Origin: Actinomycetes bacterium
Lineage (GTDB): Bacteria > Actinomycetota > Acidimicrobiia > Acidimicrobiales > RAAP-2
Assembly: GCA_021782915.1 (NCBI GenBank)
Contig: JAJXUK010000009.1
Location: 1-64,000, forward strand
Length of the DNA: 64,000 bases
Direction: 5' to 3'
Shown: positions 1 to 64,000 of the stretch, in pieces
Numbering within the stretch: the first letter of the stretch is position 1
How the letters are laid out: every line of letters begins with the position of its first letter
Notes under the pieces: generated by a model
What the model was told of the DNA's origin: nothing
The model's database searches: none
The model's input: the letters and a program-made list of their open reading frames with translations, nothing else
Program-made: the position numbers and the translations under genes

Positions 1-625
1 TCCGATCTAGAGCGGACGAAATGGACATCGATCGGATGATCGCCTCGGTTGAGAGGTCGCTCTGGGGGCGTCCATCGATGCGCCGGCTCATGAAGGGCTC
101 CACCATGGCCACTTTGCCGGTGGCGGCGAGCGCGCTCACTGCCTGGGCACAGGCGCTCAGGGTGTCAGCCGTGGCGTGGTCCTCGAGATTGATACGCAAC
201 AGCATCTTTCCGCCATCGAGTCGCTGCTGAGCGATTGACTCCGGGGTGTAACCCGTGAAGCGGTCGTCGAACTCAAACGTGGCACCGGCGAGGCCGCCGC
301 GGTTCATGGATCCGAAGGCCAGCTTGCCATCTAGGGCCCCCAAGATCAGTAGATCTTCAATGACGTCGGGTGACCCGAGAACGCCGTCGACACCCGCGAT
401 CGATAGGGCCGCCGTGAGTCGATCGAGCATGTCGTAACGGTCGGCCATTGCCAGCGGCTCGGAGCCAACCTCGACTACGCCACGCGCAGTGTGGTCGGCG
501 GCCAGGATAAGCAATTTCTCGCGGCCCCAACCCGTACGGGTGACACGACGGGAAGCCGCTTCGGCAATCGCGGCGGGCCGATGGAAACGCACTTCATCTA
601 GTAGTTGTCGGTTTCGTCCGTTCAC
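1..625 (-). CDS. Cgl0159-family (beta/alpha)8 aldolase-like protein, 3' end outside window
   Basis: The reverse strand is open without a stop from a GTG at 625 to the window edge, about 208 residues. It begins VNGRNRQLLDEVRFHRP and contains KLLILAADHTARGV, then LGALDGKLAFGSMNRGGLAG and KVAMVEPFMSRR. These resemble the class I aldolase-like TIM-barrel proteins found in actinobacterial inositol clusters (Cgl0159 type). The start overlaps the stop of the kinase gene by 4 bp (GTGTGA), so the two are translationally coupled. Inferred role: cleavage of a phosphorylated keto-deoxy sugar acid made by that kinase. The family name is recalled from memory, and the C-terminus is missing. Confidence 0.75.
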   Translation of the reverse strand, partial: MNGRNRQLLDEVRFHRPAAIAEAASRRVTRTGWGREKLLILAADHTARGVVEVGSEPLAMADRYDMLDRLTAALSIAGVDGVLGSPDVIEDLLILGALDGKLAFGSMNRGGLAGATFEFDDRFTGYTPESIAQQRLDGGKMLLRINLEDHATADTLSACAQAVSALAATGKVAMVEPFMSRRIDGRPQSDLSTEAIIRSMSISSALDR

Positions 626-1599
626 ACTCTTCCCCTCATCAGAACGTTCTCGACCTGGGCGATTGAGGGCATGGCATCGGAGCAAGCTAGTTGAGAGGCG
701 ACGATGGCGCCAGCTGCGCTCGCGAATCGAAGCGTTTCGATGAGCGTCCAGTCGCTCAGCACGCCGTGGCAGAGTGCACCTCCGAAGGCGTCGCCTGCTC
801 CAAGTCCATTGACGACATTGACGGGAAAGGGCGTCACGGCGACACGTTCGCTGCGAGACATGCCAAGTACTCCTGCGGGACCGAGTTTGACGATGGCGAG
901 TTCCACGCCGAGCTCGAGAAGCGCCTCAGCAGCCAGGTCGGGATCGCGTTTGCCGACTGCGACTTCCACTTCGTCGAGGTTGCCAACAGCGATGGTCGCC
1001 CAAGGAATCGCTTCCCGTATGGCGTCTGTCGCCGCATTGCGTGACGACCAGAAGACGGGTCGATAGTCGAGATCGAGCACTGTCGGGTGGCGACGAGCAC
1101 GGGCAGCAAGGGCGGTCAGGGTAGCGCTGCGGCTCGGCTCAGCGTTCAGTCCGCTCACCGTCGCCCAGAAAAGTCGAGCACTCACGATCGCGTCGATATC
1201 GAGTTCGTCGGGAAAGATTTCCTGGTCTGGAGCCTTGGGCTCGCGGTAGAAGTAGATCGGAAAAGAGTCGGGTGGGTGAGTCTCACAGAAGGTGACCGGA
1301 GTGAGAAGTCCGTCGACCGGCGTGACAAATTGGTCGTCTACGCCGTAGCCCCTCAGGGCGACGTGAACGAAGTCACCTAAGGCATCTCGACCAGTGCGCG
1401 TGATCACCCCGGATCGCTCGCCGAGTCGGGCAGCCGCGACGGCCACGTTGGTGGGACTACCTCCGAGATACTTCCTGAAATGTTGGGCGTTGACGATGCT
1501 GCCATGAGTGGTTGGGTAGAAGTCCACGCCGACACGACCGATCGTCAGGACGTCCAACGGTCCGTCACTAACGTTCACGTTTGAGCTCACACTCCCCAC
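622..1599 (-). CDS. iolC: PfkB-family sugar kinase, IolC-like (5-dehydro-2-deoxygluconokinase)
   Basis: A 325-residue PfkB/ribokinase fold. The N-terminal DVLTIGRVGVDFYP strand is followed by the substrate-site signature YLGGSPTNVAVAAARLG at about residues 43-59. The C-terminal anion-hole motif NGLGAGDAFGGAL carries the catalytic Asp. The DFYP start and the coupling to a Cgl0159-type aldolase are typical of IolC, which phosphorylates 2-deoxy-5-keto-gluconate in inositol breakdown. The start shown is GTG at 1599; a second GTG at 1590, preceded by a GGTGGGGAG-like ribosome site, may be the true one. It is divergent from the GntR regulator. A kinase for another keto-sugar acid remains possible. 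Confidence 0.8.
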   Translation of the reverse strand: MGSVSSNVNVSDGPLDVLTIGRVGVDFYPTTHGSIVNAQHFRKYLGGSPTNVAVAAARLGERSGVITRTGRDALGDFVHVALRGYGVDDQFVTPVDGLLTPVTFCETHPPDSFPIYFYREPKAPDQEIFPDELDIDAIVSARLFWATVSGLNAEPSRSATLTALAARARRHPTVLDLDYRPVFWSSRNAATDAIREAIPWATIAVGNLDEVEVAVGKRDPDLAAEALLELGVELAIVKLGPAGVLGMSRSERVAVTPFPVNVVNGLGAGDAFGGALCHGVLSDWTLIETLRFASAAGAIVASQLACSDAMPSIAQVENVLMRGRV

Positions 1600-1620
1600 C
1601 TAAGGCTCCGCGACCTCATA

Positions 1621-1630
1621 TGTCCGGACA
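1621..1630. promoter_or_regulatory. 10-bp palindrome between divergent iolC and gntR
   Basis: TGTCCGGACA is a perfect palindrome in the 89-bp intergenic region, 22 bp from the iolC start and about 25 bp before a TAGGCT -10-like box (1656-1661) facing the GntR gene. Position and symmetry suit an operator for the adjacent GntR protein. No second copy was noticed in the window, so this is inference. Confidence 0.4.
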
Positions 1631-1688
1631 ATAACACTTCAGATCATTCCGGGTATAGGCTGCGCCCATCGCGGAGCAGAGGAGCGCA

Positions 1689-2474
1689 ATGGTTTGGCCT
1701 AGTGAGGCGCCCTACAACCCGGCAGCAAGTATCGCCCTGAATCGGGACAGTCCCGTGCCCCTTTACTTTCAGCTAGCTCAGTACGTGGAAGCCGAGATTC
1801 GTTCAGGTTCGCTCCAGCCAGGAGATCGCCTGGAGAACGAGGTGAAGATCTCCGAGGACTTAGGTCTGTCTCGGCCAACGGTCAGAGCTGCCTTTGGATA
1901 TCTCGTCGACAAGGGGCTCATCTCGCGCCGCCGTGGGCAGGGCACCGTCGTGACGAAGGGCAAAGTGAGTCGCTCAGTGCGCCTGACTAGTCTCTTTGAC
2001 GACTTGGCGGATGCGGGCAAGCGCCCGACCACGAAGGTCATCCGCAACGAAGTGGTTCGTCCATCTGACCTGGTCAAGACGGCTCTTGGACTTGAAGAAG
2101 GTCAGTTCGTCACCTTTCTCGAGCGGCTTCGGTACGGTGAAGATGAGCCGATTGCTTTGATGCACAATTTCATTCCCACGTCGCTCCTGACATTGAGCAG
2201 CGAAATGCTTGAGGGGCACGGACTCTACGAACTATTGCGCGTAAGCGGGATCCATCCGCAGCGGGCAGAGCAGCGAATATCGGCTAAGAATGCACTAGCG
2301 GTGGAAGCTCGACTCCTCGACGAGCCCCGAGGCACTGCACTTGTAACTATGGAACGCACGACCTTCGACGACCGTGGTCGAGCCATCGAGTTCGCCCAGC
2401 ACGTCTATCGCGCATCTCGCTACTCGCTCTACAGCACGGTGACGAGTGACGCCACTGGGCAGGCTCGAGAGTGA
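1689..2474 (+). CDS. GntR-family transcriptional regulator (HutC/UTRA subfamily)
   Basis: A 261-residue protein. The N-terminal winged helix (about residues 25-95) reads VPLYFQLAQYVEAEIRSGSL, then ISEDLGLSRPTVRAAFGYLV and RRRGQGTVV, the standard GntR DNA-binding domain. Residues from about 110 to the end match a UTRA small-molecule-binding domain (FLERLRYGEDEPIALMHNF, ERTTFDDRGRAIEFAQHVYR). An AGAGGAG ribosome site sits 5-6 nt before ATG 1689. Placed between iolC and the sugar transporter, it most likely senses a sugar or its phosphate and controls both directions. The ligand cannot be read from sequence. Confidence 0.92.
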   Translation: MVWPSEAPYNPAASIALNRDSPVPLYFQLAQYVEAEIRSGSLQPGDRLENEVKISEDLGLSRPTVRAAFGYLVDKGLISRRRGQGTVVTKGKVSRSVRLTSLFDDLADAGKRPTTKVIRNEVVRPSDLVKTALGLEEGQFVTFLERLRYGEDEPIALMHNFIPTSLLTLSSEMLEGHGLYELLRVSGIHPQRAEQRISAKNALAVEARLLDEPRGTALVTMERTTFDDRGRAIEFAQHVYRASRYSLYSTVTSDATGQARE

Positions 2475-2489
2475 CTTTGATAGTAGTTA

Positions 2490-2518
2490 TTGACAAACAG
2501 GTAAATTAGCGCTACCGT
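2490..2518 (+). promoter_or_regulatory. Promoter of the sugar ABC transporter operon, with embedded palindrome
   Basis: TTGACA (2490-2495) is followed after 17 nt by TACCGT (2513-2518). The palindrome TAGCGCTA (2507-2514) overlaps the spacer and -10 box, where a repressor would block polymerase. The operon's first start codon lies about 120 nt downstream. Confidence 0.55.
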
Positions 2519-2638
2519 CCCCGGCAGTGCGACTGGGGGAGTGGCTGAGGCGGGTCGTCGGTTGGGGCGCGACCGTGGTGCTTATGCGAATGGGGGAAGC
2601 AGTGCGGACGGTAGGCAGATGACGGCAGGAGCGGTGAC

Positions 2639-3805
2639 GTGACCGGCATTCGCTTTGAGAACGTGTGGAAGTTCTTTGAGGGAAGTGCGGTTGTCACCGA
2701 CCTGAACCTCGACGTACACGCCGGTGAATTCATCGTGCTGGTGGGCCCCTCGGGTTGTGGCAAGACGACATCGTTGCGGATGCTTGCTGGCCTAGAAAGG
2801 CCGAGTCACGGAAGAATCTTCATTGAAGACCGTGACGTCACCGACGTGCCGACGGGCCAGCGTGATATTTCGATGGTCTTTCAGAGTTACGCCTTGTACC
2901 CCAACATGAATGTGTATAAGAATCTGGCATTCGGTCCACGAGTCCGCAAGGAGCCGAAGTCCACACTGCAGACGCGTATCAACGATGTCGCTGACCTACT
3001 CCAAATCCGTCACCTGCTCAATCGGACGCCATCCGCTCTGTCGGGAGGGCAACGTCAGCGAGTAGCGCTTGGCCGGGCACTGATACGCGAGCCACGAGTC
3101 TTCTTGATGGACGAGCCCCTATCGAATCTTGATGCGGCGTTGCGGGTGCAGATGCGCGCTGAGCTCATCCGGCTTCATCATCGATTGAAGGAAACGACAA
3201 CCGTCTACGTCACTCACGATCAAGTCGAGGCTCTTACGATGGGTGACCGAGTCGCCGTCATGAAGGACGGGGTTCTCCTTCAGGTCGATACCGCTAACGA
3301 CCTTTTCGAATACCCGGACTCAGTCTTTGTTGGAGAGTTCATCGGATCGCCGAAAATGAATGTCTTCGAAGGCACCCTGATGATCACCGGAGATGGAGTT
3401 GTGGTTGATGTGCTGGGCGTTCGCGCTGACCTCACGGACTACGTGGCAGGTCGGCTCATCGATGGAGTGAGCTCGGGGCCGGTGCTTGTGGGAGTTCGGC
3501 CGCACGACTTGTTTCCAGCTAGTGGTGGCGCAGATGAGAGCGACCGTATACCGGCACGGGTCGACATCAGCGAGCACACGGGGACCGAAGTATTCGCGAC
3601 CATGGATGTTGGTGAGACTAAGGCAGTGGCGCGACTGCCACGTGCGCTGAAGCCCGAGTTGGGCGAACGAATTGACTTGGCGTTCAGTCGTCATGCGGTG
3701 CATCTCTTCGATGCGAGCACCAAATTGAGCCTTCTGGGTCGAATCCGAGGACGTGAGCGTGTGTCGGTGGCGCAGACCACCCAAGTGAGACCTGAAGTGA
3801 AGTAA
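2639..3805 (+). CDS. Sugar ABC transporter ATP-binding protein (MalK/UgpC/MsmX family)
   Basis: A 388-residue CUT1 ATPase. Walker A is GPSGCGKTTS (about residues 38-47), the signature is LSGGQRQRVALGRAL, Walker B is RVFLMDEPLSNLDA and the switch histidine is in YVTHDQVEALTMGD. The region after about residue 240 is the MalK-type regulatory/TOBE extension (GVRPHDLFPA). The start is GTG 2639, with CAGGAG 9 nt upstream. It is first in an operon with a binding protein and two permeases, so it probably energises uptake of the sugar degraded by the downstream dehydrogenases. Such ATPases often serve several transporters. Confidence 0.93.
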   Translation: MTGIRFENVWKFFEGSAVVTDLNLDVHAGEFIVLVGPSGCGKTTSLRMLAGLERPSHGRIFIEDRDVTDVPTGQRDISMVFQSYALYPNMNVYKNLAFGPRVRKEPKSTLQTRINDVADLLQIRHLLNRTPSALSGGQRQRVALGRALIREPRVFLMDEPLSNLDAALRVQMRAELIRLHHRLKETTTVYVTHDQVEALTMGDRVAVMKDGVLLQVDTANDLFEYPDSVFVGEFIGSPKMNVFEGTLMITGDGVVVDVLGVRADLTDYVAGRLIDGVSSGPVLVGVRPHDLFPASGGADESDRIPARVDISEHTGTEVFATMDVGETKAVARLPRALKPELGERIDLAFSRHAVHLFDASTKLSLLGRIRGRERVSVAQTTQVRPEVK

Positions 3806-3818
3806 GGGGAAATAGCAA

Positions 3819-5219
3819 ATGGGGGGAACCATGAAACTACATAGAAGTGCCAAGTTGCCACGGTTGTTGGTGGCAGGGAGTTTGTTAGGAGCGGCGATCG
3901 TCGTCGAAGCCGCCTCTGGTCTCTCGGCGAGTGCGTCTTCAAAGACGTCGATATCGGTTGCCTACGCGGTGGATACGACGTTCGACACCACGCCGCTGGC
4001 AAACAAGTGGTGGGGCGCCTTAAAGAAGGAGTTCGAAGCGAAGTATCCGAATGTCACTCTGGTGCTGGATCCCATTCATGGCGGTGAGCCAGACTTCCTG
4101 ACCAAGTTGGCACTGCAGTTCAAGCAGTCCAGTCCGCCGGATGTAATCCAATTCCCGTCGACTGAGATCGCCCTATATCAGTCATCGGGCTACTTGAAGA
4201 CGATGGACCAGTATTTGGTGGGATCGGGCAAGTCCTGGTTCAGTCAGTATCCAAACGTCATTCAGAACGAGGGCAAGATTGGTAGCCACATCTACGCAGT
4301 GAGCGCCGGCGAGAATAACAACGGTCTGTACTACGACAAGGCAATTCTCCGGAAGGCCGGAATCAAGTTGCCATGGCAGCCCACGACCTGGGCCGGCATA
4401 ATCTCCGCGGCTCAGGCGATCAAGAAGGCAGAGCCGAAGGTGATTCCGCTGTGGACGGACGCGGGCACGAGCGCGGGTCCCAACGGTGCGGGTTATGGCA
4501 TTTTGAACCTCCTGGCCGGTTCGAGCAACCCCACGATTCAGACGGGATCGGGAAAGATGGTTGTCTCATCGAAGGGACTTCTCGAGACGCTGGACTTCTA
4601 TCACACAGTCTTCGCGGACGGGCTCGGAGCGCCAACCTCGCAACTCTTTAGCGAGAACAACGCACCGAACATTCCGTCTACCGACTTTGCCAAAGGGACG
4701 CTTGGCATCGCGGTGGCGGCGAACTTCATTGGTGGTAACTGGACGAAGATGGTGAGCTTTCCGTACTGGCCGCAGGCCGGCACGGCGATTGGCGTAGCCG
4801 GACTTCCGAAGATCAATGGCGGAGGGTACGCCTCGACATTGTCGGGTTGGGACTTTGGGATCTCATCTAAGACCAAGGACGCCACGGCAGCGGAGAACTT
4901 GATCAACATGATGCAGGAGCCGACCAACATGATCGAGGCCGCCAACTGGGCAGGTTGGGTGCCGCCGGTGAAGTCGTACTGGGCCAACCCGCTGTACGCG
5001 AATTTTGATGCACCTTTTGCGAAGGAGTTCGGACAGCTTCTACCGTGGTCGAGCGAGCTTCCGTCTAGTGCCAACTACTCGGTCTGGGTTCAGGCGATAG
5101 AGCAGGCATCAGGCACCATTGCTCAGACACCCAGCACAACGGGCTCAGCGGCGATGTCGCAGATGAAGGGTTATGTGACTAACCAATTGGGATCGAGCGC
5201 AGTCGCCTCGCTCCCCTAA
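3819..5219 (+). CDS. Extracellular sugar-binding protein of CUT1 ABC transporter
   Basis: A 466-residue family 1 solute-binding protein. A basic N-terminus (KLHRSAKLPR) and hydrophobic core (LLVAGSLLGAAIVVEAA) give a signal peptide. No lipobox cysteine is visible, so anchoring is unclear. Residues such as KEFEAKYPNVTLVL, PPDVIQFPSTEIALY and GTLGIAVAANFIGG are typical of the fold. ATG 3819 has AAGGGGA 8 nt upstream. A second ATG at 3831, in frame after GGGGGG, is an alternative start. It follows the ATPase by 13 nt and precedes two permeases. Confidence 0.93.
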   Translation: MGGTMKLHRSAKLPRLLVAGSLLGAAIVVEAASGLSASASSKTSISVAYAVDTTFDTTPLANKWWGALKKEFEAKYPNVTLVLDPIHGGEPDFLTKLALQFKQSSPPDVIQFPSTEIALYQSSGYLKTMDQYLVGSGKSWFSQYPNVIQNEGKIGSHIYAVSAGENNNGLYYDKAILRKAGIKLPWQPTTWAGIISAAQAIKKAEPKVIPLWTDAGTSAGPNGAGYGILNLLAGSSNPTIQTGSGKMVVSSKGLLETLDFYHTVFADGLGAPTSQLFSENNAPNIPSTDFAKGTLGIAVAANFIGGNWTKMVSFPYWPQAGTAIGVAGLPKINGGGYASTLSGWDFGISSKTKDATAAENLINMMQEPTNMIEAANWAGWVPPVKSYWANPLYANFDAPFAKEFGQLLPWSSELPSSANYSVWVQAIEQASGTIAQTPSTTGSAAMSQMKGYVTNQLGSSAVASLP

Positions 5220-5248
5220 GCGACTGACCCGATAGGAGGAATGGCCCG

Positions 5249-6178
5249 GTGACAGTGTCAACAACCGACCTGGACACGGTCACCGGGCCAGACCTCGCGC
5301 AGCTCTGGAGGACGCGACACGATCGTGAGCGCTTCCAGTGGAGCAGCCTCGCGCTGATGACCCCAGCGTTTGGACTCCTCATCGTTCTCTTCCTCATCCC
5401 CATGGGCTACGCGGTCTACCTGGGACTCACAAACCTCACCCTTGTTGGTCCGGACTCGGTGAAGTGGGGATTCACGGGTCTCCAGAATCTGTCGCGCCTG
5501 CGTCAGGATACGACGTTCTGGAGTTCTCTCTGGGTGACCGCGGGGTTCATTGGCGGGTCAATCGTAGGTGTTGTGGTGGCCGGCTACTGGCTGGCGGCGT
5601 TGTCCATGCGGGCACGGCCGTGGATGCGCATTTTCGTAGGTGGCATCGTCGTCGTGTCCTGGATGATGCCAGCGGTGACTGCGGGAATGACGTGGTACGC
5701 AACGACGACTCAGGGCGGAGCACTCGGTACGTTGACGGGGCTCCACAATACGAACTTCTTGGACACTTGGCCGCTCATCATCGTGACAGTCGCCAATGTC
5801 TGGTCTATGACGGGGTTCTGCATGCTCGTCATGGGAGCAGCGTTGCGCAACGTGCCCTCTGAAGCAATCGAAGCGGCCGTGGTCGAGAACGCGACGGCGT
5901 GGCAGAGGTTCAGAATGATCGTGCTTCCGTTGCTGCGGCCCACAATCATCGCGGTTGTCCTGTTGACTGCCCTACTGAGTCTGGCGAACTTCGGGCTCAT
6001 CTACATCATGACCCAGGGCGGTCCAGGCAATTCCACGAATATCCTGCCGCTGTACTCATATCAGCAGGCATTTAGCTTCAATAATCTCGCCTATGGCGCT
6101 CTCATTGGCAACGTCATGGTCCTCATCGCGACCATATTCGGAGTCTTCTACGTGCGGGTGGCCACTCCAAAGTCATGA
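5249..6178 (+). CDS. Sugar ABC transporter permease (MalF/UgpA-like)
   Basis: A 309-residue integral membrane protein with about six hydrophobic segments, starting with LMTPAFGLLIVLFLIPMGYA. The cytoplasmic EAA loop reads EAIEAAVVENATAWQRFRMI followed by VLPLLRP, which docks on the ATPase. GTG 5249 follows an AGGAGG ribosome site. An upstream ATG at 5240 stops after three codons and is excluded. The stop overlaps the next permease start by ATGA. Confidence 0.93.
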   Translation: MTVSTTDLDTVTGPDLAQLWRTRHDRERFQWSSLALMTPAFGLLIVLFLIPMGYAVYLGLTNLTLVGPDSVKWGFTGLQNLSRLRQDTTFWSSLWVTAGFIGGSIVGVVVAGYWLAALSMRARPWMRIFVGGIVVVSWMMPAVTAGMTWYATTTQGGALGTLTGLHNTNFLDTWPLIIVTVANVWSMTGFCMLVMGAALRNVPSEAIEAAVVENATAWQRFRMIVLPLLRPTIIAVVLLTALLSLANFGLIYIMTQGGPGNSTNILPLYSYQQAFSFNNLAYGALIGNVMVLIATIFGVFYVRVATPKS

Positions 6179-7053
6179 GCGCACCCCTCCTGCCCCCGGC
6201 CTCGTCGACCTATCGCGAGTTGCCACCGAAGAACAAGACACCCCGACGCGCCCGGTTGCGTTCGGGCGGCACGCACCTGGCGCTGGCTGGGTTTGGCATC
6301 CTCTTCATTGTTCCAATGCTGTGGCTCCTGCTTGCTTCCATCGACGCCAATGCGAGTTGGGGGCTCGAGTGGCCTCATTTCTCTCTCGTGAATTTTCGAT
6401 ATGTCTTAAGCGGAAGTCTGCTCGTTGCACTGTGGAATAGCGTTGTTCTTTCTGTGGTGTCGACAGCAATCGCGTCGATCACAGGCGTCTTCGCCGCCTA
6501 CGCACTGTCGCGGCGTCGGATTCCTCTCAAGGGTGGCATCCTGATGTTCGTCCTTTTCTCGTCGGGCGTGCCGCTGGCAATAATGGTCATTCCGGTCTAC
6601 GAGATGTTCAGCCGCTACAACCTGCTCACCATCATTCCCACGGCGATCTTTCTGTCGGTAACATCTCTTCCCTTCGAGATCTACTTGATGAAGAACTTCA
6701 TTGACGCCGTGCCTCGAGATCTTGAAGAAGCCGCCCGCATAGAAGGTGCACGAACCGTTCAAGTGCTGCGACGGGTTGTCATCCCGCTGGCGATGCCCGG
6801 AATCGCCGCAGCGGCGATCTTTGGCTTCGTGAATTCGTGGGGCTCGCTAGTGGTCCCCCTCATCCTCATCAGTCCGGGGAACCAGCAGCCGGCGCCGATC
6901 TCCATCTACACATTCCTAACTGTGCCGAAGCCTGAGTACGGCAATATCGCGGCGTATTCGCTCCTCTTCTGCGTACCGGTCTTCATCCTCTACGCCGTCT
7001 CGTCGCGACTCTTCCGCGAAGGATTCGTTCTCGGTGGCGGAATTAAGGGCTGA
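6175..7053 (+). CDS. Sugar ABC transporter permease (MalG/UgpE-like)
   Basis: A 292-residue partner permease with about six membrane spans. Its EAA motif is DLEEAARIEGARTVQVLRRV followed by VIPLAMPG. It overlaps the first permease by 4 bp (ATGA), implying coupled translation in equal amounts. The C-terminus LFREGFVLGGGIKG is the usual MalG-like end. With the upstream three genes it completes a CUT1 importer. Confidence 0.93.
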   Translation: MSAPLLPPASSTYRELPPKNKTPRRARLRSGGTHLALAGFGILFIVPMLWLLLASIDANASWGLEWPHFSLVNFRYVLSGSLLVALWNSVVLSVVSTAIASITGVFAAYALSRRRIPLKGGILMFVLFSSGVPLAIMVIPVYEMFSRYNLLTIIPTAIFLSVTSLPFEIYLMKNFIDAVPRDLEEAARIEGARTVQVLRRVVIPLAMPGIAAAAIFGFVNSWGSLVVPLILISPGNQQPAPISIYTFLTVPKPEYGNIAAYSLLFCVPVFILYAVSSRLFREGFVLGGGIKG

Positions 7054-7056
7054 GTG

Positions 7057-8163
7057 ATGTCGAAGATTCGTGTTGGCGTGGTGGGAACGGGGATCATCGG
7101 CCAGGTCATGCACCTGCACTTCTTGCGCGAGCTCGCCGACCGTTTCGAGATCGCGGCGATCTGCGACCTCTCGATCGACAACGCTCGCGCTAACGCTGAG
7201 GCATACGGCGTCGCTCTTGTCTACACAGAGTGGCGACAGATGATGGCGGCTGAGCTTGATGCCGTCTTGGTACTCACTTCGGGCAGTCACGCTCCATTGG
7301 CTGTCGAGGCCGCGCGACGCGGTCTTCACGTCTTCGTTGAGAAGCCCATGTGCTTCTCGACAGACGAAGCGGCCGAGATGGTGGCGGCAGCCGAAAGCGC
7401 CGGAGTGGTGCTGATGGTTGGTTATCCGAAGCGCTACGACCCTGCGTTTGCGAGGTTCCGTGAATTAGCTCGTGATCTGGGCGACGTACGGTTGCTGCGG
7501 GTCACGACAACGGAAGCGCCGTGGCGACCCTACCTAGCGCACTATCCGCTCATCGCACCTGGGCCGATCAAGGAAGACGTTCTCCGCGGCTTGCGGGCCG
7601 ACGACGCACGCCGACTTACATCGGCAATTGGCTCCGATGACCCGATGCTCGTTCACGTCTACCAGAATGTGTTGCTAGACACGTTGGTCCATGAAATCAA
7701 CACGATTCGGGGACTGTGGGGGGAGCCGGAGCGACTAGAGCACGTCGACTATCGACCAGGGGCACTCAACGTCTTGCTGAGCTACGGAGATGCTGCGGCC
7801 GCTATCCATTGGCTAGAGGTGCCCGGAATGACGAGGTACGCAATGGAGTTCAGCGTGACGGGCACAGCTGGTCGCGCGACTCTCACTTTTCCGTCGCCGT
7901 ACTTGCGCAACGCCGCGACCGCCATCTTCCTCGAGCGAGGCTCGGCCGACGACGTCGCCTCGAGCAGCACCGAATCCATCACGTCATTTGAGAGTGGATT
8001 CAAGCGTGAGCTCGAGGCATTTGCCACGGCGATCCGTGGGGGCGCTCCAGTGCCGACGGACGGACGCGATTCGGCGCGCGACATCGCTCTATGTCAGTCC
8101 ATTGTTCGCTGCATGGTCGAGCGCGCTCCGGTGGATCGTCCCACGGAACTAGACCACTTCTAA
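7057..8163 (+). CDS. Gfo/Idh/MocA-family oxidoreductase (first of three)
   Basis: About 368 residues. A Rossmann NAD(P) site, RVGVVGTGIIGQVM, lies at the N-terminus, and the family lysine is in VFVEKPMCFS (about residue 95). The C-terminal substrate domain includes DTLVHEINTIRGLWG. ATG 7057 is preferred over the adjacent GTG 7054, which abuts the permease stop, because AAGGG lies about 8 nt upstream. Family members oxidise sugar or inositol hydroxyls with NAD(P). The substrate is probably the solute brought in by the upstream transporter. Confidence 0.88.
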   Translation: MSKIRVGVVGTGIIGQVMHLHFLRELADRFEIAAICDLSIDNARANAEAYGVALVYTEWRQMMAAELDAVLVLTSGSHAPLAVEAARRGLHVFVEKPMCFSTDEAAEMVAAAESAGVVLMVGYPKRYDPAFARFRELARDLGDVRLLRVTTTEAPWRPYLAHYPLIAPGPIKEDVLRGLRADDARRLTSAIGSDDPMLVHVYQNVLLDTLVHEINTIRGLWGEPERLEHVDYRPGALNVLLSYGDAAAAIHWLEVPGMTRYAMEFSVTGTAGRATLTFPSPYLRNAATAIFLERGSADDVASSSTESITSFESGFKRELEAFATAIRGGAPVPTDGRDSARDIALCQSIVRCMVERAPVDRPTELDHF

Positions 8164-8180
8164 CGTCACGAGGAGGACTC

Positions 8181-9098
8181 ATGGATGCAACGATTGCAAA
8201 TGCACCAATTAGTTATGGAGCTTTCGAGTTGACCGTTGGAATCGACCCCTCGGTGCCGGAGGCCATCGACATCCTCGATGAGGTCGCCGGCGCCGGCTAC
8301 GGCGGGATCGATCTCGGCCCGGTCGGCTACCTCGGACGTGGCCCCCAGCTCGCTGAGCGCCTGGCGAGCCGGGGCCTGGGCCTTGCTGGTGCATATCTCG
8401 AGCTTCCGTTTTCTGAGCCTGACGCGCTGAAGCGGCTGTATCCCGAACTCGACGCGATGCTTGACACCTTCGATGCGGTGCGCGGCGAAGTCCCTGGACC
8501 GCTACCGCGCCCGACAATCGCTGACGCCGGTTCCGCTGAGCGGCGTGCGGCCCCTGGGCGCAGTCACGCGGACGTCGCTCTTGGTCTTGACCCTGAGGGA
8601 TGGCGGCGCTTCGCGGTTGGCATGAATGAGGTGCTCGCACGTTGCCGAGATCGGGGCTATGAACCGACTCTTCATCCGGAAACCGGGACCTGGGTGGAGG
8701 CGCCCTGGGAGGTCGAACGGGCAATGGAGCTCACTGACGTTGGCGTGTGCTTGGAGACCGGGCACCTCTACGTCGGTGGGGGTGACCCCGCGAGGTTGGC
8801 CGAGGAGTGGTCCGGGCGAATTAACCATGTTCACGTGAAAGACGCCCATCGAGACATCATTGATTCCATCGTGACGGCTGGGGAACCTAACACCGCCATC
8901 TGGTCGCGGGAGGCATTTTGTGCCCTGGGTGAAGGCGATGTGGATCTGGAAGGTGTCTTCCACGCGCTGTCGGCGCGCGGCTTCACTGGATGGATAGTGG
9001 TTGAGCAGGACATCTTCCCTCAGACACCGGACCGCTTCGCTCGGGCTATCACTGATCAGCGGGCAAATCGTCTATTTCTGTCCGATCGTGACATCTGA
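8181..9098 (+). CDS. Sugar phosphate isomerase/epimerase, IolE/IolI-like TIM barrel
   Basis: 305 residues from ATG 8181, chosen because GAGGAGG lies 5 nt upstream; the longer in-frame reading has no ribosome site. Xylose-isomerase-like barrel motifs are present: APISYGAFE, TLHPETGTWVE, VCLETGHLYVGGGDP and INHVHVKD, whose His/Glu/Asp residues bind a divalent metal. The family includes inosose dehydratase (IolE) and inosose isomerase (IolI). Sitting between dehydrogenases, it probably acts on the keto product of one of them. Which of the two activities applies cannot be told by eye. Confidence 0.85.
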   Translation: MDATIANAPISYGAFELTVGIDPSVPEAIDILDEVAGAGYGGIDLGPVGYLGRGPQLAERLASRGLGLAGAYLELPFSEPDALKRLYPELDAMLDTFDAVRGEVPGPLPRPTIADAGSAERRAAPGRSHADVALGLDPEGWRRFAVGMNEVLARCRDRGYEPTLHPETGTWVEAPWEVERAMELTDVGVCLETGHLYVGGGDPARLAEEWSGRINHVHVKDAHRDIIDSIVTAGEPNTAIWSREAFCALGEGDVDLEGVFHALSARGFTGWIVVEQDIFPQTPDRFARAITDQRANRLFLSDRDI

Positions 9099-10014
9099 GG
9101 TGTTCCGATTCGGCCTCGTCGGCGCCGGAAGAATGGGGGCAACTCACCTGCGAGCCCTCGCGGGAACTCAGACGCCGGTGGTGGCGGTGGCCGAGCCGGT
9201 TGACGCGTTGCGTGAGGCAACGGCTCAGCGCTACTCACTGGAGGCCTATCGCTCCGTCGACGAACTGCTCGGCGCCGGAGGAATCGACGGTGTTCTCGTC
9301 GTGACGCCGAGCTCAACCCACGTGGAGGTGATCACGGCAGTCGCGGCGGCGGGAGTGCCGATCCTCTGCGAGAAGCCCTGTGGAGTTCTACCGAGCGACG
9401 CTCGTGACGCGGCGCGAGTCGTCGCCAAGTCCGGTGTTCCTCTTCAGATCGCCTACTGGCGCCGTTTCGTGCCGGAACTGCAACGTCTGCGGGATCGAAT
9501 TCGGGCCGGCGATCTAGGCGAGGTCCTGTCGATCACGTGTCTGCAGTGGGATGGCGCGCCGCCATCGGCGGCGTTTCGGGCTCGTGGCGGGGGCATCTAC
9601 ATCGACATGGGCGTTCACGAGATCGATCAGACGCGCTGGTTGCTCGGTGGTGACTACGACACGGTCATGGCCGCTGCTTCGCTGGTTGTCACAGATCCCG
9701 AGGCCCACGAACCTGACGCCGCCCAGGTTCTCGGACTGCTCTCGACCGGGGCAACCTCCTTCATCTCGCTCGGCCGTCACTATCCCGGAGGCGACATGGC
9801 CAGTGTGGAGGTCTTTGGGACACGCGGGCGGGAGTTGATCACCTTCCTTGACCCCGCTGAAGGCGAACGGACCCAGCTCGCAGCACTAGCGAGTCAGGCC
9901 ACGGCGTTCGCCGAATTCGCGCGCGGAGCTGCGTGCACGGGAGCCTCGGTTGATGACGCTCTCGCAGCCCTCAAGGTGGCGACGTCGGCGAGCCGGCTGA
10001 TTGGAGCTCGATGA
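9088..10014 (+). CDS. Gfo/Idh/MocA-family oxidoreductase (second of three)
   Basis: About 308 residues from GTG 9088; GTG 9100 is an alternative. NAD site FGLVGAGRMGATHLRAL, family lysine in CEKPCGV, and the catalytic region GGGIYIDMGVHEIDQTRWLL with the Asp/His pair used by inositol 2-dehydrogenases. It overlaps the isomerase stop by 11 bp and the next gene by ATGA. No strong ribosome site is seen, so coupling probably drives translation. It is the most IolG-like of the three at the catalytic motif. Confidence 0.85.
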   Translation: MTSEVFRFGLVGAGRMGATHLRALAGTQTPVVAVAEPVDALREATAQRYSLEAYRSVDELLGAGGIDGVLVVTPSSTHVEVITAVAAAGVPILCEKPCGVLPSDARDAARVVAKSGVPLQIAYWRRFVPELQRLRDRIRAGDLGEVLSITCLQWDGAPPSAAFRARGGGIYIDMGVHEIDQTRWLLGGDYDTVMAAASLVVTDPEAHEPDAAQVLGLLSTGATSFISLGRHYPGGDMASVEVFGTRGRELITFLDPAEGERTQLAALASQATAFAEFARGAACTGASVDDALAALKVATSASRLIGAR

Positions 10015-11120
10015 GCGAGCGGCGCGTCGGGATCGTTGGATATGGAGTGATGGGTCGTGCTCACGCGTACGCGTATCGAACGGCGCCGCTGATTCGTCCG
10101 AGTGCGACGACCTTCGTGCCGGTGGCCGTTAGTGGGCGCGATGCTGTTCGAGTCGGGGCCGCGGCTGCGTCGATGGGCGTTGAAGCGATGACCGACTGGC
10201 GAGCTCTCGTTGAGCGGGCCGACGTTGACGTTGTCGACATCTGCACACCGCCGGGCACTCACTCTCTCATCGCCGTGGCAGCGGCCGCTGCGGGCAAGGA
10301 CGTCATCTGCGAGAAGCCGCTCGCCGTCACTGCGCTCGAGGCGGCCCAAGCGCTTGAGGCGGTGCGTTCGGCTGGAGTTCGTCACGCCGTGGGCTTCAAC
10401 TATCGGCGCTTGCCCGCGCTCTCGCTCATGGCCCAGCTCATCTCGGAAGGAGCTCTCGGGGAGATTCGCCTGTGGCGAGGAACCTGGCTCTCCGACGAGT
10501 TCGTCGATGCGGCCATACCGTTTGACTGGCGCTTTGAGCGGTCGATGGGTGGCACGACGATCGCTGACCTGGGCAGCCACCTTGTGGATCTCGCGTTGTG
10601 GATGGTTGGACCCATCGTCGAGGTTTCGGCGACGTCGTCGACGTTCGTGACCTCGCGAGATTCTCCGGAGGGTCCTCGCATGGTCGAGGTCGATGATGCA
10701 TCGTCGGCATTGCTGAAGTTCGCTGCGGGCGCCCAAGGAACTCTTGAGGTCGCGCGCAGTGCACCTCGACGACCGTGCGACTTTGTCGTCGAGGTGAACG
10801 GATCACGGGGAACCGCGATATTTTCGTACGCACGCCTCAATGAGCTCTGGGTGGGCTACGTGGACGAGGACCCTCGTCACTACGGGCTGCGTCGGATACG
10901 CGTGGAGCACCCCAGTCATCCCCAGACGGCTGGTTGGTGGCCCCTCGGTCAGGGAGTGGGATACGACGCAAGTCTGGTGAACCAGGCTGCGGACCTCGCG
11001 GCCGCGTGGCCGGATGGCTCGTACGAACCTGACTTCGTACAAGGTGCTGCCGTGGTCGACGTGTGCGCGGCCATGGAGCGCTCGGCGGCCGAGCGCCACT
11101 GGATTCACGTGGCTCCCTGA
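10011..11120 (+). CDS. Gfo/Idh/MocA-family oxidoreductase (third of three)
   Basis: 369 residues. NAD site VGIVGYGVMGRAHAYAY, family motif CEKPLAV and catalytic segment GGTTIADLGSHLVDLALWMVG. It starts with an ATGA overlap on the second oxidoreductase, and is last in the rightward operon before a 310-bp gap. Three family members with different catalytic segments in one operon suggest successive or isomer-specific oxidations rather than redundancy. Confidence 0.88.
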   Translation: MSERRVGIVGYGVMGRAHAYAYRTAPLIRPSATTFVPVAVSGRDAVRVGAAAASMGVEAMTDWRALVERADVDVVDICTPPGTHSLIAVAAAAAGKDVICEKPLAVTALEAAQALEAVRSAGVRHAVGFNYRRLPALSLMAQLISEGALGEIRLWRGTWLSDEFVDAAIPFDWRFERSMGGTTIADLGSHLVDLALWMVGPIVEVSATSSTFVTSRDSPEGPRMVEVDDASSALLKFAAGAQGTLEVARSAPRRPCDFVVEVNGSRGTAIFSYARLNELWVGYVDEDPRHYGLRRIRVEHPSHPQTAGWWPLGQGVGYDASLVNQAADLAAAWPDGSYEPDFVQGAAVVDVCAAMERSAAERHWIHVAP

Positions 11121-11430
11121 GCGGGGCCTAGGCGGAGGTCCTGGGCACTGTCTTGTTGCATTGAGATCGTGGACGAAGAATTGCCGCGCGGGTGTCAACC
11201 CGCAGGGGGCTCGAAACCTTGACGAACTCACAGCGCAGTCGCCGTGTTCACGCTGTGCCATCCGATTGACGAGGTTGACGGTGCCGGTCTCGGCGATGCG
11301 TCAACGTCACCGACGGGTCGAAGCTGGCTAGGCGTCCCGGACGGCTTCGATCCCGTCTCTAGACACGCAGTCGTTGACGTGGCTGAGGCCCACCACACCA
11401 CGGCTCATGCAGTGGCGCCGTCCCCCAGCC
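11121..11430. other. Convergent intergenic gap, no gene seen
   Basis: 310 bp between convergent genes. The only structure noticed is a 6-bp hairpin with a 4-nt loop (11188-11203, GCGGGT/ACCCGC) without a T-run. It may be a weak terminator of the dehydrogenase operon. Open frames here have no family resemblance. Confidence 0.4.
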
Positions 11431-12471
11431 TCAGAATGTGGTCGCGTCGATCACGAACCGATAGCGCACGTCGCTGGCCCTGGTACGTTCGAAGGCGTCC
11501 GCAATCTCGTTCGCGTCAATCACTTCGACGTCGCTGGTTATCGCGTGGCGGGTGCAGAAATCGATCATCTCTTGAAGCTCGCGCATGCCGCCCGCCATTG
11601 ATCCGGCGATTGAACGCCTCTTGGCAACGAGCTCGCCTGCGCCGACTTCATAGGGACGTGAGGGGAGCCCCACCAGAACCAGTGTGCCGTCCAGACGCAA
11701 TCTATCGAGATAGCTAGTCAAGTTGAGTGGGGCGGACACGGTGTTGATAATGAGGTCGAACGAACTCGATTCGTCGCCCGACGCGTTGGGCACAGACGTG
11801 TTTACGAATTCCCGTGCCCCGAGGCGAAAAGCATCGTCACGCTTGTTCGCTGAGTGTGAAAATACTGTGGTGCTGGCCCCCATGGCCGCAGCAAACTTGA
11901 CGGCTAGATGACCGAGTCCGCCAAGACCAATGACGCCGACCTTCGTACCGGTAGTCACGCCCCAATGGCGCAGCGGTGAGTACACCGTGATACCAGCACA
12001 GAGCAGTGGAGCGACGCCGGCCAAGTCGAGGGAGTCTGGGATTCTTACCGCAAACTCCTCGTCGACCACGAACTGATCGCAGTAGCCGCCGTACGTAGGA
12101 GTTACGCCGTCGCGTTCAAACGCGTTGTACGTCGGAGTGTCACTCTCTTGGCAGTACTGCTGATCGCCGCGGCGGCAGAACTCGCACTTGCGGCAGGAGT
12201 CGACGAAGGTGCCTACTCCAATCCTGTCACCCACGGCAAACTTTGAGCACGCCGGGCCCACCGCCGACACGACACCGACGATCTCGTGACCGGGGACCAT
12301 TGGAAAGATTCCTGGGCCCCAGTCCTCATCGATCTGGTGAATGTCTGAGTGGCAGACGCCGCAGAACGTGACGTCAAATTTCACGTCGTGGTCCCGTAGT
12401 TCTCGACGGGAGAAGACGAAGGGCGTGAGTGGTGTGCTCGGGCCAAGGGCCGCTCGTCCGTGAACCTCCAT
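11431..12471 (-). CDS. Zinc-dependent NAD(P) alcohol dehydrogenase (CAD/YahK type)
   Basis: 346 residues. The catalytic zinc region is FCGVCHSDIHQ and PGHEIVGVVSAVG. The structural zinc cysteines are in CRKCEFCRRGDQQYC, and the cofactor site is GVIGLGGLGHLAVKFAAAMG. Spacing and length fit the cinnamyl-alcohol/aldehyde reductase branch. GGGAGG lies just upstream of ATG 12471. It is convergent to the sugar operon and alone on its strand, so a link to the pathway is only positional. Likely role: reduction of aldehydes or oxidation of primary alcohols. Confidence 0.9.
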   Translation of the reverse strand: MEVHGRAALGPSTPLTPFVFSRRELRDHDVKFDVTFCGVCHSDIHQIDEDWGPGIFPMVPGHEIVGVVSAVGPACSKFAVGDRIGVGTFVDSCRKCEFCRRGDQQYCQESDTPTYNAFERDGVTPTYGGYCDQFVVDEEFAVRIPDSLDLAGVAPLLCAGITVYSPLRHWGVTTGTKVGVIGLGGLGHLAVKFAAAMGASTTVFSHSANKRDDAFRLGAREFVNTSVPNASGDESSSFDLIINTVSAPLNLTSYLDRLRLDGTLVLVGLPSRPYEVGAGELVAKRRSIAGSMAGGMRELQEMIDFCTRHAITSDVEVIDANEIADAFERTRASDVRYRFVIDATTF

Positions 12472-12885
12472 GGGTGACCTCCCTTAACGCAAACTCTGAC
12501 GTTGTCTCACTGAACTACTGAGGGTTGGCGCTACCTTGAGCCAACTAGAAGTGGACCCTATGTGTCAAGCCCCGGAGTGGGGGGGCGGTCGGAATCCTGA
12601 GACGAAGACGGCGCCTTCGATTACGCCACGTGAGCGCTTCAGAGTTACTCCCTCGATCCGTAACGCCGAGCCAGGTGCGTCGTCGCCCGGACGGACATGA
12701 CCGGATCCCGTGACGAGGCTTTGCCGTACGCCGGTGTTCGCTGCTTCGGCCCGCTCTGAGTTTGTCGCGCTGGCGAGAGGGTTTGCAGGCTCACACCAGG
12801 TATGGCGCCGCTCACAGCGAGCCAAACCAGGGTGGGGCGCCGCGAGCACCGGGGTCGGCATTCCGGTGGCGTCCCTGTCGGCCCG
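12472..12885. other. Divergent intergenic region
   Basis: About 410 bp between the divergent dehydrogenase and kinase genes. It should hold the dehydrogenase promoter. An imperfect inverted repeat TTGGC/GCCAA near 12529-12548 is the only symmetry noticed. No gene is supported. Confidence 0.35.
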
Positions 12886-12913
12886 TTCGACGCCGGCCGT
12901 GGTTCCTTACAAT
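12886..12913 (+). promoter_or_regulatory. Leaderless promoter of the ROK-like kinase
   Basis: TTCGAC (12886-12891) and TACAAT (12908-12913) are separated by 16 nt. The GTG start at 12920 lies 6 nt after the -10 box, so transcription would begin at or next to the start codon. No ribosome site precedes this GTG. Confidence 0.55.
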
Positions 12914-12919
12914 GCCAAA

Positions 12920-13687
12920 GTGCCTCTCACGACCTCGGACAGTGATTGCGTTCTGAGCGTTGACGTCGGTGCTACTTCGATCAAGATCGCGGTCTTTGAT
13001 CGACGCGGTGAGTTGCGCGGAAGGACGAATCGCGTTCCGACTCCGTATCCTTGTCCGCCGAAGCGCATGGTCGAGGACTTGACAACGCTGGTGGTTGATG
13101 CGCCGTGTCGTCACGTTGCCGTCGGCTTTCCGGGCGACATGGACTCGGGCATTGTCCTTGAGCCGGGCAACTTGGCGCGCGAGGGCGGCATCGGCACGCC
13201 TGTTGACGCAGAGATCGATGCTCAGTGGCGCGGCTATCACCTCGAGGCGGCATTGCGCGCGGCCACCGGGCGCGACGTACGCGTGGTCAACGACGCGACG
13301 CTCGCCGCCCTGGGAGCCAGCTTGGGCGAGTCGCGCGAACTCGTCTTTACGTTGGGCACGGGATTCGGGATCGCCCTGGTGGTCGACGGCACGCTGGTGC
13401 GCATTCGCGACGTGGGCGCTGAGGTGTTCGCCGACGAGGAGACCTACGACGAGGCGCTCGGCGAGCCGTCGCGGGCGCGAGACGCTCAGCGCTGGCAGCA
13501 ACTCCTCCATCGAGCCGTGGCCGACTTCGTCGAGGAGTTCGACGCACGCATCATCCACTTCGGGGGTGGCAACGCTCGTCACGTCCAGGCGCGCGACTTC
13601 GAGGACGTGGCCGAGCGAGTCGTCGTCAATGACGACCTGTCCACGCTGCGCGGCGCGCTGCGACTCTTCGTGGCCGACGTCGCCTAG
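12920..13687 (+). CDS. ROK/polyphosphate-glucokinase-like sugar kinase
   Basis: 255 residues from GTG 12920. Phosphate-1 motif LSVDVGATSIKIAVFD, then HVAVGFPGDMDSG, VVNDATLAALG with the catalytic Asp, adenosine motif FTLGTGFGIALVVDG and a C-terminal IIHFGGGNARH. The ROK zinc cluster (CxCGxxGC) is absent and the overall shape is closest to polyphosphate glucokinase-type ROK proteins. The start follows from a leaderless promoter; the much longer upstream reading has no ribosome site. Next to a SIS isomerase and hexosaminidase genes it may phosphorylate glucosamine or GlcNAc, which is inference. Confidence 0.8.
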   Translation: MPLTTSDSDCVLSVDVGATSIKIAVFDRRGELRGRTNRVPTPYPCPPKRMVEDLTTLVVDAPCRHVAVGFPGDMDSGIVLEPGNLAREGGIGTPVDAEIDAQWRGYHLEAALRAATGRDVRVVNDATLAALGASLGESRELVFTLGTGFGIALVVDGTLVRIRDVGAEVFADEETYDEALGEPSRARDAQRWQQLLHRAVADFVEEFDARIIHFGGGNARHVQARDFEDVAERVVVNDDLSTLRGALRLFVADVA

Positions 13688-13741
13688 GACGAGGTGGCGC
13701 CGGCCGCTACGCTACGCACGACCGGCGAGGAGAGAACCGCG

Positions 13742-14764
13742 ATGACCCACTTCGAGGCCGAGATCCGCAGTCAGGGCGCCGTGCTGCGCGCGCGCGCCGA
13801 GGCGAGCGCCGAGGCCGTCGCGCGCCTGGCGAGCTCCTGGGACGAGATCGACTACGCCCTCGTGGCCGCGCGCGGGTCCTCGGACAACGCGGCTCGCTAC
13901 TTCCAGTACGTGCTCGGCCAGCGGGCCGGGCTCCTCGTCGCCCTGGCGGCGCCGTCGCTGTTCGAGGACTATCGCCACATGCGACTCGGTCGCGCGGGCG
14001 TGCTGGCGATCTCTCAGTCGGGGCGCTCGCCGGGCATGGTCGAGGTCCTGCGCACCGCTCAAGCCCAGGGTCGACCCGCGAGCGCGATGACCAATTACGC
14101 CGACTCGCCCCTCGCCCAGGGCGCCGACGTGCTCGTCGACCTCGCGGCGGGCTCCGAGCGGGCGATCGCCTCGACCAAGACCTTCTCGGCGACCTGGCAC
14201 GCCCTGAGTCAGCTCGCGTCCCAGCTGAGCGCGACGCCCCTCGAGGGTCTCGACGAGCTGGGCGAGGCCGTGGACCACGTGGCCGACTGGGCCCTGGGCA
14301 GTGCGCTGCCGATCGAGCTGCTCGACGCGCCGCGGGGCCTGACCATCATTGGGCGCGGCGTGGGCTACGCCGCGGCCTCCGAGACCGCCCTCAAGGTGCG
14401 CGAGGTCTCCGGCCTGCGCGCGGAGGCCTTCGCCGCCTCGGACTACCTGCACGGGCCCATCGGAGCCGACGGGGCCCAGAGTGCGACCCTTCTGCTGCTC
14501 ACCGACGAGCTGACGGACGCGGTCGCCGAGGAGCTGCTCATGACGGTCCGCGCGCTGGGCGCGAGCACCGTCGTCGTGCGCCCGCCCCAGCGACGGGCCG
14601 TGGCCTGCGACGCGCAGGTCGTCCTGCCCAGTGACGCGCCGAACTGGGCGCTCGGGCTCCTGGAGGTCGTGCTGGGCCAGGTGCTGACGCTGCGCCTGGG
14701 TGAGCGACGGGGCCGGGCGATTGACACCTCTCCGGTGCTGTCCAAGGTGACGACGAGCGCGTGA
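13742..14764 (+). CDS. Double-SIS sugar isomerase/deaminase (NagB-II/AgaS/GlmS isomerase-like)
   Basis: 340 residues with two SIS domains. The first holds LVAARGSSDNAARYF, LAISQSGRSPGMVEVL and AIASTKTFSATW. The second holds LTIIGRGVGYAAASETALKV, REVSGLRAEAF and HGPIGADGA. This is the isomerase half of GlmS without the glutaminase, a form seen in glucosamine-6-phosphate deaminase (NagB-II) and AgaS. GGCGAGGAGAG precedes ATG 13742. With the preceding kinase and the GH20 operon downstream, conversion of GlcN-6-P to fructose-6-P is the likeliest role. Confidence 0.85.
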   Translation: MTHFEAEIRSQGAVLRARAEASAEAVARLASSWDEIDYALVAARGSSDNAARYFQYVLGQRAGLLVALAAPSLFEDYRHMRLGRAGVLAISQSGRSPGMVEVLRTAQAQGRPASAMTNYADSPLAQGADVLVDLAAGSERAIASTKTFSATWHALSQLASQLSATPLEGLDELGEAVDHVADWALGSALPIELLDAPRGLTIIGRGVGYAAASETALKVREVSGLRAEAFAASDYLHGPIGADGAQSATLLLLTDELTDAVAEELLMTVRALGASTVVVRPPQRRAVACDAQVVLPSDAPNWALGLLEVVLGQVLTLRLGERRGRAIDTSPVLSKVTTSA

Positions 14765-14790
14765 GGGCCCCGGGCATTCGCGTAGTTCAC

Positions 14791-14811
14791 AGAGATTGTG
14801 AAAATCTCTCA
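14791..14811 (+). promoter_or_regulatory. Candidate DeoR operator upstream of the hexosaminide operon
   Basis: TTGTGAAAATCTCTCA (14796-14811) matches 13 of 16 positions of an element before deoR at 23022-23037. It is embedded in a perfect 7-bp inverted repeat, AGAGATT (14791-14797)/AATCTCT (14803-14809). It lies just upstream of the -35 box. Confidence 0.55.
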
Positions 14812-14819
14812 TTTCTGAG

Positions 14820-14848
14820 TTGCCGGGTGTGAAGTCTTCACATAGTGT
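14820..14848 (+). promoter_or_regulatory. Promoter of the Dpp-type transporter operon, with palindrome in the spacer
   Basis: TTGCCG (14820-14825), 17 nt, TAGTGT (14843-14848). The spacer contains the perfect palindrome TGTGAAG-T-CTTCACA (14828-14842), a second candidate operator positioned to block polymerase. The start codon is at 14959, giving a leader of about 100 nt. Confidence 0.5.
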
Positions 14849-14958
14849 GGCTGCGTGATCGCCGTCGCCGGCAGATTCGGGTGTTCGTGACCGACGGCGC
14901 AGCGCTCGCGGTAGGTGAACGGGGGACCGACCGGGACCCACGAGGGAGGAGTTTCACT

Positions 14959-16632
14959 GTGAGGAAGAAGTTAAGGGCGGGTCTCTTCAGTTCAGCCTTG
15001 GCCCTGGTGGCCGGGATGTGTGTCGCGGTGGTCCCGGGCGTGCTGGGCACGAGCGTGGCCGGTGCCGCGGCGCAGGTCCCGTTGAACCTGGCCAACGAGC
15101 AGGGCATGTTGTGGCCGTGTACGTTCAATCCATTCATTCCATCGTCGTCGCCGTACTCGGTGGGCGTGACCTACGAGACGCTCGAGTTCGTGAACTCACT
15201 CCAGAGTGGCAAGGTGACGCCGTGGCTCGCGACCGGCTCGGCGTGGAGCAACAACAACAAGACCTTGACCTTCACGATCCGCCACGGCGTGACCTGGTCC
15301 GACGGCAAGCCCTTCAGCGCGGCCGACGTCGTGTACACCTTCAACCTGTTGAAGAAGTACCCGGCCCTGGACGCCAACGCCGTGTGGTCGGTCCTGTCGA
15401 GTGTCAAGCAGTCTGGTTCGAACAAGGTCGTGTTCAACTTCTCGACCTCGGCGGTGCCGTACTTCTACTACGTGGCTGGCCAGGTGCCGATCGTGCCCCA
15501 GCACATCTGGAGCAAGATCGCTAACCCGGTGTCGAACCCGATCTCGAATCCGGTGGGCACGGGCGGCTACCTGATGAGCAAGTGCACGCCCCAGAACATC
15601 CAGTGGACGAACAACCCGCACTACTGGCAGGCGGGCAAGGCCGTCGTCAAGACGGTGAACATGCCGGCGTTCCTGTCCAACAACACCTGCAACGAGTACC
15701 TCGCGACGGGTCAGTCCCAGTGGGGCTCGCAGTTCATCCCGAACATCAAGAGCTACTACGTGGCCAAGAAGCCGGGCAACACCTACTGGTTCCCACCCGT
15801 GGCGAACGTGTCGCTCTTCCCGAACCTGACCCAGGCGCCGCTCAATGACGTCAAGGTCCGCCAGGCCATCAGCTACGCGATCGACCGGCCGACGGTCTCC
15901 AAGATCGGCGAGTACGGCTACGAGCCGCCCGCGAGCCAGACCGGCATCGTGAGCCCGACGTTCTCCTCGTGGACCTCGTCCTCGGCCGTCGCGGCCCAGG
16001 GCACGAGCTACAACCCGAGCAAGGCCGTCGCGCTGCTGAGCTCGGACGGCTACAAGAAGGCCAGCGATGGCATCTTCGCCAAGAACGGCAAGCAGCTGAA
16101 CCTGACGATCATCACCAACGGCGGCTACTCGGACTGGGTCGCCACCGTCCAGGTCATCGCCCAGGAGCTCAAGAAGGTCGGCATCAACGCGACGGTCAAC
16201 CCCATCGCGTCGACGAACTTCTACTCGGACGTCTACGCCGGCAAGTTCCAGCTGGCCTACAACGTCGAGTCCGGTGGTCCGACGCCGTTCTACGAGATGC
16301 GCCAGTGGCTCTACTCGAAGAACTCCGCCCCCATCGGCACGGCCGCGGCCTCGAACTGGGAGCGCTTCAACAGCCCGAGCGTGGACGCGCTGCTCAACCA
16401 GTACGGCGCCACGACCAGCCCGAGCCAGCAGCACTCCATCGTCAACCAGCTCCAGATGGTCATGGTCAAGCAGGCCCCGATCATCCCGGTGCTCGAAGAG
16501 GTGGACTGGTTCCAGTACAACTCGAAGGCCTTCACCGGCTTCCCCACCGCGACTAACCCCTACGCACAGCCGGGCCTGTACAACATCCCGGACTGGGGCT
16601 ACGTGCTGGACAACCTGAAGCCCGCCAAGTAA
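14959..16632 (+). CDS. Family 5 (Dpp/Opp-type) ABC solute-binding protein, probable hexosaminide binder
   Basis: 557 residues from GTG 14959, fixed by GGGAGGAG 7 nt upstream. Signal peptide KKLRAGLFSSALALVAGM with later AVAGAAAQ-like processing; the cysteine at GMC is not a good lipobox. SBP_bac_5 signatures: TLTFTIRHGVTWSDGKPFSA, ADVVYTFNLL, and DVKVRQAISYAIDR. The family is named for peptides but many members bind cello-, chito- or other oligosaccharides. It leads an operon ending in a cytoplasmic hexosaminidase, so a chito-oligosaccharide or related glycan is the inferred ligand. Confidence 0.9.
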   Translation: MRKKLRAGLFSSALALVAGMCVAVVPGVLGTSVAGAAAQVPLNLANEQGMLWPCTFNPFIPSSSPYSVGVTYETLEFVNSLQSGKVTPWLATGSAWSNNNKTLTFTIRHGVTWSDGKPFSAADVVYTFNLLKKYPALDANAVWSVLSSVKQSGSNKVVFNFSTSAVPYFYYVAGQVPIVPQHIWSKIANPVSNPISNPVGTGGYLMSKCTPQNIQWTNNPHYWQAGKAVVKTVNMPAFLSNNTCNEYLATGQSQWGSQFIPNIKSYYVAKKPGNTYWFPPVANVSLFPNLTQAPLNDVKVRQAISYAIDRPTVSKIGEYGYEPPASQTGIVSPTFSSWTSSSAVAAQGTSYNPSKAVALLSSDGYKKASDGIFAKNGKQLNLTIITNGGYSDWVATVQVIAQELKKVGINATVNPIASTNFYSDVYAGKFQLAYNVESGGPTPFYEMRQWLYSKNSAPIGTAAASNWERFNSPSVDALLNQYGATTSPSQQHSIVNQLQMVMVKQAPIIPVLEEVDWFQYNSKAFTGFPTATNPYAQPGLYNIPDWGYVLDNLKPAK

Positions 16633-16677
16633 TCCGCACCATTTAGACAGAGTCATACGCTGAGCTGAGCCGGGGAG

Positions 16678-17661
16678 ATGAGGTTTCTAGTACGCCGTGT
16701 GGGCTTCCTACTGGTAGCCCTGTGGGTCGCCCTCACGGTGAACTTCTTCATCCCCCGGCTCATGCCCGGCAATCCGGCCGAGGCCATGATGGCCAAGTTC
16801 CGGGGCCACGTGAACCCGGTCGCGCTGCACGCGCTCGAGGTGGCCTTCGGCGTCAACACGCACCAGAGCCTGGCCTCGGCCTACGTGCAGTACGTGGGCA
16901 ACACGCTGCACGGCAACCTCGGGATCTCGACGAGCTACTTCCCCCTCCCGGTGGCGACGGTGATCATGCGGGCCCTGCCGTGGTCCCTGGGCCTCGTGGG
17001 GCTGAGCACGGTGCTCGGCTTCCTGGTCGGCACGGCCATCGGGGCGATCGCGGCCTGGCGTCGCGGCGGGGTCCTGGACTCGGTCCTGCCGCCGACCTTC
17101 GTGGTGATCTCGGCCTTTCCGTACTTCTGGGTGGGCCTGCTGTTCATCTGGCTCTTCGCCCTGACCCTCAACTGGTTTCCCCTGCTGGGCGGCTACTCCG
17201 AGACCGCGACGCCGGCCTTGACGTGGTCCTTCGTCGGCGACGTGCTCGTGCACGCGGTGCTGCCCGCCTTCACGATCCTGCTGACGTCCATCGGCGGCTG
17301 GATCCTGACGATGCGCAACAACATGATCACCGTGGTCGCCGAGGACTACGTCAAGATGGCTCGCGCCAAGGGCCTCAAGCCGCGCCGGATCCTCTGGCAG
17401 TACGCCGGGCGCAACGCCCTGCTGCCCAACCTCACGGGATTCGCCATGTCGTTGGGCTTCGTGATCTCCGGGGCCATCCTGGTCGAGTACGTGTTCAACT
17501 ATCCCGGACTGGGATTCATGCTCCTGCAGGCGGTGGAGAACGAGGACTACCCGCTCATGCAGTCGCTGTTCCTCTTGATCACCGTGGCGGTCCTGTTCGC
17601 GATCTTTCTGTCCGACGTGGCCACGGCGGCGCTGGACCCGCGCACCCGGAGTAGCTCATGA
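16678..17661 (+). CDS. ABC transporter permease (DppB-like)
   Basis: 327 residues. It begins RFLVRRVGFLLVALWVAL, the DppB-type first span, and has about six spans. The EAA-like loop is DYVKMARAKGLKPRRILWQY. ATG 16678 directly follows GGGGAG, an unusually short spacing. It couples to the next permease by ATGA. Confidence 0.92.
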   Translation: MRFLVRRVGFLLVALWVALTVNFFIPRLMPGNPAEAMMAKFRGHVNPVALHALEVAFGVNTHQSLASAYVQYVGNTLHGNLGISTSYFPLPVATVIMRALPWSLGLVGLSTVLGFLVGTAIGAIAAWRRGGVLDSVLPPTFVVISAFPYFWVGLLFIWLFALTLNWFPLLGGYSETATPALTWSFVGDVLVHAVLPAFTILLTSIGGWILTMRNNMITVVAEDYVKMARAKGLKPRRILWQYAGRNALLPNLTGFAMSLGFVISGAILVEYVFNYPGLGFMLLQAVENEDYPLMQSLFLLITVAVLFAIFLSDVATAALDPRTRSSS

Positions 17662-18554
17662 GCTGGCTGCGCGCCGCGGGTCGCCGACTGCGTCGGGCTG
17701 GGGTGTTCCTGCGCAGAGACAAGAAGGCGGCGGCGGGCTCGGTCATTCTGCTCCTGCTGCTCATCGTGGCGATCTTCCCCTCGTGGTTCACCCCGGACGA
17801 CCCCGCGGCCGAGATCTACACCCCGGGCATCGGGCTGTCCTGGGCTCACCCGCTGGGCACGACCTCCTTCGGCCAGGACGTCTTCAGCCAGGTCATCGCC
17901 GGCACGCGCCAGAGCGTGTTCATCGCCCTCATCGTCGGGCTGCTCTCGACGATCCTCTCGGTGGTCATCGGCGTCTCCGCGGCCTACCTGGGTGGCTGGA
18001 TCGATGACGTGCTCTCGATGTTCACCGACGTAGTGCTCGTGATACCGACGTTCCCGCTCATCATCGTGATCACCGCGTATCTGAAGAACGCGAGCTTCTG
18101 GCTGATGGTGATGGTCCTGGTCTTCACGGGCTGGTCCTACGGGGCGCGCCAGCTGCGCGTGCAGGCGCTCTCGCTGCGCAATCGGGACTATCTGCTCGCC
18201 GCACGCGCTCGCGGAGAGTCCGCGCTCTACGTGATCTTCGTCGAGCTGCTGCCGCCGATGACCTCCTTGATCGTGGCCAACTTCCTGGGCGCGGCGCTCT
18301 ACGCCGTCCTGGCCGCCTCGGGCCTGCAGTTCGTGGGCCTGGGCAACATCAACGCTCAGTCGTGGGGCACGATGCTCTACTGGGCCCAGAACAACGAGGC
18401 GCTGGCGACCGGCCTGCCGCTGTGGGCCCTGGCGCCCGGCATCGCGATCGCCGTGCTGGGCAGCGCGCTGGCCCTGCTCAACTACGCCTTCGACGAGGTC
18501 GCGAACCCCGCGCTGCGTCCGGTGTCGCGTCGCAAGGTGAGGGCCCTGTCGTGA
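17658..18554 (+). CDS. ABC transporter permease (DppC-like)
   Basis: 298 residues. N-terminal RRDKKAAAGSVILLLLLIVA, then the family's HPLGTTSFGQDVFSQVIAGT segment and the EAA loop DYLLAARARGESALYVIFVE. It overlaps both neighbours by 4 bp. It pairs with the DppB-like subunit to form the membrane channel. Confidence 0.92.
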   Translation: MSWLRAAGRRLRRAGVFLRRDKKAAAGSVILLLLLIVAIFPSWFTPDDPAAEIYTPGIGLSWAHPLGTTSFGQDVFSQVIAGTRQSVFIALIVGLLSTILSVVIGVSAAYLGGWIDDVLSMFTDVVLVIPTFPLIIVITAYLKNASFWLMVMVLVFTGWSYGARQLRVQALSLRNRDYLLAARARGESALYVIFVELLPPMTSLIVANFLGAALYAVLAASGLQFVGLGNINAQSWGTMLYWAQNNEALATGLPLWALAPGIAIAVLGSALALLNYAFDEVANPALRPVSRRKVRALS

Positions 18555-19516
18555 GCCTGCTGAGCGTGTCCGATCTCTACGTGGAGTACGAGACCGCGGC
18601 CGGACCGGCCCGCGCGGTCAGCGGGGTGTCACTCGAGCTGGAGCCGGGCGAGTTCCTGGCCATCGTCGGCGAGTCGGGCTGCGGCAAGTCGACGTTGCTC
18701 TTCGCCATCGCCCAGCTGCTGACCTACCCCGCGCGCGTGGTGGGCGGATCGGTGCACTTCGACGGCGTTGATCTGACCTCGCTCAGGCCCGAGGAGCTGC
18801 GTCAGCATCGCTGGCGTGACTTCTCGGTGGTGATGCAGAGCGCCATGAACGCACTCAACCCCACGCTGTCCATTGGTGCTCAGCTCGTGGACGTGTGCCG
18901 GGCCCACACCGACTGGGACGAGAGGCGCATCGCCGAGCGCAGCGCGGAGGTGCTCGCCATGGTCTCCATCGACGCGGCGCACCTCAAGAGCTACCCGTTC
19001 CAGCTCTCGGGTGGCATGCGCCAGCGCGCCATGATCGCCATGGCCCTGCTGCTGGAGCCGAGGCTGGTGATCATGGACGAGCCGACGTCGGCCCTCGACG
19101 TCGTGGCCCAGCGGTCCCTGATGCGACAGATCCAGGCGCTGCGTGAGCGCCTGGGGTTCTCGGTGCTCTTCGTGACCCACGACATGAGCGTGGTCTCGCA
19201 CTTCTCGGACCGCCTGGCCGTGATGTACGCCGGCGAGGTGGTCGAGCTGGGCGCGACGCGCCAGGTCTTCGACCGCCCGCAGCACCCGTACTCCCACGGG
19301 CTGATGGACGCGTTTCCGTCGCTGCTCGGCGCGCCGAAGCCCCTCACCGGCATCGCCGGCAACCCGCCGTCGCTGGTGGACCCGCCGGCCGGCTGCCAGT
19401 TCGCCCCGCGCTGCGCGCAGGCGATGGACGTGTGCACGCTGGTGCGCCCCGAACTCGTGCAGGAGGACGGCCGGGCCGTGCGCTGCCACCTGATTCACCC
19501 GGTGGACCGACCGTGA
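18551..19516 (+). CDS. ABC transporter ATP-binding protein (DppD-like)
   Basis: 321 residues from GTG 18551, which overlaps the permease stop by 4 bp (GTGA). Walker A GESGCGKSTLLFAI, signature LSGGMRQRAMIAMAL, Walker B LVIMDEPTSALDV. The C-terminal oligopeptide-transporter extension carries cysteines (CQFAPRCAQAMDVC) that in this family can hold an iron-sulfur cluster. Confidence 0.92.
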   Translation: MSLLSVSDLYVEYETAAGPARAVSGVSLELEPGEFLAIVGESGCGKSTLLFAIAQLLTYPARVVGGSVHFDGVDLTSLRPEELRQHRWRDFSVVMQSAMNALNPTLSIGAQLVDVCRAHTDWDERRIAERSAEVLAMVSIDAAHLKSYPFQLSGGMRQRAMIAMALLLEPRLVIMDEPTSALDVVAQRSLMRQIQALRERLGFSVLFVTHDMSVVSHFSDRLAVMYAGEVVELGATRQVFDRPQHPYSHGLMDAFPSLLGAPKPLTGIAGNPPSLVDPPAGCQFAPRCAQAMDVCTLVRPELVQEDGRAVRCHLIHPVDRP

Positions 19517-20481
19517 GCGAGCCCGTCCTGCAGGTTCAGGGGCTCACCCGGCACTTCCGCGTCGGGGGGTTCCGCACCCGTGGCCTGCTGCACGCGACCG
19601 ACGAGGTCAGCTTCGACGTCGGCGCGGGCGAGATCGTCGCGCTGGTGGGCGAGTCGGGTTCGGGCAAGTCGACCATCGCGCGCGTGCTGGCGGGGCTGTA
19701 TCCGCCCTCGGCGGGCCGGGTCGTCTTCGAGGGCCGCGACGTGGGGCGCCGCCCGAGCCGCGAGGTGCGCGGTCGCATGCCCATGGTCTTCCAGGACCCC
19801 TTCGGCTCGATCAACCCGGTCTTGCGCGTGGGCCACAGCATCGCGCGCTCGCTCAAGTTGCACCGTCCAGAGTTGAGCGGCGCCGAGCGCGAACAGGAGG
19901 CGGTCGCCCTGCTCGAGCGCGTCGGGCTGATCCCGGGCGCCGACGTGCTGCGCCGCTTCCCTCACGAACTCTCCGGTGGCCAGCGTCAGCGCCTGGGATT
20001 CGCCCAGGCGCTGGCCTCGCACCCGTCCCTGATCCTGGCCGACGAGCCGGTCTCCATGCTGGACGTGTCCATTCGCATCGGCCTCTTGAACGTGATGCGT
20101 GACCTGCGTGACTCTGAGGGCGTCTCGATCCTGTACATCACCCACGACTTGGCCAGTGCACGCTACGTCGCCGACCGCATGATCGTCCTGTACGCCGGGC
20201 GCATCGTCGAGCAGGGCGACACCGAGCGCGTCATCACGACGCCCCAGCACCCCTACACGCGCCTGCTGATGTCCACGGCGCCCGATCCGCGTCTGCCCCT
20301 GGCCGACGACGCCTCGGTCACGGATCTCGGCGAGCCGCCCAAGGTGATCAATCCCGGCCCGGGCTGTCGCTTCGCGCCGCGCTGCCCGCTGGTCACCGAG
20401 CAGTGCCGCGCGTCCACGCCGGCGCTCGTGACGCTGCGCTCGAATCAGCGCGTCGCCTGCTACGCGGTCGAGGACGAGTGA
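19513..20481 (+). CDS. ABC transporter ATP-binding protein (DppF-like)
   Basis: 322 residues from GTG 19513 (4-bp overlap). Walker A GESGSGKSTIARVL, signature LSGGQRQRLGFAQAL, Walker B LILADEPVSMLDVS, and the C-terminal cysteine extension CRFAPRCPLVTEQC. It forms a heterodimer with the preceding ATPase. The stop overlaps the hexosaminidase start, so import and hydrolysis are produced together. Confidence 0.92.
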   Translation: MSEPVLQVQGLTRHFRVGGFRTRGLLHATDEVSFDVGAGEIVALVGESGSGKSTIARVLAGLYPPSAGRVVFEGRDVGRRPSREVRGRMPMVFQDPFGSINPVLRVGHSIARSLKLHRPELSGAEREQEAVALLERVGLIPGADVLRRFPHELSGGQRQRLGFAQALASHPSLILADEPVSMLDVSIRIGLLNVMRDLRDSEGVSILYITHDLASARYVADRMIVLYAGRIVEQGDTERVITTPQHPYTRLLMSTAPDPRLPLADDASVTDLGEPPKVINPGPGCRFAPRCPLVTEQCRASTPALVTLRSNQRVACYAVEDE

Positions 20482-22001
20482 CGAGCCTGCTGCCGCGCCC
20501 GCGCCTGGTCCTGGCCGGCGAGGGGGCCGTGACGTGGCGCTCGCCCCTTCGCGTGCGCGTGGCGCCCGTCCTGGCGGAGGCGCTCGACGTCTTCGCCGAG
20601 GACCTCGCCGCGGCGGTGGGCTGGGCGGTCGACGTGGTCGACGACTCCGCCCCGGCGGACCTGGAGATCATGCTCAACGAGCGTCTCGGTGCCGAGGCGT
20701 ACTGCCTGCGCGTCGAGGACGTGACCCGAGTGGAGGCGGCAGGCGCCGCGGGTGCCAGCTACGCGCTCACCACGCTGCGCCAGCTGGGCCCCGACGAGCT
20801 GTGGGGCCGCGCCGGGCAGCTGGAGCGCTGGCGGGTGCCGCGCGTGTCCGTCGAGGACGAGCCGCGATTCGCGTGGCGCGGCGCGCACCTGGACGTGGCG
20901 CGCCACTTCTTCGACGTGGCGACGATTCTTCGCTTCGTGGAGCTGCTCGCGGCGCACCGGCTGAATCGGCTCCACCTGCACCTCAACGACGACCAGGGCT
21001 GGCGGGTGGAGATTCCGGGCTGGCCCCGACTCACGCAACGTGGCGCCCAGCGCCGATCCTCGCCGGTGGGCCACGAGAGCGAGGGACGGGACGACGGTCT
21101 GGCCCACGGCGGATACTTCAGCGCCGAGGACCTCGCGCACCTGCGTGAGTACGCCCGGCGCCGACACGTGATGATCGTGCCGGAGATCGATCTGCCCGGC
21201 CACGCCCAGGCGGCGATCGCGGCCTACCCCGAGCTCGGCTGCACGAGCGAGCCCGTGGAGGTCTGGACTCGTTGGGGGATCTCCGAGCACGTGCTGAACG
21301 TCGAGCCGGTCGCCTTCGCCTTCGCCACCGACGCGCTGAGCCACGTGGCGCGGCTCTTTCCCGAGAGCCCGGTGCACATCGGCGGCGACGAGTGTCCGAC
21401 GAGTGAGTGGCAGGCCAGTCTCGCGGCTCGGCGCGTCATGCACGAGCACGGCTTCAGCGACGTGCGCCAGCTGCAGGGGCTCTTCACCACGCGTCTCGCC
21501 CAGGTGCTGCACTCGCTCGGTCACGAGGTCCTGGCCTGGGACGAGGTGCTCGACGCGGACGTGCCGGCCGGCACGGTGATCGTCGCCTGGCGACACGCCG
21601 ACAAGGGCCTCGAGGCCGCCCGGCGGGGCCTGGACGTCATCATGGCGCCGATGCAGTGGCTGTACCTCGACTGGCTCAACAGCGACCGACCCGATGAGCC
21701 GGTCGCCATCGCGCCCCCGCCGGCGGTCACGACCTGGCAGCGCGTGTACCAGTTCGTGGTGGTGCCGCCCGAGCTCGAGGCCGAGCTGGTCGCGCGCGTG
21801 CGCGGAGCCCAGGCCCAGCTGTGGACCGAGTACATCGCCACGCGCGAGCACCTGGACTACATGGCCTTTCCGCGCCTGAGCGCGTTCAGCGAAGTGGTGT
21901 GGGGAACCGCGGGCGAGCTCGACGAGTTTGAGGGCCGACTGCGCACGCACCTGGGTCGTCTGGACGCCATGGGTGTGGCCTATCGGCGCCTAGACGAATG
22001 A
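20478..22001 (+). CDS. GH20 beta-N-acetylhexosaminidase, cytoplasmic
   Basis: 507 residues from GTG 20478 (GTGA overlap). An N-terminal GH20b-like domain is followed by the catalytic barrel: FAWRGAHLDVARHFF, NRLHLHLNDDQGWRVEIPGW, MIVPEIDLPGHAQA, and the catalytic Asp-Glu pair in VHIGGDECPTSEWQ. A late substrate-site tryptophan motif is QLWTEYI. No signal peptide is present, so it should cleave imported oligosaccharides inside the cell by the substrate-assisted mechanism, releasing GlcNAc or GalNAc. Its position after a complete importer supports this. Confidence 0.93.
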   Translation: MTSLLPRPRLVLAGEGAVTWRSPLRVRVAPVLAEALDVFAEDLAAAVGWAVDVVDDSAPADLEIMLNERLGAEAYCLRVEDVTRVEAAGAAGASYALTTLRQLGPDELWGRAGQLERWRVPRVSVEDEPRFAWRGAHLDVARHFFDVATILRFVELLAAHRLNRLHLHLNDDQGWRVEIPGWPRLTQRGAQRRSSPVGHESEGRDDGLAHGGYFSAEDLAHLREYARRRHVMIVPEIDLPGHAQAAIAAYPELGCTSEPVEVWTRWGISEHVLNVEPVAFAFATDALSHVARLFPESPVHIGGDECPTSEWQASLAARRVMHEHGFSDVRQLQGLFTTRLAQVLHSLGHEVLAWDEVLDADVPAGTVIVAWRHADKGLEAARRGLDVIMAPMQWLYLDWLNSDRPDEPVAIAPPPAVTTWQRVYQFVVVPPELEAELVARVRGAQAQLWTEYIATREHLDYMAFPRLSAFSEVVWGTAGELDEFEGRLRTHLGRLDAMGVAYRRLDE

Positions 22002-22981
22002 CGGACGCGGCGAGCACCCTGGCCGCGATGCGCGCGAGCGTCGCCCGCGAGGCCGCCGAGCCCGAGCGTGTCGCGCGAACGTCCGCGCAGCAGATCGGTG
22101 AGTCCCTCACGGGGCTGGGCCTGGCGGCCGAGGACGTCGAGGAGGCGTCGGCGCACTGGCGGGACCTCGCGTCCAGGTCCGAGTGGTGCGACCTGCTGGC
22201 CGGCGTGCTGGCCCAGGTGCAGCGTCAGCAGGGTCAGCCGGATGAGCCGGTGGCCATCTGGGACGACCTGGATGGAGCCGGCGACCTGGGTCGACTCTTC
22301 TATCTCTACGTGGCGGCCCTGAGTGCGGGCTGGACCGCGACGTACCTGGGCCGCTCGGGGTTCCCGTCCGAGGTCATCGCCCAGAGCCTGGGCACCCTGG
22401 CCCGGCACGTGCGGGTGCACCGTGACAAGCGAGGCACCCTGGGAGTGGACGCGGGCTGGTGGATCCTGCTGATGCTGCGCGGGGATCTGGTCACCGTGGG
22501 CGCACTGCAGTATCACCGCGTGAACCTCGGGCGGGGCACGCTGTCACCCCAGCCCTGGTACGACGAGCGCGCCGCCGCGGACCTCGGGGCTGGGTTTCGG
22601 GCCGGAGACGCCAGCGTGGGGCTGCACATACCCGATGGAGCCGACCTCTCGGCGCGCTCGGTGGCGTGCTCGCTGGCCGCAGCGCGCGACCTGCTCGATC
22701 GCTGCTGGCCGGTCAGCCAGCGCCGCCTGGTGACCTGTCAGTCCTGGATGCTGGACGAACGCCTGGGCGACTGGCTCGACGCGACGAGCAACCTGGTGCG
22801 CTTCGGCGCGCTCTTCACGCTGGTGCCGGGCTGGCTGGAGGGCGACGAGGACGTGCGCGAGTTCGTCTTCCGCCCGCGCGCGAGCGGGCCCAGCACGCTC
22901 CAGGGCGTGGTCGCGGGGCTCTTCGAGCGCGGCGAGCACTGGCACGTGCGCACCGGGTGGCTCGCCTGGGAGAGGCGCTAG
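21998..22981 (+). CDS. NAT_N/GNAT_C acyltransferase-domain protein
   Basis: 327 residues, ATGA overlap with the GH20 gene. The C-terminal half has VGLHIPDGADLSARSVACSL, AAARDLLDRCWP, LVTCQSWMLDERLGDWL and SNLVRFGALFTLVPGW. This pattern (HIP..., C.SW.LD..L, SN...F) matches the GNAT_C domain of actinobacterial acyltransferase-domain proteins of unknown substrate. The helical N-terminal half fits the accompanying NAT_N domain. Co-translation with a hexosaminidase suggests acyl transfer to or from an amino-sugar product, but no substrate can be read. The family assignment is by recall. Confidence 0.75.
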   Translation: MTDAASTLAAMRASVAREAAEPERVARTSAQQIGESLTGLGLAAEDVEEASAHWRDLASRSEWCDLLAGVLAQVQRQQGQPDEPVAIWDDLDGAGDLGRLFYLYVAALSAGWTATYLGRSGFPSEVIAQSLGTLARHVRVHRDKRGTLGVDAGWWILLMLRGDLVTVGALQYHRVNLGRGTLSPQPWYDERAAADLGAGFRAGDASVGLHIPDGADLSARSVACSLAAARDLLDRCWPVSQRRLVTCQSWMLDERLGDWLDATSNLVRFGALFTLVPGWLEGDEDVREFVFRPRASGPSTLQGVVAGLFERGEHWHVRTGWLAWERR

Positions 22982-23021
22982 GTCGTCGGTGTGCAATTCT
23001 GTGAGGTCTGCTCCGGTGAAG

Positions 23022-23037
23022 TTGTGAGAAACTCTCA
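23022..23037 (+). promoter_or_regulatory. Candidate DeoR operator upstream of deoR
   Basis: TTGTGAGAAACTCTCA contains the inverted repeat TGAGA-AAC-TCTCA. It shares 13 of 16 bases with the element at 14796-14811. It ends 8 nt before the -35 box of the deoR promoter, consistent with autoregulation. Confidence 0.55.
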
Positions 23038-23045
23038 ATAAGGGA

Positions 23046-23074
23046 TTGCAGAATGTTAAAAAATCACATATCCT
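23046..23074 (+). promoter_or_regulatory. Leaderless promoter of deoR
   Basis: TTGCAG (23046-23051), 17 nt, TATCCT (23069-23074), then 6 nt to ATG 23081. No ribosome site is present, so the message probably starts at the ATG. Confidence 0.6.
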
Positions 23075-23080
23075 CGAGCC

Positions 23081-23866
23081 ATGGACTCTAAGACGCGTCG
23101 CGGCATCATCGCGGAGCGACTGCGTCGCGAGGGCGAGGCCTCGATCGCCGAGCTGGCCACGCACTTCGGCACGAGCGAGATGACCATTCGGCGCGACCTG
23201 GACCTGCTCGAGATCGAGGGCCTGGCGCGCCGGGCGCGCGGCGGGGCCATCTCGGTCCAGGGACGCGGCTTCGAGCCGCCGGTCCTGCAGCGCTCCACGG
23301 AGCAGGCCGAGGCCAAGCGACGCATCGGCGCCGCGGGTGCGGCCACGCTGCGCAACAACGAGACGATCGTGCTGGACGTGGGCTCGACCACCCACGAGCT
23401 CGCGCGCGCGATCCCCGAGACGCTGAGCATCACCGCGATCACCAGCTCGCTGCTGATCGCCACCGAGTTGGCGACCAAGCCACTCGTGCGCACCATCGTC
23501 ACGGGAGGCGTGGTGCGCCACGGCGAGATGAGTCTCGTGGGCACGCGCGCTATCCGGTCCTTTGACGACCTGCACAGCGACGCGGTCTTCCTCGGCGTGG
23601 CGGGCATCAGCGACGAGGCCGGCCTGACCGAGTACAACCTCGACGACGCCGACGTGAAGCGCGCGGCGCTGGCCTCGGGCCGACGCAAGGTCGTGCTGGC
23701 CGACGCGACCAAGATCGGGCGCGTCGCACTGGTGACGGTGGCCCCCGCGCACACCATCGACGTGCTCATCACGAACGCCTCGCCGCGCAACGAGACCATT
23801 GAACGTCTGCGCGAGCAGGACGTGGAAGTCATCCACGTCGAGCCCTTCGAGGAGGAGTCCCGATAA
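23081..23866 (+). CDS. DeoR/GlpR-family transcriptional regulator
   Basis: 261 residues. N-terminal HTH: RRGIIAERLRREGEASIAEL, then FGTSEMTIRRDLDLLEIEGL and RARGGAI. The C-terminal DeoR sensor fold contains TIVLDVGSTTHELARAI, VFLGVAGISDEAGLTEYN and DATKIGRVAL. Such regulators sense sugar phosphates. It heads an operon with BtpA-like, FGGY kinase and SDR genes, and the shared operator points to control of the upstream hexosaminide operon as well. Confidence 0.93.
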   Translation: MDSKTRRGIIAERLRREGEASIAELATHFGTSEMTIRRDLDLLEIEGLARRARGGAISVQGRGFEPPVLQRSTEQAEAKRRIGAAGAATLRNNETIVLDVGSTTHELARAIPETLSITAITSSLLIATELATKPLVRTIVTGGVVRHGEMSLVGTRAIRSFDDLHSDAVFLGVAGISDEAGLTEYNLDDADVKRAALASGRRKVVLADATKIGRVALVTVAPAHTIDVLITNASPRNETIERLREQDVEVIHVEPFEEESR

Positions 23867-24669
23867 TGTCCCGCTTCCGCACGATCTTCCCGACCGTCGA
23901 CAAGCCCTTGATCGCCATGGCGCACGTGCCACCGCTGCCGGGCACGCCGCTCTACGACGCGTCCGGCGGGGTGCAGGGCCTGATCGATCACGTCCGGCGC
24001 GACGTCGATCTGTTGCTCGAGGGAGGCTTTGACGCCATCCTCTTCTGCAACGAGGGCGATCGGCCGTATCAGCTGCACGCCGGGCTCGAGGCCTCGGCGG
24101 TGATGTCTCGCGTGGTCAGCGAGTGTCGCCCGAGTGACCGGCCCTACGGCGTGGACTTTCTCTGGGACGCCCAGTGCGCGCTGGCCATCGCGGTGGCCAC
24201 CGACGCGGCGTTCATGCGCGAGGTGGTCACCGGCTCCTGGGAGTCCGACATGGGCGCCTGGAACCCCGACGCCGCGACGCTGCTGCGCAACCGGCGCCAC
24301 TTCGCCCGCGAGGACCTGGCCATCTTCGCCAACGTGACGCCCGAGTTCGCCTCGAGTGTCGGTGGGCGCTCGCCCGCCCAGATGGCGCGCTCGACGGTGG
24401 TCTCCAGCCTGGCCGACGTGATTCTCGTCTCCGGACCCATGGCGGGCTCCGAGCCGGACGTGGGCACGGTGGCCGACGTGCGCGAGGCGCTCGACCCGCA
24501 GATCCCGGTCCTGCTCAACACCGGGGCGAAGGCGGGCACCATCCAGCGCTACCTGAAGCACGCCGACGGCTGCATCGTGGGCAGCGACCTCAAGCGCGAC
24601 GGCTACACCTGGAACGAGGTGGACCCGCAGCGGGTCACGCGCTTCATCGACGCGGCGCGCAGTGCCTGA
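23866..24669 (+). CDS. BtpA/SgcQ-family TIM-barrel protein
   Basis: 267 residues; ATG 23866 shares one base with the deoR stop. Family features: PLIAMAHVPPLPGTPLYD, GGFDAILFCNEGDRPYQ, PYGVDFLWDAQCALAIA, and VLLNTGAKAGTIQRYLKHAD near a phosphate-binding C-terminus (CIVGSDLKRDG). BtpA relatives include the photosystem-I biogenesis protein and SgcQ of sugar loci. Their chemistry is not established, but this context favours a sugar-phosphate aldolase or isomerase role. Confidence 0.85.
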   Translation: MSRFRTIFPTVDKPLIAMAHVPPLPGTPLYDASGGVQGLIDHVRRDVDLLLEGGFDAILFCNEGDRPYQLHAGLEASAVMSRVVSECRPSDRPYGVDFLWDAQCALAIAVATDAAFMREVVTGSWESDMGAWNPDAATLLRNRRHFAREDLAIFANVTPEFASSVGGRSPAQMARSTVVSSLADVILVSGPMAGSEPDVGTVADVREALDPQIPVLLNTGAKAGTIQRYLKHADGCIVGSDLKRDGYTWNEVDPQRVTRFIDAARSA

Positions 24670-26152
24670 GCCAGGCGGACTTCTCCTCGGCGTGGACGTG
24701 GGCTCCTCGGGAGTCAAGGCGATCCTGCTCGCGCCGGCGAGGGGGATCGTGGCCTCGGCGACGCGTTCGGTGAGCCTGTACAGCGAGCGAATCGGATGGG
24801 CCGAGGCCGACGCCGAGGAGTGGTGGGCCAGCCTGTGCTCGCTGGTTCCCGAGCTGCTCGCGCTCGCCGGCGCGCGCAAGGAGGACGTGCGCGCCGTGGC
24901 GGTCAGCGGCATGGTCCCGGCGGTTCTGGTGACCGACGAAGACGGCAACCCGCTGCGTCGCGCGATCCTGCAGAACGACGCGCGAGCCGTCGAGGAGATC
25001 CGCGAGCTGCGCGAGGAGTTGGCCGGCACCGACCTGCTGGGCCGGACCGGCTCGGTCCTCTCCCAGCAGTCCGTCGCGCCGACGCTGCGCTGGCTGGCGC
25101 GTCACGAGGCCCCCGTGTGGGCCGCGGCGCGCGTCGTGCAGGGCTCGTACGACTGGCTGGCTCGGCGCCTCGGCGCGATGGTGCACGTGGAGGAGAACTG
25201 GGCGCTGGAGAGCGGCCTGTTCAGCCTGCAGGGTGAGCAGCTCGATGAGGTGTGGGCGTGTCTGCCTGAGTCGGTGCCCCAGATCGGGCCCGTGCGACGC
25301 CCGGGTGACGTGGTCGGCTCGCTCAGCCTGGATGCGGCCCGGGCCACGGGGCTCGCCCCGGGCACGCCCATCGTGGTGGGCGGAGCCGACCACGTCCTGT
25401 CGGCCTACGGCGCCGGACTCGTCGAGACGGGTGACTGTCTGGTCAAGTTGGGCGGGGCGGGCGACATCCTGGCCGTCGCGGACACGCCGCTCGTGGACGC
25501 GCGCCTCTACCTGGACAAGCATCCTCTGGCCGGGGCGTGGCTTCCCAACGGGTGCATGGCCACCAGCGGCTCGCTGCTGCGCTGGGAGCAGTCGCTGCTC
25601 GGAGGCGTGTCGCTCGAGGAGCTGGACGCCGAAGCCGCGCACAGCGCCCCGGGCGCGCTGCTGGCCCTGCCGTACTTCCTCGGCGAGAAGACGCCCCTGC
25701 ACGACCCGGACCTGCGCGGCGGGGTGCTCGGGCTGCACCTGGCCAGCACGCGGGCCGACCTGCACCGCGCGTTCCTCGAGAGCATCGCCTACGGATTCCG
25801 CGCACACGTCGACGTCTTCGCCGAGCGCGGACTGCACGTGCGGCGCACCTGGGTCACGAACGGGGGATCCCGCTCGCGTCTGTGGCGCGAGATCCTGGCC
25901 GACGTGCTCCAGCTCGAGCTGATCTCGCTGATCGAGCACCCGGGCGCGTCCTTCGGCGCCGCCGTGCTGGCCGGTGTCGGCGTGGGCCTCATCGCGGACC
26001 CGTCCTACGTCGAGGGCGCCCTGGCGCGCGCTGAGCTGATCACGCCCAACGAGGCGCGCCGCGCGCTCTACGAGGAGCGCTACGCCCAGTTCCGCGAGCT
26101 GAGCGCCGTGACGACGAGCCTGTCGCACGCACTAGCAAGGAGCAACGAATGA
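24662..26152 (+). CDS. FGGY-family carbohydrate kinase (xylulokinase-like)
   Basis: 496 residues from GTG 24662, overlapping btpA by 8 bp. N-terminal ATPase motif LLGVDVGSSGVKAILLAPA; substrate-side VRAVAVSGMVPAVL; C-terminal VVGGADHVLSAYGAGLVE and WVTNGGSRSRLWREILADVL. The length and motifs fit xylulo-/ribulo-/erythritol-type kinases. It sits between a barrel enzyme and an SDR, so it probably phosphorylates a keto-sugar or polyol. Confidence 0.9.
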   Translation: MPEPGGLLLGVDVGSSGVKAILLAPARGIVASATRSVSLYSERIGWAEADAEEWWASLCSLVPELLALAGARKEDVRAVAVSGMVPAVLVTDEDGNPLRRAILQNDARAVEEIRELREELAGTDLLGRTGSVLSQQSVAPTLRWLARHEAPVWAAARVVQGSYDWLARRLGAMVHVEENWALESGLFSLQGEQLDEVWACLPESVPQIGPVRRPGDVVGSLSLDAARATGLAPGTPIVVGGADHVLSAYGAGLVETGDCLVKLGGAGDILAVADTPLVDARLYLDKHPLAGAWLPNGCMATSGSLLRWEQSLLGGVSLEELDAEAAHSAPGALLALPYFLGEKTPLHDPDLRGGVLGLHLASTRADLHRAFLESIAYGFRAHVDVFAERGLHVRRTWVTNGGSRSRLWREILADVLQLELISLIEHPGASFGAAVLAGVGVGLIADPSYVEGALARAELITPNEARRALYEERYAQFRELSAVTTSLSHALARSNE

Positions 26153-26910
26153 CCAGCCCCATCGCCGCCGTCACCGGAGCCGGATCGGGAATCGGCGCCG
26201 CCATCGCCCGCGAGCTCGCTCGGCGTGGGCACCGGGTCGTGGTCACCGACGTGGACGTGGACGCGGCCACGCGCGTGGCCGAGGAGATCGACGGTGTGGC
26301 CCTGGGCCTGGACGTCACCGACCCCGTGGCCTGCGACGAGGTCGTGCACGAGATCTTCGAGCGCTTCGGCACGCTCGACGTGTGGGTCTCCAATGCGGGC
26401 ATCTCGAAGATGCAGCGATTCCTCGACGTCTCACCCGGGGACCTCGCGCGCACCTTCGAGGTCAACACCTACGGGGTCTTCTACGCGGGCCAGTCGGTCG
26501 CGCGCGAGATGGTCGCGCGTGGGATCCGTGGCTGCATCGTCAACACGGCCTCGATGGCGGCCAAGCAGGGCCGCGTCCCATTCCTGTCGGACTACGTGGC
26601 CAGCAAGTTCGCGGTGCTGGGCCTCACGCAGGCCATGGCCTTCGAGCTCGCCGAGCACGGCATCCGCGTCAACAGCGTCTGTCCCGGCTTCGTCGCCACG
26701 CCGATGCAGGAGCGTGAGCTCGCCTGGGAGGCCTCGCTGCGCGGCATGGAGCCGGGTGCGGTGCGACAGCTCTGGATCAACGACACGCCGATGAAGCGCC
26801 TCGAGACGCCCGAGGACGTTGCGCGCGTCGTCGGCTTCCTCGTCTCCGAGGACGCGGCCTTCGTCACCGGCGAGGCGATCTCGGTCAACGGCGGCGCCTT
26901 CATGGACTAG
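26149..26910 (+). CDS. SDR-family NAD(P) oxidoreductase
   Basis: 253 residues, ATGA overlap with the kinase. Cofactor motif VTGAGSGIGAAIARELA, acidic residue in VVVTDVDVD suggesting NAD preference, NAG motif in VSNAGIS, catalytic Ser in VNTASMAAKQG and YVASK Tyr/Lys pair. C-terminal FVTGEAISVNGGAFMD is classical SDR. It likely oxidises a polyol or sugar alcohol whose keto product the kinase takes. Confidence 0.93.
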   Translation: MTSPIAAVTGAGSGIGAAIARELARRGHRVVVTDVDVDAATRVAEEIDGVALGLDVTDPVACDEVVHEIFERFGTLDVWVSNAGISKMQRFLDVSPGDLARTFEVNTYGVFYAGQSVAREMVARGIRGCIVNTASMAAKQGRVPFLSDYVASKFAVLGLTQAMAFELAEHGIRVNSVCPGFVATPMQERELAWEASLRGMEPGAVRQLWINDTPMKRLETPEDVARVVGFLVSEDAAFVTGEAISVNGGAFMD

Positions 26911-27190
26911 GCGCCGCGCCGAGGGTGGGGCGTGGCGCACTCGCGAGGGGCCCTCGTGGGCCGAGCACGCCGGTGGGCGCGCCTCGCCGGAGCCGGCCCG
27001 GCCCACGCGCCGCGAGTCGCTCGGGGACCAGATGTGTGGAAAAAGTGGGCCTAACTGGTGGCTATCGACCCGCGTCGCGACAAAAGCGGTGCAAAACGTG
27101 AATCTTTCTGGGTAAAAGTCTGTGATTTGGCGATTCTCGTTTGCGCCCGTGTGGCGGCGGTGGCACAGTGACACTCGTAGTTCACGCAGT

Positions 27191-27300
27191 ACCGGTCGAC
27201 GATCACCGGAGCCGCAAGGCAAAGGTGACGGAGGCGTGAGGGACCTCGCAAGAGGGACGGAGCGCTTCACCGGGCGGGGAAGTTCGGTTCCCCGTTTGGC
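27191..27300 (+). ncRNA. Candidate structured RNA in a convergent intergenic region
   Basis: The 568-bp gap between convergent genes (26911-27478) has no supported CDS but a run of nested helices. First: TCACC (27203-27207)/GGTGA (27224-27228) enclosing GCC-GCAA-GGC across a GGA/AAA internal loop. Second: CCTC-GCAA-GAGG (27244-27255), flanked by AGGCG/CGCTT. Third: CGGGGAA-GTTCGG-TTCCCCG (27275-27294) followed by TTT. Two GNRA tetraloops in a row are typical of folded RNA. I could not match it to any riboswitch, RNase P, SRP or tmRNA pattern I know. It could also simply be 3' untranslated RNA of the deoR operon. Confidence 0.4.
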
Positions 27301-27374
27301 ACGACGAATGGTGTGAGTTACCCGCCGTCGAGCGGTGGCCTGTCCGACACGGGCCTTCGTGCGACGTGCCTTCG

Positions 27375-27432
27375 GGAACCCCGAGGGGCTGGAGAGCTTC
27401 GGCTCACTGGTCACTCGGGGTTTCCGTCTTTT
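27375..27432 (+). terminator. Factor-independent terminator downstream of the RNA candidate
   Basis: GGAACCCCGAG (27375-27385) pairs with CTCGGGGTTTCC (27414-27425) with one bulge, enclosing a GAGC-TTCG-GCTC hairpin (27394-27405). TCTTTT follows (27427-27432). It would end rightward transcripts from the deoR operon or the RNA candidate. Confidence 0.7.
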
Positions 27433-27478
27433 CGGGCGACACGCGGGCGCGGCACCTCGCCGCCGGCGACGAGACGTC

Positions 27479-28171
27479 TCAGAAGAGCGACGTGCTCACC
27501 GGCTCGATCAGGTTCGGCCCGTCGTTGCGCACGGAGCCCACGGCGGCGTCCACGACGTGATGGACCAGTGTGCCCGCGGGCGCCGCGCGCAATAGGGCCG
27601 CGCGCATCTCGGGCGGGTTGGCGACATCGAGCCAGTCATCGACGTCGTGACGCGCCAGGACCACGGGCATGCGGTCGTGCAGCTCGTCCATGTCGGGCCC
27701 GGGGCTGGTCGTGATCACGCTGCAGGTGCTCAGCGACACCTCGGGAGCACCCGGGTCGTGCCAGTGCTCGAAGAGCCCCGCGAGCAGGATCGGCTCGCCG
27801 TCGCCGCGGTGGAAGTAGTGCGGGGCCTTCGTGCGACCCGCGCGATGGTCCCACTCGTAGAAGCCGTCGACGGGGATGACGCAGGGGCGCTTGGCGAAGG
27901 CGCTGCGAAAGGAGGGCTTGGTGGCCACCGTCTCGGCCCGCGCGTTGAAGAGACGGTTAGCCACGGAGGGATCCTTGGCCCAGCTGGGCACGAGGCCCCA
28001 GCGCAGGCGCTCCAGGATGCGCCCCTCCGCGCTCTGGTGCGCGCCGAGCAGGTGGCGCAGCGGGCCAATGTTCCAACTGGGCACGAGGTCCTCGAGTCCC
28101 GCCGCGAGGCTGGCCTCGAGCAGGCGCGCGAGGCGGGCCGGCGGAGTGAAGAGGGCGACGCGTCCGCACAT
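27479..28171 (-). CDS. SRAP-domain protein (HMCES/YedK family)
   Basis: 230 residues. It starts MCGRVALF, the family's invariant Cys2 that forms a thiazolidine crosslink with abasic DNA. Further family residues are in LVPSWNIGP, RWGLVPSWAKDPSVANRLFN, ARAET, CVIPVDGFYEWDH with the active Glu, and HDRMPVVL with the His. AAAGGAG lies 5-6 nt before ATG. It shields abasic sites in single-stranded DNA. It is divergent from the translesion cassette, with a LexA box in between, fitting its SOS-associated name. Confidence 0.93.
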   Translation of the reverse strand: MCGRVALFTPPARLARLLEASLAAGLEDLVPSWNIGPLRHLLGAHQSAEGRILERLRWGLVPSWAKDPSVANRLFNARAETVATKPSFRSAFAKRPCVIPVDGFYEWDHRAGRTKAPHYFHRGDGEPILLAGLFEHWHDPGAPEVSLSTCSVITTSPGPDMDELHDRMPVVLARHDVDDWLDVANPPEMRAALLRAAPAGTLVHHVVDAAVGSVRNDGPNLIEPVSTSLF

Positions 28172-28234
28172 GGAGACTCCTTTTCCCTGACGCTAGGGGC
28201 CAATGGCGGGCGTCACGGCGACTCGCTACTCTTA

Positions 28235-28248
28235 CGAACATATGTTCG
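28235..28248. promoter_or_regulatory. LexA (SOS) box
   Basis: CGAACATATGTTCG is a perfect palindrome and fits the actinobacterial/Gram-positive SOS consensus CGAAC-N4-GTTCG. It overlaps the ATG (28242) of imuA' and lies 64 bp from the SRAP start. A -10-like TACTCT at 28227-28232 precedes it. Confidence 0.85.
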
Positions 28249-28901
28249 CTTTTTCGCCATCCCGTCCGGATCTGCCGGCCGATCTCGTCGCCCGGCTGCG
28301 TCCGGTCTCCTTGTCCCACGCTCGGCGCCTGCCCCTGGAAGAGCCGTGGAGCGCCCTGGTCCCCGGGGCCGCGTTGCGGCGCGGATGGAGCGTCGTGGTC
28401 CAGTCCGGCTCGGGCCTGGGGGGCTTGAGCGTCGCCCTCGGGCTCCTCACGGGGGCCTCGCGCGCGGGCAACTGGGTGGCGGTGGTGGGGGTGGACGACC
28501 CGGGGGTGGTGGCCATGGCCGACCTCGGTCTGGACTTGCGCCGGGTGCTCTTCGTGCCGCGTCCGCGCGGGGCGTGGGCCGAGGCGGTCGGCGACCTGCT
28601 CGGGGGCGTGGACCTGATCGTGGTGCGCCCGCCGGGGCGTTGCTCGCCCTCGACGGCGCGGCGCCTGGTGGACCGGGTGCGTGAGCGCGGGGCGGTCCTC
28701 GTGGTGCTGACCGAGGAGCGCAGCTGGCCGGTGCCGGCGGACCTGAGCCTCGCGATCACCCAGACGCGCTGGGCGACGACGTCGCGTCTCGAGGCACGCT
28801 ACGTGACGCTGCGCGTGAGCGGGCGCGGCCGGGCCAGCCGGGTGGCCGAGCACGTGGTGGTGCTGCCCAATCGCGCGGGGCGCGCCGAGGCGGGCGACTA
28901 G
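28242..28901 (+). CDS. imuA': ImuA'-like protein of the DnaE2 mutasome
   Basis: 219 residues from ATG 28242; a longer in-frame reading would put the SOS box inside the gene. A RecA-like core is visible (RGWSVVVQSGSGLGGLSVAL, then NWVAVVGVDDPG and VDLIVVRPPGRC), but the Walker A is degraded (no GKT). That is expected for ImuA', an ATPase-dead RecA relative that links ImuB and RecA. Identity rests mostly on order: imuA'-imuB-dnaE2. It overlaps imuB by one base. Confidence 0.8.
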   Translation: MFAFSPSRPDLPADLVARLRPVSLSHARRLPLEEPWSALVPGAALRRGWSVVVQSGSGLGGLSVALGLLTGASRAGNWVAVVGVDDPGVVAMADLGLDLRRVLFVPRPRGAWAEAVGDLLGGVDLIVVRPPGRCSPSTARRLVDRVRERGAVLVVLTEERSWPVPADLSLAITQTRWATTSRLEARYVTLRVSGRGRASRVAEHVVVLPNRAGRAEAGD

Positions 28902-29977
28902 TGGAGCGCCTGCTCGGCGTCTGGGTCGCGGCGCTGTCTGAGGAGGCGCCCGACGGCTCGTCGTGGCGAGCCTTCGCCGCGCTCGTTGAGGCCCTGGGGG
29001 CGCTGTCGCCCTTCGTCGAGCCCGTGCGCCTGGGCCTGTGCGTCATCCCGGTGCGTGGACCGAGCCGGTTCTTCGGCGGTGAGGACGCGGTGCTGGATGC
29101 GGTGGCCCAGACGGTGCGCGACGTGACCGGCTGCGAGCCCAGCCTCGGTGTGGCCGACGGGCTATTCTGCGCCGAGCTCGCCGCGCGCTCGAGCCGGGTG
29201 GTGCCCGCCGGGCGCACCGAGGCCTTCCGGCGCGCCCAGCCCCTGGACGCTCTGGGTCGACCTGATCTGAGCGCGACGTGCGCACGTCTGGGGATCCGTC
29301 GGCTGGGGGAGTTCGCGGACCTGGATCCCGCACGCGTGCTGGGGCGCTTTGACGCCGGTGTCGCGCACGCGCATCGCGTGGCCCGCGGGGAGCTCGCCGA
29401 GCTCGACGGTCAGCGCGACCTGCGTCTGCTCGAGCACCTGGCCCGCGTGCGGGGCCAGGTGCTCGAGCGGGCCGAGCAGGGCGGCTTCTTCGGCGAGAGC
29501 GCGGCGGGCGACGAGCGTGCGAGCACGGCCGCGCACCGAGTGCGGCGTCGTCTGGGACCCGAGGGAGTCGTGGTGGCCACCCTGCGCCCGGGCCGGGTCC
29601 CCGAGGACCGGGCGGCGCTGGTGCCCTGGGGAGCGCCGCGCAGCATGGCCAGCGACGACGCGCCGTGGCCGGGGCGCGTAGCGCCGGCGCCGGCGAGCAC
29701 CCTGGCGCGCCCGGTGGCCGTTGAGCTGCGCGACGCGAACGGGGCACCGCTGCGCGTCAGCGCGCGCGGCATCTTGTCGGGCGAGCCGGCGACGCTGTGG
29801 TTCTCGCACCGGATCCGCCGCGACGTCGCCTGGCACGCGGGTCCCTGGCCGAGCCTCGAGCGCTGGTGGGCGCACGCACGGCCTCGCGCGCACGTGCAGC
29901 TGGTGCTCACCAGCGGCGAGGCGGTGCTGCTCATGGCCCAGTCACAGCGTTGGTGGCTGGTGGGCATCTACGACTGA
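28901..29977 (+). CDS. imuB: ImuB, catalytically dead Y-family polymerase, unusually short
   Basis: 358 residues from GTG 28901. N-terminal palm remnants: LLGVWVAALSEE, LCVIPVRGPSRFFGGEDAVL, SLGVADGLFCAELAA. Thumb: LGIRRLGEFADLDPARVLGR. Then, almost directly after AHAHRVARGELAELDGQRDL, comes GGFFGESAAGDERASTAAHR and VVVATLRPGRVPEDRAALVP, which in other ImuBs follow a roughly 100-residue little-finger domain. That domain seems missing, since usual ImuBs are about 500 residues. The catalytic acids of true Y polymerases are absent, as expected. ImuB normally links DnaE2 to the sliding clamp. Confidence 0.82.
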   Translation: MERLLGVWVAALSEEAPDGSSWRAFAALVEALGALSPFVEPVRLGLCVIPVRGPSRFFGGEDAVLDAVAQTVRDVTGCEPSLGVADGLFCAELAARSSRVVPAGRTEAFRRAQPLDALGRPDLSATCARLGIRRLGEFADLDPARVLGRFDAGVAHAHRVARGELAELDGQRDLRLLEHLARVRGQVLERAEQGGFFGESAAGDERASTAAHRVRRRLGPEGVVVATLRPGRVPEDRAALVPWGAPRSMASDDAPWPGRVAPAPASTLARPVAVELRDANGAPLRVSARGILSGEPATLWFSHRIRRDVAWHAGPWPSLERWWAHARPRAHVQLVLTSGEAVLLMAQSQRWWLVGIYD

Positions 29978-32900
29978 TGGCGCGCTACGTCGAGCTGCAC
30001 GCGCACTCGGGCTTCAGCTTCCTCGACGGGGCGAGCGACCCGGAGGAGTTGGTGGCCGAGGCCGTGCGCCTCGAGCTGGCCGGCCTGGGCCTGACCGACC
30101 ACCACGGCCTCTACGGCGTGGTGCGCTTCGCCGAGGCCGCACGCGCCCTGGGCCTACCCACCATCTTCGGCAGTGAGATCACCCTCGGCGGACTCGACGA
30201 TCGCACGGGGGTGCGCGATCCCTCCGGCGAGCACCTGGTGGTGCTGGCACGCTCGCCGGAGGGCTACCGGGCCCTCAGCCAGCTGCTGGCCGAGGCGCAC
30301 CTGGCGCGCGGGCAGAAGGGGGCGCCGCGCTTCGGCCTGGAGGACCTCGCGGGTGCGGCGCACGACTGGGTGGTGCTGAGCGGGTGTCGCAAGGGGCCCC
30401 TCAGCCGCGCCCTGTACGCCGAGGGCCCGCGGGCCGCCGCGCGTGCCCTGGACGCGCTGGTGGCGGCCTTCGGGCGCGAGGGCGTCGCGGTGGAGATCTG
30501 GGACCACGACGGGCCCGAGGACGTGGCGCGCAATGACGAGCTGGCCGGCCTGGGCGTCGGGCGCGGCGTGAGCGTGCTGGCCACGGGCAACGTCCACTAC
30601 GCCACACCCGCCGCGGCGCCGCGCGCCCAGGTGCTCGCGGCGATCCGCGCACGCGCCAGCCTCGAGGCGATGCGCGGGTGGCTCGCCCCGTCGCCGGCGG
30701 CGCACCTGCGCAGCGACGCCGAGATGCGCCGGCGCTTCGCACGCTGGCCCGGAGTCGTGGACGCGGCCGGCGAGCTCGGTGCGTCCCTCGCCTTCGACCT
30801 GCGCCTGGTGGCGCCGAACCTGCCGCGCTTTCCCACGCCGGAGGGCCTGGACGAGCAGGCCTACCTGACGCGCCTGGTCGAGGGGGGCGCCACGCGCCGC
30901 TACGGGTCGCGCGGGGCCGAGCGCGTGCCCGGGGCCTGGGCGCAGATCGAGCACGAGCTCGCCGTCATCGGCGCGCTGGGCTTCGCCGGCTACTTCCTGA
31001 CGGTCTGGGACATCACGCAGTTCTGCCAACGCGAGGGCATCTACTGCCAGGGCCGCGGCTCGGCGGCCAACTCGGCGGTGTGCTACTCGCTGGGCATCAC
31101 CAACGCCGACGCGGTGGCCCTGAACCTGTTCTTCGAGCGCTTCCTCTCCCCGGCGCGCGACGGGCCACCCGACATCGACGTCGACATCGAGTCGGGCCGG
31201 CGCGAGGAGGTGATCCAGTACGTCTATGCGCGCTACGGGCGCCGCCACGCCGCCCAGGTGGCCGCGGTGATCACCTATCGCTCGCGCTCGGCGCTGCGCG
31301 ACGTGGCCCGTGCCCTGGGCTACTCAGAGGCCGAGGCCGACGCGCTGCGCGAGGCGCGCCACGTCGAGGGCGCGCTGCCCGCGCTGGTGTCCCAGCTGGC
31401 CGGCGAGCTGCGCGATCGGCCGCGCCACCTCGGGCTGCACTCGGCGGGCATGGTCCTGTGCGATCGGCCGGTGACCGAGGTCTGCCCGGTGGAGTGGGCC
31501 CGCACCAGCGGGCGCAGCGTGCTGCAGTGGGACAAGGACGACTGTGCGGCGATCGGCCTGGTCAAGTTCGACCTGCTGGGCCTGGGCATGCTCGAGGCCC
31601 TGCACCGGGCCGTGGACGAGGTCGCCGCCTACCACGGCGTCACGCTGGAGCTGGGTGAGCTGGCCCAGGAGAGCGCCGTCTATGACCTGCTCTGCGAGGC
31701 CGACACCGTGGGCGTCTTCCAGGTCGAGTCGCGCGCCCAGATGGCCACCCTGCCGCGGGTCAAGCCGCGCTGCTTCTACGACCTGGTGATCGAGGTGGCC
31801 CTCATCCGCCCGGGGCCGATCCAGGGCCACGCGGTCAACCCGTATCTGCGTCGTCGGCGCGGGGACGAGCCCGTGACCTACCTGCACCCGCGCCTCGAGC
31901 CGATCCTGGCGCGCACGCTGGGCGTGCCGCTGTTCCAGGAGCAGCTGATGGAGATGGCGGTCGCGGTGGCCGGCTTCTCGCCGGCCGAGGCCGACGAGCT
32001 GCGTCAGGCCATGGCCGCCAAGCGCTCCGAGGTGCGCATGCTGCGCCTCAAGAGCCGCTTCTACGCCGGCATGGCCGCCAATGGCATCACCGGCGCGAGC
32101 GCCGACCAGCTCTTCGAGGCCCTGGCGGCCTTCGCCAACTTCGGCTTCCCGGAGTCGCACGCGGTCTCCTTCGCCCACCTCGTCTACTGCTCGGCCTGGA
32201 TCAAGCTGCACTATCCGGCGGCGTTCTTAGTCTCGCTGCTCAACGCCCAGCCCCTGGGCTTCTGGTCGCCCCAGAGCCTGGTGGCCGACGCGCGACGCCA
32301 CGGGGTCAGCGTGCTGCGTCCCGACGTGAACCGCTCGGGCGCCCTCGCGCGCCTCGAGGGGTCCCCGGACGCGCCCCAGGTGCGCCTGGGCCTGGGCGGC
32401 GTGCGCGGCGTCGGCGAGGCCCTCGCCACGCGCATCGCCGACGGTGCCCCGTGGGCGGCTCCGGCTGATCTGGCCGCGCGCGCGGGCTGCTCCGAGAGGC
32501 ACCTCGAGGCCCTGGCCGCCGCCGGGGCGCTCGACGGCTTCGATCCCCGTCGTCGGGCGATGGTCTGGGCCGCCGGTGCCGCCGCGCAGGCGACGCCGGA
32601 GCGTCTCGGCGTCGTGACGGGGCTGGAGGCGCCGGTGTTAGAGGAGCCCAGCGAGATGGAGAGGGTGGCCGACGACCTGTGGGCGCTGGGCCTGACCACC
32701 GAGGCCACGGCGATGGCCCTGGTGCGCGAGGAGCTCAGCGCGCGCGGCGTCACGAGGGCTGACTGCCTGGTGGCGGCCGAGACGGGTCGGGTCACGGTGG
32801 CCGGGGTGGTCACTCACCGCCAGCATCCCGAGACCGCCCGGGGAGCGGTCTTCATCAACCTCGAGGACGAGACCGGCCACGTGAACGTGATCTTCTCGCC

Positions 32901-33054
32901 CGGAGCCTGGGCGCGCTGGTCCAGCGTCGCCCGCGCGCCGGCGCTGCTCGTGCGCGGGCGTCTCGAACGCGATCGGGGCAGTGTCACGCTCGCGGCCGAG
33001 CACGTCGAGGCCCTCGGGCTGGGGGCCGTGCCGAGCGCGCGGGACTGGCACTAG
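29977..33054 (+). CDS. dnaE2: Error-prone DNA polymerase III alpha subunit DnaE2
   Basis: 1025 residues from ATG 29977, one base overlapping the imuB stop. PHP domain at the N-terminus (YVELHAHSGFSFLDGASDPE), catalytic palm with GRGSAANSAVCYSLGIT and PDIDVDIESGRREEVIQYVY, fingers with FANFGFPESHAVSFAHLVY, helix-hairpin-helix near GLGGVRGVGEALA, and a C-terminal OB fold (VTVAGVVTHRQHPETARGAV). Length and motifs match DnaE2 rather than replicative DnaE1. It performs SOS translesion synthesis with ImuA' and ImuB. Confidence 0.95.
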   Translation: MARYVELHAHSGFSFLDGASDPEELVAEAVRLELAGLGLTDHHGLYGVVRFAEAARALGLPTIFGSEITLGGLDDRTGVRDPSGEHLVVLARSPEGYRALSQLLAEAHLARGQKGAPRFGLEDLAGAAHDWVVLSGCRKGPLSRALYAEGPRAAARALDALVAAFGREGVAVEIWDHDGPEDVARNDELAGLGVGRGVSVLATGNVHYATPAAAPRAQVLAAIRARASLEAMRGWLAPSPAAHLRSDAEMRRRFARWPGVVDAAGELGASLAFDLRLVAPNLPRFPTPEGLDEQAYLTRLVEGGATRRYGSRGAERVPGAWAQIEHELAVIGALGFAGYFLTVWDITQFCQREGIYCQGRGSAANSAVCYSLGITNADAVALNLFFERFLSPARDGPPDIDVDIESGRREEVIQYVYARYGRRHAAQVAAVITYRSRSALRDVARALGYSEAEADALREARHVEGALPALVSQLAGELRDRPRHLGLHSAGMVLCDRPVTEVCPVEWARTSGRSVLQWDKDDCAAIGLVKFDLLGLGMLEALHRAVDEVAAYHGVTLELGELAQESAVYDLLCEADTVGVFQVESRAQMATLPRVKPRCFYDLVIEVALIRPGPIQGHAVNPYLRRRRGDEPVTYLHPRLEPILARTLGVPLFQEQLMEMAVAVAGFSPAEADELRQAMAAKRSEVRMLRLKSRFYAGMAANGITGASADQLFEALAAFANFGFPESHAVSFAHLVYCSAWIKLHYPAAFLVSLLNAQPLGFWSPQSLVADARRHGVSVLRPDVNRSGALARLEGSPDAPQVRLGLGGVRGVGEALATRIADGAPWAAPADLAARAGCSERHLEALAAAGALDGFDPRRRAMVWAAGAAAQATPERLGVVTGLEAPVLEEPSEMERVADDLWALGLTTEATAMALVREELSARGVTRADCLVAAETGRVTVAGVVTHRQHPETARGAVFINLEDETGHVNVIFSPGAWARWSSVARAPALLVRGRLERDRGSVTLAAEHVEALGLGAVPSARDWH

Positions 33055-33108
33055 GCGCAAAGGCCCACGCCCGCGCGCCGCGGCGGCGTCGATGCGCGCC
33101 GGTGGGAT

Positions 33109-33954
33109 CTACAGCGAGAAGGCGAACTCGGGGCGCTCGCCGAGCTCGACCTGCAGGCGCACGTCCATCTGCACCAGCGGCAGGTCATCGGCGTGCGTCA
33201 CCCCGACGCAGCGCGAGCTGGTGTCCAGCACGTCAAAGCGCATCGGGTAGTGGTGCAGGATGCGCCCGACGAACGTCGACAGGGCCACCTCGGGCTCGTC
33301 GTCAAAGTCGTGGCTCTCCAGTGCTCGGTGCAGCAGCGGCCAGATGGACGGCTGGAAGCCCCAGAGATTCATCGACACCGTCGTCGTGGGCTCGAGCAGC
33401 ACGGGCGAGAGCCCGTCGTCCGAGGCGAAGCCGCCGTCCCAGGCGTAGACCTGGCGGCGCTCGACGATGTCGGTCAGGTGCCCGTTGACCACGTTGCAGA
33501 TCCCGCGCGAGACGGGCAGGTCGCCCACCAGGGCCCGGTCGAGCTGGAAGCCGATCAGACAGTGCGTGGACCTGGCCCCCAGGTGGCCCGCGAGCTTCTC
33601 GAAGGCGTCACGCCCGTAGAGGTCGTCGGCGTTGGAGATCGCGAAGGGCCGCGAGGTGTCCAGGCACGACTCGGCGGACAGCGTCGCGTGCACCGTGCCC
33701 AGGGGCTCCGACTGGACCGCGAAGGAGACCGACGTCTCCTGCGGCCAGTGCTCGGCGACGTGGGCCTGGATGTCCGGGCCCGTCTCGGGGTTCACGACGA
33801 TGACGATCTGCTCGAAGCCGGCCGCCAAGGCGTCCGAGGCGATGAGGTCGATGACGCCCTCGCCGTGCACGCCGATGGGCGCGAGCTGCTTGAGCCCGCC
33901 GTAGCGCCGGGCTCGCCCGGCGGCCAGGATCACCAGTGAGGGGCCTAGGACCAT
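33109..33954 (-). CDS. Nucleotidyltransferase-family protein (sugar-phosphate/NTP transferase fold)
   Basis: 281 residues. N-terminal LVILAAGRARRYGGLKQLAP is the nucleotide-binding G-rich loop with conserved Lys. IVIVVNPETG and FAISNADDLYGRDAF supply the metal-binding Asp region. It starts inside the fabH stop (10-bp overlap), so it is downstream in the leftward fabH operon. The substrate is unknown; sugar-1-phosphate or phosphocholine-type substrates are typical of the fold. Confidence 0.85.
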   Translation of the reverse strand: MVLGPSLVILAAGRARRYGGLKQLAPIGVHGEGVIDLIASDALAAGFEQIVIVVNPETGPDIQAHVAEHWPQETSVSFAVQSEPLGTVHATLSAESCLDTSRPFAISNADDLYGRDAFEKLAGHLGARSTHCLIGFQLDRALVGDLPVSRGICNVVNGHLTDIVERRQVYAWDGGFASDDGLSPVLLEPTTTVSMNLWGFQPSIWPLLHRALESHDFDDEPEVALSTFVGRILHHYPMRFDVLDTSSRCVGVTHADDLPLVQMDVRLQVELGERPEFAFSL

Positions 33955-34865
33955 CGCACCACCGCCGAAGCCCAGGTCATGCCGGCGCCGAAGCCCGTGA
34001 GCAGCGCGTACTCGTCCGGGCGGATGCGCCCGTGATCGCGCGCGTCTACCAGCGCGAGGGGGATCGAGGAGCTGGAGGTGTTGCCGTAGCGGTCCAGGAC
34101 CACCACGCAGCGCTCCATCTCGATGCCGAGGCGCTGGGCCGCAGCCTGGATGATGCGCACGTTGGCCTGATGCGGCACGACGAGGGAGATGTCCTGGGCG
34201 GTCACGCCGGCGCGCTCGAGGGCCTCCTCGGCCGAGTCGACCACCACGCGCACGGCACGGCGGAAGACCTCCTTGCCGTCCATCTCGAAGAAGCCGCCGT
34301 GTTCACAGGTCAGCAGGTCCGCCGCGGTGCCGTCGGTGCCCAGGACGAAGGAGAGGATGTCCGAACCCTCGGCGTCGTAGTCAAGGATGCAGGCTCCGGC
34401 CCCGTCGGCCAGCAGCACGGCCATGTTCCGGTCGTTCCAGTCGACCCAGCGCGAGAGGTTCTCCGAGCCGATCACCAGGATCCGTCGGTTGCCCGTCTCG
34501 AGCAGGCCCTGGGCGGTGCGCAGGGCGTACATGAAGCCGCTGCAGGCGGCGTTCACGTCCATCGCCGGACAGCTCAGGCCTAGCTCGGCGGCGATCATCG
34601 GGGCCGTCGCCGGGGTGAGCCGGTCCGGCGTGGTCGTGGCCAGTACGAGGAAGTCGATCGAGTCGAGGCTCACGCCGGCGTCGGCGATGGCCTTGCCGGC
34701 CGCCTCGACGCCCAGAGACTTGGCCGAGCCGCCGATGCGACGCTCGCGGATGCCGGTGCGCTCGCGGATCCACTCGTCCGAGGTGTCCAGGGTCTGGGAG
34801 AGCTCGTCGTTGGTCACGACGCGCTCGGGCACGCCCGTACCCCACCCCTTGAAGCGAACGCCCAT
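33945..34865 (-). CDS. fabH: Beta-ketoacyl-ACP synthase III (FabH-like)
   Basis: 306 residues. Catalytic Cys in MDVNAACSGFMYALRTAQG, His in LVVPHQANVRII, Asn in YGNTSSSSIPLAL. N-terminal VRFKGWGTGVPERVVTNDEL and DEWIRERTGIRERRI are characteristic. AAAGGGG lies upstream of ATG, and a TAGACT -10 candidate (34894-34899, minus strand) gives a short leader. FabH condenses acyl-CoA with malonyl-ACP to start fatty-acid chains. The neighbours are not classical fab genes, so a specialised starter role is possible. Confidence 0.92.
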   Translation of the reverse strand: MGVRFKGWGTGVPERVVTNDELSQTLDTSDEWIRERTGIRERRIGGSAKSLGVEAAGKAIADAGVSLDSIDFLVLATTTPDRLTPATAPMIAAELGLSCPAMDVNAACSGFMYALRTAQGLLETGNRRILVIGSENLSRWVDWNDRNMAVLLADGAGACILDYDAEGSDILSFVLGTDGTAADLLTCEHGGFFEMDGKEVFRRAVRVVVDSAEEALERAGVTAQDISLVVPHQANVRIIQAAAQRLGIEMERCVVVLDRYGNTSSSSIPLALVDARDHGRIRPDEYALLTGFGAGMTWASAVVRWS

Positions 34866-34909
34866 CTAGCCAGCCCCTTTCTCGGCTGAAAACAGTCTAG
34901 GGCGTGGGC

Positions 34910-35323
34910 CTAGCGGGCTGGGGGTGCGGCGAGGACCTGGAGCGAACAGCGCGCCACGCTGATCAGGCGATCCTTTTCGTCGCGCATCTCGATGCCCCAG
35001 ACGTGCACGCTGCGGCCCAGGCGGATGGGCGTGGCCGTGGCGCGCAGGCGTCCCTCGGTCACCGGGCGCAGGTGCGAGCAGTTCAGCTCGGTGCCCACGA
35101 CGATCTGGTCCTCGCGCACGTTGAGCGCCCCGGCGAGGCTGGCCGCGCCCTCGGCCAGCAGCGCCGACACGCCCCCGTGCAGGATCCCGTAGGGCTGGTG
35201 CACGTCGGGGCCCACCGGCACGCTCAGGACCACCTTGTCGGGGCTGGCCTCCTCGATCGAGATGTTGAGGGTGTCGTTGACGCTGCGCCGCTCGGAGAGG
35301 CGCTGGATTCGCTCGTCGATCAT
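34910..35323 (-). CDS. PaaI/hotdog-fold thioesterase
   Basis: 137 residues. The HGG motif in QPYGILHGGVSALLAEGAAS carries the family's catalytic acidic partner, followed by VGTELNCSHLRPVTEGRLRA and GRSVHVWGIEMRDE. The start is ATG 35323, exactly 6 nt after a TACACT -10 on the minus strand, with no ribosome site, so it is likely leaderless. It hydrolyses acyl- or aryl-CoA thioesters. It reads toward fabH in the same direction. Confidence 0.9.
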   Translation of the reverse strand: MIDERIQRLSERRSVNDTLNISIEEASPDKVVLSVPVGPDVHQPYGILHGGVSALLAEGAASLAGALNVREDQIVVGTELNCSHLRPVTEGRLRATATPIRLGRSVHVWGIEMRDEKDRLISVARCSLQVLAAPPAR

Positions 35324-35329
35324 GGCCCA

Positions 35330-35349
35330 AGTGTACGAGGGCCTAACCT
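35330..35349. promoter_or_regulatory. Back-to-back leaderless promoters (thioesterase / threonine aldolase)
   Basis: The 32-bp divergent gap contains TACACT on the minus strand (35330-35335), 6 nt before ATG 35323. It also contains TAACCT on the plus strand (35344-35349), 6 nt before GTG 35356. The -10 boxes are 8 bp apart, so the two polymerases' -35 contacts would lie inside each other's genes. Confidence 0.6.
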
Positions 35350-35355
35350 CGAGCC

Positions 35356-36372
35356 GTGAGGCGAGTCGACCTGCGCAGTGACACCGTGACCCAGCCCACC
35401 GCGGCGATGCGCGAGGCGATGGCCACCGCCCAGGTTGGTGACGACGGCTTCGGCGAGGATCCCACGGTGGCCCGCCTGGAGGCTCGCTACGCGGCCCTGG
35501 TGGGCAAGGAGGCGGCGCTGTTCGTGCCGAGCGGGGTCATGGCCAACCAGATCGCCCTGCGGGTGCTGAGCCAGCCCGGTGACGTCGTGGTGGCCGGGCG
35601 CAACCAGCACGTGGTGGAGTTCGAGCTGGGCGCGGCGGCGCGCAACGCCGGGATCCAGTTCGCGACCCTGGACGACCGGCGTGGGGTGCTGGACGCCTCG
35701 GCGGTCGCCGAGCTGATCGCGGCCGAGGCCCACCACCGGCCCCACGTCTCGCTCGTGTGCGTCGAGAACACCCACATGCCCTCGGGGGGAACGCCCTGGG
35801 AGCTGGCCGAGCTGCGCGAGCTGGCCGGCGTGCTCGAGGGGCGCGCGCTGCACATAGACGGGGCCCGGCTCTTCAACGCGGTGGCCGCGACGGGCGTCTC
35901 GGCGGCCGACTACGCCGCGCCGGCCACCACGGTGATGTCGTGTCTGTCCAAGGGCCTGTGCGCGCCCGCGGGCTCGCTCCTGGCGGCCAGTGCCGAGCTC
36001 ATCGCCCGAGCCCGCGTGGAGCGCAAGCGCCTCGGTGGAGCCATGCGTCAGGTCGGCGTGCTGGCCGCGGCGGGGCTGATCGGCCTCGAGACCATGACGG
36101 CACGCCTGAGCGAGGATCACCATCGCGCTCGCCGGCTCGCCGAGGCGGTGGCTCGCGCGTTCCCGGCGTCGAGCTACGACCCCGGCACGTGTCGCACCAA
36201 CATCGTCGCCTTCGAGCACGCCGCGCCGAGCCAGCTTCTGGACGCCCTCGCCGAGCGCGGGATCCTGGCTGACACGATCGGCCCGACACGGGTGCGCCTG
36301 GTGACCCACGCGCAGATCGGTGACGAGGACGTGGACTACGTGACAGATGCGCTCGACACGCTCACGCGCTGA
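35356..36372 (+). CDS. Low-specificity L-threonine aldolase
   Basis: 338 residues. [62 protein letters not shown] with the PLP-contacting Asp, and the PLP lysine in [16 protein letters not shown] 35356 follows a leaderless -10. It cleaves threonine or related beta-hydroxy amino acids to glycine and an aldehyde. Confidence 0.93.
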
Positions 36373-36425
36373 GTCTGGCTCCTCTCGCGGGCCACGGATA
36401 GCCTGGGGGCGTCTTGAGAACCTCC

Positions 36426-37685
36426 ATGGCTGACATCTTCCACCTTTCGACCTTCCTGCACCGGCCCATGTACGACCAGGCCGGTGATCGGATCGGACGC
36501 GTCCAGGATCTGGTCGCGCGCCTCGGCGACGAGCCGCACCCGCCGATCGTGGGTGCGGTGATCCGCATCGAGGGACGTGACCTGTTCGTGCCGATTCGCA
36601 AGATCGGAGGCCTGGCCGAGGGTCGCGTGACCTTCCAGGGCCGGCGCGTGGACCTGCGCCGCTTCGAGCGGCGCCCGGGCGAGTTGCTGCTGGGTGAGGA
36701 CCTGCGTGCGCGCCACCTCATCAACCTGGTGCGGGGTCGGCTGATCGTGGCCCACGAGATCGAGATCGCCGAGGTCAGCGGGCGCTGGGAGGTCGTCGGG
36801 GTCAACACGGGGGGCCGTCGCAAGCTGCGCCGTCTGCTGGGTGCGAGCGCCAACGGCTCCGAGACGACGAGCACCGTGGTCGACTTCGCCCAGATCGAGC
36901 CCTTCGTCAGTCACGTGCCCACGGCGCGCCTGCGCATCCCGTATCGCAAGCTGGCCAAGCTGCACCCGGCCCAGATCGCGGACATGGTCGAGCAGGCCAG
37001 CCACGAGGAGGGTGAGGAGCTCATCGAGGCGGTCGGGCTGGACCGCGAGCTCGAGGCCGACGTCTTCGAGGAGTTGGACACGACGCATCAGCTCGAGTTC
37101 CTCGAGAATCGCAGCGACGCCGACGCGGCGCGACTGCTCGCGCGCATGGAGCCGGACAACGCCGCGGACCTGATCAGCGAGATCGAGCAGGAGCGGCGCG
37201 TGCCGATCCTGGAACAGCTGCCCGAGAATCAGCAGGTGCGCGTGCGCAACCTGCTCTCCTACAACGCCGACACCGCTGGCGGGCTGATGAACCTGGACTA
37301 CGTCGCCGTCGGCGAGGCCGCCACGGTCGCCGACGCGCTCAGCGCGATTCGGCGCTCCAGCGCACCCACCGAGTCCCTGCACACGGTCTTCGTGCTCGAC
37401 GCGATGGGCCAGCCCGTGGGGGCCTGCCCGATCGCCAACCTGGTGCGCGCGCGTGAGAGCGAGCTGGCCCTCAACGTGGCACGCACGCAGCTCACGCACG
37501 TGCACGCGCACTGGGACCTGCACCGCGTGGCGCGCACCATGAGCGACTTCAACCTCACTGTGCTGCCCGTGCTGGACGAGGACCACGGCCAGATGGTCGG
37601 CGTGGTGACGGTGGACGACCTGCTCGAGGTTCTCTTGCCCCAGGGCTGGCGCCGGGAGTTCGGGATGAGCGCGGTGGAGGAGTGA
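36426..37685 (+). CDS. PRC-barrel / MgtE-N / CBS-pair protein, soluble
   Basis: 419 residues from ATG 36426; a TTG at 36414, 9 nt after a TAGCCT -10 box, is an alternative start. Residues about 1-70 resemble a PRC barrel (RPMYDQAGDRIGRVQDLVAR), 140-260 the MgtE intracellular N domain (AKLHPAQIADMVEQ, LARMEPDNAADLISE, LLSYNADTAGGLMN), and 280-410 two CBS motifs (VADALSAIRRSS, LPVLDEDHGQMVGVVTVDDL). No membrane part is present, although MgtE channels need one. It lies just before an Nramp-like gene, so it is probably a Mg2+- or nucleotide-sensing partner of that transporter. Confidence 0.88.
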   Translation: MADIFHLSTFLHRPMYDQAGDRIGRVQDLVARLGDEPHPPIVGAVIRIEGRDLFVPIRKIGGLAEGRVTFQGRRVDLRRFERRPGELLLGEDLRARHLINLVRGRLIVAHEIEIAEVSGRWEVVGVNTGGRRKLRRLLGASANGSETTSTVVDFAQIEPFVSHVPTARLRIPYRKLAKLHPAQIADMVEQASHEEGEELIEAVGLDRELEADVFEELDTTHQLEFLENRSDADAARLLARMEPDNAADLISEIEQERRVPILEQLPENQQVRVRNLLSYNADTAGGLMNLDYVAVGEAATVADALSAIRRSSAPTESLHTVFVLDAMGQPVGACPIANLVRARESELALNVARTQLTHVHAHWDLHRVARTMSDFNLTVLPVLDEDHGQMVGVVTVDDLLEVLLPQGWRREFGMSAVEE

Positions 37686-37710
37686 TGACCGCGCGTCGAG
37701 GCCACGATCA

Positions 37711-37925
37711 AAGGGGGTCCATCTGAAACCCCCAAGTACCGTCCACACGGAACTGTTCGTGGCGTCGCCCCAGAACTCAGCGCGTCGAGGGAGTCGATAA
37801 CTCCGTTCGCGAGTTGGTGGTCGTCGCCGACCGATCTCGACTGAACTGGAGACTGACCGTGCGCTTACGCGCGACATGGCTGCTGAGTGAGACCCGCGAC
37901 GACGTGCGCGCTGAAGGGCGCGCGC
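37711..37925 (+). other. Structured 256-nt leader between MgtE-N protein and Nramp-like gene
   Basis: Four helices lie between 37686 and 37941: GGGGGT/ACCCCC (37713-37733), AACTC/GAGTT (37799-37815), GCGC-TTAC-GCGC (37861-37872) and an 8-bp GTGCGCGC hairpin (37904-37925) just before an AGGGA ribosome site. This might be a metal-responsive leader, or the first hairpin may be a terminator. It does not show the M-box or yybP-ykoY core sequences. Confidence 0.3.
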
Positions 37926-37941
37926 AGGGATCGCGACACTG

Positions 37942-39576
37942 ATGATCAGCGAGCGCGAGCCGACCGACGCGACGGCCGTCCTGGACAGCGCGCACGTGGG
38001 TGACATCCACGGCGCCTTCGGCAGCATTTCCCAGCACGACGTGGGGGCACGCTCATCACTGCGCACTCGCGTACTGACGCTGCTGGCCATCATGGGACCC
38101 GGACTCATCGTGATGATTGGCGACAATGACGCCGGGGGTGTGTCCACCTACGCCCAGGCGGGCCAGAACTTTGGGCTGAGCCTTCTGTGGACGCTGCCGC
38201 TCCTCATCCCGGTTCTCGTCGTCAACCAGGAGATGGTGGTGCGCCTCGGGGCCGTCACCGGTGTCGGCCACGCGCGCCTCATCAACGAGCGCTTCGGCCG
38301 CTTCTGGGGAGCGTTCTCAGTGGGCGACTTGTTCATCCTCAACTTCCTGACGATCGCGACCGAGTTCATCGGCGTGAGCCTCTCGCTGGGATATCTGGGA
38401 GTCAGCCGCTACGTGTCGGTGCCCATCGCGGCGGTCACGCTGATCCTCATGACCGCCACGGGCAGCTTCCGGCGCTGGGAACGCTTCATGTTCGTCTTCA
38501 TCTTCGCTAACTTCCTGGTGATCCCGCTGGCTGTCCTGCGCCACCCGCCCCTGCGGCCCGTCATTCACGGCTTCATCACCCCGGGGGTTCACGGGGGGTT
38601 CAACTCGACGTCGGTGCTCTTGATCATGGCCATCGTGGGCACGACCGTGGCCCCCTGGCAGCTGTTCTTCCAGCAGTCCAACATCGTCGACAAGCGCATC
38701 ACGCCGCGCTGGATAAATTACGAGCGAACTGACACGGTGCTGGGTTCACTCATAACCGTCTTGGCCGCGGCGCTCCTGGTCATGGTGGTGTCCTCGGCGT
38801 TCGGGCACACGGTGCTGGCGGGACACTTTCAGAACGGCGCGGCGGTGGCCGCGGGGCTTCAGCGATACGTGGGCCGCGGCGCGGGAATTCTCTTCGCGAT
38901 CATTCTGCTCAACGCGTCCATCATTGGCGCCGCGTCGGTGACGCTGGCGACGTCGTACGCCTTTGGCGACATGTTTGGGGCCAAGCACTCCCTGCACCGC
39001 AGCTGGCGTGACGCGAAGTTCTTCTACGGTGTCTTCGCGGCCATGGTGGTGCTCGCGGCGGGCATCGTGATCATTCCGGGCGCCCCGCTCGGGCTCATTA
39101 CGACGGCGGTGCAGGCGCTGGCGGGCGTGTTGCTGCCCAGCGCGACCGTGTTCTTGCTCCTCTTGTGCAACGACGAGGCGGTGCTGGGTCCGTGGGTCAA
39201 CCGGCTATGGCTGAACATCCTGGCCAGCGTGATCGTGGGCGTCCTGTTGATGATGTCGTTAATCCTGATGGTGACCACGATGTTCTCGCGCATTGACGTG
39301 CGGGTCCTGTCACTCGTTCTGGGCGCTCTGTTCCTGGCGGTCTACCTCGTCGCCGGGGCGGTGATGCTGGCGCGCAGGCGGAGCCGGGAGATGGAGCCAG
39401 GACCGCTCAGCGGTGACCGCGCGACGTGGCGCATGCCGCCGATCAACCTGCTGCAGCGGCCCAAGTGGTCTCGCGGGACTCTGGCGGGGATGTACGTCTT
39501 GCGCGGGTACCTCGTCCTGGCGGTGATCATGTTGGTGGTCAAGGCCCTTCAGCTGGGACTGACACACCACGGGTGA
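37942..39576 (+). CDS. Nramp-related (SLC11) divalent metal transporter, NRMT-like
   Basis: 544 residues with about 11 membrane spans. The first-span motif is GPGLIVMIGDNDAGGVSTYA, where classical MntH has DPGN. The sixth span reads VGTTVAPWQLFFQQS, where classical proteins have MPH. Loss of the metal-coordinating methionine argues against Mn/Fe selectivity and resembles Nramp-related magnesium transporters. The adjacent MgtE-N/CBS protein supports Mg2+. ATG 37942 is preceded by a weak AGGGA. The functional reading is inference. Confidence 0.88.
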   Translation: MISEREPTDATAVLDSAHVGDIHGAFGSISQHDVGARSSLRTRVLTLLAIMGPGLIVMIGDNDAGGVSTYAQAGQNFGLSLLWTLPLLIPVLVVNQEMVVRLGAVTGVGHARLINERFGRFWGAFSVGDLFILNFLTIATEFIGVSLSLGYLGVSRYVSVPIAAVTLILMTATGSFRRWERFMFVFIFANFLVIPLAVLRHPPLRPVIHGFITPGVHGGFNSTSVLLIMAIVGTTVAPWQLFFQQSNIVDKRITPRWINYERTDTVLGSLITVLAAALLVMVVSSAFGHTVLAGHFQNGAAVAAGLQRYVGRGAGILFAIILLNASIIGAASVTLATSYAFGDMFGAKHSLHRSWRDAKFFYGVFAAMVVLAAGIVIIPGAPLGLITTAVQALAGVLLPSATVFLLLLCNDEAVLGPWVNRLWLNILASVIVGVLLMMSLILMVTTMFSRIDVRVLSLVLGALFLAVYLVAGAVMLARRRSREMEPGPLSGDRATWRMPPINLLQRPKWSRGTLAGMYVLRGYLVLAVIMLVVKALQLGLTHHG

Positions 39577-39598
39577 GCGATCTGGGCGTTCGGGTGCC

Positions 39599-39604
39599 TA
39601 GTCT
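39599..39604 (+). promoter_or_regulatory. Leaderless -10 box of the LmbE pair
   Basis: TAGTCT lies exactly 6 nt before GTG 39611, and no ribosome site is present. Confidence 0.5.
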
Positions 39605-39610
39605 CGGGGT

Positions 39611-40429
39611 GTGAATCGCCAGCCCACTTTGGTGTGTGTGCACGCGCACCCTGATGACGAGGCCCTCTTTACCGGGGGCGCGAGCGCGCTGTACGCCGCG
39701 AGGGGCGCGCACTGTGTTCTGGTGACGTGCAGCAACGGTCAGTTCGGCATCGACCCGGCGGGGCGGGCCGGGGACGACCCGGCCCACGACGAGGCCGCCA
39801 CTCGTGCGGCACGCGCGGGCGAGCTGCAGCGCGCGGCGCGCCTGGTGGGCTTCGAGCGCCTCGTCAACCTGGGATTCGACGACTCCGGCATGGCCGGCTG
39901 GGAGCAGAACCACGCGCCGAACGCCTTCGCGAACTGCGACGTGGAGGCGACGGCGCGCGTGCTGGCCAGCCTGCTGGACTCGGTGTCGGCGACGGTGGTG
40001 CTGACCTACGACGAGAACGGCTTCTACGGGCACCCCGATCACGTGATGGCTCACCGGATCACGCGTCGGGCCGTGGAGTTGGCCGCCAGCCCGCAGCGGC
40101 TCTACTACCCGATCGTGCCCACGAGCGTGCTGAGCGAGTTCGTGCCGGACGCGGCGGCGCTGGAGATCTTCCTGCCGGCCTGGGTGCTGGACGCGGGCAT
40201 CGGCGTGGCCGACGAGCTGGTCTCGTGCGCGCTGGACGTGGGCGCGTACGTGGGGATCAAGCAGGCCGCGATCGCCGCGCACGAGACCCAGATCGACAAC
40301 GCCGACCTGGTCTCGATGGACCAGGAGATGTTCCTCGCTCTCTTTGGCACCGAGTACTACCAACTCGCCTGGCGCCGCGACGAGGCCGAGCCCGACAGCC
40401 ACGACCTGCTGGGCGGACTATGGCCCTGA
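39611..40429 (+). CDS. PIG-L/LmbE-family deacetylase (first of two)
   Basis: 272 residues. Zinc motif VCVHAHPDDEALFTGG (AHPDDE) and the second metal His in GFYGHPDHVMAHRIT. In actinobacteria the family includes MshB (mycothiol precursor deacetylase) and Mca (mycothiol S-conjugate amidase). The N-terminus is not secreted. The start is GTG 39611 with a leaderless promoter. Which substrate it uses cannot be told from motifs alone. Confidence 0.9.
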   Translation: MNRQPTLVCVHAHPDDEALFTGGASALYAARGAHCVLVTCSNGQFGIDPAGRAGDDPAHDEAATRAARAGELQRAARLVGFERLVNLGFDDSGMAGWEQNHAPNAFANCDVEATARVLASLLDSVSATVVLTYDENGFYGHPDHVMAHRITRRAVELAASPQRLYYPIVPTSVLSEFVPDAAALEIFLPAWVLDAGIGVADELVSCALDVGAYVGIKQAAIAAHETQIDNADLVSMDQEMFLALFGTEYYQLAWRRDEAEPDSHDLLGGLWP

Positions 40430-41274
40430 CGTTCCTGGCGGTGCACGCGCACCCCGACGACGAGGCGAGCTCGACCGGCGGGCTCCTGCGGCTCCTGGCC
40501 AATGAGGGGGTCCGCACCGTCCTGGTGACGTGCACCAACGGCGAGTACGGCGACGCGCCCGGTGGGCTCAAGCCCACCGACGACGGGCACGATCCCGACG
40601 AGGTGGCCGAGATGCGCCGCGGCGAGCTGGACGAGGCGGCCGCGATCCTCGGGGTCTCACGCCTCGTGCGCCTGGGCTATCGGGACTCCGGGATGATGGG
40701 CTGGGCCCCCAACGAGGACCCGCGATCGTTCTGGTCGACGCCGGTCGAGCTCGCCGCCGACGCCCTCGGCGTCGTGCTGGCTGAGGAGCGTCCCCAGGTG
40801 ATCGTCACCTACAACGAGGTCGGCTTCTACGGGCACCCCGATCACATCCAGGCCCACCGGATCACCCAGGCCGCGATCGAAAGGCTGGACTACGAGCCGA
40901 CCCTGTACTACAACGCCATCCCGGCCAGCGTCATGAAGCTCTACGAGGCGCGCTGGGCCGAGGAGGAGCGGCGTCGGCGCGAGGCCGACGCCGCCAAGGG
41001 GATCGTGCGCGAGGCGGACCCGGCCGAGGAGCCCGAGGGCATCGACATGGCCACGCCCGACGAGCTGATCGACGTGAGCGTGGACATCTCCTCGGTGGCC
41101 GGGGCCAAGTACGACGCGCTGGCGGCGCATCACTCCCAGATCGGCGGGTCCTTCTGGATTCAGCAGGGACGTGAGGCGTTCGTGGCCGAGAGCACGCGCG
41201 AGTGGTTCGTGCGCGCGCGCAACCCACTCGGGCTCAGCCAGAGCGCGTCGGACATCTTCGTCGGCTATCGATAG
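40420..41274 (+). CDS. PIG-L/LmbE-family deacetylase (second of two, Mca/MshB-like)
   Basis: 284 residues from ATG 40420, overlapping the first copy by 10 bp. FLAVHAHPDDEASSTGG and GFYGHPDHIQAHRIT give the zinc site. The fuller C-terminal region (SAVAGAKYDALAAHHSQIGG-like, followed by FWIQQGREAF) is typical of Mca-type proteins. Two coupled paralogues suggest a heteromer or split substrate range. Confidence 0.9.
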   Translation: MALTFLAVHAHPDDEASSTGGLLRLLANEGVRTVLVTCTNGEYGDAPGGLKPTDDGHDPDEVAEMRRGELDEAAAILGVSRLVRLGYRDSGMMGWAPNEDPRSFWSTPVELAADALGVVLAEERPQVIVTYNEVGFYGHPDHIQAHRITQAAIERLDYEPTLYYNAIPASVMKLYEARWAEEERRRREADAAKGIVREADPAEEPEGIDMATPDELIDVSVDISSVAGAKYDALAAHHSQIGGSFWIQQGREAFVAESTREWFVRARNPLGLSQSASDIFVGYR

Positions 41275-41295
41275 GGTCCGCCCGGGTGCGCCGGG

Positions 41296-41301
41296 TAGAT
41301 T
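41296..41301 (+). promoter_or_regulatory. Leaderless -10 box of the nucleoside operon
   Basis: TAGATT is followed by 6 nt and GTG 41308. No clear -35 box and no ribosome site were seen. Confidence 0.45.
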
Positions 41302-41307
41302 TGGCCG

Positions 41308-42063
41308 GTGGCTGAGACGTTGCTGGCGCTGCAAAAGGTCACCAAGCGCTTCGACGAGGTGACCGCGCTGGCGCCGACCAGCCTGGAGGTGGCCGAGGGC
41401 TCCTTCGTGGCGATCGTCGGGCCCTCGGGCTGTGGCAAGTCGACCCTGTTCAACGTCATCGCCGGCCTGCTGGAGCCCGACGAGGGTGAGGTTCGCCTCG
41501 GAGATCGCGTGGTGAACGGCGCCACCGGTCACGTCGGCTACATGCTCCAGAAGGACCTGCTCGTGCCGTGGCGCACCGTCGAGGACAACATCACGATGGT
41601 CGCGCGCCTGACCCGGCGGGTCAGGCGCGAGGACCGCGAGGAGGCGCGACGCATCGCCACCCAGTACGGGCTGGGCGACTACCTGCGCCACTATCCCAGC
41701 GCCCTGTCGGGCGGCATGCGCCAGCGCGTGGCCTTCATGCGCACCCTCGTGACCCACCAGGACCTGCTCTTGCTGGACGAGCCCTTCGGCGCCCTGGACG
41801 CCCAGACCCGTCTCGAGATGCAGCAGTGGCTCCTGCAGGTGTGGCGCGAGTCGGGGCGCACCGTGCTCTTCATCACCCACGACGTCGACGAGTCGCTCTT
41901 TCTCTCGGACCGCGTGCTGGTCATGTCGCCACGACCCGGTCGCGTGGTCGCCGACATCGCGAATCCCCTGGACCGGCCCCGCACCATGGAGACGCTGCTC
42001 GACGCGCGCTTCGTCGAGCTGAAGGGGCGCATCATGCACCTGCTGCACGGGGGTGCCCCGTGA
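41308..42063 (+). CDS. ABC transporter ATP-binding protein (SsuB/TauB/ThiZ type)
   Basis: 251 residues. Walker A VGPSGCGKSTLFNVI, signature LSGGMRQRVAFMRTL, Walker B LLLLDEPFGALDAQTR, switch FITHDVDESLFLSD. This subfamily serves nitrate, sulfonate, taurine and pyrimidine-type importers. It is first of five coupled genes ending in nucleoside catabolism. Confidence 0.93.
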   Translation: MAETLLALQKVTKRFDEVTALAPTSLEVAEGSFVAIVGPSGCGKSTLFNVIAGLLEPDEGEVRLGDRVVNGATGHVGYMLQKDLLVPWRTVEDNITMVARLTRRVRREDREEARRIATQYGLGDYLRHYPSALSGGMRQRVAFMRTLVTHQDLLLLDEPFGALDAQTRLEMQQWLLQVWRESGRTVLFITHDVDESLFLSDRVLVMSPRPGRVVADIANPLDRPRTMETLLDARFVELKGRIMHLLHGGAP

Positions 42064-42854
42064 GGCGGATCCTGGTGCGCAACGTGCTGATCCCCATCGT
42101 CTCGCTCGTGGTCGTGGGCCTGCTCTGGCAGGCGATCGTGGTGCTCTTCCACGTCGCGCCCTACGTCGCGCCGCGACCCCTGCAGGCGATCCAGGCGGTC
42201 ACCCAGAACTGGTCCAGCCTGTGGCCGCTCACCCTGGGCACGATCCGCGAGACGATCTACGGCTTCTTCACGGGCGCCGGCCTCGGCGTCGGCCTGGGCG
42301 TGATCATGGCCAAGGTCCCGGTGCTGCAGCGCTCGGTCTACCCGGTTCTGGTCACCTCCCAGGCGGTGCCCATCATCGCGCTGGCCTCGCCGCTGGTGCT
42401 GATCTTCGGCTTCTCGGTCGTGGTGATGGTGATCATCGTCGCCTGGATCGTCTTCTTCCCCGTGACCGTCAACGTGGTCGACGGACTGAGCCACGTCGAC
42501 CAGGACTTCCTGAACCTGGCGCGGGTCTACGGGGCCTCGCGCTGGCGGACCTTCGTGCACATCGAGGTCCCGGCCACGGCCAGCCCGCTCTTCTCCGGGC
42601 TCAAGATCGGGGCCACCTACGCCGTGACGGGGGCGGTGATCGGCGAGCTGGCCGCCTCGAGCGGCACCTCCCTGGCGCTTTACCAGGAGCACGCCAACAC
42701 CAACCTCAACGCCGCCGGGGTCTACGGGACCACGCTGCTCATGACCGTCATCGGCATCAGCTGGTTCCTCCTCGTGGTGCTCGCGGAGGTGGCCCTGACG
42801 CCATGGCAGCGCCGCAGCGTGGCGCGCCGGTATCCGTGGAGCCGGCGCGGGTAG
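42060..42854 (+). CDS. ABC transporter permease (SsuC/ThiX type)
   Basis: 264 residues from GTG 42060 (GTGA overlap with the ATPase). About six spans, with the EAA-like loop FLNLARVYGASRWRTFVHIE and VPATASPLFSGLKIGATYA. One permease gene only, so a homodimeric channel is expected. Confidence 0.92.
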   Translation: MRRILVRNVLIPIVSLVVVGLLWQAIVVLFHVAPYVAPRPLQAIQAVTQNWSSLWPLTLGTIRETIYGFFTGAGLGVGLGVIMAKVPVLQRSVYPVLVTSQAVPIIALASPLVLIFGFSVVVMVIIVAWIVFFPVTVNVVDGLSHVDQDFLNLARVYGASRWRTFVHIEVPATASPLFSGLKIGATYAVTGAVIGELAASSGTSLALYQEHANTNLNAAGVYGTTLLMTVIGISWFLLVVLAEVALTPWQRRSVARRYPWSRRG

Positions 42855-42886
42855 CATCGAGACACCTCGTTGAAAGGACGTCCGTG

Positions 42887-43900
42887 ATGCGACTGCGCTC
42901 CGTCTCCGTGGCCCTGGCCGGTGTGCTGGGCCTGAGCTCGATGATCGGCCTGGCCGGGCCCGCCCAGGCGGCCGCCAAGACGACCACGATCACCTTCGCC
43001 TACGACTTTCCAGGCCCGGACTTCGAGTTGACACCCCTGGTCGTGGCCCAGAAGCTCGGCTACTTCAGCGCGGCGGGCCTGAAGGTCAACGTGGTCTTCC
43101 CGCCGGACACCTCGACGACGACCAAGATGCTCACGACGGGCAAGGCCCAGATCGGCTTTCTCACGACGACCGACATGGGCGTGGCGATCAACGCCGGCGC
43201 ACCGATCCTGTCGGTGGCCAACTACTCGATGCGCAACAACTGGGCCCTCTTCGCCAAGCCGGGCTCGGGCGTGACCGCGGCGAATCTGAAGACGCGCCTG
43301 AAGGGCAAGCGGATCTTCTCCTACGGTGACACGTGGACCGAGGCCATGCTGCCCTTCGTGCTGCGCCACGCGGGCCTGAGCACCAGTCAGGTCAAGGTCA
43401 TCACCGCGCCCACGGGCAACGACCTCAACTACCTGCTGGCCGGCAAGGTCGACTTCTCGACCTCGACGACGAACTACGAGATCCCCGGCTTCGTGGGCTC
43501 GGGCACCAAGGGCAAGCTCGTGCAGATCCTGGGCACGGCGGTGGGCGCGCCCGACGTGCCGATCTGGGTCTACGCGGTGACGCGCGGCTACGCCGCCACG
43601 CACGGGGCGACCGTGAAGGCCTTCCTCTCGGCGCTTAAGCGGGCCACCGTGTGGGCGGCGAAGAACCCGGTGGCCGCCGCGGCGGACTTCACCGCGGCCT
43701 ACCCGAAGAGTGGCTACACCCCCGCCTACAACAAGATGGGCTGGCAGCTGACCGTCCCGTTCCTGACCAACGCGCAGGGCCAGTACTTCGTGCAGACCAA
43801 CGCGCAGTGGACCACCCTGGCCACGGCACTGAAGAGCATCAAGCTGATCTCCTCGGTGCCCGCGGCCTCGTCGTACTACACCAACAAGTTCCTGCCCTAG
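42887..43900 (+). CDS. ABC solute-binding protein, NMT1/THI5-like
   Basis: 337 residues from ATG 42887, with AAAGGACG upstream. Signal peptide RLRSVSVALAGVLGLSSMIG ending near AQAAA. The mature part has FAYDFPGPDFELTPLVVAQK, LGYFSAAGLKVNVV and KAQIGFLTTTDMGVAINAGA, typical of the NMT1/THI5 fold that binds pyrimidines, riboflavin or sulfonates. Downstream ribokinase and nucleoside hydrolase suggest a nucleoside or base ligand. Confidence 0.9.
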   Translation: MRLRSVSVALAGVLGLSSMIGLAGPAQAAAKTTTITFAYDFPGPDFELTPLVVAQKLGYFSAAGLKVNVVFPPDTSTTTKMLTTGKAQIGFLTTTDMGVAINAGAPILSVANYSMRNNWALFAKPGSGVTAANLKTRLKGKRIFSYGDTWTEAMLPFVLRHAGLSTSQVKVITAPTGNDLNYLLAGKVDFSTSTTNYEIPGFVGSGTKGKLVQILGTAVGAPDVPIWVYAVTRGYAATHGATVKAFLSALKRATVWAAKNPVAAAADFTAAYPKSGYTPAYNKMGWQLTVPFLTNAQGQYFVQTNAQWTTLATALKSIKLISSVPAASSYYTNKFLP

Positions 43901-44752
43901 GTGCTCACGGGCGACGGCCCCCTCGTCGGGGTCGTGGGCAGCTGCAACGTCGACTACGTGGTGCGCGTCGAGCACCTGGCGCGCCCCGGTGAGACCGTGC
44001 GCGGCGGGGACGTCGTGCGTCTCTTCGGGGGCAAGGGAGCCAACCAGGCCGTGGCGGCCGCGCGACTGGGCGCGCGGGTGAGCCTGCTGGGCTGCGTGGG
44101 TGAGGACGCCGACGGGGCCGGCACCCTGGAGGCGCTCCGATCCTCCGGCGTGGACGTGAGCGGGGTGTCTCGCTCTCCGCGGCCCACGGGCAGCGCCTTC
44201 ATCGCCGTGGACGGGGCCGGGGAGAACACCATCGTGGTCTCGCCGGGGGCCAACGCCGACGTGGACGTCGCGCGTGGCGACCTCGAGTCCTTCGACGTCG
44301 TGCTCGCCCAGCTCGAGGTGCCCGACGCGGTGATCGAGCAGGTCGCGGCCCGAGCGCGCCGCTGCGTGCTCAACGTCGCGCCCTATCGTGAGGTGCCGAG
44401 TGGGACCCTGGCGGCGTGCGCGGTGCTGATCGCCAATCGGGTCGAGGCCGAGGGCCTCGCGCTCGAGCAGCTCGCGCACGTGGTGATCACCGAGGGCGCC
44501 CAGGGCGCGCGCCACCTGCGCTTCGGTCGCGAGGTGGCCCGCGTCGGCGCGCCGAGACTCGAGGTGCACGACACCGTGGGCGCGGGTGACGCCTTCTGCG
44601 CGGCCTACGCGGTGCAGTTCGCGCGCGGGGCTGACGCCTACGATGCACTGGCATACGCGGTGGTGGCCGGCGCGCTGGCCACGCGGGCCACGGGGGCCCG
44701 AGGCTCACTGCCCACGCACGAGGAGGTGCGCGCGTGGCGCGACGACGCGTGA
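43901..44752 (+). CDS. Ribokinase-like PfkB kinase
   Basis: 283 residues; GTG 43901 abuts the binding-protein stop. VGVVGSCNVDYVVRVEHLAR, ribokinase GGKGANQAVAAARLGA, catalytic DTVGAGDAFCAAYAV. It probably phosphorylates ribose released by the next gene product, feeding the pentose phosphate pathway. The fold alone does not exclude other sugars. Confidence 0.88.
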   Translation: MLTGDGPLVGVVGSCNVDYVVRVEHLARPGETVRGGDVVRLFGGKGANQAVAAARLGARVSLLGCVGEDADGAGTLEALRSSGVDVSGVSRSPRPTGSAFIAVDGAGENTIVVSPGANADVDVARGDLESFDVVLAQLEVPDAVIEQVAARARRCVLNVAPYREVPSGTLAACAVLIANRVEAEGLALEQLAHVVITEGAQGARHLRFGREVARVGAPRLEVHDTVGAGDAFCAAYAVQFARGADAYDALAYAVVAGALATRATGARGSLPTHEEVRAWRDDA

Positions 44753-45660
44753 TCATCGACACCGATCCCGGGGTGGACGACGCCGTGGCGATCCTGCTCG
44801 CCCTGGCCAGTGACGAGCTGGAGGTCGTGGGGATCACGACGGTGGCGGGCAACGTCGGCGTGGACGCGACGACCCTCAACGCCCGACGCCTGCTCGAGCT
44901 CGCGGGTCGGCCCGACGTGCCGGTGGCGCGCGGGGCGTCGAGGCCGCTCAACGGCTCGCCCCAGCTGGACGTGAGCGTGCACGGCGCCGACGGGCTGGGC
45001 GACCTGCTCTGGGACGAGCCGCGGGTGCGCGAGCACCACCTCGACGCGGTGGACCTGCTGCACGAGGCCATCACCGAGGCGCCGACGTCGATCGTGGCGA
45101 TCGGGCCGCTCACCAACCTGGCTCGACTGCTGGAGCGCTACCCGGGCGACGACGAGGCGCCCGAGCAGGTCGTCGTCATGGGTGGTGCGTCCTTCGAGGG
45201 CAACGTGACGCCGGCGGCCGAGTTCAACGTCTGGTACGACCCCGAGGCCGCCGCCGTGGTGGCCGGCGCGAGCTGGCCGATGGTGTTCATGCCCCTGGAC
45301 CTGACCCACCAGGCCCTCATGGACGACGAGGACCTCGCTCGGCTGCGCGCGCTGGACACGCCGGTGGGCCGGCGCGTGGCCGACATGCTCGAGCCCTACG
45401 CCGCCTTCCACGACGAGTGGTACGGCACGCGCGACGTCATCATGCACGACGCGACGGCGGTCTACGAGCTGATCGATCCCAGCGCCATCACCAAGCAGGG
45501 CGTGGGCCTCAGCGTGGAGACCTCCGGCACGTACTCGCGCGGAGCGACCTGGTTCGACCGACGCCGCGTGAACGAGACCAGCTCGACGCGCGTCGGGCTC
45601 AGCCTGGACAACGAGCTCTTCGTCACGGTGATCCTGGAGCGCCTGGCGCGCTTCGCCTAG
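44734..45660 (+). CDS. Nucleoside hydrolase (IunH/RihA type)
   Basis: 308 residues from GTG 44734, overlapping the kinase by 19 bp. Calcium site IIDTDPGVDDAVAILLAL, then VVMGGASFEGNVTPAAEFNV and WYDPEAAAVVAGA. It splits ribonucleosides into base and ribose. The cluster therefore reads: import, hydrolysis, ribose phosphorylation. Confidence 0.93.
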   Translation: MARRRVIIDTDPGVDDAVAILLALASDELEVVGITTVAGNVGVDATTLNARRLLELAGRPDVPVARGASRPLNGSPQLDVSVHGADGLGDLLWDEPRVREHHLDAVDLLHEAITEAPTSIVAIGPLTNLARLLERYPGDDEAPEQVVVMGGASFEGNVTPAAEFNVWYDPEAAAVVAGASWPMVFMPLDLTHQALMDDEDLARLRALDTPVGRRVADMLEPYAAFHDEWYGTRDVIMHDATAVYELIDPSAITKQGVGLSVETSGTYSRGATWFDRRRVNETSSTRVGLSLDNELFVTVILERLARFA

Positions 45661-45662
45661 GC

Positions 45663-47108
45663 CTAGTAGCGGTAGCCGTCTGACTTGAAGGGCCCCTCGA
45701 CGGGCACGCCCAGGTAGTCGGCCTGCTGCTTGCTCAGCGTGGTCAGTTTCACGCCGAGGGCGTCCAGGTGCAGTCGCGCGACCTTCTCGTCGAGGTACTT
45801 GGGCAGCACGTAGACCTTCTTGTCGTAGTCGGCGTGGTGGGTGTAGAGCTCGATCTGAGCCATCACCTGATTGGTGAAGGAGTTGCTCATGACGAAGCTC
45901 GGGTGCCCGGTGGCGTTGCCGAGGTTCAGCAGACGGCCCTCGCTCAGCACGATGATCGAGCGACCGGTGGGCAGGGTCCACTTGTCGACCTGGGGCTTGA
46001 TGGTCTCACGTGTGACCCCGGCCAGGCCGGCGAGCCCGGCCATGTCGATCTCGTTGTCGAAGTGACCGATGTTGCCCAGGATCGCCTGGTGCTTCATCGC
46101 CAGCATGTGCTCGACGCGCACGATGTCCCGGTTGCCCGTGGCGGTTATGACGATGTCGGCCTGGGCGATGGCGTCCTCGAGTGTCGTGACCTGGAAGCCG
46201 TCCATGGCGGCCTGCAGCGCGCAGATCGGGTCGATCTCGGTCACGATCACGCGTGCGCCCTGGCCGCGCAGCGACTCCGCCGAGCCCTTGCCCACGTCGC
46301 CGTAGCCACACACCACCGCGACCTTGCCGCCGATGAGCGTGTCGGTGGCGCGATTGATGCCGTCGATCAGCGAGTGCCGGCAGCCGTACTTGTTGTCGAA
46401 CTTCGACTTGGTCACCGAGTCGTTGACGTTGAAGGCGCGAAACAGCAGCGAGCCATCGCGCTCGCGCTCGTAGAGGCGGTGCACCCCGGTGGTGGTCTCC
46501 TCGGAGACGCCGATGATTCCGGAGGCCATCGGCTCGAAGATTCGCTCACCGGAGCCGATGATGCGCTCGAGCAGCTCGAGCACGACGCGGTACTCGGCGC
46601 TGGTGGACTCGTCGGGTTCGGGCACGAAGCCCGCACGCTCGAACTCGAGACCCTTGTGCACGAGAAGGGTCGCGTCGCCGCCGTCGTCGAGGATCATCGT
46701 CGGCCCGGCGTGACCCGGCCAGCGCAGCACCTGCTCGGTGCACCACCAGTACTCCTCCAGGCTCTCGCCCTTCCAGGCGAAGACCGGCACGCCCCGCGGA
46801 TCCTTCGGCGTGCCGTGGGGCCCCACGGCCACAGCGGCCGCGGCGTGGTCCTGGGTCGAAAAGATGTTGCAGCTGGCCCAGCGCACCTCGGCGCCCAGGG
46901 CCACCAGGGTCTCGATCAGGACCGCGGTCTGGATGGTCATGTGCAGCGAGCCGCTGACGCGCGCGCCGGCGAGGGGCTTCGCGTCCGCGTACTCGGCGCG
47001 CATCGCCATGAGCCCGGGCATCTCGTGCTCGGCCAGGATGATCTCGGCACGCCCGAAGCTGGCGAGAGAGAGGTCGGCAACCTTGAAGTCAAGGGCGTGA
47101 GAGGTCAT
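45663..47108 (-). CDS. ahcY: Adenosylhomocysteinase
   Basis: 481 residues from ATG 47108, fixed by AGGAG 4 nt upstream. [34 protein letters not shown], cofactor site [20 protein letters not shown], and the invariant C-terminus SDGYRY that completes the NAD site of the partner subunit. It hydrolyses S-adenosylhomocysteine to adenosine and homocysteine. It converges on the nucleoside hydrolase gene with a 2-bp gap. No SAH riboswitch pattern was found upstream. Confidence 0.96.
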
Positions 47109-47257
47109 AGTTCTCCTGAGGATCGTCTGTGGCCGGCGCCGACCTCTGTCGTGAACGCCGCCCTCGATCGTAGTGGGGCGTTTCGCGCTCGGCGACCCTG
47201 CGTCGCGAGGGACGCGGCCCGGTGCGTGGGCGCGCACGGGCCGGCGTCGGGCCTGGC

Positions 47258-48760
47258 TTAGGCGGCCTCGAGGACGAGCTCGTCATCGAGGGGACCGTCG
47301 AGGTCGATGTCGCGAGCGCTCGGGCGACCGACGAGGCCCATGAGGATGATGGCGCTAGCCGCGAAGAGCGATCCGACCTCGAAGACGACGTGCATCCCGT
47401 GCACCAGGACCATCACTTGACGGGCCCGAGCCACCGGGTCCGCGCTCGCGAGGAACTGGGCGTGGTCGGTCACCGAGGAGAAGACGTTCACGAGTACGGC
47501 CAGTCCGACGGCGGCTCCCAGCTGCTGGGAGACGTTGACCAGACCCGACGCCGCGCCGGCGTCGCGCGGACTGACGCCCTCGAGCGAGAGGGTGGCCAGG
47601 GACACGAAGGAGAGCCCCGAGCCCATCGCGAGCAGGAGGATCACCGACAGCACCGCTGCGTAGCCCGCTCCGGCCCCGATCCGCGACGCGTTGAGCATGC
47701 TCAGGCCGACCAGGGACACGCCTACCAGGGCCAAGGTGCGCGGGGCCACGCGCCGCATCAGGACGCGGCTGACGAGCTGGGAGGTGGCGAAGATGGTCAG
47801 GGGCATGGGCAGGAACGCCAGGCCCGCGCGCAGTGGCGAGTAGTGCTGGACGTCCTGGAGGAACTGGGTGAGGTAGAAGAAGACGCCGAACATCCCCGCG
47901 TAGACGAGCCCACGGGTCGCGTTGGCGCCCGACCGCGTGGCGTTGGCCAGGAGTCGCAGCGGCACGACCGGCTCTTGGGCGCGTGACTCGACACGCACGA
48001 AGACGCCCAGGAGCCCCACCCCGAGGGCCAAGGGCCCGAGGGCCAAGGGCGCGCCCCAGCCTTGGGTGCCCGCCTCGACCAGACCGAGGACCAGACCGGT
48101 CATCCCCAGGGTCGAGGTGAGGGCGCCGGCGAGGTCGAAGCGCCCGGTGCGCTTCGGGGTCTCGCTCAGAACGATGCGAGCGAGCACGGCCACCAGGGCA
48201 CCGATGGGCACGTTGACGAACATCGTCCAGCGCCAGGAGACGAACTCGGTGAGCAGGCCCCCGGCGAGCAGGCCGATCGCCCCGCCGGCGGCCGAGACCG
48301 CGGTGTACATCGCCAGGGCGCGGGTGCGCGCGGGGCCCTCGGGGAAGGCGACCGTGAGCAGCGACAGGGCCGACGGGGCCGCGAGGGCGCCACCGAGTCC
48401 TTGCGCCGCGCGGGCGATGAGGAGCATGGTCGGGTCACTCGCCAGGCCACCGAGCATCGAGCTGAGCGTGAAGAGGATCAGCCCGGCGAGAAAGACCCGG
48501 CGCCGTCCGAGCAGGTCGCCCGCGCGCGCGCCCAGCAGCAGGAAGCCGCCGAAGGCCAGGACGTAGATGTTGAGCACCCAGGACAGGCCGGTTCCCGAGA
48601 AGCCCAGGCTCGTCTGGATGTGGGGCAGCGCGACGTTGACGATCGTCCCGTCGAGTACGACCATCATCTGGGCAGCCAGAATGACCAGGAGATACACGGT
48701 GGGGTGGGCGAGCCCGGCGCGGAGGCGGCTCGTGGACGGGACGGTGGTGACCTCGGGCAT
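47258..48760 (-). CDS. MFS drug efflux transporter, DHA2 (EmrB/QacA) family
   Basis: About 500 residues from ATG 48760; TTG 48766 is an alternative. Fourteen hydrophobic segments are suggested. Motifs: [20 protein letters not shown] (DHA2 motif D1), [18 protein letters not shown] (motif A) and the C-type [20 protein letters not shown]. It exports drugs or lipophilic cations by proton antiport. A TetR gene is divergent, with an operator over this gene's -10 (TATACT, 48811-48816, minus strand). Confidence 0.92.
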
Positions 48761-48801
48761 TGACAACGACCTTTCGGGTGGTACGCTTGAAACGGAAGGT
48801 T

Positions 48802-48822
48802 CCTCCGTCTAGTATACGGAGG
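48802..48822. promoter_or_regulatory. TetR operator over the divergent efflux/tetR promoters
   Basis: CCTCCGT (48802-48808), 7 nt, ACGGAGG (48816-48822): a perfect 7-7-7 inverted repeat. The middle contains TATACT on the minus strand, a near-ideal -10 for the efflux gene, and TAGTAT on the plus strand. A bound repressor would silence both directions. Confidence 0.7.
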
Positions 48823-48874
48823 CTCCCTCCACTTAGCAACACCTCGGTGGGACATATTTTCGGAGGCGATGGCG

Positions 48875-49453
48875 ATGACCATCCAGGAGAGCGCGAGGAC
48901 CTCCGAGGAGCGCCCGCAACGCGCCGACGCACGGCGCAACCATGAGCTGCTCCTCGTGGCCGCGCGCGAGCTGTTCGAAGAGGGCGCCGACCCGTCGATG
49001 GAGGCGATCGCCAAGCGCGCTGGCGTCGGCATCGGCACCCTGTACCGGCACTTTCCCAAGCGCATCGACGTCGTCGAGGCGGTCTATCGCGACGATGTCG
49101 AGCAGGTCGCGACGGTGGCCGAACGAGCGGTGCTCGAGCTGGATCCCTGGGAGGCCGTGGACGTCTTCATGCACGCCTTCGTGAGTTACGCCCTGGGCAA
49201 GCGCCGGTTCCTCAACGAGCTGCGCGAGGCCTTCGAGAAGAACCCCGAGCTCAAGAGCGCATCGCGTGAACGACTTGACGGTGCGGTTCGGCTGGTCGTC
49301 GAGACGGCCCAGCGTGCGGGTGTGGTGCGCACTGACCTCACGAGTGAGGAGATATACGGCCTGGTGGGATCGATGTGCATGAGCGCCTCGCTCACCGCTG
49401 AGCAGTGCGAACGACTCATCGATCTGATTCTTGACGGCCTGAGAGTGCGTTAG
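48875..49453 (+). CDS. TetR-family transcriptional regulator
   Basis: 192 residues from ATG 48875, where GGAGG has an 8-nt spacing; ATG 48869 would leave only 2 nt. HTH: SMEAIAKRAGVGIGTLYRHF then PKRIDVVEAVYRD. The C-terminal helical domain (about residues 70-190) would bind the drug or ligand. Divergence from a DHA2 pump with a shared palindrome makes it the probable repressor. Confidence 0.93.
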   Translation: MTIQESARTSEERPQRADARRNHELLLVAARELFEEGADPSMEAIAKRAGVGIGTLYRHFPKRIDVVEAVYRDDVEQVATVAERAVLELDPWEAVDVFMHAFVSYALGKRRFLNELREAFEKNPELKSASRERLDGAVRLVVETAQRAGVVRTDLTSEEIYGLVGSMCMSASLTAEQCERLIDLILDGLRVR

Positions 49454-49667
49454 ATAGCACGGCCACGGCGCCGATGCTCCTGCTCGGGATGGAATCGGTT
49501 CTGCGCTGCGTCGAGGATGAGACGACTCGGGCCCGAGTGTTCCACCCGATTCCACCAACCAGTTGGGTCGCCTCAGGCGTCTGAGTCCCACCCCGTCAGC
49601 CCCGCGCGAGACAGGAGCACCTGTCGCCTCGCAGAGCTCATAAGGCCCGTGCGCGGCTGTGGGACGG

Positions 49668-49685
49668 CCGGGCGTAACGGCCCGG
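49668..49685. terminator. Hairpin between convergent tetR and ychF
   Basis: CCGGGC-GTAACG-GCCCGG, a 6-bp stem with 6-nt loop, 7 bp beyond the ychF stop codon on the minus strand. No T-run follows, so termination is only suggested by position. Confidence 0.4.
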
Positions 49686-49691
49686 GGGGCC

Positions 49692-50771
49692 TCAGACCCC
49701 GACTCTGAACTCCACGACGTCGCCGTCGCGCATGACGTATTCCTTGCCCTCGATGCGAGTTCTGCCCGCCGAGCGCACCGCCGCCAGTGAACCGGCCTGC
49801 ATCAGATCATCGAAGGAGACCACTTCGGCCTTGATGAAGTGCTTCTGGAAGTCGGTGTGGATCACGCCCGCCGCTTCGGGGGCGGTGGCGCCCTGGTGGA
49901 TGGTCCAGGCCCGGGCCTCCTTGGGCCCGGCGGTGAGAAAGGTTTGCAGGCCCAGGGTGGTGAAGCCGACGCGCGAGAGAGCGGCCAGGCCCGACTCGTG
50001 TTGGCCGTAGGACTCGAGCAGCTCGAGGGCCTCCGGCTCGTCGAGGCCGGCGAGCTCCGCCTCGATCTTGGCGCAGAGGATGACGCAGGGCGACGGGGCG
50101 ACGGAGGCGCGCAGTTCCGCCTGGCGTGCGACGTCGCTCAAGGTCTCCTCGTCCACGTTGAAGACGTAGATGAAGGGCTTGTCGGTCAGCAGGTGCAGCT
50201 CGGCCAGAGCGGCGTGATCGACCTGGTCGCCCACGGCCGAGAGGACCTGGCCGTCGTCCAGGAGGGCTCGAGCGCGTTGCAGCTGCTCCAGGCGACCGGC
50301 CGCCTCCGCGGAGCGCTTGGCGTCACGCTCGACGCGCGGCAAGGCCTTGTCGATGCTCTGGATGTCCGCGAGGATGAGCTCGGTCTCGATCGTCGCGACG
50401 TCGCTGGCCGGGTCGATGCGGCCCTCGACGTGGATGACGTCGTCGTCGTGGAAGGCCCGCACGACCTCGCAGATGGCGTCGGACTCGCGGATCGCGGCCA
50501 GGAACTGATTGCCCAGCCCCTCTCCCTCCGAGGCTCCCTTGACGATGCCGGCGATGTCCACGAAGGTGACTTGCGCGGGGATGATCTTCTCGGAGTGAAA
50601 GATGTGCGCCAGCGCGCCCAGGCGCGCGTCGGGGACCGCGACGACGCCCACGTTGGGCTCGATCGTGGCGAAGGGGTAGTTGGCCGCGAGGACCTCGTTG
50701 TTGGTCAGGGCGTTGAAGAGGGTGGACTTGCCGACGTTGGGCAGGCCGACGATGCCAATCGAGAGACCCAT
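49692..50771 (-). CDS. ychF: Ribosome-associated GTPase/ATPase YchF (OLA1)
   Basis: 359 residues. G1 motif IVGLPNVGKSTLFNALTNN, switch region FVDIAGIVKGASEGEGLGNQ, and a C-terminal TGS domain (VIHTDFQKHFIKAEVVSFDD, ending VEFRVGV). Length and motifs match the universally conserved YchF, involved in stress response and ribosome function. A TAGCCT -10 box lies 10 nt before ATG 50771, so the leader may be only about 3 nt. Confidence 0.95.
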   Translation of the reverse strand: MGLSIGIVGLPNVGKSTLFNALTNNEVLAANYPFATIEPNVGVVAVPDARLGALAHIFHSEKIIPAQVTFVDIAGIVKGASEGEGLGNQFLAAIRESDAICEVVRAFHDDDVIHVEGRIDPASDVATIETELILADIQSIDKALPRVERDAKRSAEAAGRLEQLQRARALLDDGQVLSAVGDQVDHAALAELHLLTDKPFIYVFNVDEETLSDVARQAELRASVAPSPCVILCAKIEAELAGLDEPEALELLESYGQHESGLAALSRVGFTTLGLQTFLTAGPKEARAWTIHQGATAPEAAGVIHTDFQKHFIKAEVVSFDDLMQAGSLAAVRSAGRTRIEGKEYVMRDGDVVEFRVGV

Positions 50772-50869
50772 AGGGCAGTCCAGGCTAGTGGACGGCGCCG
50801 TGGCACAAATTGGGGAGGGATTGAGGATTCTCGGAGACGATTCACAGGCTTGCGCGTGACGATGGGCCC

Positions 50870-51256
50870 ATGCGAATCCGTACGCGACGCCGACTTCGTG
50901 CGATCGGCTCCTGGGCGAGCGCCGGGACCCTCACGCTCCTGCTGTCCGGAACTGCGTTGGCCCTCACCGCGCACCACTCGCCGAGCGTTCCGGCGACCCA
51001 GCAGTTGGCCGCTCATGACGCCACGACGACCAGCACGCCGGGTGCCCCGCCCAGCACCGAGGCGCCCGTCACCACTCCCAGTGCCAACGCGCCGGTGATC
51101 CCGACGACGATGACGATCACCTACGCCGGAGGGGGCTACGGCGACGACCAGGGTGGCGACGACTCCTGGTCTGGCGCCGCGGCCGGGGGCACCTCGTCGA
51201 GCCCTAACCCGGGTGCGCCGAGCTACTCGGAGGGCTCCAGCAGCGGCGACAACTGA
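50870..51256 (+). CDS. Small secreted or anchored Thr/Ser/Pro/Gly-rich protein
   Basis: 128 residues. A twin-arginine-rich start (RIRTRRRLRAIGSW) and hydrophobic segment (AGTLTLLLSGTALALTA) form a signal peptide. The rest is low-complexity: TTTSTPGAPPSTEAPVTTP, then a Gly/Asp/Ser-rich tail. No catalytic motif is present. It may be a cell-surface spacer protein. The function is unknown. Confidence 0.6.
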   Translation: MRIRTRRRLRAIGSWASAGTLTLLLSGTALALTAHHSPSVPATQQLAAHDATTTSTPGAPPSTEAPVTTPSANAPVIPTTMTITYAGGGYGDDQGGDDSWSGAAAGGTSSSPNPGAPSYSEGSSSGDN

Positions 51257-51289
51257 GTGCGTCGAGTACCGCCGCGCTGATCGGCGGGA

Positions 51290-51568
51290 CTAGCCGTGTC
51301 CGACGTGGAACGCGCCACAGCGTGGGTCCGAGCACACGTAGACGTGCATCGCGCGTCCTTCGCGTAGCCCCTGGGCTCGGGCCACCGACTCGGCGGCCTC
51401 ACGCGTGGGGTAGGCCTTCTTCGGGCGACCATCAACGTTGACGTGACTGGCGAGTCCGCGCCGGATAGATCGGCCGGACAGTCGAGGGCGCTGCTCCGCG
51501 CGCCGCGCGGCACGGGCGACGGCGACGACCGCCAGGACGGCCAGTACGAGCACGACGAGGCTAGCCAT
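51290..51568 (-). CDS. Small membrane-anchored protein with C-terminal Cys/His motif
   Basis: 92 residues from ATG 51568 with AAAGAG upstream. One N-terminal span (SLVVLVLAVLAVVAVARAA), a basic middle, and the tail VYVCSDPRCGAFHVGHG. That tail resembles half of a zinc ribbon or a phage-type small Cys/His protein. The central PTREAAESVARAQG fits a short alpha/beta unit. No named family was recognised. It is 44 bp downstream of the ccdA stop and reads the same way, so it may be part of that operon. Confidence 0.65.
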   Translation of the reverse strand: MASLVVLVLAVLAVVAVARAARRAEQRPRLSGRSIRRGLASHVNVDGRPKKAYPTREAAESVARAQGLREGRAMHVYVCSDPRCGAFHVGHG

Positions 51569-51612
51569 GTCTCTTTGATGGTACGACGAGGTTCTTCTGG
51601 CGTGGACGCGGG

Positions 51613-52323
51613 CTAGGAGAAGACGCGCTGGGCCAGGCTGACGATCCAGGCCAGACGGTCCAGGATCAGGAGGAGCCCGAGCCCGAAGAGTCCCGCGGCG
51701 CTGACGAGCGTCACCGCCGTGCCGTGGCGCTTGAGCCAGTTCAGGGGTCCGCGCACTCGCTCCAGGGCAAAGGCCACGACGACAAAGGGCAGTCCGAGGC
51801 CGGCCGTGTAGGTCACCAGGAGGACGGCGGCGTCGCCGGTGTGGCCCTGCTGGGCCGCGACGGCCAGGATCGAGGCGAGGATGGGCCCGACGCACGGTGT
51901 CCAGCCGAAGGCGAACGCCGCGCCGGCCACGGGAGCGGCGAAGGGCCCGAAGCGAGAGATCAGCGGGTGCGTGCGGAACTCGCGCAGCAGCCCCGGCGTC
52001 GGAGCCAGGAGCGTGAGAACGAGGAACACCGCCATTGACGCCACCAGGACGCCCGCGATGCGAGTCAGCAGGAGGTGCTGGTGCAAGACCGCGTGTCCCA
52101 GCGCGCTGGTGGACAGGCCCAGGACGACGAAGACCGCGCCGAAGCCCGCGACGAACAAGAGGGTGTCAGCCAGGAGGCGGAACCGGCGATGCTCGCGGTC
52201 GCCCACGGTCACGTCGAAACCGGCCACCAGCGAGAGGTACGCCGGAACCAGGGGCAGCACGCACGGGGAGGCGAAGGAGGCGACTCCCGCGACGAACGCG
52301 GCGATCAGGCTGACGCCGTCCAT
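51613..52323 (-). CDS. ccdA: Cytochrome c biogenesis/thiol-reductant transporter CcdA
   Basis: 236 residues with six membrane spans. The redox cysteines lie in FASPCVLPLVPAYLSLVAGF and FGWTPCVGPILASILAVAA, the typical CcdA pair. It passes electrons from cytoplasmic thioredoxin across the membrane. The start follows the TlpA-like stop by 3 bp, so the two form a reductant relay. Confidence 0.93.
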   Translation of the reverse strand: MDGVSLIAAFVAGVASFASPCVLPLVPAYLSLVAGFDVTVGDREHRRFRLLADTLLFVAGFGAVFVVLGLSTSALGHAVLHQHLLLTRIAGVLVASMAVFLVLTLLAPTPGLLREFRTHPLISRFGPFAAPVAGAAFAFGWTPCVGPILASILAVAAQQGHTGDAAVLLVTYTAGLGLPFVVVAFALERVRGPLNWLKRHGTAVTLVSAAGLFGLGLLLILDRLAWIVSLAQRVFS

Positions 52324-52326
52324 GAC

Positions 52327-52980
52327 TCAGGCGGGAACCGAGATGCCGTAGTAGCTGGCCAGCGCGCCGGACAACGTGGTGGCGCTGTAGCCGCCGACGT
52401 GAGTGCCCAGCAACTTGCCCGTCGAGCTGTAGAACGCGGTCATCGGCAGGCTGCCGGAGCCGCCAAGGCTCGCGTAGAGACCGTCGCCCTGGCCCCCGCC
52501 CACGTCGTCGAGCACCGCCGTGGTCGCCTGGGCCAGGCCAAAGCGCTGGGCGAAGGCGGGTCCGTTGCCAGTCTCCAGCGCGTTCACCTCCACGACGTCG
52601 ACCTTCCCGCGCAGGGCGGCCGCGTCAGAGGCGAACACTGGCAGTTCGTCGGCGCAGATCAGGCACCAGGACGCGAAGAAGTTGACGACGACGGGCGTGC
52701 CACGCAGGGAGGCCAGTGACACCGCGGACCCGCCCCCTTGACGGGGCAACTTCCACGCGGTGGCACTGGTGCTGTAACCACGCACTGGATTGCCCAGTGT
52801 CAGGGCGAAGGTGATCAGACCCAGGATCACGATCGTCGCACCGGAGCTCAGTGCGATGCTGCGTCGACGCCGTGCCCGTTGCAGGGCGCTGCGCCGCGGC
52901 CGGGAGTGAGTGCTTGGAATCGGGCGAGCACCGCTGCGCGCACGGGAACTGGCGGCGCTGCGGCGAGGGGCGGCGGACAC
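52327..52980 (-). CDS. TlpA/ResA-like membrane-anchored thiol-disulfide protein
   Basis: 217 residues from GTG 52980 with GGAGAG upstream. A basic N-terminus and one anchor ([18 protein letters not shown]) precede a thioredoxin domain with the active site [20 protein letters not shown] (CLIC). The C-terminus [20 protein letters not shown] contains the cis-Pro. It is the extracytoplasmic partner reduced by CcdA, used for cytochrome c maturation or thiol repair. A CsoR-type operator precedes it. Confidence 0.9.
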
Positions 52981-53007
52981 GTTCTCTCCATTCGATCGTC
53001 GTGGCTT

Positions 53008-53023
53008 ATACCCCGGGGGGTAT
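53008..53023. promoter_or_regulatory. CsoR/CstR-family operator upstream of tlpA-ccdA
   Basis: ATACCCC-GG-GGGGTAT, a 7-2-7 inverted repeat matching the known GC-tract operator shape of CsoR, RcnR and CstR proteins. On the minus strand TATAAG (53005-53010) is a -10 candidate and TCGTCA (53028-53033) a weak -35 with 17-nt spacing, so the operator lies between them. No csoR-type gene is in this window. Confidence 0.65.
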
Positions 53024-53030
53024 CAGGTGA

Positions 53031-53387
53031 CGACGATATCACGACTCGCTGGTGCCCCAAGGCGCCACCAGCGTCGTGTGAGGAGTGATGCGCCCGGACG
53101 CCCGCGTGCACGTTCGCGCTGTCGGGGAACCCTCGGCGAGAGCGCGGACGTCGCTCGCTCGTTGCCAGCGGCCCGATCGGTCCGACGTGCACACCGCCGT
53201 CGTTCGCCCGACTGGAGCTCACGACGGATCGATGGTTGCGCCCATCAAGGGTCAACGCGGCCAGGACTTCTCATTTCTCCTGTTCGAAGGAGTGAAGTCC
53301 TCAGCGCTTCGTCGGGACTTTGGGCCCTATGTGCGGGGGACGTGCCCAGCCGATGGTGAGAGCGCAGGGGTGGATGAGGAGACATCC
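53031..53387. other. Divergent intergenic region, no gene seen
   Basis: About 350 bp upstream of the SnoaL-like gene. The frame upstream of ATG 53388 stays open to 53085, but its composition and lack of a ribosome site argue that it is not translated. No repeats noticed. Confidence 0.4.
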
Positions 53388-53777
53388 ATGCGACAGGACA
53401 ATATTGCCTTGATGAGGCGCGGCTATGACGCGTTTACCTCGGGTGACCTCGACACGATCCGCTCGATGGCCCACTCCGACGAAGTGTGGGTGACGCCCGG
53501 AATGGGCGAGTTCAAGCGCGAGTACCGAGGCGTCGATGATGTGATCGGCTATCTGGCTCAGCTCGTCGCGAACACCGACGGCACGTTCAAGGACGAGCCG
53601 GTCGCCTTCTTCGGCGACGACGAGCACGTGGTGGTACTCGAGCACGTCACGGCGGCGCGCGAGGGCCGTTCTCTGGACTCTCAGTTCGTGCACGTCTACG
53701 ACATGCGTGACGGCAAGATCTCCCGTGTCACTGAGTACGCGGCCGATCCGCACGCGGTGGAGGCCTTCTGGGCGTAA
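53388..53777 (+). CDS. SnoaL-like / NTF2-fold protein
   Basis: 129 residues from ATG 53388 with GAGGAG 6 nt upstream. NIALMRRGYDAFTSGDLDTI starts the fold, followed by WVTPGMGEFKREYRGVDDVI and a C-terminal FVHVYDMRDGKISRVTEYAA. This cone-shaped fold covers ketosteroid isomerases, polyketide cyclases and many stress proteins. No catalytic role can be assigned. A strong terminator follows. Confidence 0.85.
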   Translation: MRQDNIALMRRGYDAFTSGDLDTIRSMAHSDEVWVTPGMGEFKREYRGVDDVIGYLAQLVANTDGTFKDEPVAFFGDDEHVVVLEHVTAAREGRSLDSQFVHVYDMRDGKISRVTEYAADPHAVEAFWA

Positions 53778-53788
53778 GTCACTAGCGA

Positions 53789-53829
53789 GCCCGATGGTGC
53801 CGCGCCGCACCGGCGCGGCACCATCGGGC
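53789..53829 (+). terminator. 18-bp perfect hairpin after the SnoaL-like gene
   Basis: GCCCGATGGTGCCGCGCC (53789-53806) pairs perfectly with its complement (53812-53829) around a 5-nt loop. It starts 12 nt after the stop and lacks a T-run. It separates this gene from the drrA-type promoter immediately downstream. Confidence 0.75.
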
Positions 53830-53859
53830 GCAAGATTCGTCGCCACGTGGAGTCTTCCC

Positions 53860-53865
53860 TAGACT
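53860..53865 (+). promoter_or_regulatory. Leaderless -10 box of the DrrA-like gene
   Basis: TAGACT lies 7 nt before ATG 53873. TTCGTC (53836-53841) is a weak -35 at 18 nt. No ribosome site is present. Confidence 0.5.
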
Positions 53866-53872
53866 CCTCGTC

Positions 53873-54829
53873 ATGGCGGAGTGGGCGGTTGAAACAGAGG
53901 GTTTGGTACGCACTTTTCGCGATGGCGAGGTGCGCGCCCTGGACGGCGTGTCGCTGCGCGTGCCCGTTGGCCAGGTCTTCGGGCTCCTCGGGCCCAACGG
54001 TTCGGGCAAGACGACGATGGTGCGCATTCTGTCGACGATTCTGCGCCCGAGCGAGGGCTCAGCGCGGGTGAACGGATTCGATGTCGTGCATCAGTCGGGC
54101 GACGTGCGTCGCTCGATCGGCCTCGCGGGTCAGTACGCGACGGTCGATGAGAACTTGACCGGCTTCGAGAACCTTCGCATGATCGGGCGGCTCAACCACC
54201 TGGAGCGTGCGTACGTGGACCGGCGCGCACGGCAACTCCTCGAGGACTTCGGGCTGGCCGATGCGGCCAATCGCACCTCCAAGACGTATTCGGGTGGCAT
54301 GCGCCGGCGCCTCGACCTCGCGGCCGCCCTCGTGGCCAACCCGCCGTTGCTCTTCCTCGATGAGCCGACGACGGGTCTTGACCCGCAGAGCCGGCAAGAC
54401 CTGTGGGCGATCATCGAGGGTCTGGTCGAGCGGGGCGTGACCGTCCTGCTGACGACCCAGTACCTGGAGGAGGCCGACCGACTCGCCCGACAGCTGGTCG
54501 TGCTCGACCGCGGTCGGGTCATCGCCGAGGGCACGTCAGCCCAGCTGAAAGAGCGTCTGGGTGCCACGGTGCTCACGCTGAGCTTTCATTCGGTTGAGGA
54601 CGCTCATCGCGGAGCCGAGATCGTGCGAGGCGTCGGGTCCGCCGAGGCCACGATCGAGGGAACGGTGATCGACGTGCCCGTGGACGGGGGCCCCGCCGCC
54701 GCCGCCGAGGCGCTGCGTCGTCTTGACGCCGCCGGGGTGCAGGTAGCGGGGCTGACCCTGCGTGAGCCGAGCCTCGACGACGTCTTCTTGCACTTGACCG
54801 GACATCGAGCCGAGGAGGTGACGGCGTGA
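53873..54829 (+). CDS. ABC transporter ATP-binding protein, DrrA-like drug exporter
   Basis: 318 residues. Walker A LLGPNGSGKTTMVRILSTIL, signature YSGGMRRRLDLAAAL, Walker B LLFLDEPTTGLDPQSR, and the DrrA-type C-terminal extension ending LREPSLDDVFLHLTGHRAEE. It powers export of a hydrophobic compound with the permease encoded next. Confidence 0.93.
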   Translation: MAEWAVETEGLVRTFRDGEVRALDGVSLRVPVGQVFGLLGPNGSGKTTMVRILSTILRPSEGSARVNGFDVVHQSGDVRRSIGLAGQYATVDENLTGFENLRMIGRLNHLERAYVDRRARQLLEDFGLADAANRTSKTYSGGMRRRLDLAAALVANPPLLFLDEPTTGLDPQSRQDLWAIIEGLVERGVTVLLTTQYLEEADRLARQLVVLDRGRVIAEGTSAQLKERLGATVLTLSFHSVEDAHRGAEIVRGVGSAEATIEGTVIDVPVDGGPAAAAEALRRLDAAGVQVAGLTLREPSLDDVFLHLTGHRAEEVTA

Positions 54830-55626
54830 GCGAGGAGACCCTGGTCCCGCACGCGCAGCGTACGTCTCTGGCCTGGGCGATCAGTGACATTCTGACCATC
54901 GCGCGGCGCAACCTGTTGGCGCTGTTCCGGATTCCGACGGCCGTGGTCTTCTCGATCCTCCAGCCGATCATGTTCGTGCTGCTCTTTCGCTTCGTCTTCG
55001 GCGGCGCGATCCCCATTCCCGGGATCTCGTACGTCAATTACCTGATCCCGGGCATCCTCGTGCAGACGACGATCTTCGGCGCCGTCGGCACGACGATCGG
55101 CCTCGCCGAGGACCTGCAGAAGGGCTTGATCGAACGCTTCCGCGCCCTGCCGATGTCACGGATGGCGGTGCTGGCGGGACGAACGGTGTCAGACCTGGCT
55201 CGCAACGTCGTGGTCCTGCTCATCATCACCGGCGTCGGCTTCCTGGTGGGTTTCCGTCCCTCTGGCGGCGTGCCGGCCTACGTGGCGGCCAGCCTCATCA
55301 TGCTGCTCTTCGCCTACTGCCTATCGTGGGGTTTCGCCTACGTCGGACTCGCAGCGCCCAACTCCGAGACCGCCCAGGCGATGACCTTCCCCTTGATCTT
55401 CCCGCTCACCTTCGCCTCGGGCATCTTCGTGCCCGTCTACCGGATGCCCTCATGGCTTCAGGGCTTTGCTACTTATCAGCCCGTGAGCCAGGTGACCTTC
55501 GCGGTGCGGAACCTGATGCTGGGCAGTCCAGTGGGTTCGACCGTGTGGACGTCCCTCGCCTGGAGCGTGGGTGCGATTCTGGTGCTGGCTCCGCTGGCCG
55601 TCATGCGATTTCGTCGCGCCGCGTAA
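54826..55626 (+). CDS. ABC-2 type permease, DrrB-like
   Basis: 266 residues from GTG 54826 (4-bp overlap, with GAGGAGG upstream inside drrA). Six spans; conserved FSILQPIMFVLLFRFVFGGA, YLIPGILVQTTIFGAVGTTI, FRALPMSRMAVLAGRTVSDL and FASGIFVPVYRMPSWLQGFA are typical of DrrB/NodJ exporters. Confidence 0.93.
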   Translation: MSEETLVPHAQRTSLAWAISDILTIARRNLLALFRIPTAVVFSILQPIMFVLLFRFVFGGAIPIPGISYVNYLIPGILVQTTIFGAVGTTIGLAEDLQKGLIERFRALPMSRMAVLAGRTVSDLARNVVVLLIITGVGFLVGFRPSGGVPAYVAASLIMLLFAYCLSWGFAYVGLAAPNSETAQAMTFPLIFPLTFASGIFVPVYRMPSWLQGFATYQPVSQVTFAVRNLMLGSPVGSTVWTSLAWSVGAILVLAPLAVMRFRRAA

Positions 55627-55906
55627 TTTCAGCACGTCACGTCGTCGGCCACCCGCGGGTCCTGACGTGCGCCACAACCGACGTAGTCTCGTTCCTTCCG
55701 GACCGAGCGCTGCTGAGCGGGATCGCGACTTGCACGACGTGCCGAGTGACGACTGACGGGCCTTTAGGACGCATTGGTGGTGGGCGCTCGGGTGGACGGC
55801 TCGCGGAATGGCTTTCCCGACGATCTGCCGTCCGTCTCTTGGAGTCTTGTCGTCGCGTGAACCTTGGCACGGGTCACCTATTGGTGCGATCGTGGCATCT
55901 CGTGAG
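55627..55906. other. Intergenic, no gene seen
   Basis: 280 bp between convergent genes at the left edge of the gene-poor segment. No hairpin with a T-run and no family-like frame noticed. Confidence 0.35.
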
Positions 55907-56410
55907 TCACCGCGGAAGTGCGAAGTTCTCGATTCCGCCGAGACTGCGCCCGGTGCGAGCGCTGACGAAGATGTAGGCGATGGCAGTTCTCGTCGTGCGT
56001 GGCACGATCAAGGTGCGTGAAGCGTGCGCGGTCACGGGAACGAAGGTCACGACGTAGACGGGCACGTGCTGAAACGTGGGCACACTTCTGGGTTCGCTGA
56101 GGGCGCCGAGTGACACGTAGACCTGGCTCGCATGGTTGGTCGTCGCGGCGAAGTTCGCAGTGAGCTCGCCTCGAGCGGCGCTGATGGCGCGGGTGCGAGA
56201 GACGCTCACCTGGGCGACTTGGACGCTGCTGAGTGGCTCGAACGTGTAGATCCCTATCGCGGCCTTCGTCGTGGGAATGAGGTGTTGAAAGGGCGTGAAG
56301 TAGCCGGGACCGAAGGCGATGGCGGACCCGGACATCGAAGCGAGGATCAAGAGGGCGATGAGTAGGGAGGCGCTCAAGACGAATCGCAGCGAAAGGACCT
56401 TCACAGTCAT
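55907..56410 (-). CDS. Hypothetical secreted or membrane-anchored protein
   Basis: 167 residues from ATG 56410; a TTG at 56434 is an alternative. N-terminal signal or anchor LRFVLSASLLIALLILASMS, followed by a beta-rich region (VQVAQVSVSRTRAI, YVVTFVPVTAHA, TAIAYIFVSARTGR). The last segment resembles the ...V.v.A.TG... close of small secreted domains. No family was recognised. It sits alone in the gene-poor segment. Confidence 0.55.
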   Translation of the reverse strand: MTVKVLSLRFVLSASLLIALLILASMSGSAIAFGPGYFTPFQHLIPTTKAAIGIYTFEPLSSVQVAQVSVSRTRAISAARGELTANFAATTNHASQVYVSLGALSEPRSVPTFQHVPVYVVTFVPVTAHASRTLIVPRTTRTAIAYIFVSARTGRSLGGIENFALPR

Positions 56411-57186
56411 GAGTGTCTCACAGATATCCTGCAATGGCCGCGGGAGAACGAGGAGATCCGCTTCTACATCTCGAGCTTTGGCGAGTCGAAGACGTGTCAG
56501 GGCCCAGGTCGGCTTGCGAACTTCATGCGCAGGTGTCAGAGAGGTCTTACGCGGAAGTCCCGCCCCGCGAGGCTTCCGCGAATCTCTCGTGATCGGGACG
56601 TCTGCACAGTCGGCAATTGGGTAGACGCCTAACTCTCGGAAGGCGAAAGTAGCCTCTTCGGAACGCTGACGTGGGTGCTGAAGAGGTCGTCGTCTCCTGG
56701 GCGGATCATCTACGTCGACTCTGAGTTGCGATCAGAGGTTTCAGGGAAGTGGATGCCCTTTGTCAGTCGGTGTCGGGCTGAAGAGCTGATACCTGAGCGA
56801 GGTCGAGTTTGTTCGAAATCAGGTAGTGGTGCATGACTCGCTAGGTCGTGGTGGTGAGAGGGAGACTGTGTCGAGTGGATGAGGAACTCCTCACCGCCCG
56901 TTCACGCACCTCCGGCGAGTATCAGTTTGTCCTTGCCATGAACCAATCCTCTCAAGGGGATCGGTCTCCAGGATTCTCGGGGCGGTTCAGTCCGATTCCT
57001 CTACTCTCCATGGAATAGCCACGTTGCCTGAAGCAGTGCGAGTCAGGACCTTCGCCTGGCTTGCCGGGTTACGGACCGCCCCGGCCTGACGTGAGGTCCC
57101 TGGTGAGTGTGGCTAAGCCTCGGCGGACGCGTTTGCGGATTCGCTGGCGCGGCCGGGCGCTGCGCTCCGAAGAGCATCACGGTCGT
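56411..57186. other. Gene-poor stretch
   Basis: About 775 bp of lower-GC sequence with only short frames lacking ribosome sites or family resemblance. No repeat or terminator was recognised. It may be decayed mobile DNA, judging by the IS remnants further right. Confidence 0.4.
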
Positions 57187-57381
57187 TCAGTGGCGTGGGC
57201 GTTGCGCGACGTAACTCGGGCTCCCCAGCAGGTCGCTCAAGAAGTGATCCAGCTCACGGCGCAAGCGGTCCTCGGGTGAGAGGCGAAGCGTACTGAAGAC
57301 GGCCAGAGTGAGGCCGAGGAAGATCCCGACGATCGCCACCAGCGAGGCGCCGATGAGCACAGCGGCCATCCATCCCCACAT
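57187..57381 (-). CDS. Possible small membrane protein
   Basis: 64 residues from ATG 57381 (a longer frame extends to 57534). WGWMAAVLIGASLVAIVGIF followed by LGLTLAVFSTL is one long span, then a charged tail RLSPEDRLRRELDHFLSDLL. The hydrophobic/charged layout looks real, but no ribosome site or homologue was recognised. Confidence 0.35.
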   Translation of the reverse strand: MWGWMAAVLIGASLVAIVGIFLGLTLAVFSTLRLSPEDRLRRELDHFLSDLLGSPSYVAQRPRH

Positions 57382-57709
57382 CACAGTTGTTAGCGTATGG
57401 CGCGAGCTCGGCGCCGAGAGGCGGGATTCCACGGTTTGTCCACGCAGGACGACGTGTAATCCCACGGAGCCAATTTGTCGGACTCGCAATCCGTAGTACG
57501 GACCGATGGACCGTGGAGCCGACAGTTCACTCATTTCACACGGATTAGGTTGCCCCGGCAGAGCTCAAGGTACCTAACACCGCATACGCCACCCAACGCC
57601 GGGTGGACTTCGCGCTGTCTGGTGCCGCTGCGATCTGCTGGATCATCGGTGGGGCGGACACGTCCCGACTGGAAAGCGCTGACTGGATGAGACTTTGGAG
57701 CGGTTCCCC
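57382..57709. other. Intergenic, no gene seen
   Basis: About 330 bp between the possible membrane protein and the IS remnant; nothing recognised. Confidence 0.35.
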
Positions 57710-57928
57710 AGGGTCTGCCCCCACTCTTGCTGACATCCCTATTGCACGGAGTTCCCGTGCTGGAAGGAAGTCCCTATGCCCAAAAGGTTCCCAAAGGAGT
57801 TCCGAGACGACGTCGTGCTGGTGGCGCGCAGCGGCAAGCTCACGCCGGTCGAGATTGAGTTGGCTTTCGCCGCCACTCAGGCAGCATGATGTTCACAACC
57901 GATGTCAGGGGAACTGGGGGCAGACCCT
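57710..57928 (+). mobile_element. Internally deleted insertion sequence (MITE-like)
   Basis: The ends are inverted repeats. The left end, 57710-57737, begins AGGGTCTGCCCCCA. The right end, 57901-57928, ends with its exact complement TGGGGGCAGACCCT. Including the inner TGACATC/GATGTCA match, 23 of 28 bases pair. Inside are a ribosome site and the first codons of a transposase. The element is only 219 bp, so the centre and most of the transposase are gone. No clear target duplication was seen. Confidence 0.75.
57776..57889 (+). pseudogene. Truncated transposase OrfA start (IS3-like)
   Basis: 37 codons, ATG 57776 to TGA 57889, with GGAAGGAAG upstream. The first 20 residues, MPKRFPKEFRDDVVLVARSG, match the N-terminus of IS3-type OrfA proteins, which continue with a helix-turn-helix. 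Here the frame passes into LTPVEIELAFAATQAA and stops, so no DNA-binding or DDE domain remains. It lies inside the 219-bp IS remnant. Confidence 0.7.
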
Positions 57929-58169
57929 AGTGCCCTGAGATGGGTAGCCTCAAAGGAGAGCAATCCGCCAGAATGCAGCTGGCCACGATGAGATTCTTGA
58001 GACGGTCGGGCCCAATTGGCGAAGCCCTCGGGTGGTTCGGATCACAAACGTCTGAGCAACTCGTGGGCACTCGGATTGGACCGTGACCGATGTCCTCTCT
58101 CCACACCGTTCCCGCGACTCGTGACGGCACCCCTAATCGCTGACTGTCTCGAATGCACCGCGTGACACT

Positions 58170-59507
58170 ATGGAACCCATGACGACCGAGCCCACCGCAA
58201 CCCGCGCCGAGCGCAGTCGAAGAGTCACCGGACTACGGCGAACATTCCTGATGGCCAGCGCGATCGTGGTGGTCGGGGCTGCTGTTCTCGTGCTCACGAC
58301 AGGTGCTACGTCACACCTCACGACTGCGACGGACTCCCTCAGCGCGCGCGGCGGGAAGGTGACCCTCGTCGCGTCCGCTCCGGACGGCTCAACGTGTCGC
58401 CTGGTGGCGACACCCGCCATCGCTGCACTGCCGGGTCCGTGGCCGTGCTCTTCACTGAACACGCGGCGTACCATCGTGGTGCCCCCAAACGACACGCTCT
58501 CCGTGCGTCGCTACACCTTCACACTCTCTCCGGGCGGCGCCCGTGCGAACGTGACGGTCGCCGCTGCCCATCCGGTAGCGCCCTACATCACTCGCCAGCC
58601 AGTGAACGCCTTTGCCAGCGTTGCTCTGACGCCGGGTACGACAGTCGCAAGATTCACTGCTCGGGCGTCGGGGCTGCCAAGGCCCCGAGTCCAGTGGTTC
58701 ACCAGACAGCCCAGCTTCGCGTCCTGGTATCCGGTGACGCTCGCTGATGCGACCAGCGACACTCTCAACGTGACGTACCCCTACCCGGCCCTCTACAAAG
58801 CGGTGTTCACAAACAGCGCCGGCAGCGTGTCGAGTACGCCGGTCGCGCTGGTCCCCGATCACCTGGACGCTGCGTGGTCCGGGTACGAAGATGTCGCGAG
58901 TCCGGGGTCGCGGTTCACGGCGGTGAGTGGCTCGTGGAAGGTACCTATACCCAGCTGCACCACAGGGCTGACTACGGAATATCAGTGGGTCGGCATCGAC
59001 GAGTACAAGACTGTCGAGCAGGTTGGAACCTCGACGGGCTGTGTCGGTGCCACGGCCGGGCTCTACGCCTGGTACGAGTTCTGGGGCAACCCGGCGGTGA
59101 ACAAGGGCTGGGCGGTGGTGCTGGCTGCGAACTCGTACCCGGTCGGGGCCGGCGACGTAATGACCGGCTCGGTCCACTACGCCAGCGGTGAGTGGGAGAT
59201 GGATATCAGCGACACAACTCGAGGCTGGTCGTTTTCCAAGCAACTCAGCGACTCGTCGCCGCCCAGCGCGCGATCGACCGCCGAGTGGATCGTCGAGAAG
59301 CCGACCACGCCGGGTGTGACCCGCCTCACGACGACGACGCCGGTGAGTTTCACTGACGCGAGCGCCAGCCTTGATGGAACGCCTGGGCCAATCACCCGGT
59401 GGTACCCCTCCATTGTCACGGAAAAGGCATCAGGAAGGGCGGTGACGAGTGTTGGGCGGCTCAACTCCTCCGGCTCGTCATTCACCATCGTCTACACCGG
59501 TCCCTGA
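58170..59507 (+). CDS. Secreted G1-family (eqolisin-like) glutamic peptidase with Ig-like domain
   Basis: 445 residues from ATG 58170; ATG 58179 is possible. A basic start and TFLMASAIVVVGAAVLVLTT form a signal or anchor. Residues about 135-230 look Ig-like (PYITRQPVNAFASVALTPGT, PRPRVQWFTRQ). The C-terminal 200 residues match G1 peptidases: WSGYEDVASPG, TEYQWVGIDEYKTVEQVG with the catalytic Gln, AWYEFWGNPAV, VMTGSVHYASGEWEMDI, and TAEWIVEKPT with the catalytic Glu. Such enzymes work at acid pH outside the cell. It stands alone between IS remnants. Confidence 0.82.
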   Translation: MEPMTTEPTATRAERSRRVTGLRRTFLMASAIVVVGAAVLVLTTGATSHLTTATDSLSARGGKVTLVASAPDGSTCRLVATPAIAALPGPWPCSSLNTRRTIVVPPNDTLSVRRYTFTLSPGGARANVTVAAAHPVAPYITRQPVNAFASVALTPGTTVARFTARASGLPRPRVQWFTRQPSFASWYPVTLADATSDTLNVTYPYPALYKAVFTNSAGSVSSTPVALVPDHLDAAWSGYEDVASPGSRFTAVSGSWKVPIPSCTTGLTTEYQWVGIDEYKTVEQVGTSTGCVGATAGLYAWYEFWGNPAVNKGWAVVLAANSYPVGAGDVMTGSVHYASGEWEMDISDTTRGWSFSKQLSDSSPPSARSTAEWIVEKPTTPGVTRLTTTTPVSFTDASASLDGTPGPITRWYPSIVTEKASGRAVTSVGRLNSSGSSFTIVYTGP

Positions 59508-60246
59508 TGCCCCTCGTGTGATTTGGGTCCTGACGTCACTGGCGTACTGACACTCGCCTGCGGTTTCGAGGATTGTGAAACGACTCAATCACACGGGGAC
59601 CGCCAGGCGCTCGCGGGCTCAGCGGTGACAACTTCGTCAGAGGTCTCGTACCTGTGTTGTGGTGGTGTGAGCATGCGATACTCGGAATCAGGACGTCACC
59701 AGCGCGCATCTAACGCAAGGTAGCGACGACCCTCTGGGTTTTCGTCCTCGCGGCACTGGAGGAACCCACGTGAGCAGGTTCCTCTCCATCAAGAACCGGG
59801 ACTGCCCCCACACTGACTGACTCTTTAACCTGCCCCAGGAATAGTCTCCACTTCGCTTGCTGAGTTTGGGCCTAGATGAAAGGCTCCGTTCGTGCTACGT
59901 GTCTATCGGCCAGTTCACCGACAGACTTCGATCAACAGGGCGTCAAAGGTGATCGCACGAGCGCTGGGTGGTTTCTGACGTCGCCCAAGGCTCTTGGCCG
60001 CATTGCTCTGACAGTGGGGCTCAAGGTGCGGGTCATCAACGGCTTCAGTGTCGACGAAGAGAGTGCGTGAACTGGGACGCCGTGCGGCAATGCCTCGACA
60101 TTTGCTCAGGGTTTCAGCGCGGTTCCCACACGTGGAGCTGTTAGGAGAGTGAGAGCAGGTGGGCAGGTCATGGTGTGACGACCCGTGATTTGATAGCAGT
60201 TGGCTGTTGACGTTGCCGCACACCATCGGGACCTAGGCTGATGGAC
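59508..60246. other. Gene-poor stretch before tRNA-Arg
   Basis: About 740 bp with no supported CDS, interrupted by a solo IS end at 59797-59820. A 64-codon frame at 59876-60070 has no family resemblance. The tRNA promoter should lie at its right end. Confidence 0.4.
59797..59820 (+). repeat. Solo IS terminal repeat
   Basis: The run from 59798 reads GGGACTGCCCCCACACTGAC and continues TGAC. It matches the left end of the IS remnant at 57710 (GGGTCTGCCCCCACTCTTGC, then TGAC) at most positions, in the same orientation. No partner end or transposase was found to its right, so it is a relic of a related element. Confidence 0.5.
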
Positions 60247-60273
60247 GAGTTTCGCGTGGAGTTTCGCGTGGAG
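60247..60273 (+). repeat. Short tandem duplication next to tRNA-Arg
   Basis: GAG followed by two perfect copies of TTTCGCGTGGAG (60250-60261, 60262-60273), ending 4 bp before the tRNA. Confidence 0.7.
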
Positions 60274-60277
60274 GTCC

Positions 60278-60349
60278 GCCCCCGTAGCTCAGGGGATAGA
60301 GCATCGGTTTCCTAAACCGTGAGCGCAGGTTCGAATCCTGCCGGGGGCG
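60278..60349 (+). tRNA. tRNA-Arg (anticodon CCU)
   Basis: Acceptor GCCCCCG/CGGGGGC, D arm GCTC...GAGC, anticodon loop TTCCTAA with CCT at positions 34-36 (stem CGGT/ACCG), T arm CAGGTTCGAATCCTG. CCA is not encoded. It decodes AGG, a codon rare in high-GC genomes. Genes of this kind are frequent attachment sites for integrative elements. Confidence 0.95.
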
Positions 60350-60393
60350 CTTGTGGCGGCAGTTGGGGTGGGGTCGAGGAGGCTCCTCACGTC

Positions 60394-61269
60394 TCACGGC
60401 GTGCTTGATGCCGCCGGAGACGACGTGGTGCTCGATGATGCAGCGGCGGAGAGGTGGGGCACGACGTCTCGCGTCCACGTGAATGACGCGGGAGCCGCCT
60501 GGTGTTGCGGGCGCACGAAGATCTCCGCGTAAACGCCCGTTCCGTGGCGGTTTCGGTATGCGGCCCCCATCTGACAGTCGTGGCAATACGGCCCGAGATA
60601 CACGCCCAGGATGTTGTGGCGATGGCCCCAGCATCCTGAGGCGCCCGGCGACGTGCAGTCAACGTTGGACGTATTCCGCGACGTGCCGCCCCAGCCATCG
60701 TTGTACATCCAGACGTAGTCGGCCGCGAGCGGCGAGGGCGACGCATCGGCCAGGATCGACGTGAAGCCCTGCTGGGTCATGCCGGAGACGAACCAGGGAT
60801 CCACGTTGCGCGCGGCTCCGGCCGCGGCGGAATGGTTGAGGGCGGACACGAGGCCCTGATAGGGGGGAAGACCGCGTGCGGTTCGCTCCAGATTCGTCAG
60901 GACGAACATCTGCTCGTCGGCCGAAAGCGTGTACCAATTGTTCGGCAGCATCATCGGGGCGACGCCCTCGACGGCGCGCGCGTGATTGATCGCGGCGAGG
61001 ATGTACGTGGTGCACGCTCGCGAGTTGTCATAGGGGCGCACCGTGATCGCGCTGCCGGCGCCCGAGAAGCACGGATTCGCGCACGAGAGCTGATGCGCGC
61101 GACTCGACTGACAGGGACCTGAGCTGAGAAAGTCTGGTCGCGGTGCGATGTTCGCGCTCGGTGTCAGCTGGAGGGGAGTCGCGCTGCTCGCCGTCAGCGT
61201 CGGGCCCAGGACGAGCAGCGGCGCGACGAGGGCGCAAAAGCCAATGAGTCTGGCGGCAACTGCTTTCAC
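60394..61269 (-). CDS. Secreted CAP/SCP-domain protein
   Basis: 291 residues from GTG 61269, with GAGAG upstream; an ATG at 61323 overlaps a TAGAAT -10 box (61322-61327, minus strand) and so is less likely. Signal peptide KAVAARLIGFCALVAPLLVL, with cleavage around ASSA. The CAP domain has ILAAINHARAVEGVAPM, EQMFVLTNLERTARGLPPY and the signature GCWGHRHNILGVYLGP. A Ser/Thr-rich tail follows. Extracellular CAP proteins bind lipids or glycans in many bacteria; no enzyme activity is implied. Confidence 0.85.
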   Translation of the reverse strand: MKAVAARLIGFCALVAPLLVLGPTLTASSATPLQLTPSANIAPRPDFLSSGPCQSSRAHQLSCANPCFSGAGSAITVRPYDNSRACTTYILAAINHARAVEGVAPMMLPNNWYTLSADEQMFVLTNLERTARGLPPYQGLVSALNHSAAAGAARNVDPWFVSGMTQQGFTSILADASPSPLAADYVWMYNDGWGGTSRNTSNVDCTSPGASGCWGHRHNILGVYLGPYCHDCQMGAAYRNRHGTGVYAEIFVRPQHQAAPASFTWTRDVVPHLSAAASSSTTSSPAASSTP

Positions 61270-61373
61270 CTTGTTCGCTCTCGACAGTGGGCGTCGCGCC
61301 GAGCGGCGCGCGGATTCGACCATTCTACCGGGGAGGCTTCGGTGCGGGAACTGCCGGTCCCGACCAGGCACTC

Positions 61374-62552
61374 TTAGCGTCGCGGAATACCGCCGAGTTT
61401 GGCCACGTCGATGACGTACTGGGTGGCCGCAGACACGCCGGCCAGGAAGAGTCGGTCCTGCTGCTCATCCGTCAGGTCGAAGTCAGTTGAAGTGACACCT
61501 GAGCCGTCGACGAAGATGGTGCGGTGCGCGACATAGTCGTGCGTCGTCAGGGCGTCCCATTCGTTCATCATCGTTCTCAGGCACCGGGTCGCAATGGACA
61601 GGGCGGACTCGTGCGAGCCCTCTGACTGGTACTCGGTCTGGAACCGCGACAGCTTGATCCCGATAGTCGGCCACGGGGGATCAACATCGTCTCGCGTGTC
61701 GAAGGAGTGAATCGGGTACTTGGCGAGCAGCGCGCCGTCGACCCACATGTGCGCGCCCTCGGCGAAGTGAACGCGCGTCGCGCTGGTCCCGGGCACGTCG
61801 ACCGGCAGCGTCGTGTCGCGCGCGATGATGTGCACCGGTTCGAAGAAGAAGGGGATCGACATGGAGGCGCGCACCGCGAGTACGGGGTCCTGCTGATCCG
61901 GGTCCAGGCCGTAGAGCGCGTAGTCCGTGGGCAGGCGCGTGAGGCGGCCTCGCGTGATGTCCGACACGTAGACCAGCAGGCGGCTCTCGGGACTCGTCGA
62001 TGGTGCATCGGCAGTGGGCATTCGCAGGTCGGCGAACGTGCGCACACCAAGATCCTGCAGGATCGGGCGCAGCCAGGACTCCACGTACGCGCTGGAGTAG
62101 AGGCCCTCGCGATTGGTCAGGATGGCGGCGTCGGCGAGCATCGAGGTGACACGCCCGCCGGAGTGGTCGAGCATGGAGTGCAGGCGGCCCTCGGGCATGA
62201 ACTTGGCGAAGTCCAGCGAGCGAAGGTATCCCAGCAGGTGAGACATCTCGTGCCCACTGGCGGCCAGTGCCGCGGTGATGGCGCCCACGACGGCGCCCGC
62301 GCTCGTGCCGGCCACGCGCTGGATGGCGACTCCGGCTTCGTCCAGAGAGAGAATGGCCCCGACGAGGCCGATGCCCTTGACCCCACCGCCCTCGAGAACC
62401 AAATTGGCCCTCAGAGGCTGCTCGTCGTCGACCGTGGCGTCGGAGTGGGCTCGCGGATGCCGCAGTGACGCCGCGGCCTCCTCGAACTGGCGCTGGAGGG
62501 TCGGCTCGCGCCGGTAGCCCCGTGGCGTGTCGGCCAGCGTGATCGGCAGCAT
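61374..62552 (-). CDS. Patatin-like phospholipase
   Basis: 392 residues. Oxyanion loop NLVLEGGGVKGIGLVGAILS, nucleophile elbow RVAGTSAGAVVGAITAALA, and dyad Asp in HMWVDGALLAKYPIHSF. GAGGGG lies upstream of ATG. No signal peptide, so it is cytoplasmic unless exported another way. Patatins hydrolyse acyl chains from phospholipids or glycerides. It reads leftward, 105 bp before the CAP gene. Confidence 0.93.
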   Translation of the reverse strand: MLPITLADTPRGYRREPTLQRQFEEAAASLRHPRAHSDATVDDEQPLRANLVLEGGGVKGIGLVGAILSLDEAGVAIQRVAGTSAGAVVGAITAALAASGHEMSHLLGYLRSLDFAKFMPEGRLHSMLDHSGGRVTSMLADAAILTNREGLYSSAYVESWLRPILQDLGVRTFADLRMPTADAPSTSPESRLLVYVSDITRGRLTRLPTDYALYGLDPDQQDPVLAVRASMSIPFFFEPVHIIARDTTLPVDVPGTSATRVHFAEGAHMWVDGALLAKYPIHSFDTRDDVDPPWPTIGIKLSRFQTEYQSEGSHESALSIATRCLRTMMNEWDALTTHDYVAHRTIFVDGSGVTSTDFDLTDEQQDRLFLAGVSAATQYVIDVAKLGGIPRR

Positions 62553-62738
62553 CCCGTCCCCTCGTACTTCTGCGTCTCGGGCAATATATCGTGGCCGCTT
62601 CGCGTGGAGGGGTCAGAGACCTGAACTCGCTGAGGAGGGCAACGTCCGTCGAGCCAGCGTGCGTCGGTGCACGCCGGGGCCGGGCTCGACGGCACGTGTT
62701 CACGGGGAAGAACTCGCGACTACTAGCCTCGCTGAGCG

Positions 62739-63200
62739 GTGAAGGCGCTACAGATCTCGACCGCCCTGGTGCTCGTCGTGCTGCTCCTGACGGCGGCCGT
62801 GCGGGCACATCAGGTGCCCAGCGGTGAGTCCCTGTCGCGAGCAACGCTGATGAGGATCGCGCAGGCGTTCGACGACGCCTACGAAGCCAACGAGGCCGCC
62901 GTCGTCTACCAGCGCTTTGACGCCCCGAGCCGCGAGGTGATATCCGAGTCGTCGTACGTGATGCGCCACCGACTCTGTCCCGATCCGCCCGGTGCGGCCA
63001 CGGTGCTGGGAGCCGCGCCGGCCGGTGCGTACTGGATCGTTCTCTACCAGATTGACGGGGTAGTCCTGCACGACTACTGGCACTACGTCCTCGGGCGCTG
63101 GGAGTTCAGCCTTCTGCGATCGAACCCGGGCGCGGTGCGTCTCTATCGACTGGGCTGGCGCGCGTACCAGAGTGCGATTGGCTGCACGCCTCGTGCCTGA
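62739..63200 (+). CDS. Hypothetical small secreted or anchored protein
   Basis: 153 residues from GTG 62739. The N-terminal span KALQISTALVLVVLLLTAAV is a signal or anchor. The rest is an alpha/beta fold without a known motif (AFDDAYEANEAAVVYQRF, IVLYQIDGVVLHDYWHYVLG). Two cysteines, in RHRLCPD and SAIGCTP, could form a disulfide. A TAGCCT -10 box lies 9 nt before the start. No family was recognised. Confidence 0.6.
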   Translation: MKALQISTALVLVVLLLTAAVRAHQVPSGESLSRATLMRIAQAFDDAYEANEAAVVYQRFDAPSREVISESSYVMRHRLCPDPPGAATVLGAAPAGAYWIVLYQIDGVVLHDYWHYVLGRWEFSLLRSNPGAVRLYRLGWRAYQSAIGCTPRA

Positions 63201-63249
63201 CGCTGCGCGCCTATCATCGCCCCAGAGCCCGCAATCCGAAGGAGACCTT

Positions 63250-64000
63250 ATGACGGACGTTGCCACCGCGACCATCGTCGGCCCACCCGGAACCCTGACG
63301 TGGCTGGGTCACGCGACGGTCCTATTGAGCACCAAGAGCGGCACGCGCATCGTGTTCGACCCCTGGCTCGAGAACCCGAAGGCCCCGGCCGATCTCGGCG
63401 AGCTGGGTGGAATCGACGCGATCGCGGTGACGCACGGGCACTTCGACCACATGGGATCGGTGATCCCCCTCGCGGTGTCAACCGGTGCGACGGTCGTGTG
63501 CGTGCCGGAGATGGCGGCGTACTTCGCCACGGCCGGTCTGACGAACCTGCTCGAGATGAACAAGGGCGGCACGGTACGCGTGGGTGACGTGAGCCTCACC
63601 ATGGTGGGCGCTGATCACTCCTGCGGCGTGAACGCCGGCGAGAGCCATCCGAGCATCTACGGGGGCAATCCGGTGGGCTTCGTCGTCGGGCTGCCCGCCG
63701 GTCAGGGCGGTCCGGTCTACATCTCCGGTGACACCAACGTCTTCTCCGACATGGCCATCATTCGGGACTTGTACGCGCCGGAGATTGGGCTCATGCCGAT
63801 CGATGGGCACTACAACATGGGCCCGCGCGAGGCCGCCTACGCGGTCAAGCTGCTCGGCCTGCGACGCTTCGCGCCCTATCACTACGGCACCTTTCCGCTG
63901 TTGGCTGGGACCCCGGAGCAGGTCTCGGGCCACCTCGCCGCTAGCGGTGTCGCGACCACGGTGCTGACCTGGCAGCCCGGAGAGACGCTCTCCCTGCTGG
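63250..64000 (+). CDS. MBL-fold metal-dependent hydrolase (UlaG-like), 3' end outside window
   Basis: ATG 63250 with AAGGAGA upstream; open to the window edge (250 codons). Residues ~15-25 read LTWLGHATVLLST, then IVFDPWLENPKAP, metal motif VTHGHFDHMGSVI (HxHxDH), VGADHSCG, and SGDTNVF. This is the family of UPF0173/UlaG-type hydrolases. The substrate is unknown. Little is likely missing at the C-terminus. Confidence 0.9.
   Translation, partial: MTDVATATIVGPPGTLTWLGHATVLLSTKSGTRIVFDPWLENPKAPADLGELGGIDAIAVTHGHFDHMGSVIPLAVSTGATVVCVPEMAAYFATAGLTNLLEMNKGGTVRVGDVSLTMVGADHSCGVNAGESHPSIYGGNPVGFVVGLPAGQGGPVYISGDTNVFSDMAIIRDLYAPEIGLMPIDGHYNMGPREAAYAVKLLGLRRFAPYHYGTFPLLAGTPEQVSGHLAASGVATTVLTWQPGETLSLL

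Follow-up and report, generated by a model that had tools for sequence, protein, structure and literature searches.

Results

Within the 64,000-nucleotide stretch of DNA that we analyzed (hereafter, the window), a block of 13 same-strand genes occupies ~12.9 to 26.9 kb on the (+) strand. It begins with a ROK-family sugar kinase-like gene (12920..13687; Pfam ROK, 50.3 bits), whose start is uncertain and was set at the GTG at 12920, followed by a gene for a double-SIS protein (13694..14764; Pfam), a candidate NagB-II-like glucosamine-6-phosphate deaminase. A first pair of operator-like elements (14796-14812 and 14827-14843, spanning 14796..14843; 31 bp start to start) precedes a family-5 solute-binding protein (SBP) of the oligosaccharide type (14959..16632, GTG start; Pfam SBP_bac_5). 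After this come ABC permease 1 (16678..17661; Pfam BPD_transp_1), the OppC-like ABC permease 2 (17658..18554; Pfam), ABC ATPases 1 and 2 (18551..19516 and 19513..20481; Pfam), a predicted GH20 beta-N-acetylhexosaminidase (20478..22001; Pfam GH20, 333.9 bits; 3rcn, E = 1.7e-122), and a protein with NAT_N and GNAT_C domains (21998..22981; hereafter, NAT), which Pfam, sequence, and fold suggest to be a glucosaminide N-acetyltransferase. A second pair of elements (23022-23038 and 23053-23069, spanning 23022..23069; again 31 bp start to start) lies ahead of a DeoR-family regulator (23081..23866; profile search, AgaR/GlpR-like but below those cut-offs), a BtpA/SgcQ-family protein (23866..24669; TIGR00259, 198 bits, exceeding the cut-off of 153.4), an XylB-like FGGY sugar kinase (24662..26152; TIGR01312, 288 bits, below the cut-off of 380), and an SDR oxidoreductase (26149..26910; profile search). 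Five overlaps of 4 bp each link the six consecutive genes between 16678 and 22981; together with the Pfam domains, this bears out the gene content and the six-gene overlapping operon that an earlier note had described. Promoter and terminator scans gave no excess over shuffles.

Genus-mates retain 13 of the 13 block genes (L026) or 12 of them (L027 and L031), so the block is not due to chance, and the importer, GH20, NAT, and SIS genes occur together in 4 of the 14 genus genomes. Genes were called with a home-made program, which found few genes in L031 and L118 and none in L026, L123, L078, L146, or L147; five of these seven loci were covered by tblastn instead, leaving out L123 and L078. Names of the Streptomyces-like kind were assigned by eye.

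The importer had been described as peptide type, which holds at the Pfam level but is misleading, as the closest solved relatives of the SBP are the Vibrio chitooligosaccharide-binding proteins VhCBP/VcCBP (E = 7e-66 to 1e-60). The SBP also matched 4pft/4pfy (E = 6e-57), a nickel binder (E = 4.9e-25), and entries named as peptide-binding (E = 1.9e-20 or weaker, with the Vibrio entries, 1vr5, 2o7i, and 4jsd set aside); we take 1vr5 and 4jsd to be of the same kind as 2O7I. In the excerpts of PMC8449061, 2O7I is a cellooligosaccharide binder and 4pft/4pfy a Thermotoga mannooligosaccharide binder. The SBP lies nearer to the cluster C-IV sugar binders (VhCBP/VcCBP) than to peptide binders, and a true peptide transporter was rejected because the SBP matches sugar-binding proteins best. 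Compared with the Vibrio residues N204, W363, D365, and W513, it keeps N204 and D365 and has Tyr at both Trp positions. The GlcNAc-specific R436/F437 of the Vibrio protein are not kept (N/W in the MAFFT alignment, gap/S in the pairwise HMMER alignment), which makes the imported sugar uncertain.

The paired operator-like sites, 31 bp apart, would tie DeoR-BtpA-FGGY-SDR to the same putative regulon as the importer-GH20-NAT operon. In the fairer test, with a matrix built without the window's sites from elements chosen by eye, the lowest-scoring of the window's four sites (16.0) barely exceeded the next place (15.5), and the value of 0.07 for a pattern drafted after viewing both sites is not a fair test. 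BtpA was found in 4 of the 14 genus genomes, exactly the four with NAT. Elsewhere, L119 combines BtpA-FGGY-SDR with an importer of the window's type (53-64% identity) and lacks GH20 and NAT, and in L118 BtpA has transport ATPase-like genes and a weakly matching FGGY (25%) in its vicinity (ribose-type transport and epimerase names were given there by eye). These associations, the operator-like pairs ahead of both operons, and an SBP without GlcNAc-specific residues speak for an import substrate that is a mixed glycoside of an amino sugar and a polyol or ketose: GH20 would split it, the amino sugar would go to ROK and SIS, and the aglycone, e.g., a pentitol, would go to SDR, FGGY, and BtpA. However, DeoR-BtpA-FGGY-SDR may be a mere adjacent cassette under one regulator, the SDR gene is missing from L027, and the SBP promoter in L026, L027, and L031 has no operator pair. 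We thus regard a mixed glycoside, which is compatible with the explanation of NAT preferred below, as quite possible though on balance unlikely.

The nearest solved relative of the ROK protein is the polyphosphate/ATP glucomannokinase 1woq (phmmer, E = 1.4e-19). At the position of the usual ROK sugar motif, E-x-G-H, the window protein has D-V-G-A and two relatives have D-V-G-G or D-V-G-A. The SIS protein scored 157 bits with the NagB-II equivalog NF046059, below its cut-off of 430, and its solved relatives are SIS proteins, including the glucosamine-6-phosphate deaminase 8eol (E = 3.7e-32). As the earlier note had stated, nagA is absent from the block; moreover, a search of the genome, including under the same operator, found none, the best TIGR00221 score being 19.3 bits where the cut-off is 225.65. 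NagA was above this cut-off in 0 of the 14 genus genomes. NagA does occur in the block-bearing relatives G764 and G765, at other loci that show no match to the operator. With NagA missing, released GlcNAc has no known route to the deaminase here.

Among candidates for the missing deacetylation step, ChbG/YdjC was rejected, with no match in the genome. Amidohydro_1 matched at four loci, the sole TIGR00221 match being that of 19.3 bits; L001 and L004 were inspected, the latter resembling an enamidase by eye. Archaeal chitin breakdown uses a PIG-L-type enzyme to deacetylate GlcNAc before phosphorylation, and a core PIG-L amidase could similarly act on free GlcNAc ahead of the kinase and close the gap. 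A search of 15 family genomes gave 4-5 PIG-L matches in every one, and two of the genes lie in the window (39638-41274). Yet, these matches occur both in genomes with the block, NAT, and GH20 and in genomes without them, so that a PIG-L deacetylase co-inherited with the block was rejected, and the window pair is MshB/Mca-like, below cut-off, which makes a mycothiol role as likely for it. Overall, closure of the gap by PIG-L appears doubtful.

NAT carries both Pfam domains above cut-off (GNAT_C, 79.6 bits, cut-off 22.8; NAT_N, 58.7 bits, cut-off 27.8) and is divergent, with 81.6 bits for GNAT_C in another search against up to 154 bits for relatives. In sequence and in fold alike, Orf11*/Tcp24 and Dbv8 are the only solved proteins close to it: In Foldseek, the AF2 model (pLDDT 92.4) matched the five listed Orf11*/Dbv8 structures with a TMq of 0.71-0.74 and E ≤ 4.4e-16, and the next match was at E = 0.17. 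His210 is invariant and Trp154 nearly invariant in a 14-row alignment. The counterpart of His210 is a His replaced by Ala in the 4mfk sequence, and that of Trp154 is W163, the residue altered in the W163A structure 6iix. According to excerpts of PMC8987122, Orf11*/Tcp24 (teicoplanin) and Dbv8 (A40926) N-acylate the glucosamine of glycopeptides. Judged from sequence and the predicted model, NAT belongs with enzymes that put acyl groups onto glucosamine, and the description of this protein as unassigned did not hold. No glycopeptide gene cluster surrounds it in the window, where its neighbors are the importer, GH20, DeoR, and sugar genes. Nor is it an acetyltransferase of the HGSNAT type with multiple membrane spans, as it has only the NAT_N/GNAT_C domains and the fold of Orf11*/Dbv8.

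The window GH20 has GH20 and GH20b domains and a GGDE motif with the catalytic D-E, and no signal peptide was visible when the sequence was read by eye. Its gene overlaps the NAT gene by 4 bp. A neighborhood survey found the GH20-NAT linkage to be conserved, though not universal. Of the 11 order genomes that have both genes, 8 have GH20 no more than 10 kb from NAT, against 0.096 expected by position, a chance figure that treats genomes as independent and ignores kinship; because the genomes share kinship, the NAT tree is the better guide. In seven loci (the window, L021, L023, L027, L065, L067, and L068), GH20 is followed by NAT with an overlap of 4 bp; the order is reversed in L020 and, with an overlap, in L024, whose GH20 match is weak. 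In Subdoligranulum (Bacillota), we found a locus with an ABC permease, GH20, GH20C, and NAT; its L155 comprises nagA, a nagB-like gene, GH20C, a Gfo/Idh-like gene, and NAT (nagB and Gfo/Idh named by eye).

On the NAT tree of 33 rows, the GH20-linked label takes 8 changes, at least 4 of them forced by well-supported branches, which favors more than one inherited case of GH20-NAT. The label is somewhat clustered (18 of 500 shuffles were as low), and 13 of the 30 inner branches are weak. It was assigned by the analyst, leaving L028 (GH20 ~3.5 kb off) and L022 unlabeled, and L059 and L157 are absent from the tree. No GH20 was found in the stretch read around NAT in L022, L025, L029, L030, L032, L055, L076, L151, and L159, or near NAT in L070-L075, L150 (Dbv8), L152, L153, L156, L157, and L158 (some of these stretches being short); the genus-mates G110 and G310 have GH20 and no NAT. 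NAT shares its locus with nagA in L022, L023, L060, L069, and the Bacillota L155. A BadF-type kinase is also present in L022, L023, L060, and L069, and an SIS in L022, L023, and L069. In other loci, NAT stands beside importers, PfkB, and GH4 without GH20 in reach (L025 and L055) or on the contig piece (L029); the PfkB and GH4 calls rest on Pfam in L028.

Discussion

The explanation that we favor, and which we place only just on the probable side, is that NAT N-acetylates GlcN-capped oligosaccharides so that GH20 can cut them. The block would be a catabolic unit for amino-sugar glycosides under putative DeoR control, in which the ABC importer would take up a small beta-linked amino-sugar oligosaccharide and GH20 would remove the non-reducing-end GlcNAc in the cytoplasm. 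Chitosan-like material or wall polymers that have lost N-acetyl groups could supply ends capped by free glucosamine, and such a cap would block GH20, since GH20 chemistry requires the sugar's own 2-acetamido group; NAT would then transfer acetyl from acetyl-CoA to the capping glucosamine and restore the GH20 substrate. The freed sugars would be phosphorylated by ROK and deaminated by the SIS enzyme. The recurrence of the GH20-NAT pairing in distant bacteria suggests the re-acetylation step. The gene order, conservation, NAT family, GH20 linkage, shared operator-like sites, and absence of NagA were observed, whereas the acetyl-CoA donor, the GlcN-capped oligosaccharide acceptor, DeoR control, and all enzyme activities are inferred. 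Counting against this explanation are the many NAT genes with no GH20 in the stretch read, the GH20 without NAT in G110 and G310, the divergence of the window NAT, and the loss of R436/F437 from the SBP. In addition, glucosamine need not stop every GH20, as one from Aspergillus oryzae is reported with chitosanase as well as chitinase activity (excerpt of PMC8170477). Among the matches listed from the open-access literature (titles and abstract starts), no description of the GH20-NAT pairing was found, which is weak evidence of novelty.

Alternatively, NAT might serve salvage or detoxification, its acceptor being not the oligosaccharide ahead of GH20 but a small amino sugar (GlcN, either free or as GlcN-6-P, or GalN) or some different amine arising in breakdown. 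Its family acylates glucosamine amines, and the loci with importers, PfkB, and GH4 fit such a role, but the relatives known so far modify glucosamine that is glycosidically bound within a large acceptor, seven GH20-NAT loci and one reverse-order locus show the 4-bp overlap with GH20, and acetylation of free GlcN would reverse the work of NagA in the five loci that contain both genes. We therefore consider this unlikely. Very improbable is an acetyl relay for using de-N-acetylated amino-sugar polymers, where NAT would acetylate GlcN caps through CoA, GH20 would free GlcNAc, and NAT or a partner would reclaim the acetyl, such that NAT and GH20 would jointly act as an exo-glucosaminidase. GlcN would thereby reach the kinase and the SIS deaminase with no amidohydrolase, and hence no NagA, involved. 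A replacement of NagA by NAT, hinted at in the earlier note, in which NAT would run in reverse to move the acetyl of GlcNAc or GlcNAc-6-P to CoA and feed the SIS deaminase, could draw on the NagA-free genus, on the four genomes with importer, GH20, NAT, and SIS together, and on a CoA-using enzyme for the right amine, but we rejected it as a leading idea and find it scarcely credible, as the family adds acyl groups to glucosamine, several NAT loci contain nagA, G764 and G765 have NagA elsewhere, and forming a thioester from an amide is uphill.

The block and its proposed re-acetylation of GlcN caps can be set against known systems. With Orf11*/Tcp24 and Dbv8, the window NAT shares the NAT_N and GNAT_C pair, the fold, and the His and Trp positions altered in those structures; their acceptor is a glucosamine amine (PMC8987122), and the same kind is proposed for NAT. 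Unlike them, NAT sits in a catabolic GH20 operon outside an antibiotic cluster, and its donor would presumably be acetyl-CoA rather than a long acyl-CoA. The best-studied NAT relatives use long acyl-CoAs on glycopeptides, a point against acetyl transfer by NAT.

The block resembles the Vibrio (GlcNAc)2 system in its family-5 oligosaccharide SBP, Opp/Dpp-like importer, and intracellular hexosaminidase (PMC8449061), whereas in the window SBP both key Trp residues are Tyr and R436/F437 are N/W. The Vibrio operon includes a cytoplasmic GH20 and a GlcN kinase; NAT and DeoR-BtpA-FGGY-SDR are extra parts of the window block. As in NagK-NagA-NagB, there are sugar kinase-like and NagB-II-like genes, and elsewhere the likeness extends to nagA, a nagB-like gene, and GH20C with NAT (Subdoligranulum L155); unlike in that pathway, NagA is missing above cut-off from the 14 genus genomes. 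One NAT locus (L022) resembles NamZ/NagZ peptidoglycan recycling loci in having NAT, NagA, SIS, NamZ, and a GH3 enzyme, while the window block has no NamZ or GH3 gene. Lysosomal HGSNAT acetylates terminal glucosamine so that the N-acetylhexosaminidase NAGLU can cleave. The logic proposed for NAT and GH20 would be analogous, although HGSNAT is an unrelated membrane protein, NAT is predicted to be soluble, and the linkage and sugar polymer differ.

Characterized NAT_N/GNAT_C members, as far as we have seen, serve antibiotic tailoring. If NAT does re-acetylate GlcN caps for GH20, this would provide a function for catabolic NAT_N/GNAT_C members in two phyla, point to a role in catabolism for proteins akin to the teicoplanin acyltransferases, and account for the possible use of partly deacetylated chitin or wall fragments in the absence of a glucosaminidase. 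The NagA-free genus offers a clean place to ask about the fate of the acetyl group, and the step itself would be a bacterial counterpart of the human lysosomal one, carried out by another enzyme family.

Gene block: conservation and regulation

The gene block singled out in the earlier note proved to be real. In a host genome of 2.15 Mb (84 contigs, 97% complete), 13 genes run on the + strand over ~12.9-26.9 kb of the window, in the order ROK, double SIS, family-5 binding protein, two permeases, two ATPases, GH20, NAT (the NAT_N/GNAT_C acyltransferase gene), DeoR, BtpA, FGGY, and SDR. Five 4-bp overlaps join the six genes from the first permease through NAT, and overlaps of 1 to 8 bp occur among the genes from DeoR to SDR. 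Upon searching other genomes with the window genes (blastp/tblastn), we recovered all 13 at locus L026 (genome G390) and 12 of the 13 at both L027 (G293; SDR missing) and L031 (G256); the same searches did not find ROK in L031 or L079. Partial blocks lie on three more MAG contigs (10 genes at L067, 8 at L068, 5 at L066), each cut by contig ends. A domain search detected GNAT_C in 14 of 397 genomes of the order, 9 of 396 of the phylum, and 4 of the 14 of the window's genus. Because BtpA occurs in all four NAT-carrying genomes of the genus and in none of the remaining ten (n = 14), the two halves of the block, amino-sugar genes and DeoR-BtpA-FGGY-SDR, are gained or lost jointly within the genus. 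In the ROK protein (12920-13687), D-V-G-A replaces the usual ROK sugar-binding motif E-x-G-H, a change common to two relatives, and its sugar may therefore be unusual.

A 16-base pattern, drawn from two window sites already seen, one upstream of the binding-protein gene (14796) and the other upstream of DeoR (23022), had no third occurrence in the 64 kb at ≤2 mismatches. A second, 17-bp element follows each site by exactly 31 bp (14827 and 23053). When scored with a matrix made solely from relatives' elements (n = 10), the four sites ranked top in the window (29.9, 23.8, 22.8, and 16.0; next place, 15.5). The 31-bp-spaced pair was also observed upstream of DeoR in L027, L066, and L067 and upstream of the binding-protein gene in L068; before DeoR, L026 has a pair spaced 30-32 and L031 a single site, and no operator-like pair was found upstream of the binding-protein gene in L026, L027, or L031. 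We infer one DeoR regulon for both operons, at least in the window genome, with DeoR as the putative regulator. In L118, from another family, a strong operator-like site (7520-7536) lies just upstream of the BtpA gene (7664), and genes resembling transport ATPases follow, along with one that matches FGGY weakly; the GNAT_C search of the order did not find NAT in that genome.

Elsewhere in the window, positions 1-12000 have a GC content of 57.6-64.3% in six 2-kb steps, versus 65.6-75.2% over 14-36 kb, and carry, by eye, PfkB-like, GntR-like regulator, sugar ABC importer, and Gfo/Idh dehydrogenase genes; this region may be a sugar island that was acquired separately. Three consecutive genes at 28203-33054 resemble, by eye, an ImuA'-ImuB-DnaE2 mutagenic repair cassette.

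An oligosaccharide-type importer

The importer had been described as peptide-type, a label that the comparison with solved structures overturned. The closest solved relatives of the binding protein are the chitooligosaccharide-binding proteins VhCBP of V. campbellii (E 7e-66) and VcCBP of V. cholerae (1e-60), then Thermotoga sugar binders (6e-57), whereas entries named peptide-binding, such sugar-binder entries aside, are far weaker (E 1.9e-20 or weaker). PMC8449061 describes N204, W363, D365, and W513 as completely conserved in five oligosaccharide binders and proposes that R436/F437 of VhCBP probably confer specificity for GlcNAc. In our alignment, the window protein has N, Y, D, and Y at the former positions and N/W at the latter, and the N and D of N204/D365 are kept in 12 of 12 aligned binding proteins, including that of locus L119. 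With the Vibrio proteins closest, the sequence identifies an oligosaccharide importer of known kind, although not its exact ligand.

NAT belongs to a known acyltransferase family

Similarly, the NAT protein, "unassigned" in the earlier note, could be placed by sequence and fold with Orf11*/Tcp24 and Dbv8, the glucosamine N-acyltransferases of the glycopeptides teicoplanin and A40926. These are its solved relatives (best E 1.7e-21 by phmmer and 1.7e-91 by profile search, where the remaining rows have E 0.12 or more), and its AlphaFold model (mean pLDDT 92.4) matched the five Orf11*/Dbv8 structure entries and nothing else well. Judging by their titles, these structures include a W163A mutant as well as decanoyl-CoA, octanoyl-CoA, and teicoplanin complexes; Trp154 of the window protein aligns with W163, and its invariant His210 with the His changed to Ala in the 4mfk sequence. 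According to a review (PMC8987122), the N-glucosamine is acylated by Tei11/Dbv8 after deacetylation by Tei2/Dbv21. The best plasmid-collection match of the NAT at L025 (40.8% identity) adjoins vanY in Nonomuraea gerenzanensis, and its sequence as read there agrees with the Dbv8 chain. L070, L071, and L073 come from three actinomycetes with large genomes that belong to a single genus (by eye, Streptomyces-like). Their NAT_N/GNAT_C gene keeps the same position, surrounded by genes of housekeeping type rather than sugar genes, and part of the family therefore probably has another role.

GH20 and NAT are linked

The GH20-GNAT_C linkage that the earlier note proposed for testing is conserved, though not universal. 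A six-frame search found GH20 in 11 of the 14 NAT-carrying genomes of the order, within 10 kb of NAT in eight (G000, G256, G293, G390, G031, G290, G329, and G361) versus ~0.1 expected by position alone; in the other three (G198, G279, and G355) it does not lie within this distance. G258, which this search counted as GH20-less and which is hence outside the 11, has a weak GH20 (27.2 bits; cut-off, 22.3) that overlaps NAT by 4 bp in reverse order. In a second set of 16 loci, seven represent genomes already counted, and L069 seems to contain the missing end of the gene that is cut in L065; seven of the remaining eight have GH20 beside NAT, the exception being L055. On a 33-row NAT tree, the 16 GH20-linked rows are scattered, requiring eight changes, of which well-supported branches force at least four. 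Support is weak for 13 of the 30 inner branches, and the GH20-linked label shows mild clustering, a count this low being reached in 18 of 500 shuffles.

Beyond the window's phylum, two Subdoligranulum loci (Bacillota) show related arrangements: ABC permeases (the second by eye), GH20, GH20C, and NAT at L154, and nagA, a NagB-like gene, GH20C, a Gfo/Idh-like gene, and NAT at L155 (nagB and Gfo/Idh names by eye). No GH20 match was found in the stretch read around NAT in Subdoligranulum L156 and L157, Paenibacillus L152, Peptoclostridium L153 (where NAT adjoins sugar ABC genes), the large-genome actinomycetes L070, L071, L073, and L074, or in the stretches read of L072, L075, L076, L150-L151, L158, and L159. 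The genus-mates G110 and G310 have GH20 and lack NAT. At two NAT/importer loci (L025, 11513-13090; L055, 11786-13546), proteins of 525-586 aa, similar-looking by eye, adjoin PfkB and GH4; the L025 protein had no Pfam match at E 0.001.

NagA and other deacetylases

That no nagA-type deacetylase was visible extends to the whole genus, with NagA above the TIGR00221 cut-off in 0 of 14 genomes. By this model, NagA is present in 7 of the 10 other NAT-carrying genomes and in six of eight genomes reached through loci, among them G764 and G765. Both of these carry pieces of the 13-gene block, as does G763, where no NagA exceeded the cut-off. The block in relatives thus does not exclude NagA, though the window's genus is without it. 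In both G764 and G765, NagA is encoded at another locus, which has a separate importer and, in G764 (L141), an adjacent SIS gene, and which had no operator match. The G765 protein is a fusion of 668 aa (L142, 8697-10703), in which a MurQ/GKRP-like SIS domain is joined to an amidohydrolase scoring as NagA; its gene adjoins a second family-5 importer and, by eye, an AnmK-like gene, and a similarly long frame is present in G764. PIG-L matches number 4-5 per genome and are not tied to the presence of the block; two overlapping MshB/Mca-like PIG-L amidase genes, under cut-off, lie at 39638-41274, and a similar close pair occurs in 14 of 15 family genomes searched (G193 has one match and a fragment at a contig end). 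ChbG had no match in the genome.

A predicted re-acetylation step

GH20 catalysis uses the substrate's own 2-acetamido group, so that a glucosamine cap should stop the enzyme. Other chitin users strip such caps with glucosaminidases (Vibrio GH9-type, archaeal GlmA), and domain scans found no glucosaminidase in the 13-gene block. Cleavage of chitosan has, however, been reported for a GH20 from one fungus (PMC8170477). We propose that NAT, a predicted glucosamine N-acyltransferase whose gene overlaps that of GH20, would restore the acetyl group on the cap and so make it cleavable by GH20, solving the same problem as the glucosaminidases. Such re-acetylation fits the occurrence of NAT beside GH20, beside NagA genes, and across two phyla. 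A fair alternative is that the importer takes up a mixed glycoside whose aglycone is a polyol or ketose, since L119 pairs a BtpA-FGGY-SDR cassette with the same importer type and has no GH20 or NAT.

Overall, both surprises of the earlier note shrink, as the importer is known in kind and the NAT family is known. Their place is taken by a sharper prediction, that NAT would provide a bacterial glucosaminide N-acetyltransferase step.
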